Shown here: piece after piece, positions 1 through 64,000 of the stretch
Position numbering within the stretch: position 1 is the first letter of the stretch
Layout: the number at the start of each line of letters is the position of its first letter
From: Phorcus lineatus
Taxonomy: Eukaryota > Mollusca > Gastropoda > Trochida > Trochidae
Direction: 5' to 3'
Length of the DNA stretch: 64,000 nucleotides
Assembly: GCA_921293015.1 (NCBI GenBank)
Contig: OV121093.1
Span: forward strand, 1,364,001 to 1,428,000
Position numbers and translations under genes: made by a program
Notes under the pieces: model-generated
Databases searched by the model: none
Told to the model about the DNA's origin: nothing
What the model saw: only the letters and a program-made list of their open reading frames with translations

Positions 1-840
1 CTAATATTTGAATCCAACGAATTCCAAGCCTTAACAGTAGATGGGAGAAAAGAGTTATTAGAATGAGACAAACGCCCGGTAGTACATCGTAGATTCTCCG
101 AATTTCGTAAGTTATAGCTACTCATATTTGAAACATTTGGTGGTACCCATATAGATAAATATTGAGGTGTTAATCCATTTATCATTTTATAAAACATACA
201 TAATTTATGAAAGTGGCGCCTTTCAACTAACGAACAATAGCCTGTCTCAGAATACAGTTTTTCGTGATTTGTACCTCTCACAGCACCTGAAATAGTGCTG
301 AGAGCATCTAATTGTAATTTTTCTATCATATGAGCCTGTTCCTTAGTACAGTTGTTCCATGCCAGATGGTATCACAATAATCGAAAATTGGCATTATTAT
401 ATGATCTAAACATGGTTTCAAGAGATACTATATTCAGCCTATACTTCAAACTGCGCAGACAATTAATTAGAGAACTTGCTTTGCGTAATATATAATCAAT
501 ATGTTTCTGCCATTTCCCATCTTCTTGTAGAATTAGACCGAGGTGCTAATGTTCCCATACTTCGGAAATTGCAGTATTATTAAGATGTAATTGAAGCTTA
601 GGACCTTTATTTTGAAAATAACATAGCTTCTGTCTTTTCAGGGCTGAATTTATTTATTTTATTTATTATTTGGAATATAGTCATTGGTTAAACTGCTGAG
701 AGTATTTGTAAACGCGTTAGCAGAACTATTTATATCATCATCTAACATGGAGTCCCAGTCAGTAATTGATATAATATTATTATGCCCCTCATAATCTGCA
801 TGATTATAGTCATATATTATTCTGTTATATGCTTCTATTA
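1..840 (-). pseudogene. Decayed non-LTR retrotransposon ORF2 fragment (RT C-terminal region)
   Basis: Read on the minus strand, 1-655 translates piecewise into the post-catalytic part of a LINE reverse transcriptase. Visible blocks include KFSPEKTEAMLFSK, EDGKWQKHIDYILRKAS, MPIFDYCDTIWHG and NNSFLPSTVKAWNSL, which are typical of Jockey/CR1-like ORF2 C-termini. About 660-840 gives DWDSMLDDDINSSANAF, the linker that normally lies between endonuclease and RT. The catalytic RT core between these blocks is missing, so this copy carries an internal deletion. It also has stops and a frameshift near 365. The element continues beyond the left edge of the window. Family assignment is by pattern only. 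Confidence 0.75.
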
Positions 841-1763
841 GTAACCCATCTTTGTAATGTAAGCTTTGATTTTTCTTCTGTGAACGTCACTTTTCTTCCA
901 TGTTTATGTTTGTATGCTTGTGTGGAGCGGCATTCAGATAAGCAAATGTTTGCTTGTTTGCTAATCCCATCACTTATTTTGTGAATAAATATGTTTAAAC
1001 CAATTTCAGTGCTATCGTCGCACAAGGCATTATCATTGAGAACAAGAGGAAATGCCTTATCTCAATTTTTGCTTTTTGTGAAAGTTTTAATAAGGCGCCA
1101 CCAGATTTCTGTCCTATGTTTCTCGTAAATTTCAAATCGACATGATTTCATATTTTACTAACTGCTTGTAAGAGATTTGGATTTCGTAATAATTACGATT
1201 CTACTATAAATTTAAAGAAAATTAATTTTAAATTCAAACATCAATTTGTTGTCAACACAAATCCTTTACATGTAACTGGAGTTTACTAATTGTTCCGTAT
1301 TGTTATCGGATATTAAGCAACGTGTATTTGATAACTCTTCTTTTTTTAATTGAGGTAAACTACCTTTATCATCAAGATGTAATGTATTTATAGATTTCTT
1401 ACACATACCAAATGTTTACAATTTTCACATGACATTTACATACACGAATACCAATTAGCCCTTCAATATTTAAAATATATTTGGGTGAGTCAGTTGGGCT
1501 TTAATGTGATTTCGACAATAGTTCAGTTACTTAACACGTTAAAATAAAGTAAAGAAAAACAATATATTAACTTGACGAAGCTACATGTATTTTAGAAGCT
1601 CGCGATCGTTTAATAATCTTCAATATCTGTGATACCTATGCATATCGCTAATTGTACTCGCTAATTGTATTTTGTCAACTAAATATCATCACACCAAGCA
1701 GTTATTGTTCAACGGTTCGATTAAGAGTAATATTTACCGTAATTCAGGAATTTGACATTGACT
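841..1763. other. AT-rich stretch without a recognisable gene
   Basis: Both strands show only short, unconserved reading frames. No motif, repeat or RNA gene is recognised. It separates two LINE copies in opposite orientation, and part of 841-1025 may belong to the upstream part of the minus-strand LINE remnant. Confidence 0.5.
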
Positions 1764-1887
1764 GAAAATCTGCGCATGACAAGATGGTGAGAGGACGTGT
1801 CTCATCTCGGCTCCGCTTACTTTTCAATACTGAGTCAATAATGGCTTGGATTTATGCTTTTAAAGTATCCCGTTTACATTACATAAC

Positions 1888-3006
1888 ATGTCTACAAATG
1901 TAACACCTCCAAAGTTATCAAAAAAAGCACGGAAAAGGAAAAATAAACTTTCATCTACGGGGTCTACACCAGACGACACAGAGACGAGTGCCACGACGAC
2001 AGTAATGGCGGCTCACGGACACACCACCCCGTCTGTAATCAACAACTCGACCACTGGACAAGTCCTTCGAGAATCTATGGATACAATCTATTCACCGAAT
2101 ATGATGCCACAACCTGTATTCAACACCCCACAGGGACAATACTTCACCCCGTCCCAGGTACAGTACACGTTGCCATCTCCTCTACCACCCGATAAACTCA
2201 CTGCAATACTGAGCAAACTTGAAGTAATGGATAAGAAACTTTCTAAACTAGATGCTATTGAAAAAGATATCTGTGACATAAAAACAAACGTAGCAAATCT
2301 TGAACTGAAAGTGCACGAGTTTGAGGACATAAAAGATAGAGTGACGGTGTTGGAAGAATCTACCCGATACATTAGTGACAGCTTTGATGATTTTGCTCGT
2401 GATAAGGAGAGTATGGTGAAAGAAATAAAATCCCTGTCAGACAGGGTAACATCTCTCAAATTTGATCCCCAAGAAAACTGTAGGCTTAACGAGGCTCTTA
2501 TTGACCAAAGGTGTAGGTCCATGCGGGACAATTTGATTTTTACAAATATACCCGAGAGTCCTAATACTGATTCTCTTGAAGAATGTGAAACCGTCCTGAA
2601 AAAATTCATCAAAACTGAACTTAAACTTGACAGTGATAACCTCCATTTTAAAAGAGTCCACAGAATAGGACCCAAAAGGCACAGCACAGTACCCAACACC
2701 GGGAATAGACCCAGGTCCATCATAGCCAAGTTCCTCTACACGCGGGAGCGAGACGCCGTGAAGAGGTGTGGACGAGAGCTCAAGGGTAAGCCTTACCACA
2801 TCGTTGAGCAGTTCCCGGAGGAAATTAATGCCTATAGGAAGGACGTACTCCTACCACGACTCAGGGGAGCAAAACTCCAGGGTAAGAAAGCTGTTATTGT
2901 GATAGACAAACTATACGTCAACAACGCCCTCCAAGATGTACCCCCACCCCCGTACAGAGTACCCCAGGAGCAGAGCAGGACCAGACCCAGGACTGGTAGA
3001 CGGTAG
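1888..3006 (+). CDS. LINE ORF1 protein (coiled-coil RNA-binding type)
   Basis: A 372-residue protein from an ATG start. The N-terminus is basic and low-complexity (KKARKRKNK near residue 12). Residues about 105-200 form a heptad-like coiled coil (KLEVMDKKLSKLDAIEKDI and following). Residues about 205-350 resemble the L1 ORF1p-type RNA-binding region, with RDNLIFTNIPES, HFKRVHRIG and a basic C-terminal part. Such proteins trimerise and coat LINE RNA. No CCHC knuckle is present, unlike the ORF1 of the LINEs at 44-64 kb. It ends at TAG; the following frame stays open into the endonuclease ORF, so readthrough or re-initiation may link the two. Confidence 0.8.
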   Translation: MSTNVTPPKLSKKARKRKNKLSSTGSTPDDTETSATTTVMAAHGHTTPSVINNSTTGQVLRESMDTIYSPNMMPQPVFNTPQGQYFTPSQVQYTLPSPLPPDKLTAILSKLEVMDKKLSKLDAIEKDICDIKTNVANLELKVHEFEDIKDRVTVLEESTRYISDSFDDFARDKESMVKEIKSLSDRVTSLKFDPQENCRLNEALIDQRCRSMRDNLIFTNIPESPNTDSLEECETVLKKFIKTELKLDSDNLHFKRVHRIGPKRHSTVPNTGNRPRSIIAKFLYTRERDAVKRCGRELKGKPYHIVEQFPEEINAYRKDVLLPRLRGAKLQGKKAVIVIDKLYVNNALQDVPPPPYRVPQEQSRTRPRTGRR

Positions 3007-4398
3007 GGGTGCGCCGGTGGGCGAGAGACTGTCGAGTCTGACTTCTGTGAGACACCTATATGTCACTATGAAAGACACTGTGCTCATGTTGTAAATTGTG
3101 AAACTAGCACCAACGCCAATGATAATCACGAACACTTCATAAACGATTCTAAACATTACCAGAACTACTTCAACAGCAATAACATTTCATTTAGCTATGA
3201 ACAATCTTTAGAATCCTTTGGTAGTGAAACCATCAATGAATTTCCTATAACTTCGCATTTGTATAATACTTCCCAGTTAGATATACGTAACATTGACCTA
3301 GTCCACTGCGGACACAATAATATACCACTGTATGATGTTAACACACCATTTCCTTGCAGATCGTTACTAAGCGTTTTACATGTACCATTTGCTAAGAGTA
3401 ACAACCATGAGTCGTTTGTTCAGTTGCCTCGCCCTGAGACCACTACTACAGATTTTCAAAAATCTGATAAACTGTTACACTTAATAAGTTTGAATGTATG
3501 CGGTTTGCGAAACCGTTTAGATTGTCCTGAATTTGTTGATATGCTACAGAAAAATGACTTTATAGGTTTACAGGAAACAAAAACAAGTGATCTAGATGAG
3601 CTTGAAATTAGAAACTATACTCTATATTTACAGCATAGATCAGGATGTGTGAATAGATCGGGGGGTTTAGGTCTGGCAGTTAGAAACACCTATAAGGATT
3701 TCGTTACTGTTATAGATAAAAAAGATACATATTCTATGTGGTTCAAAATATCTAAAGATCTTGTCAACACCAATAATGATCTTCTTCTTGGTGTCATCTA
3801 CATACCCCCTGAAGGATCTAAATATTCTACTGAAAAATTCTTTACCGAACTAGAACAAACAATTTACAATCATGCTACTGAAACTGAATACCTAGTACTA
3901 TTAGGTGATTTCAATGCACGAACAAGTAATTTGCAAGATTATTGTACATTTGACAAGCATATCATTGATGAATTCGATCTTGATTTTGACGAAATGAGAA
4001 ATGAACTTGACCCTGAACATGTACTTTCTAATTTAGATTTGGCATTCATGAGACGTACAGAAGACACAGGAAAGATAAATAATTATGGAAACAAGTTACT
4101 AAGCTTATGCAAAGACTTGAATATGTTTATATGCAACGGCCGTGTGGGAGACGACGGACTCAGGGGTAAGACGACGTGTAGAGACAAAAGTGTTGTGGAT
4201 TATGTTATAGCCTCCCCGTCATGTTTACAGCTAATTGATAACTTTAGTATCGACGATTTTAATCCCTTATTTTCAGACGTACATTGTCCTCTTAAATTCA
4301 CACTGAAGATTGAAAATCTTAATAATGACATTTCTAACGACATTACCTCCGACTCTGTACTTCCAAGTAAATCCATCGGCAAACCACTTTCAGGGTAA
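3007..4398 (+). CDS. LINE ORF2 part 1: APE-type endonuclease
   Basis: The frame is open from directly after the ORF1 TAG to a TAA at 4396-4398. There is no ATG in the first roughly 170 codons, so the start is unresolved; an alternative TTG lies at 3259. Endonuclease motifs appear in order: LISLNVCGLRN, FIGLQETKT (catalytic Glu), LLGDFNART (catalytic Asp/Asn) and FSDVHCPLKF near the end. This domain nicks target DNA to prime reverse transcription. The TAA that separates it from the RT is in frame with the downstream ATG at 4414, so this is either one ORF2 carrying a nonsense mutation or a deliberately split one. I favour a mutation. Confidence 0.8.
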   Translation, partial: GCAGGRETVESDFCETPICHYERHCAHVVNCETSTNANDNHEHFINDSKHYQNYFNSNNISFSYEQSLESFGSETINEFPITSHLYNTSQLDIRNIDLVHCGHNNIPLYDVNTPFPCRSLLSVLHVPFAKSNNHESFVQLPRPETTTTDFQKSDKLLHLISLNVCGLRNRLDCPEFVDMLQKNDFIGLQETKTSDLDELEIRNYTLYLQHRSGCVNRSGGLGLAVRNTYKDFVTVIDKKDTYSMWFKISKDLVNTNNDLLLGVIYIPPEGSKYSTEKFFTELEQTIYNHATETEYLVLLGDFNARTSNLQDYCTFDKHIIDEFDLDFDEMRNELDPEHVLSNLDLAFMRRTEDTGKINNYGNKLLSLCKDLNMFICNGRVGDDGLRGKTTCRDKSVVDYVIASPSCLQLIDNFSIDDFNPLFSDVHCPLKFTLKIENLNNDISNDITSDSVLPSKSIGKPLSG

Positions 4399-4413
4399 AG
4401 TCCACGTAGATTC

Positions 4414-6945
4414 ATGCCAGATAAAAACGAGTTGTTTCGTGATAATATAGATATAAAACCTATCATTGATATACTCCAGGAAAGCGTATCCACAGGTGAA
4501 AACTGCCAAACACCCGAGTACATAAACATGCTCACAAACAGCATAGCGCACGTGCTCACGGACGCTGCATGCACTACGTTCGGTGTAAGATCAGTACACA
4601 CTAACACTCGCGACAGTTCACTGGATAAGCCGTGGTTCGACTCCGAATGTGAAAGACAGAGAAAAGAATACAAAAAAGCCAAAAACCGCTACAAGAAATG
4701 TAAAAGTGACATTACAAAACTTCATTTCCAAAATAAGGCCAAAAACTATAAACGTTGCATAAAGCGAACCGCGCGTAAATACAGAAACGCGACTGGTCAC
4801 AAACTGCGACAAATGAGTTCAAAATCCCCGAAAGATTTCTGGAAGATTCTAAATCCGAAAACAAAAAATGACATTGATGTTGACTTAAATAGTTTCTACG
4901 ATTTTTTCAAAGATATAAATGATAAAACTCATCCAGACACGGACCTACCGGAAGACTCGGACGTGCATGTAGACTATGACGACACACTACTAAACCAGGA
5001 CATCACTTTGATTGAAATAGAGAATGCATTAAAACGGTTAAAAAGAAATAAGACTGCAGGTAATGATGAAATAATTAACGAATATCTAATCGAATCTTTT
5101 GAAAAGCTTGGTCATGTTTATGTGAGGCTGTTCAACCTTGTTCTAGATACAGGTCATGTCCCCGACTCATGGGTGTGTGGTATCATTAAGCCTATTTACA
5201 AGAAAAAGGGAGATAAGAACGATCCGAATAACTACCGACCCATAACATTACTTAGTTGCTTTGGGAAACTATTTACAAGTATTTTAAATGACCGTTTGAC
5301 GAAATTTACAGACACCAATAACATAATATCCCCATCACAATCAGGTTTTAGAAAAGGGTTTTCCACAATCGACAATATTTTTGTTATGAACATGCTTATT
5401 CAACTTTTTAAATCAGCGAAGAAAAAACTGTATTGTACTTTTATTGACTTCTCTAAAGCGTTTGATAGTGTGTGGCGAATTGGAATGTGGCATAAGTTAC
5501 GGAGTTATGGTATTAAAGGTAAATGTCTTTCTGTTGTCGAAAACATATATAAGAATATTAAGTCCTGCATTACAGTTAACAATATACAATCAGAATATTT
5601 TCCATGTTACTCCGGTGTCAGACAAGGTGAAAATTTATCACCTCTATTATTTTCATTATTTGTCAATGATCTAGAGTCGCACCTTTTCAAAGCAGGCTCC
5701 AAAGGAGCTCAAATTGATTGTAATTATGATGAAATGAGTCTCGTGTTACAGGTTCTAGTATTGCTATATGCAGATGACACTGTTTTATTTGGGGATGATC
5801 CCGTTTCTATGCAGCACTCATTAGATGCATTTAACGAATACTGTAAACGCTGGAAGTTGGAAGTAAATATTTCAAAAACCAAGGTAATAGTATTCGGAGG
5901 TGGTCCTGTTAATAAGTATAAAACACGCTTTGTATTAGGTGATCAAGAAATTGGTTTCCAAGATTTTTATACTTACCTTGGTATATCCGTACACCGTAAC
6001 AGAAAATTAAATTTTGCCATTAAACAGTTGACGCATAATGCATCTAAAGCTATGTTTTGTCTCCTACGTAGAGCAAAGAATAATCACTTACCGTTAGACA
6101 CTCTCTTTAAAGCATTTGATGTCATGATTGCACCTATATTATTATATGGCTGTGAACTTTGGGGCTACGAAAATATTGAAATTATTGAAAAACTTCACCT
6201 TAAATTTCTAAAACTGTCAACTGGCTTAAGAAATTCTACAGCAAACTTCTTTGTTTACGGCGAGCTAGGCAGAGAACCATTGAGTATAAAAATAGCGAAG
6301 AGGACTATTACGTTTTGGCACAACACTCTTACCACTGAAACCTGTAAAATATCTAAAACCATCTTGGAACATTTGATGTATGATAAAATTAATAACGGTG
6401 GGGAAAATAGTTGGCTTAAAAATGTTGAGCATATACTGAATACATGCGGACTGAGTGATGTGTTTAGAAACCCATACAATTATTCTCCTAAATGGGTCTC
6501 ATTACAAGTTGAAATAATATTGAGAGATCATTTTAATCAATCTTGGCGAAGTTCTGTTCTCAATAGCTCTAAAGGAATATATTATACCCTATTCAAAGAT
6601 ACCCATTCTTTCGAACAATATTTACTATCACAAAAATCAGTATATATCCCACTTATAAGATTAAGAACAAGTAATCATAATTTTCCAGTAGAAACCGGCA
6701 GATGGCGTGGTCTACCCCGTGAGGATAGAACATGCCCTCTGTGCGATTCTCCAGCTGTTGCAGATGAAATACATTATTTATACAAATGTAAAGCCTTTGA
6801 AAGAGAACGACGTCTTTACATTAATGAATTTTATCACAAATGGCCAAATATGTATAAGCATAAAAGCTTATTATGCACAAAAAAACTGTCAGAAATTAAA
6901 AATCTATCAAAATATTTATGTATTGTCTATGAAAAATTGAAGTAA
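4414..6945 (+). CDS. LINE ORF2 part 2: reverse transcriptase with C-terminal zinc knuckle
   Basis: 843 residues in the same frame as the endonuclease part. RT blocks appear in order: RNKTAGNDEIINEYL, NNYRPITLLSCFGKLF, PSQSGFRKGFSTIDNIF, FIDFSKAFDSVWR (first catalytic Asp), GVRQGENLSPLLFSLF and LLYADDTVLFGDD (YADD box). The C-terminus has CPLCDSPAVADEIHYLYKC, a C-x2-C-x9-H-x4-C knuckle common in CR1/Jockey-like elements. All catalytic residues are present and the reading frame is uninterrupted, so the domain looks recently functional apart from the upstream in-frame stop. Confidence 0.85.
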   Translation: MPDKNELFRDNIDIKPIIDILQESVSTGENCQTPEYINMLTNSIAHVLTDAACTTFGVRSVHTNTRDSSLDKPWFDSECERQRKEYKKAKNRYKKCKSDITKLHFQNKAKNYKRCIKRTARKYRNATGHKLRQMSSKSPKDFWKILNPKTKNDIDVDLNSFYDFFKDINDKTHPDTDLPEDSDVHVDYDDTLLNQDITLIEIENALKRLKRNKTAGNDEIINEYLIESFEKLGHVYVRLFNLVLDTGHVPDSWVCGIIKPIYKKKGDKNDPNNYRPITLLSCFGKLFTSILNDRLTKFTDTNNIISPSQSGFRKGFSTIDNIFVMNMLIQLFKSAKKKLYCTFIDFSKAFDSVWRIGMWHKLRSYGIKGKCLSVVENIYKNIKSCITVNNIQSEYFPCYSGVRQGENLSPLLFSLFVNDLESHLFKAGSKGAQIDCNYDEMSLVLQVLVLLYADDTVLFGDDPVSMQHSLDAFNEYCKRWKLEVNISKTKVIVFGGGPVNKYKTRFVLGDQEIGFQDFYTYLGISVHRNRKLNFAIKQLTHNASKAMFCLLRRAKNNHLPLDTLFKAFDVMIAPILLYGCELWGYENIEIIEKLHLKFLKLSTGLRNSTANFFVYGELGREPLSIKIAKRTITFWHNTLTTETCKISKTILEHLMYDKINNGGENSWLKNVEHILNTCGLSDVFRNPYNYSPKWVSLQVEIILRDHFNQSWRSSVLNSSKGIYYTLFKDTHSFEQYLLSQKSVYIPLIRLRTSNHNFPVETGRWRGLPREDRTCPLCDSPAVADEIHYLYKCKAFERERRLYINEFYHKWPNMYKHKSLLCTKKLSEIKNLSKYLCIVYEKLK

Positions 6946-7063
6946 GCTGTGTTGTTTATATCACCATTCTTGTCTGTTTACATAATATACTGTATGTTTG
7001 TATATTGTCTTGTACCACCGTGGGTGGTTTTTGAGGAAATAAACATTGATTGATTGATTGATT

Positions 7064-8405
7064 ACCACGTAATTAGGTAACACTGGTTAAGCGCTTTTCA
7101 TGGCTGACTTTGAGCAATCGAGCCTAATCCTCGTTGCCTGGCAACTGATCCTAACATAGATCAGCCTTCTGTTGGGGTAAATGTGTTTAGTAACAATTAA
7201 TACCATTGTCCTATGTTCTACTTCACGTTGTAGTGAATGGCTCTGGTCAACAAACACGTAACATCAGTATGCATGTACTCTTGTTGAAGACTGGATGTAC
7301 GTCTAGTGAATAGTGATACAATAGAAGCTCCTGATCTGAGGTAAATAATTTTCACATCTAGAAAATGCTGCTAATTTCCTTTTACGTAATTAAGAGAAAA
7401 AGCGAAGAAAAGCTTTTCCGGAAAACAACTAGTATATGCTTATTCGTTCAACACACCGGGTGAAGGGGTGTGCGTATGCACTGATTCGTCGTCGATTTCC
7501 AGTATAGAAGCTGTTTTATGAAAATCTTGTCTCCCTACGTATATCTCTCCTACATCCCCTTCAAAGATCAAAACAATAGATTTATATGAATTTCCCCAGG
7601 CTCCTTGTTTCTCTGTCCACAACTAAATTGAGTACCTACATCAATGGAGATGCATTCTGCATTAATGCATTTTATTTTATTTTTATTTTGGTCCATGTAT
7701 GTATTTCTATGTCTATTGGAATTTGGTCTTTGATTATCGTTAATGTCTAAATTATAAAACCAAACGCAATGAACGCCGTTCATGCGCGTACACAACAGAG
7801 CTGAACAAAACAAATCACACAAAAATAAGATTGATGCAAATATCATCAATGTAGCTTGAAAAAATTCCACAAGTATGGCTTTAAGAAATCTATTTATTAG
7901 ATGTGTAACTGGTATTTTTTCATTTATCGTCATATATGAAAAACGGTCTTATGTCGTGGGTCATATTTTTACTAAGTATATGATATAATGATAACTATAT
8001 ATAGTAAATAAGTACAACATTTTTATGTATATAGTATTTGTAACTTTAATGGTATATTTTACGTTGTTAACGTTGATATAACAATTGGATTTACAAATTT
8101 CGAAATTTTACTTTTTTTATTTTGTGGCACAAGTTTTGTAGATATTTCCAAATGTTTTTTAGCAGTTACCTTTAAGTATGTGGCAGGAATACGATTTTGT
8201 TTTACGCTTTTAAAATGCGTAAAGTTCTGAAATAATATGTAATTTAATTTCGAAAGCAATCGATTTAGCATCATTTTCATGTAAATGTTCATACGACACG
8301 TACATGTTAAATACGAAATATACATACTCTCTTTTTACAAAGTCTGAATAAAAAAATTACCTCGATCTTAATTACGGCAGTCGATTTTGTCAAATTGTAC
8401 ACAGT
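7064..8405. other. Intergenic, nothing recognised
   Basis: AT-rich DNA with only short reading frames on either strand. None has a recognisable domain or splice context. No RNA gene or tandem repeat is evident. Confidence 0.5.
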
Positions 8406-8640
8406 CGTCTCAAGCTCGGATGCAGTGATCTTAACGCTGATAAGGTCAATAGATATATTTCAAGTAATGCCGAATGCGCTTGTGGATATCCCAATGAAAA
8501 TGTTACCCATTATCTATTTGTATGCAAGCTCTATACGGATTTAAGAAATGATGCCTACTTCTATATAAATGGCCACAGCCGCCAAACTGTGTTATATGGA
8601 ACACCACCTATGAACAACAATTGAAATTCAAATAGAATCC
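8406..8640 (+). pseudogene. LINE ORF2 C-terminal scrap
   Basis: The plus strand from 8406 reads RLKLGCSDLNADKVNRYISS, then an ECACGYPNENVTHYLFVC knuckle (C-x-C ... H-x4-C), which is the extreme C-terminus of a LINE ORF2. The frame decays after about 8575. The copy is 5'-truncated. The AT-repeat at 8908-8938 could mark its 3' end after a roughly 300-bp UTR. Confidence 0.65.
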
Positions 8641-8903
8641 TTACACCAATTTATATGTAAGAGTAAGAGATTTGAAAAAACAATGTAAATTGTAAACGAA
8701 ACACTACCTAGTGAAAATAACTGCATGAATTATGCTACTTAGTCTAAATGTGAAGATACTCGATGTAATGATAGGTTTACGGTGCTCTGTTTTTGTTTCT
8801 TGTCTAGTTCTTGTAGACTATATTTATCATTTTTGTACTGGTGCGTTATCAATATAAGCAAAACTTTGCTAGTTTACCAAACAAGATTCGCTTTCTGAAT
8901 AAA

Positions 8904-8907
<4 letters not shown>

Positions 8908-8938
<31 letters not shown>
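8908..8938. repeat. (TA)n microsatellite
   Basis: An uninterrupted run of TA dinucleotides, possibly the 3' terminal repeat of the truncated LINE that precedes it. Confidence 0.9.
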
Positions 8939-8941
<3 letters not shown>

Positions 8942-10107
8942 TTTTTGGCATGAAAAATAGAACTGCGAAAAGCGACTTTTTGTTTGAGTTGCTTTCATCC
9001 AATTTACTGATTAAACAGTGTCATTGAGATGATCCCTTTGTTAATCCACTTTAGTAAAACAACGTCATTAACCAGATGCAATTGTCCCTGAACATTAAGA
9101 ATATTAACAAGACAACCACTTTGTCTGTTATGTAGCATGTCTCTAAGAGGTAAGAAATGGGCTTGTATACTTGATCATTTCATTCATGATATTAACACCT
9201 ACTGAAGAATGATTATTCCTTGTACATTTTGAACGAGTAAGTATTTTGCAAATATTCAGTTATATCAGCACCGTTGAGATATTGGACCTTGGGGCTGTAC
9301 AAATTTTAATTTGAATGCATGAATCAATGAATTAACAAACGCCGGACAATTGTCGCTGTGTATCTATCCAATATCTGCTATAATGTGTTTTTTCACTTGT
9401 TAATAAAAGGTTTGGTCCTTGATATGTAAACCTCTTTATTATGACATGGTAAAGGATTGTTTATACAAATCTTATTGAGTAATGTACATGTATCCACTTC
9501 AGCTTCAGGTTGATATCGAACTTGACTCGTGCAACACGGGATCTTGTAGAACATGGTAAGTCGAAAACTATTATATTCAATTACATAAAACAATATTTCC
9601 ACACATTTAATGATTGCCTTGTTTATACATATGCTTAATCCATACAAACATTTATTCTCTTAAATACACTAAAGCAAACACTTTCAATTGAAAACAAGTA
9701 CTGATCCCGCCATTCTGTTGTTTTTAGAAGGGATGCACTTGATCTAACATAGAAAAACACTATTTGGAATACGACAAATCAATGTAACGTTGCAATATTC
9801 GCACGCACTTTCACCTCGGTATTAATCTTACTCTTTGCAGACTCTCTGAAGATTGATTAGTGCATCTGTTACGTTGTTGTTTGTCTTCACAAAATCTGTA
9901 TAAATTTGCTTATGATGACTGCCTCTTTCAATGTTTTGTTTTAAATATAAAACGGTATAAAGAAATAAGTAATTAACAGTTAAACCGTCTTCATCAGTGA
10001 ATATTTCCAATTTTATGCATTGCCTCTATTCACGATTTATTATCTCTCATAGTGAATATGGACTTTTACAAAACTGATAACAAAAACGTCGTACTGAGTG
10101 ATAAATC
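8939..10107. other. Intergenic, nothing recognised
   Basis: No coding region, RNA gene or repeat can be supported. Short frames at 9393-9647 and 9828-10010 on the minus strand have no recognisable features. Confidence 0.45.
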
Positions 10108-10560
10108 TATTTATCATCCAAAACTGTGGAACACAGGAACTATCGCTTATTGAAGATCAGGCGATATCTCTATATATCCCTTTGGCAATAGATTTTGAAC
10201 AATGCCCTGTTACAGTTAAGTACATGACATCACGATTGTTTACATCATCAAGTAATGAAATCACTATGCTATGACGTCATAAACAGGATGATGTAACAGT
10301 GCTACGACATCATCGTACTGTCAGTCTTAGAGTAAGGCAGTGTTCAGAAATATACATTTTTCACGGAATCGAAATGAAAAATGATTTTAGATGATTAATA
10401 GAAGCTCACCCTCGTGTCTCCTGATATAAAATGTATCAACACTCGTTGATAAAAGTAAAAATATCCTCCTCAAGCCTAGGGTATTTGTAACTTTTATCGA
10501 TCGTGTTGTTATATTTGATATCAGGAGACACTTGGGTGACATTAACTGAAACACATTAGT
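10108..10560 (+). repeat. Dispersed repeat with internal palindrome (copy 1)
   Basis: Shares blocks in the same order with the inverted copy at 27508-27875: CTGTGGAACACAG, then AACAATGCCCTGTT, several TGACATCA/GTCAT blocks, and a 3' foldback in which TGATAAAAGT...ACTTTTATC arms flank a CCTAGG-containing centre and the end reads ATTTGATATCAGGAGAC. No coding capacity. Probably a non-autonomous mobile element; the class is undetermined. Confidence 0.6.
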
Positions 10561-10937
10561 TTGCCACAATGTATCTAAATTCACTCAGAAAAGTGTGCAA
10601 CAATGCCCATAACGATTCGAAAAGTGTGCAGGAGCTCCCTTGACGAATTCCGATCTCCGATGAACCCGTCATTCATTGCGACCAGTTTACAGTATGTTCA
10701 AGTGTAGTATATATATGGACGATAACGCATATCTATACAGGAACAAATTATAAGATCATTTAATCGTCATTGTAGCGTGAATTGACAATTAGGAAACTGG
10801 TAGCCCATTATATAATGAGTGCCTCAAGCATCCATAATTGAGATTGAAAAGAAAAATGACAAGAAAATTAATGTTTTACTAGTGTGTCACGTGCTTTACA
10901 TTGATTGAGTGTTAAGCGTTTGACAGGATCATTTAAT
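10561..10937. other. Intergenic, nothing recognised
   Basis: No gene, repeat or RNA feature is recognised in this stretch. Confidence 0.45.
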
Positions 10938-11065
10938 AATCAATCAATCAATCAATGTTTATTTCTCGAAAACCACCCACGCTGGTACAAGTGAATACAA
11001 ATATACATATAGTACATAAACCTAAACAGACAAAAATGGTGATATCAGAAACACAATTCATTTGA
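10938..11065 (-). mobile_element. 5'-truncated LINE: 3' end only
   Basis: The reverse complement matches the 3'UTR and tail of the LINE that ends at 7063: ATATCACCAT, TTGTCTGTTTA, then GTGGGTGGTTTT, AATAAACATTGATTGATTG and the terminal repeat. Only about 125 bp is present, as expected of severe 5' truncation during target-primed reverse transcription. Confidence 0.85.
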
Positions 11066-11976
11066 GCTTTGTTGTATTTTCTGATTTTGAACGAGATTTT
11101 TACAAAGGGAAAATAGCGAACATCCCATTGGTAAGTTTAAGGATGTTTATTTCGTTTCAGAAGGTTAGGGTTAGTACCTTGTGTTTTGACTGGTATTCGT
11201 GCTTGGATGTTACTTATTTGCATGTATATTCTTTGTTGATAAGTTGAGAAGCAAATTGGTAACTTGATTCAATTCAAATATGTAGTCGAATAGTCCGTCT
11301 TGGTGCAGGCACTGTAAACACGGGATGGTAATGCTTACTTGAAGTTTATTGTTGACACGTATTTCTATTCATGTAAGGATCTGATTCTGTAAATAAACAA
11401 AGATTTGCTTTTATGAATAAATTAACAGTACAAACCATCCAGGAAAATCAAACAGAATATTATTATAGTTAATAATCAATTTTACGATTGACGTGACTTG
11501 ATATGTGAGGGTACAAAACTGTGTGTCAAAACGGATGCAGTCGAGTTTCATGCTAAATATTTTCATCTTGCCTTATGACATTACTTGCTCTTTCAAATGA
11601 ATTCGTGTAGTGATCCTTAGATTTTGTATTTTCATTACTGGTTCTTGCCTTGATTGGAAGATAATTGTTTATATTGTCAATTCCTATATGATTATTTTAT
11701 CAAAACCAAATGTTTTCTCTACGGGATTCCCACGTTATATATTCTCATAATATTTTGCATTGTTGATAACTATACCATTTGATTGTACTTTGAAATTGAT
11801 GAATGCATTTTGTTATGAATTACCTTTGTATTGAAATATATTTATCTTGGCGTAATTAGGCCTGTTCACCAATCCGTTTATCTATTTGAATACATATCGT
11901 TAAAACATACTCCCACGAAGAACGAAATCAGACCGGTTATTGTCTTTACCCAAAGGTACGAATTGTTGTTTGTAGC
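11066..11976. other. Intergenic or upstream region of the sulfotransferase gene
   Basis: No exon can be identified with confidence. The first exon of the sulfotransferase, with its start codon, should lie somewhere upstream of 12417, but no candidate stands out. Confidence 0.4.
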
Positions 11977-12213
11977 AATACTAGACAATTCTTATGGATA
12001 ACAACTTCTTTATTTGATTTCTCACGACGTTTCTTGGCTACTTCTTGCCCCTTCTTCAGGTGACGAAGTTTCTGGGCTACTTCTTGCCCCTGAAGTCAAC
12101 TGAAGAAGGGGCAAGAAGTAGCCCAGTCACCTTACGAAGGGGCAAGAAGTAGCTCAGAAACGTCGTGAGAAATCAAATAAAGAAGTTGTTATCCATAAGA
12201 ATTGTCTAGTATT
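11977..12213. repeat. Foldback element, about 237 bp
   Basis: The left end AATACTAGACAATTC is the exact inverse of the right end GAATTGTCTAGTATT. The arms continue through CTTTATTTGATTTCTCACGA and its complement. The centre repeats GGGCAAGAAGTAGC in both orientations. The right arm (GAAACGTCGTGAG followed by AAATAAAG) resembles the ends of Penelope-like retroelements; that link is inferred from pattern only. Confidence 0.75.
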
Positions 12214-12310
12214 ATTACACCAACTTCTAAATGCCTTTCAAGAATTTCATCAGATGTGTGTACCATTTTGACATGACCCTATTTGGCGTAGACATGACCC
12301 TATGACCCCG

Positions 12311-12323
12311 TGACCCTTGACCC
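12311..12323. promoter_or_regulatory. Possible DR1 nuclear-receptor site
   Basis: TGACCC, one base, TGACCC forms a direct repeat with 1-bp spacing, about 95 bp upstream of the first visible sulfotransferase exon. It sits in a locally repetitive TGACCCTATG tract, so it may be chance. Confidence 0.2.
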
Positions 12324-12416
12324 TATGTGGCGTAAACAACAGTGCTATCGCATTGTTATCATTACCGTACAATTGAATTATATTTTGTTTGCATATTCTA
12401 CTATTTTTTATTCCAG

Positions 12417-14630
12417 GCATCAAATCAAGTCCGTGGCTCCAGGTTCACTGTGATTGGCCTGCTGACGATCATCATTTTCTTTATGGGAGCCTATGTACAG
12501 TACGGCCCGCCAATTATGGCAACACAGGTTACGACGAACAACGTGCAGCTTTCATTTTCTAATATGTCCTGCCCGAAAGTACACCTGTCTGACGCGCTCC
12601 TTCCTCTAACTGCTCTGGCCAGTTTCCCAGGTAGCGGCAACACCTGGTTAAGACACCTAATCCAGGAGATGACAGGTGTGTGGAGTTATCCTGCTTTCAG
12701 ATCAAATCTATTCTCTTATCTTCGAATCGATATTTCCTGATTTGATTTAATCAAGATGTTGATTTTTTATTAGGTGTAGATATCTCTCCGCTTGTACGAT
12801 GATTTTAAGTTTAAACTGACTCGTTGCTTCAAAATTCTATCTCACCTCTAGAACCGCATTCTCTCCCAATTTATATACAACCTCTGTCTTAATTAGAAGG
12901 TTTCTCGGTCTTCCGGCACTTTCCCCTAGCGGGACAATATTGCTACTTAAACTACCTGGCTATATTTCAGCCAATGAAAACAACGAATGCATGAATAACA
13001 TATTTGATGTCACACAGGCCTGTGCACTTAAACAGTCGAAAATTTGTATTCTGTAAAGACGACTCAAATTGCAAGGTGCAAATTCGAATAAAATTTAGCT
13101 TTTGGGAAGCTTACGGTAATAACTTTAGAACCGGCTTCGCTGATTGCACAACTAACTTTGATTGCATCCAATCAGCGTTCTACATTTCGTGCACAAGAAA
13201 CCTTCGAATTAAGATAGAGATTGTATACTAGACATTTATGACGGAGCTACCTCTATTGGGAGGGAATGCTAGAACCGCCGTGTCTCTCACAGCAGACATC
13301 CGTGTAGGCAATTTCGTGTATTGTCGTATGTTTTGCAGCAATTGCATCGAGGAGGGGCAGTCATTAGTGTTACGCAGTAATATACAGTCAAGTTTATTTT
13401 GAAAGGCCAATGCTAAAATTGATTCAGTAATTCATGACCTGATGCTCATACCGAGTGGGAAGAGTACTTGTTTGTTCAAGTAAATGGTTTGCAAAATTAC
13501 ATAAGTCATTTTTAATAAGATCATTTTCTGACTTTAAAATGTTGATGTTATTTACAATGAGATTATGATTTTTATTTTTATTTAAGTGTCACACGCATTA
13601 TTACATTTTATATACAGGACATAGTACACAATATGTACTGAGACACTAAAACTATAATGAGACGCTAAAAACACATGTTACCATTGATAAATGCATATAC
13701 TTCAAAATAAGAACTTGAACATAATCAGATTAGTAACAACTCTCTTCTTTTAAATATATCTAAAATCGAAAAAGCTTAAATATTTTGCAGATGCGTTTCA
13801 TCCATAATAAAAATAAACTTTTCATTATCATTTAAGTCATAAAAAGCTCCGTTAATTTGAAAAATTATGATCCCGCGAGTGTTTCAATAAATATCATAAC
13901 CTTAATAAGAAGTAACGTCCACACTTTCCTAATAAATGAATGAATGAGCCTAATTTTTATCAAAGTCTAATGAACAAATTACAAAACAAACATAATATCT
14001 CATAGTTAACATCATATATTCATATATCATAACATCATTTATACCCTTTTCAACTGCTAAATGAAAGTTGCCACATCTTAATTCGACAATGCAGTTATAA
14101 AGGAATGTCACTAATCAAATATTGTCTCGCAAAAAGGAGCTGTACAAACTGTTTGAATACATTAAACAATTAGTTCTGTCGGCTTTGAATAGGCCATATT
14201 GGTTACTTTTACCGATTTAAGACCAGTATGAATATAAGCTAAATAATGACGAGGCTAGTTGTTGTTGAATTGACTAGTTATACCAGTACTTTTAATGATA
14301 ATGCAAGGTGCTCGTTGTATTGACTAGTTATACCAGTACTTTTAATGATAATGCAAGGTGCTCGTTGTATTGACTAGTTATACCAGTACTTTTAATGATA
14401 ATGCAAGGTGCTCGTTGTATTGACTAGTTATACCAGTACTTTTAATGATAATGCAAGGTGCTCGTTGTATTGACTAGTTATACCAGTACTTTTAATGATA
14501 ATGCAAGGTGCTCGTTGTATTGATTAGAAACAATTCTTATTAACTGTTGTATTAATTGGAGATTTTCCGATTCTGTAAGTATGACAAGTTGTTGTTGTTC
14601 ATCATCATCGTCGTCATCATCATCATCATC

Positions 14631-14662
<32 letters not shown>

Positions 14663-17225
14663 CATCGTTTTTGTTGTTGTTTTTATCATTATCATTATCA
14701 TTATCATGTCTTATCATTATTATTATTTCTTAAGGTATCGCCACGGGAGCCGTATACCTAGATAAAGATCTTCTTAAGAATGGATTCCCCGGAGAAGGGG
14801 TGAAGACCGGGAAGGCAATCGCTATAAAGACACATAGGAACGACTACCAGAAGTACAGCAGGTGCGTGCTGTTAGTGCGCAACCCGTACGAAGCTTTTCT
14901 AGCTGAGTTTAACCGCTTCAATACACAAAGCCACGACGGGATCGCGCATGTCGATCAATTCTGTAAAGGTTAGTTTTGTTACATTTTAAATAGAGAAGAA
15001 ACTAAGAGAACATTTGAACTCCGCATTAAAAAAATATAATGAAAGTAGTGTTGTATTTGACTAGTAACCTGACACCCGTGAGATGCGCATGCGTGAGGAG
15101 CATTAATTTGAAAAGTGAATCAAAGCAATGTACGTAATTATTTGAAAATAGTTGCAATGAATGATAGAATTATTGTAGTAGATACATGTTATGTTGTATA
15201 TTGATATCTGACCGTGTTCCAACATAGAGATACCATTATATCGAAAAAAGTTTTTAAAGTGATGGATATGTTTGTCAAATGGAAACTTGGTAACATTTGA
15301 AGGAATTTGTTAGAACAATTATCTCATGAATCTCTCATTTTCATGATCTGGTCATATCTATTATGGATTGACCAACTGACGGGTGAAAACATCTCCATTT
15401 CGGCGTTAAGTCACGTGTGTTGGAAAATTAGACATACTGTACATGTTCCATAACGAGTAAATTTCAAATTGAAACCGAACACTCGGTGGCCTAGTATCCA
15501 GCACTGTCATGGTAGAATTTACGAGGCAGTTAAACAAAAATGTATTTTGTATTTAGAGTCAGCGCGAAAAGTTTCATTGAACGGAAAGGCAGTGACGAGT
15601 TGTTGTCACATATTATATGAAATTGTTTTGAAATCGGCGAGTCAGGCCAAAGAATCTGGAAAGATTGCATTGTTAAATTCTTTACGAAAATTATCGAACC
15701 ATGTTTAAAAGCTTCGGTTGAACTCGGAATGCAAACAAGCTACGGTGTGGCGATGTACTGTTATAAGAAAGTCCTATCGAGGTATCTTTTATGGAACATT
15801 CCTGTTTATCCAGTAATTATATCACTACACGGTTATAACACAGTTGGGCGGGGGTTGTATTTTAGTTGATTTAGAGTTGGCAATTTGTTAATAAGAGCGC
15901 ACACTCGGTAAAAGAAGAAAAAGGAGAAGTGAAGTGCTACGAATGTTGAACACCTTGCTACGGCATTACAAGGCATTGTCGATAAGTCTTATCATAAATC
16001 ATTTATAAATGTGTGGATCCATTCATATAGATTATTGTTATCATATTTCAAAATAATTAAAAGTACACAGAATTTTGTCGTGTTAGATCCCTCAAACTCC
16101 ATTGCGGACTGATTTCCCATTAAACGAATTCTTTAAATAAAATGCTCGGCCTTTTCCCAGTCTAAATCAAGACGAGTCAAAGAACAATCAGTAGAAATTG
16201 AGATGTAAAAACGCGATGTACCTACTGCTCTGACTAGGTATTAACACCTGAAATAGCATACAAAAGAATCTGTATTAGTCCACCTAGAATGTTATAGCAG
16301 GAATGAAATTTTGCTTGGTCACTTCATAATCATTCTTAAGCGCTCATTCATAATAGTTTTGAGTCAATGATATTGCTAATTTGCCATTTAAAGGGATAGT
16401 GTTTGATGAGATCCAACTCTATAGGTCTTTTACTGACATCAAACACAAACTTTTACATACATTGGGAATCACCGGATAACCCATGATTCATTGGATTAAA
16501 AACTAAATTTTAGTTCAGGCACCTGCAATACATATGATTAGTAAAACCATAATTCAACGAAAAAGCTTGTAAGATGTGACAATTTTCAGATATTGGACTA
16601 AAAACAAAACACAATTGAAAAAATCCAGTATGTTATTTCAGAAGAGTAAAAGTACTTGGTTTTATTTATTATTACTTCACCAATACGCCTTGAACTTTAC
16701 ATATCAAAGAAAAATATTATATTTCACAACACATGTATGCATTCATTATCAAGATACATTTATCATGAACTAAACAATCTGTATGGACACAGTCATATAT
16801 AAATTGCCTCGTCATATGCGTACGGCAGCAAAACCTAAATATTGAAGTATGTTCTTCTTTTCACAGGATGGAATGAGCACGTCCAGAAGAGCTCCAAGCG
16901 ATACACGTGGTTCCACACCGTCTGGGCGAAGCACGAGAATGTCCATCTGGTGCTCTACGACGCCCTTAAGGGAAACCTGGAAGCCGAGCTGACGAAGGTG
17001 CTCGAGTTCCTTCAGAATCCAACAAACATCACTGGAGAGGTGCAGTGTGCCTTACAAAACAATGAAGGAAATTTCAAGCGCAATCATTCCAAAACTATGC
17101 CTTTTAGCTTCTTCTACACAATCCCTGCACGAAGGGAAATAAATAGGGTTATTAGTGTACTTCATGCAATCTTTAAAGACCGTTTCCCAGCTGAGGCTGA
17201 AAAAATGAAAACATGGAAATTATGA
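12417..17225 (+). CDS. Membrane sulfotransferase, WSCD-like (three visible exons)
   Basis: Exons 12417-12675, 14735-14968 and 16867-17225 join in phase (0, 1, 1) at AG/GT borders and give about 284 residues ending at TGA. Exon 1 holds a type II membrane anchor (VIGLLTIIIFFMGAYVQYG) and ALASFPGSGNTWLRHLIQ, the PAPS 5'-phosphosulfate loop. Exon 2 has KTHRNDY and VLLVRNPYEAFLAEFNR, the 3'-phosphate-binding strand and helix. Exon 3 has the WNEHVQ...VWAKHENVHLVLYDAL segment and NNEGNFKR. The pattern fits Golgi sulfotransferases of the WSC-domain (sialate O-sulfotransferase) family, but no cysteine-rich WSC domains are visible, so it would be catalytic domain only. The start codon must lie in an unseen upstream exon. 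The acceptor substrate is unknown. Confidence 0.85.
12676..14268 (+). other. Intron 1 of the sulfotransferase, first part
   Basis: It begins GTGTGTGG after the exon. There is no recognisable coding sequence; short frames near 13004 and 13228 lack domains. The rest of the intron, to 14734, is tandem repeat. Confidence 0.7.
14269..14530. repeat. 50-bp minisatellite, about 5 near-identical copies
   Basis: Units start at 14269, 14319, 14369, 14419 and 14469 with ATTGACTAGTTATACCAGTA; a degenerate start follows at 14519. The copies are almost perfect, which implies recent expansion within the sulfotransferase intron. Confidence 0.95.
14597..14706. repeat. (ATC)n/(ATTATC)n microsatellite
   Basis: A run of CAT/ATC triplets is followed by a GTT-rich patch and TATCAT hexamers, ending close to the exon 2 acceptor. 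On the minus strand it reads as poly-Asp, which is not a gene. Confidence 0.95.
14969..16866 (+). other. Intron 2 of the sulfotransferase
   Basis: It runs from GTTAGT to TTTTCACAG. A 79-codon open stretch at 15469-15708 has no ATG at its start and no recognised domain. Nothing else is supported. Confidence 0.7.
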
Positions 17226-17680
17226 ACAAATCCATCCCATGGAAGTCATCGGTTTGAAGAGGCACTTCGCGAGGATGTTTTGTGTACCGTGGGGTCCACC
17301 ATAGTGTCTGTAGAATGGAGTCGGTCTGCAGGGTAAACCATCCTGTATAGCTGACGGTCACGGGCGACGTTTATACTGAGGTTTACAACCAGGATAAGAA
17401 GAGTGAAGCGTCAGCAATGCGTATTACCCTGAGACAGGGTGAAGGAAAATGTAAAATGCTTCCAGACTGTGCACCAGCGTCTGGGCCGGAGAACTCGTTA
17501 GTGAATAAATTATACGTATTGGGAAAAATTAAGCACACCCTGCAGTATTCAAGAATGAAATGTGATACCATGGGAATGCTACGGAAATTGGACTGAATTT
17601 ATCAATCTTGATATGAAAGGGTAAATTTTTTAAATGATTTGTTCAAAGAAAGATTATTGATGTTTACATTCAATAAATTA
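17226..17680 (+). other. Likely 3'UTR of the sulfotransferase with poly(A) signals
   Basis: The sequence directly follows the stop codon. AATAAA occurs at 17504-17509 and 17672-17677. The true cleavage site is not determined. Confidence 0.5.
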
Positions 17681-19189
17681 CAACTGAAGTTATGATAGTA
17701 ATGACATTCGAAAGGAAATTGATAAAAAATACTATTGCCCTTGTTCCAAAACCCCGTGATAAACTCAGTTTTCTAATATTATAAACAATATTTGTGTTTT
17801 AAAGTTGACCCACATACATTTAAAGTTCAATACTTTCCTTAATAAGGCAGTAATTGAAATGAGCGCCATTTCTTCAACAATCATTGATAATGTTGTACAT
17901 CTTCATACGATTACGGAATACATTTGTTATCTTTTGTTTGCGTTCATCCCCTTCATCCCACACCTTTCGTTGCTTTCGAGGGAGTAATTATATCTATATA
18001 GAACACAGAAATGACTTATTTTACCCAAGCGTGTACAGATATGTCGGATATTAAACTTTTAATAATGGAATTACGGTTTTTCTGAATATAACTGGAGATG
18101 TCATTGGCTGACAGAACTACTTTCTATTCATTCGGTGACTGAACTCAGCATACACGTGTCAGCGCGGCTTCTAAACAAACATTGTTTTTCTATTCTATTC
18201 AAATGGAATAACATTGATGGTAAAGTTTTTATGTGCGGTTTCTTTTACCTTTTCGTTCATGTGAGATTGTCTTTTCTAATATATGACCATTAACACGTTA
18301 CGAATTGTTGGGACTACATTTGACTACATTTGTCCCTCGTGAATTATTGTGACAAATTCCTCGCTATAGCTCGGAATCATTACAATAATTCTTTTAGGAC
18401 AGATAAACCGTAATTCCTCGCATCTTGTTGATTATTCTGACCTCAAAATTTGTATTTTTCTGGTACAATGAAAGGCAATATCGCTGAAACAATTGACCAT
18501 GACACTTAAGTTTTACCAGATGGCTGGAAAGAATGGAATTATTCACATTACCGTTACCAATATTCAGTTATTTCCTCGCTAATATTTAACAGTGTTTTGA
18601 CACAAAACCTACAAAACTTTTATTAATTTAAATACGAGAAACGTTATTTGTATGAAATAATCTTTTCGATACGGCTAGGTATAATTCAATTATATCATAC
18701 GATTACTTTTGCTAACACTCACCTTTTTCTTATCAGACGTGGTGCGTTACATTGTGCGTCGTGTATATGACAGATTGATGGAAACATTAACGAATCAGAT
18801 GTGCATTAAAACGTTCCTGGTGAAATTTTTTCGAAAATGTTCAAATCGTTAATTCAATTATTAATGCATGTAACAAATTGGTGAACGTGTAAGAATAATA
18901 AATAATCTAAAATTGCTATATATATATAGCATTCAGAAATGTAGACAAAACACAAATTGGGATGAAATCGGAATGTGCATACGAGTTGAATCTTTGCAAA
19001 AAGGAAAATGTTCGTGTTTGATAGCTTTAAGTGAATATTACGAGTCTACAATATGTAGGGATATGACATTGTTTTCAAATTAGTAGCAAAACAGATATTA
19101 TCATAGAATAGCAGTAAACACAAAACATACGGAGAGTCGCACTTGTCGCCAGATACTCATAGCGTGTCAGTTTTCCCCAGACACACACA
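17681..19189. other. Intergenic, nothing recognised
   Basis: AT-rich, with short frames only. A small ATATAT run lies near 18920. Confidence 0.45.
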
Positions 19190-19950
19190 GTAAGGCAGTA
19201 GTAGCCAGCACCAAAAGAGAGGCAGTAGTCGCCCGACACACAGAGAGGCAGTAGTCGCCCGACACACAGAGAGGCAGTAGTCGTCCGACACACAGAGAGG
19301 TAGTAGTCGTCCGACACACAGGCAGGCAGTAGTCGTCCGACACACAAAGAGGCAGTGGTCGCCCGACACACAGAGAGGTAGTAGTCGCCCGACACAGAGA
19401 CGTAGTAGTCGTCCGACACACAGACAGGCAGTAGTCGCCCGACACAAAGAGAGGCAGTAGTCGCCTGACACACAGAGAGGTAGTAGTCGTCGGACACACA
19501 GACAGGCAGTAGTCGTCCGACACACAAAGAGGCAGTAGTCGCCCGACACACAGAGAGGTACTAGTCGCCCGACACACAGAGAGGTAGTAGTCGTCCGACA
19601 CACAGACAGGCAGTAGTCGTCCGACACACAAAGAGGCAGTGGTCGCCCGACACACAGAGAGGTAGTAGTCGCCCGACACAGAGACGTAGTAGTCGTCCGA
19701 CACACAGACAGGCAGTAGTCGCCCGACACAAAGAGAGGCAGTAGTCGCCTGACACACAGAGAGGTAGTAGTCGTCGGACACACAGACAGGCAGTAGTCGT
19801 CCGACACACAAAGAGGCAGTAGTCGCCCGACACACAGAATGGTAGTAGTCGCCCGACACAGAGAGGCGGTAGTCGTCCGACACACAGAGAGGCAGTAGTC
19901 GCCCGACACACAGAGAGGCAGTAGTCGCCCGACACACAGAGAGTCGCACC
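19190..19950. repeat. 26-bp minisatellite with 284-bp higher-order repeat
   Basis: The basic unit is GAGGCAGTAGTCGCCCGACACACAGA-like, with variants such as GTCGTCCGAC and ACAAAGAG. A block starting near 19283 recurs about 284 bp later (for example GGCAGTGGTCG at 19351 and 19635; GACACAGAGACG at 19391 and 19675), so 11 units were duplicated together. The minus strand is free of stops in all three frames, producing long spurious Cys-rich reading frames. Confidence 0.95.
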
Positions 19951-20430
19951 AGTCGCAATACACACGCGCACAGTGTCGTTGTAGTCGCCTGACACAAACA
20001 GAGTTGCAGTAATCGCTGGACACACATCAAATCGAACAAGTTGCCAATAACACACAAAGCGGCAGAGGTTACCGGACACACACCAAATTGAGATAGTCGC
20101 AAGACACACATACAAAGAGAGGCAGTAGTCGCCAGGCACACATCAAATCGAAGTAGTCGCAAGACATACACAGAGAGGCAGAAGTCGCCATGCACACGCC
20201 AAATCGAAGTAGTCGCAAGACACCCAGAGGGGAACTAGTCGCCACACACAGACAGGGTTGCAGTAATCGCCAAACACACACCAAATCGGCCGAATTGCTG
20301 GAAACACACAGAGGGGCGGCAGTCGCCCTATACACACTAAATCGAAAAGGTCGCGAGAAACACACGGCGCGTTAGAAATCGCAAGACACACAGATAGGCG
20401 CACTAGTCGCCAGACACACATAGTAGCTCT
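19951..20430. repeat. Diverged part of the same minisatellite
   Basis: Older, degenerate units alternate AGTCGCCAGACACACA and CAAATCGAAGTAGTCGCAAG types, giving a period near 50 bp. They grade into unique sequence at about 20430. Confidence 0.85.
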
Positions 20431-21808
20431 AGTCTAGTTGGTTGGGGTTGTAGGCAATTCAAATGAAATAAATTCCCAATTGAGTTAGGGTCCTCCTGAA
20501 ACATATTTTTCCCGAATAAAGGGATTGTTTGTCAGCTCCCTGGTTCGCCACCTTGTGTTTCCGCAGTGCGTGATAAAATTCGTGTACAGTCGCTTATTTA
20601 CAACTTACAAAACTGTCATATTTAAAGCCAACGAATGTTCCCTCGAATTTCAATTCCACAAATAGTTTCAATTTAAAGTCTCTATTTTCATAATTGACGT
20701 AATTGATGATGTCGGAATGTGATTATCCACTATCAAGTATCACAGACTAGTCGTATAGTCGTAGCGATCATATTTTCATTATCTCATACTATCGATCAAC
20801 TGTTATAAATCTTGGAAACCTATTTCATTGGAGAATGTCATTAAATTTACAAAATTAACCAAGTGAACTAACTCTGTGTATTTCGAATCGCAAAGCAATC
20901 ATGAGAATCCTGTGTTTATCTGCGAGAGTCTTTCAACCAGAGTTTCTGTTGCACGATAGCAGAGACTAAATTATTTTACACGACCAAAAATTATGATTCT
21001 CTGCGAGATACGTTTTTTGTTGTGCATACTCGTCTCGATCTTCATGTTCGTACGGCAGTTGTTATAAATTAGTAGTTGCATTACCTTTGTCCTGCCGTTA
21101 GTAACAAATGCAAAGACAGTGGATGTAATGTCGTACCGAAAAACACTTGCAAACTGAAAACGACAAGTTTGCACCTTAATAGAAGTGTAAAAGGAAAGTT
21201 TGAGATGCGTGTGCATCAGGACAGTGGTGTATTAATCATTTCGCTCGCTCTTTACATTTTGATACCTGAATCCAGACAAAATCTTGTGGTACCAAACAAT
21301 TGTTTGCGTATGCATTTACGAATGGGCAAATCAATTCGTGAGTTTGATCCTACATAGTTTTAACCCGTTATAGCCATTTTGGTGACCTTTATCTGATGTT
21401 GTCTCTGCTGTTTATCATTGATATATTCCCCACCCACTCCTAAACCCCGTCGCCTTGGCCTCCACGCTACGAGAAGAAAACGTCTACGTATAAATACCTG
21501 GAATTATATACATTGACATATCAGACACATCTTTGTGATAATTAAGCATTTTTATTACAAGAAAGCAACATAGCATTAGTTGTTTTTTATTTTCAAGCAT
21601 AGGTGAAAGGCACGCATACATCAGTACAAGACATAGGTGTACAAATGTAAACGGTCTGATAATAGCACACAGCAATAGCTGAAGGAGATCCACTTTTTTG
21701 TTCATTAATGATGATTATCAAATGAAATCATAGACTGGTGATGAGGTCTAGACTTGTTTTTAATCTACGGTCTGTATTTTTCCTTGGGTCTAAACAAACA
21801 GGTTTCAA
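20431..21808. other. Intergenic, nothing recognised
   Basis: Only short reading frames (for example 21076-21357 plus, 21484-21705 minus) without recognisable domains or splice context. Confidence 0.45.
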
Positions 21809-21905
21809 AATGATTTATTCACAAGTACTTTCGACCATAACGTCATTTACCTGATGAGACCTTATGGTCGAAAGTAATTGTGAAAGTACTTGTGAATAAA
21901 TCATA
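21809..21905. repeat. Inverted repeat enclosing a hammerhead motif
   Basis: The left arm TGATTTATTCACAAGTACTT is the exact inverse of the right arm AAGTACTTGTGAATAAATCA. TTTCGACCATAA is likewise mirrored by TTATGGTCGAAA. The minus strand of the left arm contains only the 3' half of the ribozyme. Confidence 0.85.
21845..21897 (+). ncRNA. Candidate type I hammerhead ribozyme
   Basis: All core elements are present in order. Stem I 5' strand ATTTAC (21845-21850). CTGATGA (21851-21857). Stem II GACC/GGTC with loop TTAT (21858-21869). GAAA (21870-21873). Stem III AGTA/TACT (21873-21876 with 21887-21890). U17 at 21891 at the cleavage site. Stem I 3' strand GTGAAT (21892-21897), pairing 6/6 with one G-U. 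Type I hammerheads with short stem III are known from Penelope-like elements and retrozymes. Cleavage is predicted between 21891 and 21892. Not tested. Confidence 0.75.
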
Positions 21906-21973
21906 TTCCTTTTCTTCAACAAATGTTTTTTTTCTGTATAAGACTTGAGAGGTGGAACTGCATGAACTGTTAT

Positions 21974-22085
21974 TTATAAGAAGAGTAAACATCGAATGGT
22001 TCTGACTGAATCAATCTTCTTGAATACAATACGATGAATTCATTGTGTATCAGTCTCTTCCATCCGATGTTTACTCTTTCTTATA
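21974..22085. repeat. Inverted repeat, about 112 bp
   Basis: TTATAAGAAGAGTAAACATC at 21974 is mirrored by GATGTTTACTCTTTCTTATA ending at 22085, with a roughly 60-bp loop. Probably a small foldback element adjacent to the hammerhead repeat. Confidence 0.7.
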
Positions 22086-22117
22086 TATAACCGTCTTTCA
22101 CGTGAGAAATCCATTCT

Positions 22118-22118
<1 letters not shown>

Positions 22119-22196
<78 letters not shown>

Positions 22197-22214
22197 TATA
22201 TATATATATATATA
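22119..22214. repeat. (TC)n(TA)n compound microsatellite
   Basis: About 45 bp of TC repeats passes into about 50 bp of TA repeats. Confidence 0.95.
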
Positions 22215-22470
22215 CATGTAGGCATATAACCCGTAGCATCCAGGGACAATGAATTAACAAATACGATAAAAACACGTAGGCACTTAGACATCGTAGCATC
22301 CAGGGACAATGAATTACCAAGTACGATATATACATGTAGGCACTTAGAAATCGTAGCATCCAAGGACAATGAATCACCAAATACGATATATACATGTAGG
22401 CACTTAGAAATCGTAGCATCCAAGGACAGTGAATCACCAAATACGATATATACATGTAGGCTCACAGAGT
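22215..22470. repeat. 60-bp tandem repeat, about 4.2 copies
   Basis: Units start at 22215 (58 bp), 22273, 22333, 22393 and 22453 (partial), each beginning CATGTAGGCACTTAGAAATC or a variant and ending ACGATATATA. The last two full units differ by a single base. Confidence 0.95.
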
Positions 22471-22606
22471 TCTAGTGAGTTCTAATAACACTTAACACTC
22501 GAGGACAATAAAACACAGAGAGAGACTAAACACGACATAAAGACCATAGAAATTTTAGCATTTATGGATAAAAAAACATAACATTCGTCATAAAGACCCT
22601 AAGAGT

Positions 22607-23183
22607 TGTTATGAGTGTATGATTGTTCATAAGTTAAAATGTATAACATTGTTGTATTGTTTAGTGGGTCACACTTGCACTTGCACGATAGTCGTAGCTG
22701 GCAGTGTCTAGAATCATCTATTCTAGAATGTTCTATCTATTTCTTGATTGCTTGAGTTGGATACTTCTGATGGGAGTTTGTCGTGGAACTTTAAAAAACA
22801 TTCTAGAAGGTATCTCACCTATATGAAGGCCGGCATTAGAACTCTTACACATCTTACTTCTTACAATCAACTTTGCGATCATCTGCCGTGCCACTGTTTT
22901 TGAATACCTTTACAAGCAGGATTTATCTATCTTCTATCAAGACCCACTGACTGTTTTCAACATTCATCAACTGTGTGATTCATAAGGACTGGTGAATATA
23001 TTTAGTTAGCTAATTAGTGTGACTCATTTGATATTGTATCATAGCTTGTATTAGCTTGACATTTTAACCTTAAACACTTTGTTTATTATTTAATTGATTA
23101 AATTGTAATTAATATACAATTGTCTTGTTATATTTTGCTGGTTTGACTTGGGACATTTTCCTATTTCAAATTCATTTGTAACA
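22607..23183 (+). mobile_element. Probable solo LTR, 577 bp
   Basis: The segment starts TGTTATG and ends TTGTAACA, so the termini are TGTTA/TAACA inverted repeats. It is flanked by a 4-bp direct repeat GAGT at 22603-22606 and 23184-23187. An ACCTATATGAAGG TATA-like block lies near 22820. No internal coding region, primer-binding site or second LTR is nearby, so it would be a recombination-derived solo LTR of a Gypsy/BEL-type element. Orientation is guessed from the TATA-like block. Confidence 0.55.
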
Positions 23184-23187
23184 GAGT

Positions 23188-23647
23188 TCTTAACAGCCAG
23201 GGGATATGATAGACCAAATACGTCATAAAAACATCAAAAACATTAGCAGACAATGAAAAATGGCCTCGGAATAAAAAGGAAATACCCATTTCGGAAAAAC
23301 ACAGGGTCATATGTGGATCCAGCCAACAACTAACACCCCCACCGTATCAGCAGCTAAACAATTGTCGCCCAGCTCGCCAAATTCACCCATAATTGAGAAA
23401 AAAAATCAAAAAGATGCAACAAGAAGTAGTTAAGCTGTCACATTCAATATCCCTAAGAAAGATTAAATTGGCATAGCTCCAAAGGGTGATAACATTTAGA
23501 TATACATGCCAGGGGGTGTGAGGTTTGAATCCCGGAAAAGGCGCACTAAGGCTCGCAAAATGCAATGTTGATTGCTAACGCAGAACATTTACGATCCAAA
23601 AACATTCTCGCATTTTAAACTCTTTTGACACGAATACAAGATACAGT
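23188..23647. other. 3' flank of the Toll-like receptor, nothing else recognised
   Basis: Contains no recognisable gene. The receptor's polyadenylation signal was not located with confidence. Confidence 0.4.
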
Positions 23648-25740
23648 CTATTCCAAACGCTTCAAGATTTTGATTCCGTCCGTTAGAGTGCTCCAAAACA
23701 CATGCTCTCCAAATCTATCTGTGCTGTACTCCAGGTAGCTGTTTGTTGTCATCATCAGCGCTAGATCCTTGGGCATCTGCTTCACGTCCACTTCCTCCAG
23801 TAGAATCACCAGGAGATTGTTCAGTTTCCGGGAGATTCCGTCAAGTCGGGCCATATTGAACTCATAAATGCACCATTCGCTTTTCAGAAACTCTGGGGAT
23901 AACACAATCACAGTTTTCCTGCTATGTTGAATTGCATTTACAATATTTTCTGAGATGATGTCTCCTGGGATGAAATCTCTGTTGTGGATGCAAACTTTCA
24001 ATCCAGATTTGTCTTCAAGCTCAACAAGCATTTTTCCAATGACAAAGGTGCGATCGTTATCAGCATATGATATAAAGGCATCATATGTGTATATGTCAAA
24101 GTCATCTTCATTATTCACAGGTAAGTATTTGTTTCTGCCGACATAAAACAAATAACTGAGCTTCCATCCGTGCCGGTAAACCATGAAGCCAGAAAAAGCA
24201 ACAGAAGTGTAACAACTCCTGATACAGATGACACAATCAACACTAGGGCGGATTTACAACCCTCATGTAAGCTTGACAAGATGTCATCTAGATGCTGAAG
24301 ATTAATATTGCTCCCGTTTGTAAATCTACACGTTTGGTTTTCCATTGGCTTCAATTGTGTGCTGTCTCTCATCCATTCGAGGAACTCCAAGGTGTCACAG
24401 GAGCAGATCAAAGGGTTGGCGTCCAAGATGACAGTAACATTTGGAAGAAGCTTCAGCTGCTCCATAATCCCCAATGGAAGTTTATCTAATTTATTGTTTT
24501 TCAAATTCAGTTCGGTCAAGGTTTTCAAATTACTTATGTCAACGTCAAAATTTGTCAGATAGTTACCACTTATGTTGAGGTATTGAAGGTTAACAGACGC
24601 TTTGAAAATTGACTTGGGTAGAAATGTGATTCTGTTTTTTGAGATATCTAAAACCTCTAAATTGTAAAATTGTTGAAAAATATCTGAAGATGTGTCTCCC
24701 TTCAAACATTGCCCAAGGTCATTGTTGGAGAGATTTAAAAATCTCACTTTATTTGACCCTGAGAACAACGTTTTACTAAGTTTAGATATCACATTTTGTG
24801 ATACGTCCATATATTCAACGTTTGCAAGTCCTCTGAGAGGACCAGTTACTGATGCTATTTGATTGACACTGAGATCGATTGTTGTCACGTTGTTTCTGAT
24901 TGGAAGGACAGTCAGAGAGTCAATGTAGACGTCCAATAAGGCCTGCCCAATTCTTAGCACTTCAAGTGAAGGCATAAGGGGAATAACTGGGGGAAATTCA
25001 TCTGTTTGCGAAGGGTTTACATGTCCCCTTCCGGGGCTCCAGGTTCTATAACCGGTTACATCAAGTATCCTCAAATGATTTAAACATAACAAACCCGTGA
25101 GGTTCGAAGCATCATAATCACCTAACATGGTATAGCGTAGTGTTAATACTTCAAGAGTTTTTGCCAAAGATGAAAAACACGATTTCCCGATATAGGTAAA
25201 TGCGTTTCCATCCAAATGGAGTTCTTTCATAGCAGTGTGTTGTAAAGAACTGCAGAACAAGCCATCCAGCGGAACTATCGATGACTTAAGAGTGATTATG
25301 AAATCAAGAAACATCGTTCTCAAAGTGCCGTTTCTGAGCCAGGAGAGAATTTTGACAATTTGAGGAAGACCAAGATCCATGTTCCGTGAAAGATCAAGAT
25401 ATTCAAGGTTTGTGAAAACCACACTATGGGCGTTTTCAATAGTTGTGAGAGAGTTCCCTCTCATATTGAGATGACGGAGGTTAAACATATCTTTAAAATC
25501 AGAGACCTTAAGCACATATACATCTCCATAGTCAAAAAGAAGTGTGGTAATATTTCCAGGATCCGGCAGGGACACTCGCCTCAGTCCTCTGTAGGAACAG
25601 TTGGCTAATGTTCCTTCATAGTGCGGGTCCGGTTGACAGGAACAAGGGCGACAATCCATCAGTAAGCCAGGTAGTTGCAGACCGTTACACACCATCAGTA
25701 GAAGCAAACAGAAGAGCACCGTACAATACGTTTGGTGAAT
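23648..25740 (-). CDS. Toll-like receptor (LRR-TM-TIR) with one frameshift
   Basis: An innate immune receptor in one large exon. From the N-terminus: hydrophobic signal (VLFCLLLLMVCNG); LRRNT cysteines (CRPCSCQ...ANC); about ten or more LRRs, e.g. LEVLDISKNRITFLPKSIF; LRRCT (NPLICSCDTLEFLEWM...C); TM helix SALVLIVSSVSGVVTLLLLF; basic juxtamembrane YRHGWKLSYLFYV; then a TIR domain with YDAFISYADNDR (box 1), RDFIPGDII (box 2) and FWSTL (box 3). The LRR frame ends at 24115; the TIR frame opens by 24184. One missing base, most simply in the A5 tract at 24193-24197, accounts for it. An acceptor (CTATTTGATTTCAG on the minus strand) precedes 25740, so the start codon is probably in an upstream exon. 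Confidence 0.85.
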
Positions 25741-26408
25741 CTGAAATCAAATAGTTTTACATCAGCCTACCATGTGTGCATCAATTAATGATATTTGGTT
25801 CTTTCTTATGACAGTGTGCTATTAACGAAAATGATATGATCGAGGTATGTGTATAGTTTTACTGCCTAAATCACGTCAGCAAGAGATGCAAAATATTTTG
25901 CAAGTTACGCACATGAAGTTCCGTAGTAAATACACTAAACACTGTGCGGAGCTGCCGCTAAATTTGTTATCTCATTCCTAAAGGTTATGATATCGGGTCA
26001 ATCGGTCGGCACGTCATGTTATAACACGAAGATTTTTTCTGGACACTGCAAAAGGGTTCTTCCGCATTCTTAACCACCACAATAGAATGGACATTTTCAA
26101 ACCACAGAAGCAAGTGAGCATTATATTAAAGAAATTGCAACTTTAAATTATCTTGTAGAATTATTTTTTTAAAATCCCATGCATATGACAAATATGTGAC
26201 CTTTTCAAATTTTGGTACAATTCCATGATGATAGCCCCAAACCTTTTCAAGGTATGGTGTGAACAAGGTCTGTTTCTATAGCTTTCACAACTCGCTACCG
26301 TAACATTGTACTTTTTAGCATGTTTAAACGTGTTACATCGGAAGTTTTGTATCCGAGTTCTGATAAATCTCAGTGGGAAAAAGGTAAAGCTAATAACAAG
26401 GTGCGGCC
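25741..26408. other. 5' intron/flank of the Toll-like receptor
   Basis: A first exon is expected upstream of the acceptor at 25740 on the minus strand, but none can be assigned. No other feature is recognised. Confidence 0.4.
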
Positions 26409-26469
26409 GAAACCGTACAGAAACCGTACAGAAACCGTACAGAAACCGTACAGAAACCGTACAGAAACC
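26409..26469. repeat. 11-bp tandem repeat, about 5.4 copies
   Basis: GAAACCGTACA is repeated perfectly from 26409 to 26463, then degrades to GAAACCAACA. Confidence 0.95.
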
Positions 26470-27507
26470 AACAGAGGTGCTAAATATACTTATAGGTAGA
26501 AAAAGAATACTTTGAAATAAAACAAATATGTTTTAACATGTTGCTGCATAGCTATCTGAGTACCTACAGATACAGATCTCAATTCTATGACATTTGGACA
26601 GAGACTAGTTTTTCTTTAAAGCATGGAGAGTAAAGAGGATATTACCCTACTCACAATACACTCTTTGCAATGTATTTTCAACAGCATGACTCAAATCTGT
26701 GAAATTAAGATTTCAAGTTTAAAAGTGCATAGCTGAAAAAACAATGGAGCAAATAGACAATGACGTCATAATAAAATGTAGATGGGTTATTTACTTAAGT
26801 GACTTACATACATTAAAAATATATAAGCCTACAAGCAGATCATATGACAAAATAATAGGGCCTTACCATACTGTTTGGTTTGATGTAAACATGCAAAATC
26901 CAAACAAGGTCGGTGTGAAGTGCCTAGGACTGTTCAGTGGCTGCGTTAAGCTTCCAGAACTACATATGACATTTAGTCTCTGCAGCAGTAGCAGTGTTGT
27001 AGCGTACAAATGGTTAACTGTTAAGGAAGTAATATGACAGCAAACTTTACAGGAGTTGAGGTGACCTGGGGATTGAATCTTCTTTCAAAAGCATTTACTC
27101 ATATCACAGCTGATATTATCATTGCAGAGGGAAAGCCCGCAACACTTTTATGACAAACCTTGCAATGAAACCTGCAAGTTTAGGTGATTAGGGTTTTAAC
27201 ACCGCTTTTAAGAATATTTCTCTGATATCATGGTTGCTAGTGTTATTGCAAGGAGAAGACTCGCTACATGTTTTGCGTGACTACGCATTCTGGTGTAACT
27301 TAAGCCATAAGCTTTAACTAGCCAACCGAGACTGGAAAAGTTTTTGAAGGCATGTAAAACGCCACACTCACCTGATGGTTGGTGTTGAACGTCACTTTCA
27401 GGAAAAAAATAACTTATAACGCGGCTGCTAGTAAGATCACAGTAAGAAAGCCAACAACAAGCGTAAATACTTAAATGAATAAATATATATAGAGATAATC
27501 TCTGTCT
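26470..27507. other. Intergenic, nothing recognised
   Basis: A 97-codon open stretch at 26744-27037 (plus) has no recognisable domain and low-complexity Ser runs. It is treated as chance. Confidence 0.45.
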
Positions 27508-27875
27508 TATCAGTGTCATCTGATATCAAAGATATTAACACAAGTTGATAAAAGTTACAAATATCCAAGCCTTGCCTAGGATATTTTGACTTTTATGAAT
27601 GGGTGTTGATATATTTGATATCGTAAGCACGAGGGTGAGATTCGCTTTATCATCAAAAATTCAATTCCAATTCTGTGAAAAATTTCTGATCACTGCACTA
27701 CTCTAATACTCACTGCGGTGATGTCATAGCAATGTGTCGTCGTCATGTTTATGGCGTCATAGCATTGTGATGTCATTACTTGATGATTTAAATCTATTGT
27801 GATGTCATGAACGTGCCCGAAACAGGGCATTGTTAAGTATCTACTGTCAAAACGATATTTCCTGTGGAACACAGT
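27508..27875 (-). repeat. Dispersed repeat with internal palindrome (copy 2)
   Basis: An inverted, diverged copy of the 10108-10560 repeat. It contains GATATCAAAGATATTAACAC, a TGATAAAAGTTACAAATATC arm with its mirrored partner, the TGATGTCAT-rich middle, AACAGGGCATTGTTAAGTA, and CCTGTGGAACACAGTTTTGG at the far end. Confidence 0.6.
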
Positions 27876-28867
27876 TTTGGATGCTAAATACTAATACTTC
27901 TCCAGAGTTGATATATAAGAGCCTCATAGCACTAATAATCATTATGTGACCGTGGTTACACATATTCTGTTATGGATTGCAAATCTCGCGACCATGATCT
28001 TTCAACATGTCAAAACTTCCTGTCAATATGTGCTCTCGTTAAATATTTCTTGTTTTAAACTTTAAGAACAGGGTGAACATTACCATAGCCTATCTTTTGG
28101 GACCTTCACCTTTGACATTCAATGTAATACGTTTAATGATCACTTTACAATAAATCAAATTGCAAAACCATGCAAAAGTAGTGACCTTGGACCAATAGTA
28201 GCAAAAACATTTTCCAATTTTAAAACTCTACAAAGATTATATATACATATCTATAAAGTAAGAGCCCCGAAACAACAAAACTTTCCAGATATCGCGTGTT
28301 AGAATTTTTTCCCATTGATATCAGAACCCTCGTCCTTGACCTTTGACTTTCAATGACAGCAAGTCAAAATACGCCCTTTTGTATATAAATAGGAAGTTAT
28401 GTAAATGACCTTTAAAACCTCGGTGGGAAATAGTTAAATAGAAAAGAAAGAATAGCCAAATATAATTAGCGGCAGCTATGGAAAACGAACAAAAACTTAT
28501 AGCAGGCTTGACTCTGCATAAATTAGAACTAAATGATACATCGTTTAGTATGTTTTTCACGTCTGGGTAAAACAAACATAAAAGCACCAGATCATAATCA
28601 TTTGAAATTTTCAAATGTATTGTTTACGACTTCTGCAAGCACGGCGGAAATACATTACAGATCAGATATTTTATAGAACAATAGTTGCCACACTTAAAAT
28701 GCAAGTAGACAGTGTTCCGGTTTTGATACGAGTTTAGAAACATCTACCTGATAATATCGGGAATCATTTCCATAATGAATCCCAAACAATGGAGATTGTT
28801 CCGTATTGAACAAACTTCCTGTATAACTATTGTGTGATTTATGGGCTGATTTTATTTCCAAATGAAA
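27876..28867. other. Intergenic, nothing recognised
   Basis: No gene, RNA or repeat is supported. Confidence 0.45.
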
Positions 28868-28985
28868 TACCATGGGGTGGTTCAGCGCTGAAATAAAGTG
28901 TAGCATTGCACCCAAAACTTATTGTTCTCTACTGCAGTTGTCAAGCTCCTGGCAGAATTCCATTGCGCTGTCCCAGCCCCGGCCC
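28868..28985 (-). mobile_element. Fragment of the tRNA-derived SINE
   Basis: The minus strand aligns with the middle of the full SINE at 38204-38511: GGACAGCGCAATGG near its 5' side, CTGCAGTAGAGAAC, GGGTGCAATGCT, then GCGCTGAACCACCCCATGG. Both ends are eroded. Confidence 0.65.
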
Positions 28986-29680
28986 CGTTAGGGGTGTCTA
29001 ATGTCGGTACTTATCTCAAACGATCACCTGAAGCTTGTCTCTTTTTTTAAATGTATATTGTGAATTGAGATATTCTGTCTTCTATGTCAAGACAGTAACA
29101 AACACTGATTGTTTTACTAGATAGTTTATTCAAAACTTAGATTTTAGATTAATCTTTTTAGTTAACCTGCATATGTACATATTCACTAAATGACTTACAA
29201 CGTGGATTACCTGCACGCAGATCGTTTTTAATGACGAAAGGTACGCTTTCGTTGTATTTATGTCAAACGCCTTTCAATCCATACTCTTGTTAGAATTTCG
29301 AAGTTTCAACTTTAATCGCTTTTTTACTGTTTATGAGAAACTATCAACTTGACTGCAATATATTTCTAGACGAGGTTTAACAGTATTTAACCCATTAAAG
29401 ATATCTTCTAAAAATTAAGAAATATTGGCCCTTCAATTAACCAGTCAAAGGGTCGAGTGTTTATTAAGATAATAAACCTTTAGACCACCAACCCTGACAA
29501 ATAGTGTTAAATAATAACACATGTTCGACACCATCATGATATAGCCACAGGGTAACTAATTAAGAATTTGCTGGTGGTTCAATACGGTCAAAAGAGTCAT
29601 GGCCCTTGTTAGATTTTATTAGCGCTTCTTATTTTGGTAAGAGTTGCGTCCCTTCCGACTGTCGCATATTCTTGGGTATG
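28986..29680. other. Intergenic, nothing recognised
   Basis: AT-rich DNA without a supported feature. Confidence 0.45.
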
Positions 29681-29942
29681 GTATGTAACACCATGTACAT
29701 ACATGTGAACGTTCTCCAAAAGTAGCATGGTGACCAAGGTAACGGGGAGGGAGCTATTCTGTCTTCCATGCCAATGTATGTAACACCATGAATATACATG
29801 TGGACGTTCTCCTACAGTAGCATGGTGACCAAGGTAACGGGGAGGGAGATATTCTGTCTTCTATGTCAATGTATGTAACACCATGTATATACATGTGAAC
29901 GTTCTCCTACAGTAGCATGGTGACAAAGGTAACGGGGAGGGG
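29681..29942. repeat. 95-bp tandem repeat, about 2.75 copies
   Basis: GTATGTAACACCATG recurs at 29681, 29776 and 29871. Each is followed by GTTCTCC, AGTAGCATGGTGAC and AAGGTAACGGGGAGGG. A related ATTCTGTCTTCTATGTCAA block also stands alone near 29070. Confidence 0.9.
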
Positions 29943-29944
29943 GA

Positions 29945-30009
29945 CTATGATACCTGACTATGGTAATGGATTGTTCCCCCGAGCAGAGACCGCACCGCCC
30001 CCGGACTAC
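29945..30009 (+). mobile_element. U1-LINE spacer fragment, left of a SINE
   Basis: GGATTGTTCCCCCGA, GACCGCACCGCC and CCGGACTACGAGAG match the ORF1-ORF2 spacer of LINE copy A (reverse complement of about 44840-44910). It continues beyond the inserted SINE at 30526-30570. Confidence 0.75.
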
Positions 30010-30024
30010 GAGAGCGATATGTGA

Positions 30025-30525
30025 GAGAGTGAGTGAGTGAGTTGGGGTTTAACGTGCTTTGAACAATAGGTGAGGTGAAGTGAATTGGGTGTTTAACGCC
30101 GCTTTGAAACCTGCGAGCATCGGCTGGAACTAGCGAACCATGGGTGGTACTGCGCTGAAACTCAGTACAGCATTGCACCCAAACCTGACTGCGTGTAGAA
30201 CAGTTCTCTACTGCAGACAAAATTGCCGAGCCCCTGGCGGGATGCTTTGAACAATATTTCAGTTATTAAACACGTGGATGACAAGCATCCAAAAGAGAGT
30301 GGACAGATAAGGGAGAAAGGGGTCGACAGGATGAGGGAAAAGACGGAAAGAAAGGCATAGTGAGAGATAGACAACAAGTTTTAGAAGGACTCGAATTTAG
30401 TCTGGCTTCTACCCGTCGACCTGTCCAGCTTGGGTGTCCCTACCAGGAGCATAATAGCATAGCACTTGGGGTCGCTGAAGCACGCAAACCACCACACCAC
30501 GATAAGGTATCGAGTCCAGTGGTGG
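30025..30525 (-). mobile_element. ACTC-tailed SINE with 15-bp TSD, itself hit by a second SINE
   Basis: The target duplication GAGAGCGATATGTGA occurs at 30010-30024 and 30526-30540. The minus strand starts CCACCACTGGACTCGATACC, carries GGTCGACGGGTAGAAGCCAG and CACGTGTTTAATAACTG, and ends AACCCCAACTCACTCACTC. A different SINE sits inside at 30068-30242. It landed in U1-LINE spacer DNA, so it is younger than that LINE fragment. Confidence 0.85.
30068..30242 (-). mobile_element. 5'-truncated tRNA-derived SINE nested in another SINE
   Basis: Flanked by the 13-bp duplication TGCTTTGAACAAT (30055-30067 and 30243-30255). The body matches the 3' two-thirds of the SINE at 38204-38511 (GTAGAGAACTGTTCTACACG, GGGTGCAATGCTG, CCACCCATGGTTCGC) but lacks the tRNA-like head. 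Confidence 0.85.
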
Positions 30526-30569
30526 GAGAGCGATATGTGAATTGTGTTTGTTTTTAGTACTGGATATGT

Positions 30570-31337
30570 GTGTCTTGTTTCCTAGTGAATAAGGCGCGAA
30601 ACAGACTGAGGATCCAGTGGTTACCCGAAAAGTTTGGAACAGGGTTTCTTACAAACTTGTTCAAGGACAATGGAAACGTGTTGTGGTGCCGAGAGGAGTT
30701 CTCAGAGAATGAGTTCGACAAGGGTTGTTTCCTTGGCCAGTTTGAACTATTACTAGAGTGTGACAACGAGGCTCTTGAGAATATTCCCCATCTTGTGCTG
30801 GTGGCGCTGTCTGAAAGAACAAGCTTCCAGATCTTAGTCACGATGGCCGGCAGACCCCCCTTATGCCTCAAGTGTGAGGAGGTTGGACACACCCGGAGGG
30901 AGTGCTATAACTCATGGAAAACACATGTCCGCTTTCCGGAAGCTCCAGGACAGATGCCAGCACAAGTGGCTTCAGCAAAGGCTCCAGCACCGATACCATC
31001 GTACGCTGATGCTCTGAGTGGAAAGAGCAAGGAGACAAAATACATTGATGACGAGATGGACGGGGACTTTGAGGACACTTATCATCAGCCCAAGCATTGG
31101 TCAGAGGAAGTTGTGGAGGGGAAAGAGACAGCAGAACAAGTTTTCCCAAAAGACAGCCAGGAGTTCCCAACTTTGACAGTGCAAGAGCGACAAGAAGGTT
31201 GGGAGATTGCTCATGGAAAGAAAAGTTTGAAGCGATCTCTCTCGGTGGAACAGACAAAGGAGGACATTAAACATCTGGATAAAGCTGGAAAACTTGGCGA
31301 ACCCAAGTGTAGACAACAGCGACACATAAATGACTAA
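30570..31337 (+). pseudogene. U1-LINE ORF1 fragment (subfamily A type, C-terminal two-thirds)
   Basis: About 255 codons remain open and closely match ORF1 of copy A at 44949-45980: shared blocks RIQWLPEKFGTGFLTNLF, EEFSENEFDKGCFLGQFELL, and MAGRPPLCLKCEEVGHTRRE with its C-x2-C-x4-H-x4-C zinc knuckle. The N-terminal third is missing; the sequence switches abruptly from LINE spacer to mid-ORF1 at about 30565. It is in the opposite orientation to the main array, so it is a displaced, rearranged piece. Confidence 0.85.
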
Positions 31338-32175
31338 CTATGCCAGAACTTCACCTAGCAGAGCCCCCGGACAACGAGAGCTTATTGGACCTTCTTCTTT
31401 GGATTTATGTGTTTTCCGATGGACATATATATGTGTGTGTTATTCACAATGGATTTATGTGGATTTTCAGCTTTGTACGAATTGCTATTTTATGTATAAT
31501 TGTACACCGACTGGAAGAGCAGCCAGGGGAGGAAGTGCAGGACATTCGGATGGAGGAAAACATCACCAGTGAATCCCAGGATTGGGCTGCACCTGCAGCG
31601 GAAGTTACTATCATCATGGAAGGGAAGGATCAGGAGACTTATTCCCTCACTGGACTCACAGGAAGTGAAGGGACAGTCCCAGGAATGTTTTGCTTCAGGA
31701 GATCATTCAGGCAGAAGAGGCAGACGAAAGAAAGAGCATCTCGAGGAAGAGACACAATTCCACTATATGAACATATAGAGATAATATGAGACGTGAGGCT
31801 GTACACAACAGACTTCCGAGAAGTGTTTTCAGGAAGTGCCTCCACTAGTGAAACAGAATTGTTTCATCTATCATGAATTGTCTCTCAGCAGAACGACTTA
31901 TTATTTGTCGCCGGATTTGGAGAATGGAATGTGACCCCTAACCACGACTGCTACGCCCCCGGACTCTGAGACTGAACTGTGATTTTAACCCGGAACGATG
32001 CGTAACGTGTTTCAGCCCTTCAGATCTATTCATTTAATTCTGCCAAACGTTTATATGTGTTTTCTAATGGAGTATATGTGTTTTCCAATTGATTATATGT
32101 GTCTCCTGGCGGATTATTTTTGTTTTGAATTTTGAATTTCATTACTTGTAAGCTTTTTTGGTTCGTGTTTCATAT
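31338..32175 (+). pseudogene. Mosaic of U1-LINE spacer and subfamily D ORF1 C-terminus
   Basis: 31338-31504 resembles the copy A ORF1-ORF2 spacer (CCGATGGACATATATATGTG, AATTGCTATTTTATGTATAA). 31505-31790 switches to the C-terminal part of ORF1 as in copy D: LEEQPGEEVQDIRMEENIT and EVTIIMEGKDQETYSL. 31890-32175 matches the copy D spacer (CCCCCGGACTCTGAGACTGA, ATTATATGTGTCTCCTG). Two LINE subfamilies are therefore joined in one fragment. Confidence 0.75.
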
Positions 32176-32349
32176 CTAGTGCCGGGTTTTTAAAATTGTA
32201 AATATTAGGGTTTTGTATCATTTGATAAGTATTTCCAATTTTTTTAGCTCCACGAGACCATATTTTTATATTTCATTCCCCCTACTTTTAACAACAAATG
32301 ATTAATCAGTCAACTTTAAATTGGTTAGGGTTACCTGTGTCAGATTAGT

Positions 32350-32600
32350 ATTGAGCGTACATGCTCCTGGTAGGGACACCCAAGCTGGACAGGTCGACGG
32401 GTAGAAGCCAGACTAAGGTTGAGTCCTTCTAAAACCTGTTGTCTATCTCTCACTATGCCTTTCTTTCCGTCTTTTTCCTTATCCTGTCGATCCCTTTCTC
32501 CCTGATCTGTCCACTCTCTTTTGGATGCTTGTCATCCACGTGTTTAATAACTGAAATATTGTTCAAAGCCCGGTAAACTACAACTCACTCACTCACTCAA
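32350..32600 (+). mobile_element. ACTC-tailed SINE (5'-truncated)
   Basis: Begins CATGCTCCTGGTAGGGACAC, continues with GCTGGACAGGTCGACGGGTA and ends in CACTCACTCACTCA. Confidence 0.85.
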
Positions 32601-32790
32601 GGAGAAAGGGATCGAAAGGATGAGGGAAAAGACGGAAAAAAGGCATTGTGAGAAATAGAAAGCCGGTTTAGGAAGGACTCAAATTTTGTCTGGCTTCTAC
32701 CCGTTGACCTGTCAAGCTTGGGTGTCCCTACCAGGAGCATGTACGCTCCAGCTGGCATAGCCCTTGGGGTCTCTGAAGCACGCGTTTAGA
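32601..32790 (-). mobile_element. ACTC-tailed SINE fragment, inverted
   Basis: Directly abuts the previous copy tail to tail. The minus strand carries GAAGCACGCG-adjacent AGACCCCAAGGGCTATGCCA, then ACCAGG and TCCTTCCTAAACCGGC blocks. Confidence 0.75.
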
Positions 32791-33334
32791 TAAGAACACA
32801 TGATACACACTGAATAATCCCGCTACACTAGTGGAGCCATCATAACCCAACAGGTACTGAAGCACTTTAAATCTTGTCACAGTTAAAGGGTGTGGCCAAA
32901 GGAAGGTCAGCGTGACAACTCTCTGTTTCTATCCAGAAATACCATGTAATATTACGTGGACGCCAGAGTGAAGAAGTTTTGGCGATGCCCTAATTAAGTG
33001 CTGTCACACACCTCGGTACTTCGCCGACTGCCATGGTTTCTTATGATTTTTATACATAACAAATATGAATGAGAAATCATAACTACAATCACCCAAGGTA
33101 CTCTAAATTGGACAGCGATGGTAAAATGGAATGTTCATAGAAATGAAATGACGATGTAAAGTAGATGATATTCCTGTCTTGTAGCTAGAAGATGAGAGTT
33201 GCACCAAATATCGCTATGTGTTTGTTTCCATGACAACAGGCTTCGATCCTGATAGGGCAGTCCAATTGTGAATGTTTCTAAAAATCTGCTGTCTTATCTC
33301 ACTATGTATTCCTCTCTCCACCACTTGACTCGAT
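32791..33334. other. Mostly unrecognised; faint LINE 3'UTR at 33095-33190
   Basis: TTGGACAGCGATGGTAAA and AAGTAGATGAT resemble the U1-LINE 3'UTR (minus strand), for example near 58217-58278. The rest is unassigned. Confidence 0.4.
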
Positions 33335-34495
33335 ATACATTATCGTAGTGCTTTAGTTTGAGTGTTTAAGTGACTATGTGCTCCTGGTAAGGTCACCTAA
33401 GCTGGACAGGTCGACGGGTAGAAGCCAGACCAAATTTGAGTCCTTCTAAAACCTGCTGCACTATGCCTTTCTTTCCGTCTTTTTTCCTTATTGTTCAAAG
33501 CACGTTAAACCCTAACTCACTCACTCACTTAAGTGACTATGAGTGCTATGGCAGCCGGAGTGAGTGAGTTGGAAGTTTAACGTGCTTTCAACATTATTTC
33601 GGTTATTAAACACGTGGATGACAAGCATCCTGAAGAGAGTGGACAGATCAGGTAGAAAAAGGTCGAAAGGAGAGGAAAAAAGCTGAAAGAACGGAATAGT
33701 GAAAGATAGAAAGCAGGTTATAGAAGGGGCTTAAATGCTCCTTGTAGGAGCACATAGGCTGGACAGGTTGTTGGGTAGAAATTTGAGTCGTTCTTAAAAT
33801 TGGCCTTATATATAAATGATTTTGCCTTTCTTTCTCTATCCCTTATCTGTCCACTCTCTCTTGGATGCTTGTCAGTCACGTGATTAATAAATGATCTATT
33901 ACCCCTACTTCAGAGAACCCTCCATCACTGGACTCGATACCTTATCGTGGTGTGGTGGTTTGCGTGCTTCAGAGACCCTGAGAGCTAGGCCAGCTGGAGC
34001 TAACATGCTCCTGATAGGGGCACCCACGGTTGACGCCAGGCCAAATTTGAGTCCTTTTTAAACCTGCTTTCTATCTCTCACTATGCCTTTCTTTCCGTCT
34101 TTTCCCCTCATCTGTCCACTCTCTTTTGAATGCTAGTCATCCACGTGTGTTTTAACTGAAATATTGTTCAAAACGCGTTTTAACCGCTACTTACTCTCAC
34201 TCACTCAGAGATGCCAGCCGGAGAACAGACGACGGGAAAAAGCAAGACCAAATTTATTCGTTCTTAAACCTGTTGTCCATCTTTCACACGGCCATCCTTT
34301 CCGTCTTTTTCTTTCATCATTTCGACCCCTTTACTCTATGTATGAACTGTCCAATTCTTCCTATATGCTTGCCATCCACCACGTGTTTAACAACTGAAAT
34401 AGTGCCACCTCATTCCTTCGCTTGTCATCCACGTGTACTATAACTGAAATGTTGTTGAAAACTCGTTAACCAAATTTACTTACTAACCATATGTT
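33335..34495. mobile_element. Cluster of ACTC-tailed SINE copies in both orientations
   Basis: At least five pieces can be separated: 33335-33530 plus; 33558-33790 minus; about 33815-33900 plus; 33920-34205 plus with the full head GACTCGATACCTTATCGTGG; and 34206-34495 plus, heavily diverged. All share ACCAAATTTGAGTCCTTCT-like and CACGTGTTTAATAACTG-like blocks. Boundaries of decayed pieces are approximate. Confidence 0.75.
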
Positions 34496-34617
34496 AAATG
34501 AAGTCTGAATGATATGTTGTGTTTTCAGTCGAATACACCTCTGCTTAACATCTTTCATAACATTTGAGGTCATCATAACAGTACAAAATTTCGTTCCCAT
34601 ATTGAAGATTTAACTTT

Positions 34618-34870
34618 GAATTCCGATTGAAGAAAGCATTATGAAGGTTTTTCAAGACTTGAATTCTGGGTCAAATCACATTACTTTTTGCCCTTTCAAA
34701 CTTAAGTTCGCTTCTGGTCGCATGTATATACCATGGCAATCCCTCCTAATGTGCCTACTCCTTGGGCTCAGAGGTAGTCGACCAGCCACGGTGAACATCA
34801 AATCTTAGGTTTAAGACAGAGATCATCACCTCGAAAAACCTAATTCAGAGATCATCACCTCGAAATAATG
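34618..34870 (-). pseudogene. U1-LINE scraps: ORF2 linker joined to ORF1 zinc-knuckle region
   Basis: 34618-34700 matches the endonuclease-RT linker of ORF2 (GAATTCCGATTGAAGAAAGC; CAAGACTTGAATTCTGG). 34733-34870 matches ORF1 around the CCHC motif (GGCTCAGAGGTAGTCGACCA; ATCATCACCTCGAAAA). The order is non-native, so it is a rearranged remnant. Confidence 0.65.
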
Positions 34871-34879
34871 ATTGTTTCG

Positions 34880-35310
34880 TGAGCTTGCATGCTCCTGAAA
34901 AGGGTTCTCAAGCTGGGCAGCTTGACTGGTAGAAGCCAAACCAAATTTGAGTATCTCTAAAAACTTTTATCTATCTCTCGTTAAGTACCACCACTGGACC
35001 CAATACCTTATCGTGGTGTGGTGGTTTGCGTCCTTCCGTGATCCTGAGAGCTATGCCAGCTGGAGCTATCATGCTCCTGGTAGGGACACCCAAGCTGAAC
35101 AGGTGGACGGGTAGAAGCCAGACTAAATTTGAGTCCTTCTAAAACCTGCTGTCTATCTCTCACTATGCCTTTGTTTCCGTCTTTTCCATCATCCTTTCGA
35201 TCCCTTTCTCCCTGATCTATCCGCTCTCTTTTGGATGCTTGTCATCCACGTGTTTAATAACTGAAATATTGTTCAAAGCACGTTAAACCCCAACTCACTC
35301 ACTCTTATCA
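34880..35310 (+). mobile_element. ACTC-tailed SINE, near full length at 34987-35305, with a fragment before it
   Basis: The full copy has the CCACCACTGGACCCAATACC head, GACACCCAAGCTGAACAGG, and the AAACCCCAACTCACTCACTC tail. A partial copy (CTCCTGAAAAGGGTTCTCAA) precedes it at about 34880-34985. No clear target duplication was found. Confidence 0.8.
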
Positions 35311-35389
35311 AGAGGATCATATGGACTCACTCACTCGACGCTTTGCCTAACTCTCAAGGTACAAAATGAAACTTTTTGACTGATGATTT

Positions 35390-35700
35390 TTTCCCCAATA
35401 CAGCTAGAGACAATTACAATTTACTTGGAAACAGAGAAGTCTAGAATAATTTCAAAACGAAAACACAATAAACCATCAAGGGGAAAATATTTTCGAAGAC
35501 ATGAAAGCACTAATCTATCAAAGAATGACAAATTTAATTGAAGATGAGGAGTATGCATTTCGGGTTAGGGGTCGTAGTCGGTTTTCACAGTCTGAAGGCG
35601 CAACACAGATCGTTTTTCACATGGCCAGTTCACCACGTAAGTCTTATCTTCCTCCACTGGTAGAGCCACTGTTGAATTACTGCCTTATGGCGAATAGCAA
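35390..35700 (-). pseudogene. Possible U1-LINE spacer/ORF1-end remnant
   Basis: AAAACGAAAACACAATAAACC resembles spacer DNA of copies C/D, and CCTCCACTGGTAGAGCCACT resembles the ORF1 3' end. The intervening 78-codon frame is not recognised. Confidence 0.35.
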
Positions 35701-35859
35701 TTGCTCCTATATAGATGCATTGCCTCCCGCCTCTTGATATCCTAGGTTGTACTGCCAGTAGAAAAAAACTCTTCTTGGGCTGTCGCTCTTCTGAGAAATC
35801 CCAACTCACTCATTCTTCGGTGCATTGACTTGCCTTGGAGTCAGGGGCAATGCAGTTGG

Positions 35860-36119
35860 GGCGAGTCAGTTATCACAGTCCGAGAGCAATCAGTTGACCA
35901 GTAACTAGTCTGGACAAGTAGAAGGAGTAGACATCAGAACAAAATGAGTCCTTCTAAAACTTGGTTTACATCTCTCTCCTTTAACTTTCCGTCTTTTCCC
36001 TCATCCATTCGATCTCTTTCTCCAAATTCTGTCCACTCTTCCTAAAATGCCTGCCAGCCATGTGTTCAATAACTGTTATGTTATTTAAAGGACGTTAAAA
36101 CCCCATCTCAATAATAATA
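35860..36119 (+). mobile_element. Diverged ACTC-tailed SINE fragment
   Basis: AAAATGAGTCCTTCTAAAAC, TTCCGTCTTTTCCCTCATCC, GTTCAATAACTGTTATGTTA and AGGACGTTAAAACCCCA follow the family order at reduced identity. Confidence 0.6.
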
Positions 36120-37811
36120 ACATCAATTATGCCCGCACAATATAATGTTAAATAGCTAAACATGAATAAGAAATTGAGTATAATGCAAGAAATATGGTCT
36201 TAGGAGCAATATAAGATTTTAGAATAACAGTACATAATATACACATTAAAGTACATTATTTAAAGTAGTATATACATTAAGTAGAAAGTCTTAAAGGAAA
36301 ACACATATATCCCACGAGATATCTCCACTGGTGGAGCCACTATCAGACTGAAGTGAACTGTCAGACTCAGGAGCGTGTTTGATTGCGAAATTCGCTGCCT
36401 CCCTCCTCATCATGTCCCTAGTTAGTTAGCTCCTTTGTTCCTACTCCGACTTTGTCTCTCCACCTCTTTGACTTGTTCAATCACACTGTCTCTTTACGAT
36501 GAAAACTGTTCCTGAGAAGACTCTTGCGTGAGCCCCATATCCTGAGTAGATTCCTGAGATATGGCGACACACTGGTAGATGTCCCAGAAACTACTGGCTC
36601 CTTCCCTTCCACCAAAGATACATCCTGCGTACCACCAGCTGACCAGTCTGTACCGGAGTTGATGATATCTTCCTCCATCTGAATGTCTTGCATGTCTTCC
36701 AAGTAGCGTTGCTGTGCCTCCTGTTGATTTCTGTTAGAGCTCGTATACCATCTGCATAGGCCACCACTGGACTCAATACCTTATCGTGGTGTGGTGGTTT
36801 GCGTGCTTCAGAGACCCTGAGAGCTATGCCAGCCGGAGCTTAAATGCTCCTGGTAGGGGCACCCAAGCTGGACAGGTCGACGGGTAGAAGGCAGACCAAA
36901 TTTGAGTCCTTCTAAAACTTGTTGTCTATCTCTCACTATGCCTTTCTTCCTGGATTTTATCTCACCCTTTCGATCCCTTTCTCCCTTATCTGTCCACTCT
37001 CTTTTGGATGCTTGTCATCCACGTGTTTAATAACTGAAATATTGTTTAAAGCACATTAAAGCCCAACTCACTCACTCACTCACCATCTGCATAGGAACGA
37101 ACTCTAGGTAGAGGTGTTAGCACGGGCTGGGGCCCGCCTTCTAACTAGTCCATTCAGTCTCTACGCACATGTCCAACCCCTCGCATCTAAGACATAATGG
37201 AGGTCTGCCAGCCATTGTGAATAGGAAACTTGTGAGATGACGCATTTACCTCAAACAGGTGAGGAATACACTCCAAATCCTCATGCTTGGTTTCAATTAA
37301 AACATTGTACGTCCCTGTGTGAAGTCCATTATCAAAAACAGGCCAATAATCTTTAACGATTAGTTTAAGTAACTCCTCACCAAACCTTTCCGGAAGCCGG
37401 TGGAATTAACTCTCACTTTGTCTACTTTTGCCATGTCCAACACAAGCCTGTCCGTTAGCTTGGTCTTTCCAACGAGTGTAGTTTATTTGCAGCTGTAACA
37501 GTCGAAATAGTAATAAAGTCATTCATTAGGACAACTTCTCTTTGCAATCCTTTCTAACCCTTCCTGTTTCACAAAGTCTAAGAGAAGTTGGTGAACCTTG
37601 AAACGATTCATAGTGAACCAATCCGGGCAAAGAAAGGAAAGTTTTACAACTCTCTGACAAATACTCGTATCCACAATTCCTTGAGTCACAGATCCTTGGA
37701 AACATTAAGTTGCAATGGTGACGAAGAGAGAGAGAGTCCGAAAACTGTGTGCAATGCACCTACCCCTAGACCCGAGAAGAAAATGAAAGCTCAATACCAG
37801 TCTGACACAGC
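36120..37811 (-). pseudogene. LINE copy G: decayed ORF1 and start of ORF2, split by a SINE
   Basis: Minus-strand order: leader next to the U1 5' half (37811), ORF1 N-part (37760-37085) and C-part (36746-about 36340), spacer, and the first about 13 codons of ORF2 (ATGTTTAGCTATTTAACATT near 36163), where it is truncated. ORF1 C-terminal residues include MEEDIINSGTDWSAGG. The zinc-knuckle region lies near 37170-37215. Frames are broken. A SINE with perfect TSD interrupts ORF1. Confidence 0.75.
36761..37081 (+). mobile_element. Full-length ACTC-tailed SINE with 14-bp TSD (reference copy)
   Basis: 321 bp between duplications ACCATCTGCATAGG at 36747-36760 and 37082-37095. Head: CCACCACTGGACTCAATACC followed by TTATCGTGGTGTGGTGG. 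Middle: GGTCGACGGGTAGAAGG and TCCACTCTCTTTTGGATGC. Tail: CAACTCACTCACTCACTC. The TSD shows target-primed retroposition. No clear tRNA A/B boxes are seen, so its promoter origin is unresolved. It inserted into LINE copy G after that copy was in place. Confidence 0.9.
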
Positions 37812-37843
37812 TGATCATTCTAGAGCCTGTTCTAGGTAAGTAT
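37812..37843 (-). ncRNA. U1: U1 snRNA 5' half (interrupted), unit G
   Basis: The minus strand begins ATACTTACCT at 37843 as in U1, then AGAACAGGCTCTA and TGATCA, where LINE G begins. GGCA is altered to AGAA, so this is a decayed copy. Confidence 0.8.
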
Positions 37844-38075
37844 GCTTTTCTGCTGAGCTCCGCCCGACCCCTAGTAGTCGCAATTTTCACTTCACATAAT
37901 TTGTAGGTTAAGTGGGCTATTTTATTGCATTGACTGAATGTAAAGACAAATCGGAGACTTTGAAGGTGAGACTTTTTTTCTTTTTTCTTTAGATCGTCAG
38001 CTCACAGAGAGAAATGTCAAAGGAACTATTTGTACAGAGAAGAGAAATGAAAGTTCTAATTTTTATATTGTATAT
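37844..38075 (-). promoter_or_regulatory. U1 intergenic flank, short variant
   Basis: Contains the U1 3' flank (CTCTGTACAAATAGTTCC; GAGCTGACGATCTAAAG) and the proximal 5' flank (GTGAAAATTGCGACTAC; GAGCTCAGCAGAAAAGC). It lacks the roughly 330-bp centre found in the 51303-51862 flank, including the -50 to -70 zone where a U1 proximal sequence element would lie. Confidence 0.7.
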
Positions 38076-38090
38076 AAGGGGAGAGCGCGA
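38076..38090 (-). ncRNA. U1: U1 snRNA 3'-terminal remnant
   Basis: GTTCGCGCTCTCCCC on the minus strand is the distal part of U1 stem-loop IV. The rest of the 3' half is deleted, with LINE H ORF1 joined directly. Confidence 0.75.
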
Positions 38091-39178
38091 ACTACGTCGG
38101 CGTAGGATCTCCTTCCAGGAGGTTGTGTATGGAGGACATTTGAATAGCAGGTCTCGTAGTGCTGCGACAATCCCTCTTTATGTGGCCTACTTCCTTCATC
38201 GTAGGAGGCAGGATAGCGCAGTGGTTAGCGTGTTCGACTTCGGATCAGGAGGTCCGTGGTTCAGGGGCTCAGCAACTTTGTCTGCAGTAGAGAACTGTTC
38301 TACACGCTGTCAGGTGTGGGTGAAATGCTGCACTGAAATTCACTGCAGTACCACCCATGGTTCGCCAGTTCCAGCCGATGCTCGCAGGTTTCACCGCAAT
38401 GCATAGCCACTATAGTGTTGCAGGCTTTCTCCCTGCAATGATACTAGTAGCTGCGATATAAGTGAAATAATCTTGAAAGCGGCATTAAACCCCAACTCAC
38501 CTCACCTCAACTCCTTCATCGTAATCTTAAAGCAGGTCAGCCATAGTCAACAGCAGATCAAACTTGTAGGAAGCTGCCGTCACCGAAAACAAGTGAGGAA
38601 TATGATCTATGCTCTCATGCTGTGTTTTTATAACCACATCAGAAGTCCCTAGAGGAAGGCCTTGGTCAACATCGTCTTCTGACCTTTCCTTTTTCACCGA
38701 GATGATAGTCAAAAAGTCCTTAAAATGTATCTAAGGAACTCTATGCCAAAAGACTCTGGCAACCAGTGCACAGGGAAATTGGTACGTATTCTGTCCACAA
38801 TCAAAACATCTACCACAAGTCTTGAGCTGAGATTGATCCTGCCAATGCCGTGCAAGACATTGGCCGCTGCGACTGTGCTGACAGTTATAAACCACTCATT
38901 GGCTTTGGTCCAATTGGCCATTCTCACCAGGTGAATGTCCTTTATATAGTGCATAAGAAGCCGATGCAGCTTATATTTGATCAAAGAAAATCTTTCTGGT
39001 CCTAGGAAGGTCACTTTAACCACTCACCTCACCTCACCTCACAGAGTTATCAACTAGTCCATGCGGTACTGGACCGTTGAAAACGTAGGTGCCATGATGA
39101 GGGGGGAGTGGTGTCCACAGACTGTGTGTAACGCACCCACTCGTAGACCTGTATAGAAAAAAAACTGACTGACAAAGC
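38091..39178 (-). pseudogene. LINE copy H: decayed leader and ORF1, split by a SINE
   Basis: The 5' end lies at 39178 (GGCTTTGTCAGTCAG on the minus strand), directly after another LINE's A-run. ORF1 (about 39100-38520, then 38200-38092) matches the copy B/C type: WFITVSTVAAANVLHGIGRI, RTNFPVHWLPESFG, ETQHESIDHIPHLFSVTAAS-like blocks. It has stops and a 3' deletion that joins ORF1 to the U1 3' remnant at 38090. Confidence 0.8.
38204..38511 (+). mobile_element. Full-length tRNA-derived SINE with 12-bp TSD
   Basis: TSD TCCTTCATCGTA at 38192-38203 and 38512-38523. The head has a good pol III A box (TAGCGCAGTGG) and a B-box-like GTCCGTGGTTCAGGGG about 40 bp later. The body holds GTAGAGAACTGTTCTACACG and CCACCCATGGTTCGCC; the tail is AACCCCAACTCACCTCACCT. 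It shares its 3' end with the ACTC-tailed SINE, so both may use the same LINE machinery. Confidence 0.9.
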
Positions 39179-40309
39179 CTTTTTTAAAATAAAGTTTATT
39201 CACAAGAAAGAGGGCTTAACTACATTCTCCCCAGGCACTCACTTTCAACAAACGTCTCACACTCAACTCATCCGGACATATCCCTGTCCGGTCATCAGCA
39301 TAAGCAGATATTTTTGCTTCCTCGTTAACCCCAGGAATTTTGATGCCCCTTATTAACTTATCACTCCTGATCTCAATAAGAAAAGGTTCCAAAACCAAAA
39401 CGTATAATAAAGGGCTAAGGCTACAGCCTTGCCTTACACTCCTATCCACGGGGAAAATGTCCGAAAAATTCCCATTAACCAAAACCTTGCTAGAAATGCT
39501 TGTATAAAGTAACCCACTTAATGAAATTGGTTCCAAAACCATAATTATGTAGGGCCTTGAATAGAAATTCGTGATTTACCCGATCAAAAGCTTTCTCCTG
39601 ATCGAGGCAAATGAAAGCCACAGAGGTACCTTTCTGCTCTACGTAATCTACAACATTCCGAAGAAGATGCAGATTGTCTGCTATTGATCTCCCCTTGATA
39701 GAACAAGTCTTTATCAGGGTGAACAATCTCAGTAATAACTTTTGATAGCCGACCTTCTAAAACCCTAGATAATATTTTGTAATCTACATTTAATAAACTA
39801 ATAGGACGCTAATTACGTAACAACTGAGGATTATTTTTATCTTTACATAGAAGAGAAATACATCCCAATTTTTGTGAATTACTCAATGAATCCTGACTCA
39901 AGGCCAAGTGATAAAGATGTACTAAGACATCGCTAAATAAATCCCAAAATGCCAAATAGAATTCTTTACTTAACCCGTCCAACCCCGGAGCTTTATTATT
40001 ATCCATACCCTTAAGTGTCCTTAAAGCCTCCTCTTTTGTTACAGCGCCCTCTATACTATCGGTCGAATTAATTCGTCAATAGATTCTGAGCAATAAAAAT
40101 CATCAATTTCTTCAGCCGAACATAAATTTGCATAAAAATCTTTACAATGATTGATGATATCATCATTACAATTATAACTTTCGTTTCCATTTACAAGATT
40201 CCTCGTTAACCCCAGGAATTTGAAACTTATCACCCCTGATCTTAATAAAAAAAAGGTTCCAAAACCAAAACATGTAATAATGGGCTAAGGCTACAGACTT
40301 GCCTTACCC
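39179..40309 (-). pseudogene. LINE ORF2 remnant with internal deletion and scrambled RT piece
   Basis: It ends at a T-run (39178-39184 on the plus strand, the poly(A) tail) after a short 3'UTR (ATAAAGTTTATTCACAAG). ORF2 pieces are the RT core with AYADDRTGIC (altered YADD context), CLDQEKAFDRVNHEFLF and LDGLSKEFYLAFWDLF, then the linker ESYNCNDDIINHC. All sequence after the YADD region is deleted. 40200-40309 repeats the IPGVNEE-to-GCSLSPLL segment upstream of the linker, so the order is rearranged. Confidence 0.75.
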
Positions 40310-40400
40310 TCACTATGCCTTTCTTTCCGTTTTTTTCCCATCCTGTTGATCCCTTTCTTCCTGATCTGTCAACTCTCTTTTTTTGGTGCTTGTCCGAAGG
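40310..40400 (+). mobile_element. ACTC-SINE middle fragment
   Basis: CTCACTATGCCTTTCTTTCC, CATCCTGTTGATCCC and GATCTGTCAACTCTC match the family. Both ends are missing. Confidence 0.7.
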
Positions 40401-41455
40401 GTTGATGTATTGGCTGACAAAATTAGATTGTTCACTTCTCTTCAGGTTCGAAAGCAGGACTGTGTCTCTCTTGTGTCACCCGTTGCCGAAAAAACACTTC
40501 TGCGATGTAGTAGGATAGTCCTCGTCCACCACTGTTTATTCAGAAGGGGTCGGCGGTACATTTGTTGGGTCATATGGGCAGACCACTCATCTAAACTATC
40601 AACAATGTCGTTTTCCATTTGTGAGTCTTGCATTTCACCGATGTATCATGACTGTCCGTGTTGTTGGTGCCCTTGACCCCTCCTTGCCTGTGCATAAGAG
40701 CTTCTACTTGGAGGAGCTCTCACAAGGGGTGGTGTTCGCTGTCTGAGAGAACCCTGACAAACCCTGCGGACATGTCCCATCTCCTGACACCTTAAACACA
40801 AAGGGGGCCTCCCAGCCATGGTGAATAGTAGATCGAACACCTGCCCAGGCACAGCTACCTCGTAAAGGTGCGGTAGATTCTCGACTTCCTCAAGCTTGGT
40901 CTCTATCGTGACATTATAGGTCCCCATGGGAAGTCCGAGGGCAAAATCCTCTTTTGAGGTCTCCACCTCAACGCTCAGAACTTTCCAGTGGTCCTTGAAA
41001 ATATTCTTCAGGAAGTCCACTCCACAAGACTCAGGAAGCCAGTGCACTTTAAAGGAAACTTTAACTCGGTCCTTACATGCCAGGTCCACTACAAGCCTGT
41101 CTGTAAGCTTGAGGTCATGTAGTAGCTTTACAGCCTCTTACGTCTTCACAGTTGCACACCACTCTGTAACCTTGCTCCTTTTGGTAATTCTCTCTAACTC
41201 TCCTATTTTGAGGTAATCAATTAAAAGTTGAAACACACGGAACCTGTTCATCGAAAACCTGTCTGGACCAATGAAAGTAAGCCGCATAACTCTTTGCCTA
41301 ATAGAGGTGTCCACAAGCCCAGCCGTTGCAGATCCATGAAAGTAGGTAGTAGCCATGATGAACAGCGTGGAGAAGGTGGTGTCTGAAGACTGCACAAAGC
41401 ACCCACCTGTAGACCTGAATAAAGAAAAATAGAGCTCAATACCAATCTGACACAG
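40401..41455 (-). pseudogene. LINE copy F: ORF1 with nonsense mutations
   Basis: The start ATG at about 41357 gives MATTYFHGSATAGLVDTSI; a stop near 41137 splits the frame. The remainder has KVSFKVHWLPESCGVDFLKN, LPMGTYNVTIETKLEEVENL and the zinc knuckle CLRCQEMGHVRRVC. The leader adjoins a U1 5' half at 41455. It is a distinct ORF1 subfamily. ORF2 is not attached. Confidence 0.8.
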
Positions 41456-41487
41456 GGAATCACTAGGAGCACGTGCCAGGTAGGTAT
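41456..41487 (-). ncRNA. U1: U1 snRNA 5' half (interrupted), unit F
   Basis: The minus strand from 41487 reads ATACCTACCTGGCACGTGCT, then CCTAGTGATTC, where LINE F begins. T6C and other changes mark a decayed copy. Confidence 0.8.
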
Positions 41488-41700
41488 GCTTTTCTGTTGA
41501 GCTCCGCCCGACCCCTTGTCGCAATTTTCACTTGACATACTTTGTAGGTTAAGTGTTTTTTGAAGTGTTAAGTGTCTGAATGTAAAGACAACTAGAAGAC
41601 TTGGTAGGTGATACTTTTTTTTATTTAAATCGACAGCTCACAGAGAGAGATGTCACATGAAATATTTGTACAGAGAAGAGAATTGAGTCACAATTTTCAT
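41488..41700 (-). promoter_or_regulatory. U1 intergenic flank, short variant
   Basis: Same structure as 37844-38075: U1 3' flank (CTCTGTACAAATATTTCATG; GAGCTGTCGATTTAAAT) joined to the proximal 5' flank (GTGAAAATTGCGACAAGGGG), without the long central segment. No U1 3' half precedes it. Confidence 0.7.
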
Positions 41701-42574
41701 GGTTCTCTGGCAGTCCATTGTAATGTGGCTTACTTACCCACCATGTACTTCGTCCCCTGGCTGCTCTTCTTGCCGATGTCCCCTGTCTCCTCTAGCCGCA
41801 TCGGCGTAAGACCTTCCAACATGACCATTTGTTCGAGGGATCGTGGCTGGTCTCCTTGTGCTTCCTTGGCAGTCCCTTCTTATATGACCCACTTGTCTAC
41901 ACCTCAGGCACAGAGGTGGTCGACCTGCCATGGTGATCAAAACTCGAATTTATGGATGGAAAACATCACCTCGAAAAGATGAGTGATGTTCTCAACTTCC
42001 TCGTTCCTTGTCTCTATGAGGACATTTTAAGTTCCCATGGGCAATCGCTCGTCAAAATCATCTTTTGATTTTACTTCTTCCACATCCAACACATTCCAAT
42101 GATTCCTGAAAATATGTTTCAGAAACTCCGGTCCAAACACCTCGGGGAGCCAGTGAACCTTAAAATTCACACAAACTCTATCCACGTGTGAGACCTGTAC
42201 CACTAGTCTGTCCGATATCCTCGTCTCCTCAATGTCGTGTAGCACTTAAGCAGAAGTGATACTTGAAAGGGTAACAAACCACTCGTTTGCCTTCATCCTT
42301 TTCGCTATCCTCTGAAGTTCTTGCTTGTTGACGTAGTCTAACAGAAACATGAATACCTAATATCTCTTCACTGCGAAAAGGTCCAGTCCAAGAAACGTTA
42401 ACTTCACCACTCTTCTCCTGATCTCTGTATCCATCAACTCGCTGGGTACCGATCCATGATTGTACGAACTCGCCATGGTCGAAACTGGAAAGAGGAGGTG
42501 TTGGAAGACCGTGCTTGCGCACCCACCCGTAGATCTGCAGAAAAGAAAAAAGCTCAATACTAGTCTGACACAGG
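41701..42574 (-). pseudogene. LINE copy E: broken ORF1, copy D type
   Basis: The ATG at 42476 gives MASSYNHGSVPSELMDTEI; stops lie near 42358 and 42244. Later parts include VHWLPEVFGPEFLKHIFRNH and the knuckle CLRCRQVGHIRRDC, with deletion of the C-terminus. It closely matches ORF1 of copy D at 62352-63398. Confidence 0.8.
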
Positions 42575-42606
42575 GAATCAATGTAGAGCCTGTGCCAGGT
42601 AAGTTT
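42575..42606 (-). ncRNA. U1: U1 snRNA 5' half (interrupted), unit E
   Basis: Minus strand: AAACTTACCTGGCACAGGCT, then CTACATTGATTC, followed by LINE E. One substitution at nt 2. Confidence 0.85.
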
Positions 42607-42775
42607 GCTTTTCTGCTGAGCTCCGTCCGCCCCCTTGTATTCGCAATTTTCACTCGCCTGGGTGTCGCAGTAAAGAAAATGGCAGTAAAGGAAATGACGA
42701 AAGGTAAATAGTCGGCAGTCTAGAAAATGCCACATGCGCTGCTGCCTCTTCTTAGACATTAACACAACTTTCAGA
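42607..42775 (-). promoter_or_regulatory. U1 5' flank (proximal promoter region)
   Basis: Matches the 5' flank of the other units, including CGCATGTGGCATTTTCTAGA, CTGCCGACTATTTACC, GACACCCAGGCGAGTG and CAGCAGAAAAGC next to U1 nt 1. It is cut at 42775, where LINE A ORF2 sequence begins. Confidence 0.75.
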
Positions 42776-44528
42776 TATCCTCGTTAACCCCAGGAAGTTT
42801 AATGCCCCTTATATTAAAACCTTTCTGCTCCACATAATCTACAACATTTCGAAGAAGATGCAGATTGTCTGCTATTGATCTCCCCTTGATAGAACAAGTT
42901 TGATCAAGGTGAACGATCTCGGCAATAGCCGACTTTCTAAAACCCTAGATAATATTTTGTAATCTACATTTAATAATACAAATAGGACGCCAATTACGTA
43001 ACAACTGAGGATTATTTTTATCTTTACAAAGAAGAGATATACATCCCAATTTTTGTGATTTACTTAATGAATCCTGACTCAAAGCCGAGTTAAAAAGATG
43101 TACTAAGACATCGCCAAATAAATCCCAAAATGCCAAATAGAATTCTTTACTTAACCCGTCCAACCCCGGTGATTTATTATTATCCATACCCTTAAGTGCC
43201 CTTAAAGCCTCCTCTTTTGTTAAGGCGCCCTCTATACTATCGGCCGAAGCCACATCAAGAGTATGTTATTCATCGATAAATTCTGAGCAATAAAAATCAT
43301 CAATTTCTTCAGCCGAATATAAATTTGCATAATAATCTTTACAATGCTTGATGATATCATTACAGTTATAACTTTCGTTTCCATTTACATGATTCCGAAT
43401 GGAGTTTTTTAATTCCGATTGAAGAAAGCATTTGGAAGGCTATTCATTAATTTCCAAGACTTGAACTCTGGAGCGAATTACACTACCTCTTGCCCTATCA
43501 CAATTAATATCATATAATTGTGATTTGATTGCCTTGATTTGGTCAGCATACTCGCCAGGTTTCTGGGCTTCTGCATCAACCTATTCTCTGTATCGCCTTT
43601 GTAACTGGTAAAGTAATTTATTCTTACCAATAGCCACCCTTTTACTATAAGCCGAAATAAACTCCTTGAATTTAACTTTGAGATCCTCCCAGTCCGAAAG
43701 AGATAAAGCATTACTGATATTTAAACACTCCCAAAAATCACGAAATTGTGATAGAAATGCTTTATCAGACAACAAGGAGTTATTGAATTTCCAGTAACCA
43801 GGCCCCACAGAGATGACATCAAACTGCTCAAAAGTCAGAACACAATAATTGTGATCCGAGATCGAACAGGGTTTAACCTCACAACTCTTTACCATCGGCA
43901 TTAAATCAGCAGAAAGGTAAAACCTATCTAATCTACAAGAGACTTTACCACCCCGCCATGTTGTAATTACTTTATTTGGATAAAGAGCCCGGAAGGGGTC
44001 GATTAAATTATAATTTTTGATTAATTTTTGTAAGATGATAGAACCACCTTTCCCAGCTTTAGGATCTCCCCCGATCTTGTCCAAAAGAATATTGTTTATA
44101 AAGTTAAAATCGCCCCCAAATACAACATGGCGTCTAGTAACAAAATAATTGTCTAAAGCTGAAAGAAAATCTAGACGATTAGAATAATTTACAGGTGCAT
44201 ATATATTGATAAGGCGAAAATGAAGATTAAACATATCAATATCTAAAACAAATAATCTACCATCAAAATCATACTGAAATTTAACAATGCTGTAATTTAG
44301 ATGAGATGCTAACAATATTCCAACCCCTCTGGCGTTGCCAGTCCCAAAACTCCAGAAGGCCTTGCATCCAAACTCTCTCTCAACAGTCTGACCCTCTTTC
44401 ACACAAGCAACATGCGTCTCTTGCAAAAATAAAATATCAACTTTCATTCTCTTCCATTCTTCACACAACACTCTCCTTCTGGACCCACCCCTTATTCCCG
44501 CACAATTTAATGTTGAATAACTAAACAT
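42776..44528 (-). pseudogene. LINE copy A ORF2, broken and 3'-deleted
   Basis: Starts ATG at 44528 (MFSYSTLNCAGIRGGSRRR). The endonuclease domain is intact for 315 codons (FLQETHV, FGGDFNFI, SISDHNY), then a nonsense codon follows at 43581 (TTG to TAG). The linker and RT N-part follow with frameshifts (LRALKGMDNNKSPGLDGLSK). Most of the RT core is deleted and the rest of ORF2 is missing. The end at 42776 joins directly to U1 5' flank. Confidence 0.85.
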
Positions 44529-44948
44529 AAATGGAAATTGAGTAAAAATGTAAAAAATATGGTCTCAGGAGCAACATAAAACTTTTGGGATTATCTTACA
44601 TAATATATACATGATTTTGATACAATTATACATACAAAAGCAATACTTACAAAATTGAAAATCCATATAATCCAAAACGAAAAACACATATATATCCCAC
44701 GTGAAAACACATAAATCCATTGAGAATAACACAAACACACACATATATATATATCCATCGGAACAGGCATAAATCCAAAAGGGGAAGTCACATAAGTTCG
44801 AATATCCAGTACTGAAAAAAACCAAACACAATTCACAAATCACTCTCGTAGTCCGGAGGCGGTGCGGTCTGTGTTCGGGGGAACAATCCATTTCCATAGT
44901 CCGGGGGCATAGCGAAAATCGTCTTTGTTCTGACATAGTTGTAGTCAT

Positions 44949-45980
44949 TTAGGTGTCCTCATTGTCCACACTTGGGTTCGTCAAGGTTTTCCAACTCTTT
45001 TCGCGACGCTTGATGTCCTCCATCGTCTGTTCAACTGAGAGCGATCTCTTCAAACTCTTCTTCCCGTGAACAACCTCCTCACCCTCTTGTTGTTCCTGCT
45101 CTGTCAGAGTTTCGAGCTCCTGACTGTCTTTGGGGAAGACTTCTTCCGCTGTCTCCTTTCCCTCCACAACTTCCTCTGTCCAGTGCTTGGGCTGATGGTA
45201 CGTGTCTTCAAGGTCTTCGTCCATCTCGTTATCTATATACTTCGGAAGCGTCTCCTTGCCCTTCCCACTCAGAGCATCGGCGTACGATGGTACCGGCGCT
45301 TGCACTTGTGCTGGCCTCTCTCTTGGAGCCTCTGGAAAGCGGGCTTGTGATTTCCTCAAGTTGTTGCACTCCCTCCGGGTGTGTCCAACCTCCTCACACT
45401 TGAGGCATAAGGGGGGTCTGCCGGCCATCGTCACTAGGATCTGGAAGCTTGATGTTTCAGATAGCGCCACCAGAACAAGATGGGGAATGTTCTCGAGAGC
45501 CTCATTGTCACATTCTAGTAGAAGTTCGAACTGTCCGAGGAAACAGCCCTTGTCGAATTCATTCTCCGAGAACTCCTCCCTGCACCACAAGACATTGCCA
45601 TAATCCTTAAACAAGTTTGTAAGGAACCCCGTTCCAAATCTCTCGGGTAACCAGTGTATCCTGAGTCTGGTTCGCACCTTGTTCACTAAGAAACACGATA
45701 CAAGCAGTCTGGGGCTCAGTTCAACGTCCTCCATTTCATGTAACTTCAAGGCCTGAACATCCGTTGCTAAGGTAGCATACCATTCACTTCCTTTGTTTCT
45801 CTTTGTAAGCCTGACTACACTGTCTTGTCCACACTGCGCGATGATCCATGGGTATAACTTGAAACGGGTGACACTGAAACGTTCTGGTCCGTTAAAGGTC
45901 AGCTTCACTACTCTGTCCCTCACTGACTCGTCCACACAGTCAGTAGGCACAACTCCGCTCCATACCACAACTGGCTTCAT
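44949..45980 (-). CDS. LINE copy A ORF1 (CCHC nucleic-acid-binding protein)
   Basis: 343 residues from ATG at 45980 (MKPVVVWSGVVPTDC). The N-terminal third has VVKLTFNGPERFSVTRFKLY, a beta-rich segment shared by all ORF1 copies here. The middle has LRIHWLPERFGTGFLTNLF. The zinc knuckle is CLKCEEVGHTRREC (C-x2-C-x4-H-x4-C). The C-terminus is acidic (DEDLEDTYHQPKHWTEE) and then basic. The protein presumably packages LINE RNA. The reading frame is intact even though its ORF2 is dead. It is the most divergent ORF1 subfamily among the large copies. Confidence 0.85.
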   Translation of the reverse strand: MKPVVVWSGVVPTDCVDESVRDRVVKLTFNGPERFSVTRFKLYPWIIAQCGQDSVVRLTKRNKGSEWYATLATDVQALKLHEMEDVELSPRLLVSCFLVNKVRTRLRIHWLPERFGTGFLTNLFKDYGNVLWCREEFSENEFDKGCFLGQFELLLECDNEALENIPHLVLVALSETSSFQILVTMAGRPPLCLKCEEVGHTRRECNNLRKSQARFPEAPRERPAQVQAPVPSYADALSGKGKETLPKYIDNEMDEDLEDTYHQPKHWTEEVVEGKETAEEVFPKDSQELETLTEQEQQEGEEVVHGKKSLKRSLSVEQTMEDIKRREKSWKTLTNPSVDNEDT

Positions 45981-46400
45981 CCTGGGAAAGGTAAGTAGGG
46001 GGTGTCCGAAGACAAAGCGTACACGCAACCACCCAGTAGATCTGTAAAGAAAGCCTCAATACTCAACTGACAAAGCTGCTTTTTTTTTTTTTTTTTTTTT
46101 AGATAAAGTTTATTGCAACAAAAAGGACATAAGTACAATCTCCCCAGGCACTTAGAAATGGACAGCGATGATAAACTATGAGTATATACAAACAAATGAT
46201 ATGATGATGAAAAGTAGATGATGTTTAAATGAAAAGTGCCTGGGTCCTATAGCTTTCTGGCAACATTCTTCAGAAAAGCTAAAATCAGGGGAGGGATATA
46301 TACAAAGTCATGTGGAGAATATTTCTATTATGATTACTACTTGTGAAAATTGAAAAGCTTATAGTATACTTATGATATAGTTATAATGTACAAAGATAAT

Positions 46401-49400
46401 TTAGAAAATAAACTCCACTTTGTTGTTTAAACTTAGGGTACAGAACAATTTGGGTTGTACCCAGTAAGAAATAAATAACTCGTCAGATAACCGGGCTTTG
46501 TCCACAACGATTCTAAAACGCAATCTTTCCAAAAACATTGTCACCATACTTTCTTTGGTGATTACTTTACGTTTATGTTTTAGATTACACCTATCGACCC
46601 AAATTTGATGTTTTGCCAAACACACCAAGTACAAAATGACATTTTTGCGGAAATGGTCTGAAACACCATGTAACAAATTAAACCGAATTATTTCTGCATT
46701 GATATCAATTAGGCCAAATGACAAGTCCAAAACCCAATTCCTGACGATGCTCCATAACGTTGAGACCATATTACAATGATAAAACAAATGCTCGACAGAT
46801 TCGTTATTACTGTTACAAAATGTACAAGATTTAAGAAGGGTATGACGTTTACAATATAAGTTAAAATTAGTGGGGACGATATCATGAAGTAAACGCCAGG
46901 AGAGATTTCTTAAAAGGGGGTCAATGAAGGAACTGTCGAGCAATTTGAAAGCAGCATGGAAGTTTACATTTGGATAATACTTTACAATGGGAGAGGCAGT
47001 ACATATTTTTGCTATCAACAATACGTAGAAATCGCAGCTCTTTAGAGGCTGGTACCAATTAAAATTAGGATACAAAGAAGTAAAATATTTATAGGAGGTT
47101 AAACATTTAGCATAAAATGGTGGCATTACAGCCGAATGTAATAACATGTTTGAAGCAAAATTACAATTGACATCCCGTAAACTATACCCTAACCAATAAA
47201 TAGCAAAATGAACAAACTTAGAATTACAACCATTAATTACCTTATAGATATGAAATAACCTTAATGCTTGAAAGCGAGATGGAACATGAACAAAATTAAC
47301 ACCGCCAAATTCTTTAACATTATATAAAACAGTGCGAGCTAAAGGCTCATACAAATGGGAACCCCAGAAATAATCAAAGCAAATACGGGTGGTAAGATCT
47401 ATATACGGTTTTGGCATGTCCAAGACAGAGGCAACATACCAAAGCTTAGACATAGCCATCACCTTATCTATTAGCGATTTACCATAATACGAGAGATACC
47501 TATCCCTAAACTTAAAATTTAGAACCCCGTGCAATTTTGTAATAATGTCGTGCCAGTTATCGTCAGGGGTAATACTATTACCAAATTTTACCCCAAGAAT
47601 TTTACATGAATCGGGCCATGAAATGCCAAAGGAATGGTCAGCCGAAACTCGCCACTTGCCGAACGCAAGGGCTTTCGTCTTACCCATGTTGAGACGGGCC
47701 CCCGACCCCTTACAATAACATTCACTCACTTTCAACAAACGTCTCACACTCAACTCATCCGCACATATCCCTGTCCCGTCGTCAGCATAAGCAGATATTT
47801 TTGCTTCCTCGTTAACCCCAGGAATTTTGATGCCCCTTATTAACTTATCACTCCTGATCTTAATAAGAAAAGGTTCCAAAACCAAAACATATAATAAAGG
47901 GCTAAAGCTACAGCCTTGCCTTACACTCCTATCCACGGGGAAAATGTCTGAAAAATGCCCATTAACCAATACCCTGCTAGAAATGTTTGTATAAAGTAAT
48001 TTAACCCACTTAATGAAATTGGTTCCAAAACCATAATTATGTAGGGCCTTGAATAAAAATTCGTGATTTACCCGATCAAAAGCTTTCTCCTGATCGAGGC
48101 AAATGAAAGCCACAGAGGTACCTTTCTGCTCTACATAATCTACAACATTGCGAAGAAGATGCAGATTGTCTGCTATTGATCTCCCCTTGATAGAACAAGT
48201 CTGATCAGGGTGAACGATCTCAGCAATAACTGTTGATAGCCGACCTTCTAAAACCCTAGATAATATTTTGTAATCTACATTTAATAAACTAATAGGACGC
48301 CAATTACGTAACAACTGAGGATTATTTTTATCTTTACAAAGAAGAGAAATACATCCCAATTTTGGTGAATTACTTAATGAATCCTAACTCAAAGCCAAGT
48401 TATAAAGATGTACTAAGACATCGCCAAATAAATCCCAAAATGCCAAATAGAATTCTTTACTTAACCCGTCCAACCCCGGTGATTTATTATTATCCATACC
48501 CTTAAGTGCCCTTAAAGCCTCCTCCTTTGTTACAGCGCCCTCTATACTATCGGCCGAAGCCACATCAAGAGTTGGTAATTCATCAATAAATTCCGAGCAA
48601 TAAAAATCATCAATTTCTTCAGCCGAATATAAATTTGCATAAAAATCTTTACAATGCTTGATGATATCATCATTACAGTTATAACTTTCGTTTCCATTTA
48701 CAAGGTTCCGAATGGTTTTATCTCCAGAGCTTTTGAATTCCGATTGAAGAAAGAATTTGGAAGGTTGTTCATTATTTTCCAAAACTTGAACTCTGGAGCG
48801 AATTACACTACCTCTTGCCCTATCAAAATTAATATCATATAATTGTGATTTGATTGCCTTAATTTGGTCAGCATACTCGCCAGGTTTCTGGGCTTCTGCA
48901 TCAACCAATTCTCTGTATCGCCTTTGTAACTGGTAAAGTAATTTATTCTTACCGATAGCCACCCTTTTACTATAAGCCGAAATAAACTCCTTGAATTTAA
49001 CTTTGAGATCGTCCCAGTCCGAAAGAGATAAAGCATTACTGACATTTAAACCCTCCCAAAAATCACGAAATTGTGATAGAAATGCTTTATCAGACAACAA
49101 GGAGTTATTGAATTTCCAGTAACCAGGCCCCACAGAGATGACATCAAACTGCTCAAAAGTCAGAACACAATAATCGTGAATATTGTTTATAAAGTTAAAA
49201 TCGCCCCCAAATACAACATGACGTCTAGTAACAAAATGACTGTCCAAAGCTGAAAGAAAATCAAGACGATTAGAATAATTAACAGGTGCATATATATTGA
49301 TAAGGCGAAAATGAAGATTAAACATATCAATATCTAAAACAAATAATCTACCATCAAAATCATACTGAAATTTTACAATGCTGTAATTTAGATCAGATGC

Positions 49401-49619
49401 TAATAAAATTCCAACCCCTCTGGCGTTGCCAGTCCCAAAACTCCAGAAGGTCTTACATCCAAACTCTCTCTCAACAGTCTGACCCTCTTTCACACAAGCC
49501 TAATGCGTCTCTTGCAAAAATAAAATATCAACTTTCATTCTCTTCCATTCTTCACACAACACTCTCCTTCTGGACCCACCCCTTATTCCCGCGCAATTTA
49601 AAGTAGAGTAGCTAAACAT
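46401..49619 (-). pseudogene. LINE copy B ORF2 with two nonsense codons and an endonuclease deletion
   Basis: ATG at 49619. A TAG replaces the Val codon after QETH (about 49500), and a CAG-to-TAG change occurs near 48384 (LALS*DS). An in-frame deletion of about 240 bp near 49180 removes the endonuclease stretch from the LLDKIGGDP block through the SISD part of the SDH motif. Downstream, the RT (CLDQEKAFD, SAYADDGTGIC) and the C-terminal knuckle CTFCNSNNESVEHLFYHC remain open to the end. Confidence 0.9.
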
Positions 49620-50033
49620 AATAATAATTTTGGGTTATAGAAACTAAAATAATATATGGTCTCATGGAGCTAAAATATATATATACAACATGCAATATAT
49701 TTACCATTACTATATACAGTACTATAACATAAACCATACTAAAACTTTATACTCACAACCAGAGAAATCCAAAATAAATCCAACATGAAAGCACAATAAT
49801 CCAACAAGAGAAAACATATATAATCCAAAAATGAAAGCACTTGTTTTCCAAAACACGACACATATATTCCAAGATGAATATAACACCACATCCAAAAGAC
49901 ATCATATATAATCCCTTATTTAAATCGCGGGTCAGTTTCGAAGTCCGGGGGCATTGCAGTTTGGGTTTTGGGTTCACAATCAGTTCTCATAGTCCAGGGG
50001 CAGTGTATAGGTCATCAATGATAAGGTAAGTTA

Positions 50034-51176
50034 TTATCCTGTTCCACTAGTGGATCCGCTGTCACTCTCCTCGTGATACTTGGTTACGAAATGCGCTTGG
50101 TCTCTTCTCTTATAGTCTTTTGCTGTTCTATTTTCTGAGGAACTCCTCTTTCTTTGCCGGCTCTGTCTCTCATCCGTATCCATGATGCAGGCTATAATCT
50201 GGTCTCCAGATGCTGAAAACTGACTACGGACCGTTGTATCTTTTGGGTCTATGTCTCCAAGGTCCAACACACTGAGGTCCTTGGGATCTGTTTCCTTTGG
50301 GTTGAAAACTTTCGGGTCATTTTCCTTCGGATCCTTTTCCTTCGGGTCCTTGTCCTTAGGGTCCTTATCTTTAGGGTCCTCGTCCGTTCCAGGGTTACGA
50401 GCAGCCCAATCGTCGTGTTTTTCAGCATAATCCTGCTCCATATCCTCGTCCTGTGGTTCGTCAATGTAACGTGTCCTCTCTTGCCTACTGACGGCGTCGG
50501 CGTAGGATATCCTTCCAGGACGTTGTACGTTGACTGACATCTGGCTAGCAGGCCTCAAAGTGCTACGACAGTCTCTCCTTATGTGGCCTACTTCCTTACA
50601 TCTTAAACATAAAGGAGGTCTTCCAGCCATTGTCAACAGCAGATCGAACTTATAAGAAGCTGCCGTAACCGAAAACAAGTGTGGAATATGGTCAATGCTT
50701 TCGTGCTGTGTTTCTATTACAACATCATACGTCCCTAGAGGAAGGCCTTGGTCAAAGTCATCTTCTGACCTTTCCTCTTTCACAGATATGATGGTCCAAA
50801 AGTCCTTGAAAATGTAGCTGAGGAACTCTGGCCCAAAAGATTCTGGCAACCAGTGCACACGGAAATTGGTGCGAATTCTATCCACAATTGAAACGTCCAC
50901 AACAAGTCTTGGACTAAGATTTATCCTGTCAATGCCGTGCAATAGATTGGCCGCTGCTACTGTGCTGACAGTAATAAACCATTCGTTGGCTTTGCTCCTC
51001 TTTGCCATTCTCACTAACTCATTGCCCTTTAAGTAGTCCATGAGAAAACGATGTAACTTGAAACGGTTCATAGAAAATCTGTCCGGTCCTAAGAAGGTCA
51101 CTTTAACCACTCGCTTCCTCACAGCATTGTCAACAAGTCCATGTGGTACGGGTCCATTGAAAAACATCTCTGCCAT
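50034..51176 (-). CDS. LINE copy B ORF1
   Basis: 380 residues from ATG at 51176 (MAEMFFNGPVPHGLVDNAV). It contains VVKVTFLGPDRFSMNRFKLH, FRVHWLPESFGPEFLSYIF, the knuckle CLRCKEVGHIRRDC, and an unusual run of DPKDKDPKE-type five-residue repeats near residues 265-310, followed by a basic, Ser-rich tail. It is over 90 percent identical to copy C ORF1 by eye. The frame also stays open upstream of this ATG, but alignment of all copies supports this start. Confidence 0.9.
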   Translation of the reverse strand: MAEMFFNGPVPHGLVDNAVRKRVVKVTFLGPDRFSMNRFKLHRFLMDYLKGNELVRMAKRSKANEWFITVSTVAAANLLHGIDRINLSPRLVVDVSIVDRIRTNFRVHWLPESFGPEFLSYIFKDFWTIISVKEERSEDDFDQGLPLGTYDVVIETQHESIDHIPHLFSVTAASYKFDLLLTMAGRPPLCLRCKEVGHIRRDCRSTLRPASQMSVNVQRPGRISYADAVSRQERTRYIDEPQDEDMEQDYAEKHDDWAARNPGTDEDPKDKDPKDKDPKEKDPKENDPKVFNPKETDPKDLSVLDLGDIDPKDTTVRSQFSASGDQIIACIMDTDERQSRQRKRSSSENRTAKDYKRRDQAHFVTKYHEESDSGSTSGTG

Positions 51177-51270
51177 GGTGAGAGGGGAGTGGTGTCCGAA
51201 GACTGTGCACAAAGCACCCACTCGTAGACCTGTAGAAAAAGAAAGACTCAATACTCGACTGACAAAGCTG

Positions 51271-51302
51271 CTGATCACTAAGAGCCTGTGCCAGGTAAGT
51301 AT
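51271..51302 (-). ncRNA. U1: U1 snRNA 5' half (interrupted), unit B
   Basis: From 51302 on the minus strand: ATACTTACCTGGCACAGGCT, then CTTAGTGATCA. The first 14 nt equal canonical U1 (the 5' splice-site recognition sequence). The U1 sequence stops inside the stem-loop I loop and LINE B follows. Confidence 0.92.
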
Positions 51303-51862
51303 GCTTTTCTGCTGAGCTCCGACCGACGCCTTGTAGTCGCAATTTTCACTCACCTGGGTGTCGCAGTAAAGGAAATGAGGAAAGCTAATTAGTCGGCAGT
51401 CTAGAAGATGCCATATGCGCTGCTCCCTCTTCTTAGACATAAACACAACTTTGTGACATAATTTTCTTTCAGATTGGTAGGTTAGCCAGCTCTTTACTTG
51501 ACATCAGAACGCCCTAAGAGGATGGCATGAAACGTTGCACCTACGTCACGTACGTGCGCCGGATGAAGTCGAAACTCTGAGTCCACAGCAGTGGGCGCTT
51601 GGAAATGGTATCGGATAGAAATTAAAGTTATTTCAGGAGTGTTTTGCGTCTCGTAATAAAGACAAAAGGATAGAAACACTTTCAAAGTTGACATAATTTG
51701 TAGGTTAAGTGTTTTTTATTGCATTGACTGAATGTAAAGACAACTCAGAGACTTGGAAGGTGTGACTTTTTTTATTTAGATCGACAGCTCACAGAGAGAG
51801 ATGTAACATGAAACATTTGTACAGAGAAGAGCATTTAAAGTTCTCATTTTTAGTTTGTATAT
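51303..51862 (-). promoter_or_regulatory. U1 intergenic flank: 3' box region and 5' promoter region
   Basis: 560 bp between one U1 3' end and the next U1 start, nearly identical to 57445-58005. Just after the U1 end, AAAATGAGA fits the AAARNNAGA part of the snRNA 3' box. Upstream of U1 the flank has CTGCCGACTAATTAGC and TTTCCTCATTTCC at about -55 to -85, a plausible PSE zone, and a CACGTACGTGACGTAGG block further up. Promoter roles are inferred from position only. Confidence 0.65.
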
Positions 51863-51994
51863 CAGGGGAGAGCGCGAACGCAGTCCCCCACACTTATAAA
51901 TTGCGCACCCGAGTCTTCCACATTTGGGAAGATCGCAGGGGTCAACCAAGCCGAGGTGCAATGGAAAGGTCTCGCCCCGGGCCCACAGCCTTGC
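51863..51994 (-). ncRNA. U1: U1 snRNA 3' half (nt 33-164)
   Basis: 132 nt directly after LINE C's A-tail. Minus strand: AAGGCTGTGGGCC (stem I 3' strand), CCATTGCACCTCGG (stem-loop II, U1A loop), CGATCTTCCCAAATGTGG and AAGACTCG (stem-loop III with compensatory changes), CAATTTATAAG (altered Sm site), GGGGGACTGCGTTCGCGCTC and TCCCCTG (stem-loop IV). The length equals human U1 nt 33-164. Confidence 0.92.
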
Positions 51995-52312
51995 TTTTTT
52001 TTTGTTTTTTGTTTTTTGTTTTAGATAAAGTTTATTGCAACAAAAAGGACCTAAGTACAATCTCCCCAGGCACTTAGAAATGGACAGCGATGATAAACTA
52101 TGAATATATACAAACAAATGATATGATGATAAAAAGTAGATGATGTTTAAATGAAAAGTGCCTGGGTCCTATGGCTTTCTGGCAACATTCATCAGATAAG
52201 CTGTAAAAGGGGAGGGGTATATACAAAGTCATGTGGAGATTACCTTCTTTAGAAATTAAAATATGAAACAAATAAGCAAAATTACTGATGATTTATAATA
52301 TACAAAATTGAA

Positions 52313-55300
52313 TCAGAAAGTAAACTCCACTTTATTATTTATGAAAGTGCAGAACAATTTTGGTTGCACCCAGTAAGAAATAAATAATTCGTCAGAAAAC
52401 CGAGCTTTGTCCACTACGATTCTAAACCGTAATCTTTCCAAAAAGGATGTTACCATACTTTCTTTGGTAACTACTTTACGTTTATGTTTTAGATTACACC
52501 TATCGGCCCAAATTTGATGTTTTGCCAAACACACCAAGTACAAGATAACATTTTTACGGAAATGGTCTGAAATGCCATGTAACAAATTAAACCGAATGAT
52601 TTCTGCATTGAGATCAATTAAGCCAAATGACAAGTCCAAAACCCAATTTCTGACGATGCTCCATAAAGTTGAGACCATATCACAAGAGTAAAACAAGTGC
52701 TCGACAGATTCATTATTATCATTACAAAAGGTACAAGTTTTAATGAGGGTATGGCGTTTACAATATAAATTAAAATTAGTGGGGACGATATCATGAAGTA
52801 AACGCCAGGATAAATTACGAAGCAGGGGGTCAATGAAGGAACTGTCGAGCATTTTAAAAGAAGCATTGAAATTTATAGTTGGAAAATATTTAACAATGGG
52901 ATTAACAGTACATATTTGAGAAATTATCATTTTATAAAAATCCCCACTTTTGAAAGGCTGATACCAATTAAAATTAGGATACATAGAAGTAAAATATTTA
53001 TAAGAAGCTAAACAGTTTTTGTAAAATGGTGGCATGACAGCAGAATGCAAAAGCATATTAGAGGCAAAATTACAATTGATATCACGTAAACTATACCCTA
53101 ACCAATAAATAGCAAAATGAACAAACTTAGAATTACAACCATTAATTACCTTATAAATATGATACAATCTTAAAGCGTGAAAACGAGAAGATACATGTAC
53201 AAAATTAACACCACCAAAATCTTTAACATTATATAAAACAGTGCGAGCTAAAGGCTCATACAAATGGGAACCCCAGGAATAATCAAAGCAAATACGGGTG
53301 GTAAGATCTATATACGGTTTTGGCATGTCCAAGACAGAGGCAACATACCAAAGCTTAGACATAGCCATCACCTTAACTATTAGCGATTTACCATAATACG
53401 AGAGATACCTATCCCTAAACTTAAAATTTAGAACCCCGTGCAATTTTGTAATAATTTCGTGCCAGTTATCGTCAGGAGTAATACTATTGCCAAATTTTAC
53501 CCCAAGAATTTTACATGAATCGGGCCATGAAATGCCAAAGGAATGGTCAGCCGAAACTCGCCACTTGCCGAACGCAAGGGCTTTCGTCTTACCCATGTTG
53601 AGACGGGCCCCCGACCCCTTACAATAACATTCACTCACTTTCAACAAACGTCTCACACTCAACTCATCCGCACATATCCCTGTCCCGTCGTCAGCATAAG
53701 CAGATATTTTTGCTTCCTCGTTAACCCCAGGAATTTTGATGCCCCTTATTAACTTATCACTCCTGATTTTGATAAGAAAAGGTTCCAAAACCAAAACATA
53801 TAATAAAGGGCTAAGGCTACAGCCTTGCCTTACACTCCTATCCACGGGGAAAATGTCCGAAAAATGCCCATTAACCAATACCCTGCTAGAAATGTTTGTA
53901 TAAAGTAATTTTACCCACTTAATGAAATTGGTTCCAAAACCATAATTATGTAGGGCCTTGAATAAAAATTCGTGATTTACCCGATCAAAAGCTTTCTCCT
54001 GATCGAGGCAAATGAAAGCCACAGAGGTACCTTTCTGCTCTACATAATCTACAACATTCCGAAGAAGATGCAGATTGTCTGCTATTGATCTCCCCTTGAT
54101 AGAACAAGTCTGATCAGGGTGAACGATCTCAGCAATAACTGTTGATAGCCGACCTTCTAAAACCCTAGATAATATTTTGTAATCTACATTTAATAAACTA
54201 ATAGGACGCCAATTACGTAACAACTGAGGATTATTTTTATCTTTACAAAGAAGAGAAATACATCCCAATTTTTGTGAATTACTTAATGAATCCTGACTCA
54301 AAGCCAAGTTATAAAGATGTACTAAGACATCGCCAAATAAATCCCAAAATGCCAAATAGAATTCTTTACTTAACCCGTCCAACCCCGGTGATTTATTATT
54401 ATCCATACCCTTAAGTGCCCTTAAAGCCTCCTCCTTTGTTACAGCGCCCTCTACACTATCGGCCGAAGCCACATCAAGAGTTGGTAATTCATCAATAAAT
54501 TCCGAGCAAAAAAAATCATCAATTTCTTCAGCCGAATATAAATTTGCATAAAAATCTTTACAATGCTTGATGATATCATCATTACAGTTATAACTTTCGT
54601 TTCCATTTACAAGGTTCCGAATTGTTTTATCTCCAGAGTTTTTGAATTCCGATTGAAGAAAGAATTTGGAAGGTTGTTCATTATTTTCCAAAACTTGAAC
54701 TCTGGAGCGAATTACACTACCTCTTGCCCTATCAAAATTAATATCATATAATTGTGATTTGATTGCCTTAATTTGGTCAGCATACTCGCCAGGTTTCTGG
54801 GCTTCTGCATCAACCAATTCTCTGTATCGCCTTTGTAACTGGTAAAGTAATTTATTCTTACCGATAGCCACCCTTTTACTATAAGCCGAAATAAACTCCT
54901 TGAATTTAACTTTTAGATCGTCCCAGTCCGAAAGAGATAAAGCATTACTGACATTTAAACCCTCCCAAAAATCACGAAATTGTGATAGAAATGCTTTATC
55001 AGACAACAAGGAGTTATTGAATTTCCAGTAACCAGGCCCCACAGAGATGACATCAAACTGTTCAAAAGTCAGAACACAATAATCATGATCCGAGATCGAA
55101 CAGGGTTTAACCTCACAACTCTTTACCATCGGCATTAAATCAGCAGAAAGGTAAAACCTATCTAACCTACAAGAGACTTTACCACCCCGCCATGTTGTAA
55201 TTACTTTATTTGGATAAAGAGCCCGGAAAGGGTCGATTAAATTATAATTTTTGATTAATTTTTGTAAGATGATAGAACCACCTTTCCCAGCTTTGGGATC

Positions 55301-55762
55301 TCCCCCGATCTTGTCCAAAAGAATATTGTTTATAAAGTTAAAATCGCCCCCAAATACAACATGGCGTCTAGTAACAAAATAATTGTCTAAAGCTGAAAGA
55401 AAATCTAGACGATTAGAATAATTTACAGGTGCATATATATTGATAAGGCGAAAATGAAGATTAAACATATCAATATCTAAAACAAATAATCTACCATCAA
55501 AATCATACTGAAATTTAACAATGCTGTAATTTAGATGAGATGCTAACAATATTCCAACCCCTCTGGCGTTGCCAGTCCCAAAACTCCAGAAGGCCTTGCA
55601 TCCAAACTCTCTCTCAACAGTCTGACCCTCTTTCACACAAGCAACATGCGTCTCTTGCAAAAATAAAATATCAACTTTCATTCTCTTCCATTCTTCACAC
55701 AACACTCTCCTTCTGGACCCACCCCTTATTCCCGCGAAATTTAAAGTAGAGTAGCTAAACAT
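52313..55762 (-). CDS. LINE copy C ORF2: APE endonuclease plus reverse transcriptase
   Basis: 1,149 residues, uninterrupted. Endonuclease at 1-230: N8 (LNFAG), E37 (FLQETH), D140/N142 (GGDFNF), D201 (CRLDRF) and S224-D225-H226. RT at about 440-800: LDGLSKEFYLAFWDLF, NWRPISLLNVDYKILSR, D587 (CLDQEKAFDRVN), RQGCSLSPLLYVLVLEPF and YADD at 689-692. C-terminal knuckle C1010-x2-C1013-x8-H1022-x4-C1027. Endonuclease and RT together act in target-primed reverse transcription. Architecture and A-tail suit the L1/Tx1 group, which includes other site-specific LINEs. All catalytic residues are present. Confidence 0.92.
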   Translation of the reverse strand: MFSYSTLNFAGIRGGSRRRVLCEEWKRMKVDILFLQETHVACVKEGQTVEREFGCKAFWSFGTGNARGVGILLASHLNYSIVKFQYDFDGRLFVLDIDMFNLHFRLINIYAPVNYSNRLDFLSALDNYFVTRRHVVFGGDFNFINNILLDKIGGDPKAGKGGSIILQKLIKNYNLIDPFRALYPNKVITTWRGGKVSCRLDRFYLSADLMPMVKSCEVKPCSISDHDYCVLTFEQFDVISVGPGYWKFNNSLLSDKAFLSQFRDFWEGLNVSNALSLSDWDDLKVKFKEFISAYSKRVAIGKNKLLYQLQRRYRELVDAEAQKPGEYADQIKAIKSQLYDINFDRARGSVIRSRVQVLENNEQPSKFFLQSEFKNSGDKTIRNLVNGNESYNCNDDIIKHCKDFYANLYSAEEIDDFFCSEFIDELPTLDVASADSVEGAVTKEEALRALKGMDNNKSPGLDGLSKEFYLAFWDLFGDVLVHLYNLALSQDSLSNSQKLGCISLLCKDKNNPQLLRNWRPISLLNVDYKILSRVLEGRLSTVIAEIVHPDQTCSIKGRSIADNLHLLRNVVDYVEQKGTSVAFICLDQEKAFDRVNHEFLFKALHNYGFGTNFIKWVKLLYTNISSRVLVNGHFSDIFPVDRSVRQGCSLSPLLYVLVLEPFLIKIRSDKLIRGIKIPGVNEEAKISAYADDGTGICADELSVRRLLKVSECYCKGSGARLNMGKTKALAFGKWRVSADHSFGISWPDSCKILGVKFGNSITPDDNWHEIITKLHGVLNFKFRDRYLSYYGKSLIVKVMAMSKLWYVASVLDMPKPYIDLTTRICFDYSWGSHLYEPLARTVLYNVKDFGGVNFVHVSSRFHALRLYHIYKVINGCNSKFVHFAIYWLGYSLRDINCNFASNMLLHSAVMPPFYKNCLASYKYFTSMYPNFNWYQPFKSGDFYKMIISQICTVNPIVKYFPTINFNASFKMLDSSFIDPLLRNLSWRLLHDIVPTNFNLYCKRHTLIKTCTFCNDNNESVEHLFYSCDMVSTLWSIVRNWVLDLSFGLIDLNAEIIRFNLLHGISDHFRKNVILYLVCLAKHQIWADRCNLKHKRKVVTKESMVTSFLERLRFRIVVDKARFSDELFISYWVQPKLFCTFINNKVEFTF

Positions 55763-56180
55763 AATATTGATAATTTTGGGTTATAGAAACTAAAATAATA
55801 TATGGTCTCATGGAGCTAAAATATATATATACAACATGTAATATTTCTACCATTACTATATACAGTACTATAACATAAACCATTCTAAAACTTTATACTC
55901 ACAACCAGAGAAATCCAAAATAAATCCAACATGAAAGCACAATAATCCAACAAGAGAAAACATATATAATCCAAAAATGAAAGCACTTGTTTCCCAAAAC
56001 ACGACACATATATTCCAAGATGAATAACACCACATCCAAAAGACATCATATATAATCCCTTGTTTAAATCGCGGGTCAGTTTCGAAGTCCGGGGGCATTG
56101 CAGTTTGGGTTTTGGGTTCACAATCAGTTCTCATAGTCCAGGGGCAGTGTATAGGTCATCAATGATAAGGTAAGTTATTA

Positions 56181-57320
56181 TCATGTTCCACTTGTGGATC
56201 CGCTGTCACTCTCCTCGTGATACTTGGTCACAAAATGCGCCTTCTCTCTTCTCTTAATGTCTCTCGCTGTTCTGTTTCTTGAGGGACTCCTCTTTCTTTG
56301 CCGGTTCTGTCTCTCATCCGTATCCATGATGCAGGCTATAATCTGGTCTCCAGATGCTGAAAACTGACTACGGTCCGTTGTATCTTTTGGGTCTGTCTCT
56401 CCAAGGTCCAACACACTGAGGTCCTTGGGATCTGTTTCCTTTGAGTTGAAAACTTCCGGGTCATTTTCCTTCGGATCCTTTTCCTTCGGGTCCTTGTCCT
56501 TAGGGTCCTTATCTTTAGGGTCCTCGTCCGTTCCGGGGTTACGAGCAGCCCAATCGTCGTGCTTTTCAGCATAATCCTGCTCCATATCCTCGTCCTGTGG
56601 TTCGTCAATGTAACGTGTCCTCTCTTGCCTACTGACGGCGTCGGCATAGGATATCCTTCCAGGACGTTGTACGTTGACTGACATCTGGCTAGCAGGCCTC
56701 AAAGTGCTACGACAGTCTCTCCTTATGTGGCCTACTTCCTTACATCTTAAACATAAAGGTGGTCTTCCAGCCATTGTCAACAGCAAATCGAACTTATAAG
56801 AAGCTGCCGTAACCGAAAACAAGTGTGGAATATGGTCAATGCTTTCGTGCTGTGTTTCTATTACAACATCATATGTCCCTAGAGGAAGGCCTTCGTCAAA
56901 GTCATCCTCTGACCTTTCCTCTTTCACAGATATGATGGTCCAAAAGTCCTTGAAAATGTAGCTGAGGAACTCTGACCCAAAAGATTCTGGCAGCCAGTGC
57001 ACACGGAAATTGGTGCGAATTCTGTCCACAATTGAAACGTCCACAACAAGTCTTGGACTAAGATTTATCCTTCCAATGCCGTGCAATAGATTGGCCGCTT
57101 CTACTGTGCTTACAGTAATAAACCATTCGTTGGCTTTGCTCCTCTTTGCCATCCTCACTAACTCATTGCCCTTTAAGTAGTCCATGAGAAAACGATGTAA
57201 CTTGAATCGGTTCATAGAAAATCTGTCCGGTCCAAAGAAGGTCACTTTAACCACTCGCTTCCTCACAGCATTGTCAACAAGTCCATGTGGTACGGGTCCA
57301 TTGAAAAACATCTCTGCCAT
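56181..57320 (-). CDS. LINE copy C ORF1
   Basis: 379 residues from ATG at 57320, aligned with copies B and D. VVKVTFFGPDRFSMNRFKLH begins the conserved N-terminal domain. The single CCHC knuckle CLRCKEVGHIRRDC follows MAGRPPL, then an acidic stretch (EPQDEDMEQDY), DPK-rich pentapeptide repeats, and a basic tail (KRRE). Likely the RNA-binding partner of ORF2. Its leader is only 92 bp from the U1 half, so translation would start close to the 5' end of a U1-initiated transcript. Confidence 0.92.
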   Translation of the reverse strand: MAEMFFNGPVPHGLVDNAVRKRVVKVTFFGPDRFSMNRFKLHRFLMDYLKGNELVRMAKRSKANEWFITVSTVEAANLLHGIGRINLSPRLVVDVSIVDRIRTNFRVHWLPESFGSEFLSYIFKDFWTIISVKEERSEDDFDEGLPLGTYDVVIETQHESIDHIPHLFSVTAASYKFDLLLTMAGRPPLCLRCKEVGHIRRDCRSTLRPASQMSVNVQRPGRISYADAVSRQERTRYIDEPQDEDMEQDYAEKHDDWAARNPGTDEDPKDKDPKDKDPKEKDPKENDPEVFNSKETDPKDLSVLDLGETDPKDTTDRSQFSASGDQIIACIMDTDERQNRQRKRSPSRNRTARDIKRREKAHFVTKYHEESDSGSTSGT

Positions 57321-57412
57321 GGTGAGGGGGGAGTGGTGTCCGAAGACTGTGCACAAAGCACCCACTCGTAGACCTGTATAACAAAAAAAAGAGCTCAATA
57401 CCAGTCCGACAC

Positions 57413-57444
57413 AGAATCACGTAGAGCCTGTGCCAGGTAAGTAT
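57413..57444 (-). ncRNA. U1: U1 snRNA 5' half (interrupted), unit C
   Basis: Minus strand from 57444: ATACTTACCTGGCACAGGCT then CTACGTGATTC. LINE C follows at TGTGTCGGACTGG. Matches the other five 5' halves with small changes near the junction. Confidence 0.92.
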
Positions 57445-58005
57445 GCTTTTCTGCTGAGCTCCGCCCGACCCCTTGTAGTCGCAATTTTCACTCGCCTGGG
57501 TGTCGCAGTAAAGGAAATGAGGAAAGCTAAATAGTCGGCAGTCTAGAAGATGCCATATGCGCTGCTCCCTCTTCTTAGACATAAACACAACTTTGTGACA
57601 TAATTTTCTTTCAGATTGGTAGGTTAGCCAGCTCTTTACTTGACATCAGAACGCCCTAAGAGGATGGCATGAAACGTTGCACCTACGTCACGTACGTGCG
57701 CCGGATGAAGTCGAAACTCTGAGTCCACAGCAGTGGGCGCTTGGAAATGGTATCGGATAGAAATTAAAGTTATTTCAGGAGTGTTTTGCGTCTCGTAATA
57801 AAGACAAAAGGATAGAAACACTTTCAAAGTTGACATAATTTGTAGGTTAAGTGTTTTTTATTGCATTGACTGAATGTAAAGACAACTCAGAGACTTGGAA
57901 GGTGTGCATTTTTTTTATTTAGATCGACAGCTCACAGAGAGAGATGTAACATGAAACATTTGTACAGAGAAGAGCAATTAAAGTTCTCATTTTTAGTTTG
58001 TATAT
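57445..58005 (-). promoter_or_regulatory. U1 intergenic flank: 3' box region and 5' promoter region
   Basis: 561 bp, near-identical to 51303-51862. It carries the AAAATGAGA 3'-box-like motif close to the U1 end and the CTGCCGACTATTTAGC / TTTCCTCATTTCC region upstream of the next U1. With 164 nt of U1 the ancestral unit would be about 725 bp. A 66-codon frame conserved here among copies reflects DNA duplication, not a gene. Confidence 0.65.
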
Positions 58006-58137
58006 CAGGGGAGAGCGCGAACGCAGTCCCCCACACTTATAAATTGCGCACCCGAGTCTTCCACATTTGGGAAGATCGCAGGGGTCAACCAAGCCGAGGT
58101 GCAATGGAAAGGTCTCGCCCCGGGCCCACAGCCTTGC
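58006..58137 (-). ncRNA. U1: U1 snRNA 3' half (nt 33-164)
   Basis: 132 nt following LINE D's A-tail, identical by eye to 51863-51994. It has the U1A-type loop ATTGCACCTC, stem-loop III with paired changes (TCTTCC/GGAAGA) and the terminal hairpin GACTGCGTTCGCGCTC. The Sm-site region reads AATTTATAAG rather than the usual AATTTGTGG, so it may be defective even apart from the insertion. Confidence 0.92.
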
Positions 58138-58437
58138 TTTTTGTTTTTTTTTGTTTTAGATAAAGTTTATTGCAACAAAAAGGACATAAGTACAATCTCC
58201 CCAGGCACTTAGAAATGGACAGCGATGATAAACTATGAGTATATACAAACAAATGATATGATGATGAAAAGTAGATGATGTTTAAATGAAAAGTGCCTGG
58301 GTCCTATAGCTTTCTGGCAACATTCTTCAGACAAGCTAAAATCAGGGAAGGGATATATACAAAGTCATGTGGAGAATATTTCTATTATGATTACTACTTG
58401 TGAAAATTGAAAAGCTTATGGTATACTTATGATATAG

Positions 58438-61400
58438 TTATAATGTACAAAGATAATTTAGAAAATAAACTCCACTTTGTTGTTTAAACTTAGGGTACAG
58501 AACAATTTGGGTTGTACCCAGTAAGAAATATAATAACTCGTCAGATAACCGGGCTTTGTCCACAACGATTCTAAATCGCAATCTTTCCAAAAACATTGTC
58601 ACCATACTTTCTTTGGTGATTACTTTACGTTTATGTTTTAGATTACACCTATCGACCCAAATTTGATGTTTTGCCAAACACACCAAGTACAAAATGACAT
58701 TTTTGCGGAAATGGTCTGAAACACCATGTAACAAATTAAACCGAATGATTTCTGCATTGATATCAATTAGGCCAAATGACAAGTCCAAAACCCAATTCCT
58801 GACGATGCTCCATAACGTTGAGACCATATTACAATGATAAAACAAATGCTCGACAGATTCGTTATTACTGTTACAAAATGTACAAGATTTAACAAGGGTA
58901 TGACGTTTACAATATAAGTTAAAATTAGTGGGGACGATATCATGAAGTAAACGCCAGGAGAGATTTCTTTGAAGGGGGTCAATGAAGGAACTGTCGAGCA
59001 ATTTGAAAGCAGCATGGAAGTTTACATTTGGATAAAGCTTTACAATGGGAGATGCAGTACATATTTTTGCTATCAACAATACGTAGAAATCGCAGCTCTT
59101 TAGAGGCTGGTACCAATTGAAATTAGGATACAAAGAAGTAAAATATTTATAGGAGGTTAAACATTTAGCATAAAATGGTGGCATTACAGCCGAATGTAAT
59201 AACATGTTTGAAGCAAAATTACAATTGACATCCCGTAAACTATACCCTAACCAATAAATAGCAAAATGAACAAACTTAGAATTACAACCATTAATTACCT
59301 TATAGATATGAAATAACCTTAATGCCTGAAAGCGAGATGGAACATGAACAAAATTAACACCGCCAAATTCTTTAACATTATATAAAACAGTGCGAGCTAA
59401 AGGCTCATACAAATGGGAACCCCAGAAATAATCAAAGCAAATACGGGTGGTAAGATCTATATACGGTTTTGGCATGTCCAAGACAGAGGCAACATACCAA
59501 AGCTTAGACATAGCCATCACCTTAACTATTAGCGATTTACCATAATACGAGAGATACCTATCCCTAAACTTAAAATTTAGAACCCCGTGCAATTTTGTAA
59601 TAATTTCGTGCCAGTTATCGTCAGGAGTAATACTATTGCCAAATTTTACCCCAAGAATTTTACATGAATCGGGCCATGAAATGCCAAAGGAATGGTCAGC
59701 CGAAACTCGCCACTTGCCGAATGCAAGGGCTTTCGTCTTACCCATGTTGAGACGGGCCCCCGACCCCTTACAATAACATTCACTCACTTTCAACAAACGT
59801 CTCACACTCAACTCATCCGCACATATCCCTGTCCCGTCGTCAGCATAAGCAGATATTTTTGCTTCCTCGTTAACCCCAGGAATTTTGATGCCCCTTATTA
59901 ACTTATCACTCCTGATTTTAATAAGAAAAGGTTCCAAAACCAAAACATATAATAAAGGGCTAAGGCTACAGCCTTGCCTTACACTCCTATCCACGGGGAA
60001 AATGTCCGAAAAATGCCCATTAACCAATACCCTGCTAGAAATGTTTGTATAAAGTAATTTTACCCACTTAATGAAATTGGTTCCAAAACCATAATTATGT
60101 AGGGCCTTGAATAAAAATTCGTGATTTACCCGATCAAAAGCTTTCTCCTGATCGAGGCAAATGAAAGCCACAGAGGTACCTTTCTGCTCTACATAATCTA
60201 CAACATTCCGAAGAAGATGCAAATTGTCTGCTATTGATCTCCCCTTGATAGAACAAGTCTGATCAGGGTGAACGATCTCAGCAATAACTGTTGATAGCCG
60301 ACCTTCTAAAACCCTAGATAATATTTTGTAATCTACATTTAATAAACTAATAGGACGCCAATTACGTAACAACTGAGGATTATTTTTATCTTTACAAAGA
60401 AGAGAAATACATCCCAATTTTTGTGAATTACTTAATGAATCCTGACTCAAAGCCAAGTTATAAAGATGTACTAAGACATCGCCAAATAAATCCCAAAATG
60501 CCAAATAGAATTCTTTACTTAACCCGTCCAACCCCGGTGATTTATTATTATCCATACCCTTAAGTGCCCTTAAAGCCTCCTCCTTTGTTACAGCGCCCTC
60601 TATACTATCGGCCGAAGCCACATCAAGAGTTGGTAATTCATCAATAAATTCCGAACAATAAAAATCATCAATTTCTTCAGCCGAATATAAATTTGCATAA
60701 AAATCTTTACAATGCTTGATGATATCATCATTACAGTTATAACTTTCGTTTCCATTTACAAGGTTCCGAATGGTTTTATCTCCAGAGTTTTTGAATTCCG
60801 ATTGAAGAAAGAATTTGGAAGGTTGTTCATTATTTTCCAAAACTTGAACTCTGGAGCGAATTACACTACCTCTTGCCCTATCAAAATTAATATCATATAA
60901 TTGTGATTTGATTGCCTTAATTTGGTCAGCATACTCGCCAGGTTTCTGGGCTTCTGCATCAACCAATTCTCTGTATCGCCTTTGTAACTGGTAAAGTAAT
61001 TTATTCTTACCGATAGCCACCCTTTTACTATAAGCCGAAATAAACTCCTTGAATTTAACTTTGAGATCGTCCCAGTCCGAAAGAGATAAAGCATTACTGA
61101 CATATAAACCCTCCCAAAAATCACGAAATTGTGATAGAAATGCTTTATCAGACAACAAGGAGTTATTGAATTTCCAGTAACCAGGCCCCACAGAGATGAC
61201 ATCAAACTGCTCAAAAGTCAGAACACAATAATCGTGATCCGAGATCGAACAGGGTCTAACCTCACAACTCTTTACCATCGGCATTAAATCAGCAGAAAGG
61301 TAAAACCTATCTAACCTACAAGAGACTTTACCACCCCGCCATGTTGTAATTACTTTATTTGGATAAAGAGCCCGGAAAGGGTCGATTAAATTATAATTTT

Positions 61401-61911
61401 TGATCAATTTTTGTAAGATGATAGAACCACCTTTCCCAGCTTTGGGATCTCCCCCAATCTTGTCCAAAAGAATATTGTTTATAAAGTTAAAATCGCCCCC
61501 AAATACAACATGGCGTCTAGTAACAAAATAACTGTCTAAAGCTGAAAGAAAATCTAGACGATTAGAATAATTTACAGGTGCATATATATTGATAAGGCGA
61601 AAATGAAGATTAAACATATCAATATCTAAAACAAATAATCTACCATCAAAATCATACTGAAATTTAACAATGCTGTAATTTAGATGAGATGCTAACAATA
61701 TTCCAATCCCTCTGGCGTTGCCAGTCCCAAAACTCCAGAAGGCCTTGCATCCAAACTCTCTCTCAACAGTCTGACCCTCTTTCACACAAGCAACATGCGT
61801 CTCTTGCAAAAATAAAATATCAACTTTCATTCTCTTCCATTCTTCACACAACACTCTCCTTCTGGACCCACCCCTTATTCCCGCGCAATTTAAAGTTGAA
61901 TAGTTAAACAT
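58438..61911 (-). CDS. LINE copy D ORF2, C-terminus frameshifted
   Basis: 1,157 residues from MFNYSTLNCAGIRGG. Endonuclease (FLQETH, GGDFNF, SISDHDY), RT (CLDQEKAFDRVN, AYADDGTGIC) and the knuckle CTFCNSNNESVEHLFYHC are all intact. Near 58530 one extra base relative to copy B changes the ending from DELFISYWVQPKL to DELLYFLLGTTQI, replacing the last roughly 20 residues with about 30 others. The change lies beyond the zinc knuckle, so the effect is uncertain. Confidence 0.9.
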   Translation of the reverse strand: MFNYSTLNCAGIRGGSRRRVLCEEWKRMKVDILFLQETHVACVKEGQTVEREFGCKAFWSFGTGNARGIGILLASHLNYSIVKFQYDFDGRLFVLDIDMFNLHFRLINIYAPVNYSNRLDFLSALDSYFVTRRHVVFGGDFNFINNILLDKIGGDPKAGKGGSIILQKLIKNYNLIDPFRALYPNKVITTWRGGKVSCRLDRFYLSADLMPMVKSCEVRPCSISDHDYCVLTFEQFDVISVGPGYWKFNNSLLSDKAFLSQFRDFWEGLYVSNALSLSDWDDLKVKFKEFISAYSKRVAIGKNKLLYQLQRRYRELVDAEAQKPGEYADQIKAIKSQLYDINFDRARGSVIRSRVQVLENNEQPSKFFLQSEFKNSGDKTIRNLVNGNESYNCNDDIIKHCKDFYANLYSAEEIDDFYCSEFIDELPTLDVASADSIEGAVTKEEALRALKGMDNNKSPGLDGLSKEFYLAFWDLFGDVLVHLYNLALSQDSLSNSQKLGCISLLCKDKNNPQLLRNWRPISLLNVDYKILSRVLEGRLSTVIAEIVHPDQTCSIKGRSIADNLHLLRNVVDYVEQKGTSVAFICLDQEKAFDRVNHEFLFKALHNYGFGTNFIKWVKLLYTNISSRVLVNGHFSDIFPVDRSVRQGCSLSPLLYVLVLEPFLIKIRSDKLIRGIKIPGVNEEAKISAYADDGTGICADELSVRRLLKVSECYCKGSGARLNMGKTKALAFGKWRVSADHSFGISWPDSCKILGVKFGNSITPDDNWHEIITKLHGVLNFKFRDRYLSYYGKSLIVKVMAMSKLWYVASVLDMPKPYIDLTTRICFDYFWGSHLYEPLARTVLYNVKEFGGVNFVHVPSRFQALRLFHIYKVINGCNSKFVHFAIYWLGYSLRDVNCNFASNMLLHSAVMPPFYAKCLTSYKYFTSLYPNFNWYQPLKSCDFYVLLIAKICTASPIVKLYPNVNFHAAFKLLDSSFIDPLQRNLSWRLLHDIVPTNFNLYCKRHTLVKSCTFCNSNNESVEHLFYHCNMVSTLWSIVRNWVLDLSFGLIDINAEIIRFNLLHGVSDHFRKNVILYLVCLAKHQIWVDRCNLKHKRKVITKESMVTMFLERLRFRIVVDKARLSDELLYFLLGTTQIVLYPKFKQQSGVYFLNYLCTL

Positions 61912-62351
61912 TTGTTGTTTTAAGTAGGGGAAATGAAATATACAATTATGGTCTCATGGAGCTAATTTGGAAATACTTATGGAAATGATACAAAACTTTA
62001 GTTTAAAAACATGACACAAAAAATGAAACACCAAACTAAACATACTTACAAATAATGAAGTCCAAAAATAATCCAAAGCGAAAACACAATAATCCCATAA
62101 GTGAAAACAAGAATAATCCATCAGGAGACACATATAATCCATTGGAAAACACATATAATCCTTTGTATGACACATATAATCCGAAAACGAAAATAGCTTG
62201 AAGCACGTGACACATAGTTCCTGGTTTGAATCACAGTTCAGTCTCAGAGTCCGGGGACGTAGCAGTTGTGGTTTGGGGTCACAGTCCATTCTCCAAGTCC
62301 GGGGGCAAAGCAAAGGTCGTTCTTGTAAGAGACACGTCATAATTGCTGCAA

Positions 62352-63398
62352 CTATCCTGCTCCACTAGTTGAGCCACTGTCTCCACCTGATCTCCCCGCA
62401 TGTCCGTTTGCAACAGGCTCACGCCTCTTACTGTCCTTAGACGTTCTTTTGGTCGAACTTGGTCTTTTCTGCGAGCGGCTCCTTCTTTCCTCTGACTCTC
62501 CTCTCTGAAAGGCGACTTGTTCAGCTTCCTGCGAGTCCTGTGTTGGAATAGGCGGAATGGAAAAAGTCTCCTGTTCTTTCCCTTCCATAATGATCGTGAC
62601 TTCTGCTTCAGATGCAGCCCAATCCTGGGAATCACCAGTGATGTTCTCCTCCATCGCAATGCCCTGTACTTCGTCCCCTGGCTGCTCTTCTTGCCGATGT
62701 CCCCTGTCTCCTCTAGCCGCATCGGCGTAAGACCTTCCAACATGACCATTTGTTCGAGGGATCGTGGCTGGTCTCCTTGTGCTTCCTTGGCAGTCCCTTC
62801 TTATATGACCCACTTGTCTACACCTCAGGCACAGAGGTGGTCGACCTGCCATGGTGATCAATAAGTCGAACCTATGAATGGAAAACATCACCTCGAAAAG
62901 ATGAGGGATGTTGTCCACTTCCTCATTCCTTGTCTCTATTAGCACATTATACGTTCCCATGGGTAATCCCTCGTCAAAATCATCTTTTGACTTTTCCTCT
63001 TCGACTTCCAAAACATTCCAATGATTCCTGAAAATATGTTTCAGGAACTCCGGTCCAAAACCCTCGGGTAGCCAGTGAACCCTAAAATTCACACGAACTT
63101 TGTCCACGTGTGAGACTTGGACCACTAGTCTGTCCGATATCCTCGTCTCCTCAATGTCATGTAGCACTTGAGCAGAAGTGACACTTGAAAGGGTAACGAA
63201 CCACTCATTTGCCTTCATCCTTTTCGCTATCCTCTGAAGTTCTTGCTTGGTGACGTAGTCTAACAAAAACATGAAGACTTTGTACCTCGTAACTGCGAAA
63301 CGGTCTGGTCCAAGAAATGTTAACTTTACAACCCTTTTCCTGATCTCTGTGTCCATTAACTCTCTGGGCACCGATCCATGATAATAAGAACTCGCCAT
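62352..63398 (-). CDS. LINE copy D ORF1
   Basis: 348 residues from ATG at 63398 (MASSYYHGSVPRELMDTEI). Residues 20-80 hold VVKLTFLGPDRFAVTRYKVF and NEWFVTLSSVTSAQ. Residues 103-125 hold VNFRVHWLPEGFGPEFLKHI. The zinc knuckle uses C190, C193, H198 and C203 (CLRCRQVGHIRRDC). The tail is acidic, then Arg/Ser-rich (KRPSSTKRTSKDSKRRE). It differs from copies B/C over the whole C-terminal third, lacking the DPK repeats, and matches decayed copy E. Confidence 0.92.
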   Translation of the reverse strand: MASSYYHGSVPRELMDTEIRKRVVKLTFLGPDRFAVTRYKVFMFLLDYVTKQELQRIAKRMKANEWFVTLSSVTSAQVLHDIEETRISDRLVVQVSHVDKVRVNFRVHWLPEGFGPEFLKHIFRNHWNVLEVEEEKSKDDFDEGLPMGTYNVLIETRNEEVDNIPHLFEVMFSIHRFDLLITMAGRPPLCLRCRQVGHIRRDCQGSTRRPATIPRTNGHVGRSYADAARGDRGHRQEEQPGDEVQGIAMEENITGDSQDWAASEAEVTIIMEGKEQETFSIPPIPTQDSQEAEQVAFQRGESEERRSRSQKRPSSTKRTSKDSKRREPVANGHAGRSGGDSGSTSGAG

Positions 63399-63497
63399 GC
63401 TGGAAACTGGAAAGAGGTGGTGTCCGAAGACTGTGCTGGCGCACCCACCCGTAGATCTGAAAAAACGAAAAAAGGCTCAATACCGGTCTGACACAGG

Positions 63498-63529
63498 GGA
63501 TCACTGTAGAGCCTGTGCCAGGTAAGTAT
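63498..63529 (-). ncRNA. U1: U1 snRNA 5' half (interrupted), unit D
   Basis: Minus strand from 63529: ATACTTACCTGGCACAGGCT then CTACAGTGATCC, followed by LINE D (CCTGTGTCAGACCGG). Confidence 0.92.
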
Positions 63530-64000
63530 GCTTTTCTGCTGAGCTCCGCCCGACCCCTTGTAGTCGCAATTTTCACTCGCCTGGGTGTCGCAGTAAAGGA
63601 AATGAGGAAAGCTAAATAGTCGGCAGTCTAGAAGATGCCATATGCGCTGCTCCCTCTTCTTAGACATAAACACAACTTTGTGACATAATTTTCTTTCAGA
63701 TTGGTAGGTTAGCCAGCTCTTTACTTGACATCAGAACGCCCTAAGAGGATGGCATGAAACGTTGCACCTACGTCACGTACGTGCGCCGGATGAAGTCGAA
63801 ACTCTGAGTCCACAGCAGTGGGCGCTTGGAAATGGTATCGGATAGAAATTAAAGTTATTTCAGGAGTGTTTTGCGTCTCGTAATAAAGACAAAAGGATAG
63901 AAACACTTTCAAAGTTGACATAATTTGTAGGTTAAGTGTTTTTTATTGCATTGACTGAATGTAAAGACAACTCAGAGACTTGGAAGGTGTGAATTTTTTT
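63530..64000 (-). promoter_or_regulatory. U1 5' flank of unit D, cut by window edge
   Basis: Near-identical to 57445-57916: GCTCAGCAGAAAAGC next to U1, the CTGCCGACTATTTAGC zone, the CACGTACGTGACGTAGG block and the ACACTTAACCTACAAATT stretch. The array clearly continues beyond the right edge. Confidence 0.75.

Follow-up and report, generated by a model that had tools for sequence, protein, structure and literature searches.

A LINE family of the U1 snRNA genes of Phorcus lineatus and its relatives in U2 and U4 genes

A two-ORF LINE family of the L1/Tx1 type, seen in the one genome of the gastropod Phorcus lineatus, very probably (about 0.9) inserts specifically into U1 snRNA genes. The window (the whole stretch of 64 kb that was analysed) lies at the edge of a tandem U1 array with a unit of 725 bp, most of which is found beyond the window. 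The original prediction had proposed a comparison of intact and interrupted U1 genes, and on the neighbouring array this gave 103 intact genes and 18 interrupted by a LINE at one site within 244 contiguous kb (C25:1364001-1608000), while a further 20 kb (C25:1638001-1658000) contains 28 intact units and no LINE; these copy numbers are assembly-dependent.

LINE insertions in the U1 array

The interrupting LINE is 5.4 kb long and splits U1 into nt 1-32 and nt 33-164 without a target duplication. Each of the 18 complete copies in the array has full length and an A-tail at the 3' join, is followed by the U1 3' half and lies in the U1 sense, an orientation predicted from the window. U1 restarts after the insert at nt 33 in 17 of 18 cases and at nt 34 in one, but on the 5' side it ends at nt 22, 24 or 32. 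The proposal of a break in stem-loop I, constant within one or two bases, thus holds for the region and for the 3' side but not for the 5' join.

Within the window, six U1 5' halves, all on the minus strand with nt 1 at 63529, 57444, 51302, 42606, 41487 and 37843, are joined to LINE 5' ends as had been predicted. Two U1 3' halves of 132 nt each (58137-58006 and 51994-51863, minus strand) were read directly after A-tails, again as proposed, and match Rfam RF00003 with 79.0 and 79.7 bits. Two more LINE copies (5' ends at 46079 and 39179) have no U1 upstream and each abuts the A-tail of the preceding copy, and these are tandem copies. The features are as follows.

63498..63529 (-): U1 nt 1-32, 5' half before LINE A
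58138..63497 (-): LINE copy A, full length, A-tail included
63476-62352 (-): LINE A ORF1 frame with CCHC
61953-58438 (-): LINE A ORF2 with EN-RT-zinc finger
58006..58137 (-): U1 nt 33-164, 3' half after LINE A
57421..57444 (-): U1 nt 1-24 before LINE B
51995..57420 (-): LINE copy B, full length; ORF1 frame 57416-56181, ORF2 55780-52313
51863..51994 (-): U1 nt 33-164 after LINE B
51281..51302 (-): U1 nt 1-22 before LINE C
46080..51280 (-): LINE copy C; ORF2 split in two frames, 49499-48384 and 48383-46401; A-tail ends at 46080
42819..46079 (-): LINE copy D, tandem, starting right behind the A-tail of C; without 3' end
46055-44949 and 43581-44564 (-): LINE D ORF1 frame and EN (44564-43581), respectively
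42575..42606 (-): U1 5' half before LINE E
41744..42574 (-): LINE copy E, 3'-truncated remnant
41456..41487 (-): U1 5' half before LINE F
39180..41455 (-): LINE copy F, internal deletion, A-tail present
38095..39179 (-): LINE copy G, tandem, starting right behind the A-tail of F
37812..37843 (-): U1 5' half before LINE H
37711..37811 (-): start of LINE copy H, degenerate; may continue further down

ORF2 contains an N-terminal AP endonuclease, a reverse transcriptase (RT) and a zinc finger (Pfam PF03372, PF00078, PF13966). Its best relative in the PDB is human L1 ORF2p, along residues 19-868 (2.1e-68, compared to 1.9e-20 for R2). L1 is a dispersed element, whereas the U1 LINE is site-specific, with full-length complete copies in the array. 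ORF1 is separate from ORF2, and the CCHC knuckle CxxCxxVGHxRxxC was present in 5/5 ORF1s examined from the U1, U2 and U4 families. The AP endonuclease and RT in ORF2, the CCHC of ORF1 and the A-tail assign the family to the L1/Tx1 type, in line with the original prediction. A restriction-endonuclease LINE was rejected since ORF2 carries an AP endonuclease.

Searches of the whole genome showed that most copies lie at one target, in support of the strong specificity proposed for one U1 site. A 5'-end probe gave 24 matches, 23 of them in the U1 cluster of C25 (22 directly after a U1 5' half) and one further along C25. With a 3'-end probe we obtained 33 matches: the main array accounts for 19, C25:1.745-1.752 Mb for 4 and other contigs for 10; the 3' flanks fetched for 11 of the 14 off-array matches did not continue into U1 nt 33 in any case. 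Specificity for U1 is not absolute. Among the 39 ORF2 candidates scored of 10,295, all 22 matches with at least 92% identity are on C25 in the U1 cluster. No relative of the U1 ORF2 was found in two other collections (genome_contigs and viral_contigs).

Relatives in U2 and U4 genes and the choice of target

Two clusters in this same genome comprise the nearest ORF2 relatives of the scored set (41-43%), and the flanks read from them are U2 halves and U4 halves. The sister families on C39 sit in U2 where read, and the U4 element, with an ORF2 75-77% identical to its U2-cluster relatives, nests among these elements, an apparent target switch; the U4 family probably derives from U2-targeting ancestors. 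The U4 family was examined for an endonuclease with clear divergence, and none was found: its EN stands at 65.9-70.0% against the two nearest C39 elements, compared to 69.4% between those two. With relatives of the U1 LINE at matching U2 and U4 sites, one LINE family seems to have changed its target among spliceosomal snRNA genes. The one-site U1 system of the original prediction is therefore right about the U1 site but too narrow, given these relatives and the 10 of 33 3'-end matches on other contigs.

DNA sequence may not be the sole guide to the target: it is conceivable, if doubtful, that tethering to the snRNA transcription complex positions the RNP, which would then cut at a set distance from the start site. 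The insertion points lie at 32 (U1), 34-35 (U2) and 33-35 nt (U4) from the snRNA 5' end with no common motif seen by eye, and in tandem copies, if we infer the order of insertion correctly, the 3' join is on the same side though the downstream DNA is LINE. Against tethering, only three targets are available, two of them in close relatives, and a review describes endonucleases of both types as contributing to target-specific cleavage, aided by other domains and cellular proteins (PMC8869645). The U1 genes of C15, which have a different stem-loop I and no LINE match nearby (none in 8 kb), would fit sequence recognition too. Equally tentative is the broader idea of one LINE clade specialised on the promoter-proximal part of Pol II snRNA genes, a clade that would reach U1, U2 and U4 by position from the start site, probably via the snRNA initiation or paused-polymerase complex, and not by recognising a constant DNA motif; use of the host's snRNA promoter, together with an RNA leader common to its members (a 3'-splice-site-like tract and a three-way junction), could then let the clade hop over time between spliceosomal RNA genes.

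For the U1 LINE itself we propose target-primed reverse transcription by an L1/Tx1-type ORF2p: its endonuclease would nick an unoccupied U1 gene at 32/33 on the template strand, and the poly(A) RNA would be copied into DNA from the nicked end. The LINE RNA is probably transcribed from the host U1 promoter and would thus start at or near the U1 start, so that its 5' end would carry U1-derived bases, which may help to join the upstream side.

Lineages, duplicates and the U1-like bases

The U1 array is strongly homogenised, with intact units letter-identical in 74 of 80 measurable cases. The flanks of the array inserts equal the intact unit at 99-100%: upstream flanks are exact in 16/18 and downstream flanks in 16/18 (aligned part), the remainder being at 99.0-99.9%. 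Several LINE lineages nevertheless lie side by side in these near-identical units, with ORF2-part divergence reaching about 7% (lowest identity 92.8%), two types of ORF1 and many different A-tails. Some copies look like plain duplicates. The pairs 1553923/1502731, 1531326/1519380 and 1578095/1490777 have the LINE, the 5' join and the A-tail in common, which indicates that duplication also spreads inserts. Such near-identical inserts, together with the homogenisation, would be expected if a single chance insertion in a U1 gene had been copied by unequal crossing-over and gene conversion in the tandem array. As the sole cause this is highly improbable and we reject it: divergent lineages with distinct ORF1s occupy the same base of near-identical U1 units, there are three 5' join positions and the A-tails vary, tandem copies join on the same side of the site, and related families occupy corresponding positions in U2 and U4. 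The outcomes named at the outset as speaking against a site-specific LINE, copies mostly at unrelated sites or one interrupted gene duplicated, did not occur; 23 of the 24 5'-end matches are in the U1 cluster and the lineages there are divergent.

A few U1-like bases (GTGATTC) do travel with the LINE, being present in 15/18 inserts and in 0/103 and 0/28 intact U1 genes. Ahead of the inserts, the 560-bp sequence upstream of U1 is unaltered. An RNA model was built for the LINE 5' module. A hairpin between the snRNA half and the LINE was evaluated on segments cut by hand by shuffling the LINE part 1000 times. It is prominent in U1_A, U1_B, U1_C, U4_a, U4_c and U2_b (0-40 of 1000 shuffles as low), is weak in U2_a (89 of 1000) and is absent as a signal in U4_b, U2_c and U2_d (938-991 of 1000); since it is missing from some elements it is not a defining feature and was rejected as a universal one. 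snRNA-headed SINEs exist and GTGATTC moves with the LINE, but a view of the U1, U2 and U4 pieces as belonging to snRNA-headed chimeras made by template switching, and not as target sites, is hardly credible and is rejected because intact sites adjoin filled ones, every one of the 18 complete inserts is followed by the missing U1 3' half and the upstream side is the array unit itself (586/586 or 585/586 in 17/18 inserts, 414/414 aligned in one).

Known systems and significance

Among the LINEs described in the papers searched, Keno and Utopia alone reside in snRNA genes, both in U2, as the original prediction had stated, and the LINEs of U1 and U4 genes appear new. Keno (Tx1 clade), compared by description, is like the U1 family an AP-type endonuclease LINE in an snRNA gene; it targets U2, however, whereas the window family targets U1 and another family U4. 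Utopia also resides in an snRNA gene and is reported to show variable 5' joins and tandem insertions like the U1 LINE (PMC4640811), but has a restriction-like endonuclease in place of the N-terminal AP endonuclease. In the U2 families of this genome the join is at U2 nt 35/36, close to the site given for Utopia and Keno. Dada-U1 shares the U1 genes as a target but is a DNA transposon, and its insertion probably duplicates 6 bp of the target, GCGAAT or GCGAAC (PMC3706591). The U1 LINE has an RT and an A-tail and uses a different U1 site, which it splits without duplication; a Dada-type DNA transposon was thus rejected.

U1 and U4 hence join U2 as targets of LINEs. The apparent switch from U2 to U4 is seen among relatives close enough in ORF2 for domain swaps on target choice. 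For safe-site gene insertion, a LINE that inserts at full length and in an orderly way into an RNA gene of very high copy number is of interest, and in the U1 array of Phorcus the concerted evolution of a gene family under parasite load can be read directly.

LINE insertions in the U1 array

A search of the genome (957.8 Mb, 74 contigs) with the Rfam U1 model, in which at least 42 matches were scored, placed the window (contig C25, 1364001-1428000) at the low-coordinate end of a tandem array of U1 genes. Twenty stretches of 10 kb were fetched, and the 18 adjoining the window were analysed jointly with it by script (244 kb in total), with genes called by pairing U1 5' and 3' motifs. This gave 103 intact U1 genes, spaced mostly by 725 bp, as well as 18 U1 genes with both halves around one LINE. 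Of 80 measurable intact units, 74 are letter-identical. In the other two stretches, C25:1638001-1658000 (20 kb), 28 U1 genes were counted, all intact, and nothing matched the LINE. A U1 5' half stood alone at six places in the 244 kb.

U1 5' halves standing alone
Window (four of the six): LINE copies C, E, F and H
1605729: 3'-shortened LINE copy
1555268: no LINE; apparently an internally deleted U1

Array U1 genes carry the loop GATCCGCAAG as opposed to GATCAGCAAG, with a different stem, in the U1 genes of contig C15 (read at L029); two kinds of U1 coexist in one genome.

All eight U1 halves of the original prediction (six 5', two 3') were recovered at their positions, on the minus strand, and the LINE lies in the U1 sense in all 18 inserts, as had been proposed. 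The intact target reads CTCTACAGTGATCC/GCAAGG. A single break fixed within a base or two had also been proposed, and this holds downstream, where U1 nt 33 follows 17 of the 18 inserts and nt 34 follows one, but not upstream, where the LINE letters follow U1 nt 32 in 2 copies, nt 24 in 10 and nt 22 in 6 (1436237 included). The inserts measure 5371-5467 bases (n=18; U1 nt 15 to near the A-tail end), and therefore none of the 18 is 5'-truncated. In the two tandem pairs, GCAGCTTTG comes directly after the A-tail of copy C and GGCTTTG after that of copy F, each the start of the next LINE.

Other features of the window
1864-6945: a further LINE, apart from the U1 genes, whose frames encode endonuclease and RT
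23648-25746, minus strand: Toll-like gene pieces with TIR domain and leucine-rich repeats

Specificity and origin of the copies

Genome-wide, with every candidate scored, a LINE 5'-end probe, representing one 5' type and missing copy E, gave 24 matches. All are on C25, 23 of them at 1.40-1.61 Mb and the last at 1.75 Mb; 22 lie directly behind a U1 5' half and one (copy G) behind an A-tail. The 3'-end probe gave 33 matches, again with every candidate scored: the main array has 19, C25:1.745-1.752 Mb another 4 and other contigs the remaining 10. None of the 11 off-array 3' flanks examined (of 14 off-array matches) continues into U1 nt 33, and specificity for U1 is therefore strong, not perfect. 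About 300 bases beyond one off-array 3' end lies a U1 5' half. At L037 (C39:7240446), near the U2 cluster, a U1-type LINE 3' end is followed by the apparent 5' end of another LINE family. An ORF2 protein search (39 of 10,295 candidates scored) returned at least 40 rows, with at least 22 in the U1 cluster on C25 at 92% identity or more, at least 12 on contig C5 and at least 6 on C39, these 18 at 41-43%.

The inserts could have spread by copying of one interrupted unit. Their upstream flanks match one intact unit exactly in 16/18 cases (in one of them only 414 bases aligned; the remaining two match at 585/586), as do the downstream flanks in 16/18 (one over 588 aligned; the others 684/685 and 679/686). 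Divergence between insert lineages reaches 7.2% in the ORF2 part, and they carry two ORF1 types, A and B; the DNA of the ORF1 5' parts aligns at only 61%, and the two types share 45% protein identity. Copying as the sole cause is therefore ruled out. Three insert pairs, alike in join and A-tail and in one case also sharing an odd tail base, look like array duplicates, so that independent insertion and duplication both seem to occur. LINE A and LINE C are 98.9% identical in ORF2 DNA (58135-61237 and 46077-49179) and differ in ORF1 type (LINE A ORF1 at 62352-63476), a combination that, judged by sequence, indicates module exchange between lineages.

Related LINEs in U2 and U4 genes

In the clusters on C5 and C39 snRNA genes flank the LINEs wherever read.

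Junctions read in the C5 and C39 clusters
L030 (C5): LINE end, U4 from nt 34-36, spacer, U4 nt 1 to 26-28, next LINE
L031, L032 (C39): LINE end, then U2 from nt 35/36; U2 5' halves precede two different LINEs
L047, L051 (C39): another element, flanked by U2 at both ends
L048 (C39): U2 5' half, then a LINE of a fourth kind

The U4 3' half in L030 scored 63.1 bits (RF00015) and the U2 following the LINE end at L031/L032 124.8 bits (RF00004). With 41 of 78,289 candidates scored, at least 16 U4 matches (RF00015) fell in C5:37.71-37.86 Mb, which includes L030 and L045. Three of these scored 117-122 bits, one scored 86 and the other 12 scored about 63, like the U4 3' half read in L030. Most U4 genes of this cluster are thus apparently interrupted by a related LINE (one read, 11 taken by score). 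In C39:6.96-7.20 Mb (L031, L032, L047, L048, L051) at least four kinds of related LINE cut U2, with differing 5' joins. A U2-type ORF2 query found at least 47 pieces (41 of 9,254 candidates scored), at least 13 on C39, 15 on C5 and 17 on C25, and two on C16 that look like one degraded copy.

A tree of 11 ORF2 sequences grouped the U4 element with two C39 elements (support 96) and set three other C39 elements apart (support 90), with the U1 set far off at 42-43%. U2 was read on both flanks of one C39 element per group (6961090 and 7198985). Most simply, the U4 family would descend from an ancestor that targeted U2, U2 flanks having been read for 2 of the 5 C39 elements. Unusual endonuclease divergence was looked for in the U4 family and not found.

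In searches of open-licence papers, no LINE of U1 or U4 genes appeared among the matches listed. As snRNA-gene elements reported by 2015, a passage of PMC4640811 names only Keno and Utopia (U2), Dada-U1 and Dada-U6.

LINE anatomy and a proposed mechanism

The expected CCHC knuckle was found in all five ORF1s examined and the expected AP endonuclease in ORF2, with RT (YADD or FADD) and a C-terminal zinc finger; the closest solved structure to ORF2 is human L1 ORF2p. A pyrimidine tract ending in CAG, resembling a 3' splice site, is present in 7/8 window copies (CGG in H) and 7/7 U2 and U4 junctions read, followed in most by NTCTACG. A small three-way junction, in many cases bearing a UUCG loop, is a further shared feature.

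Junction structures
63529-63470: hairpin between snRNA half and LINE; counterparts in U4 and U2
63480-63410: splice-site-like tract, NTCTACG and three-way junction; same place in other copies and in L030-L032 and L047-L050

Among 11 sequences folded, the three-way fold was predicted for U1_A, U1_B, U1_C, U1_E, U4_a, U2_a and U2_b and absent for U1_D, U1_F, U1_G and U1_H. Genome-wide, a strict version of the module was found at 17 places, of which 13 lie in the U4 cluster and 4 on C39, and the reversed control gave none. Near the LINE 3' end, a hairpin is predicted in all four elements folded, which come from the U1, U2 and U4 families. At the 5' junction, the opening bases of the LINE form a hairpin with the 5' half of the snRNA in 7/10 junction types (one weakly), and this is absent in three.

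The insertion points lie at U1 nt 32, U2 nt 34-35 and U4 nt 33-35, and no motif common to the three sites was seen by eye. If the upstream tandem copy inserted second, the same side of the site was used though the downstream DNA was LINE; the A-tail/LINE joins thus suggest that the upstream side matters most. This leaves room for the alternative that tethering to the start complex sets the cut position, which with only three targets is a lead, not a result.

The anatomy comprises a fixed site, orientation, A-tail and full length, without target duplication. Insertion would involve nicking of the template strand between U1 nt 32 and 33 and priming on the poly(A) RNA. The U1-like bases in the LINE carry a private change, GTGATTC, in 15/18 inserts as against 0/103 and 0/28 intact genes, and therefore the LINE RNA probably reaches into U1. 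Because the DNA upstream of the inserts is unchanged and the LINE carries these U1-like bases, we slightly favour the view that the LINE would be transcribed from the host U1 promoter.
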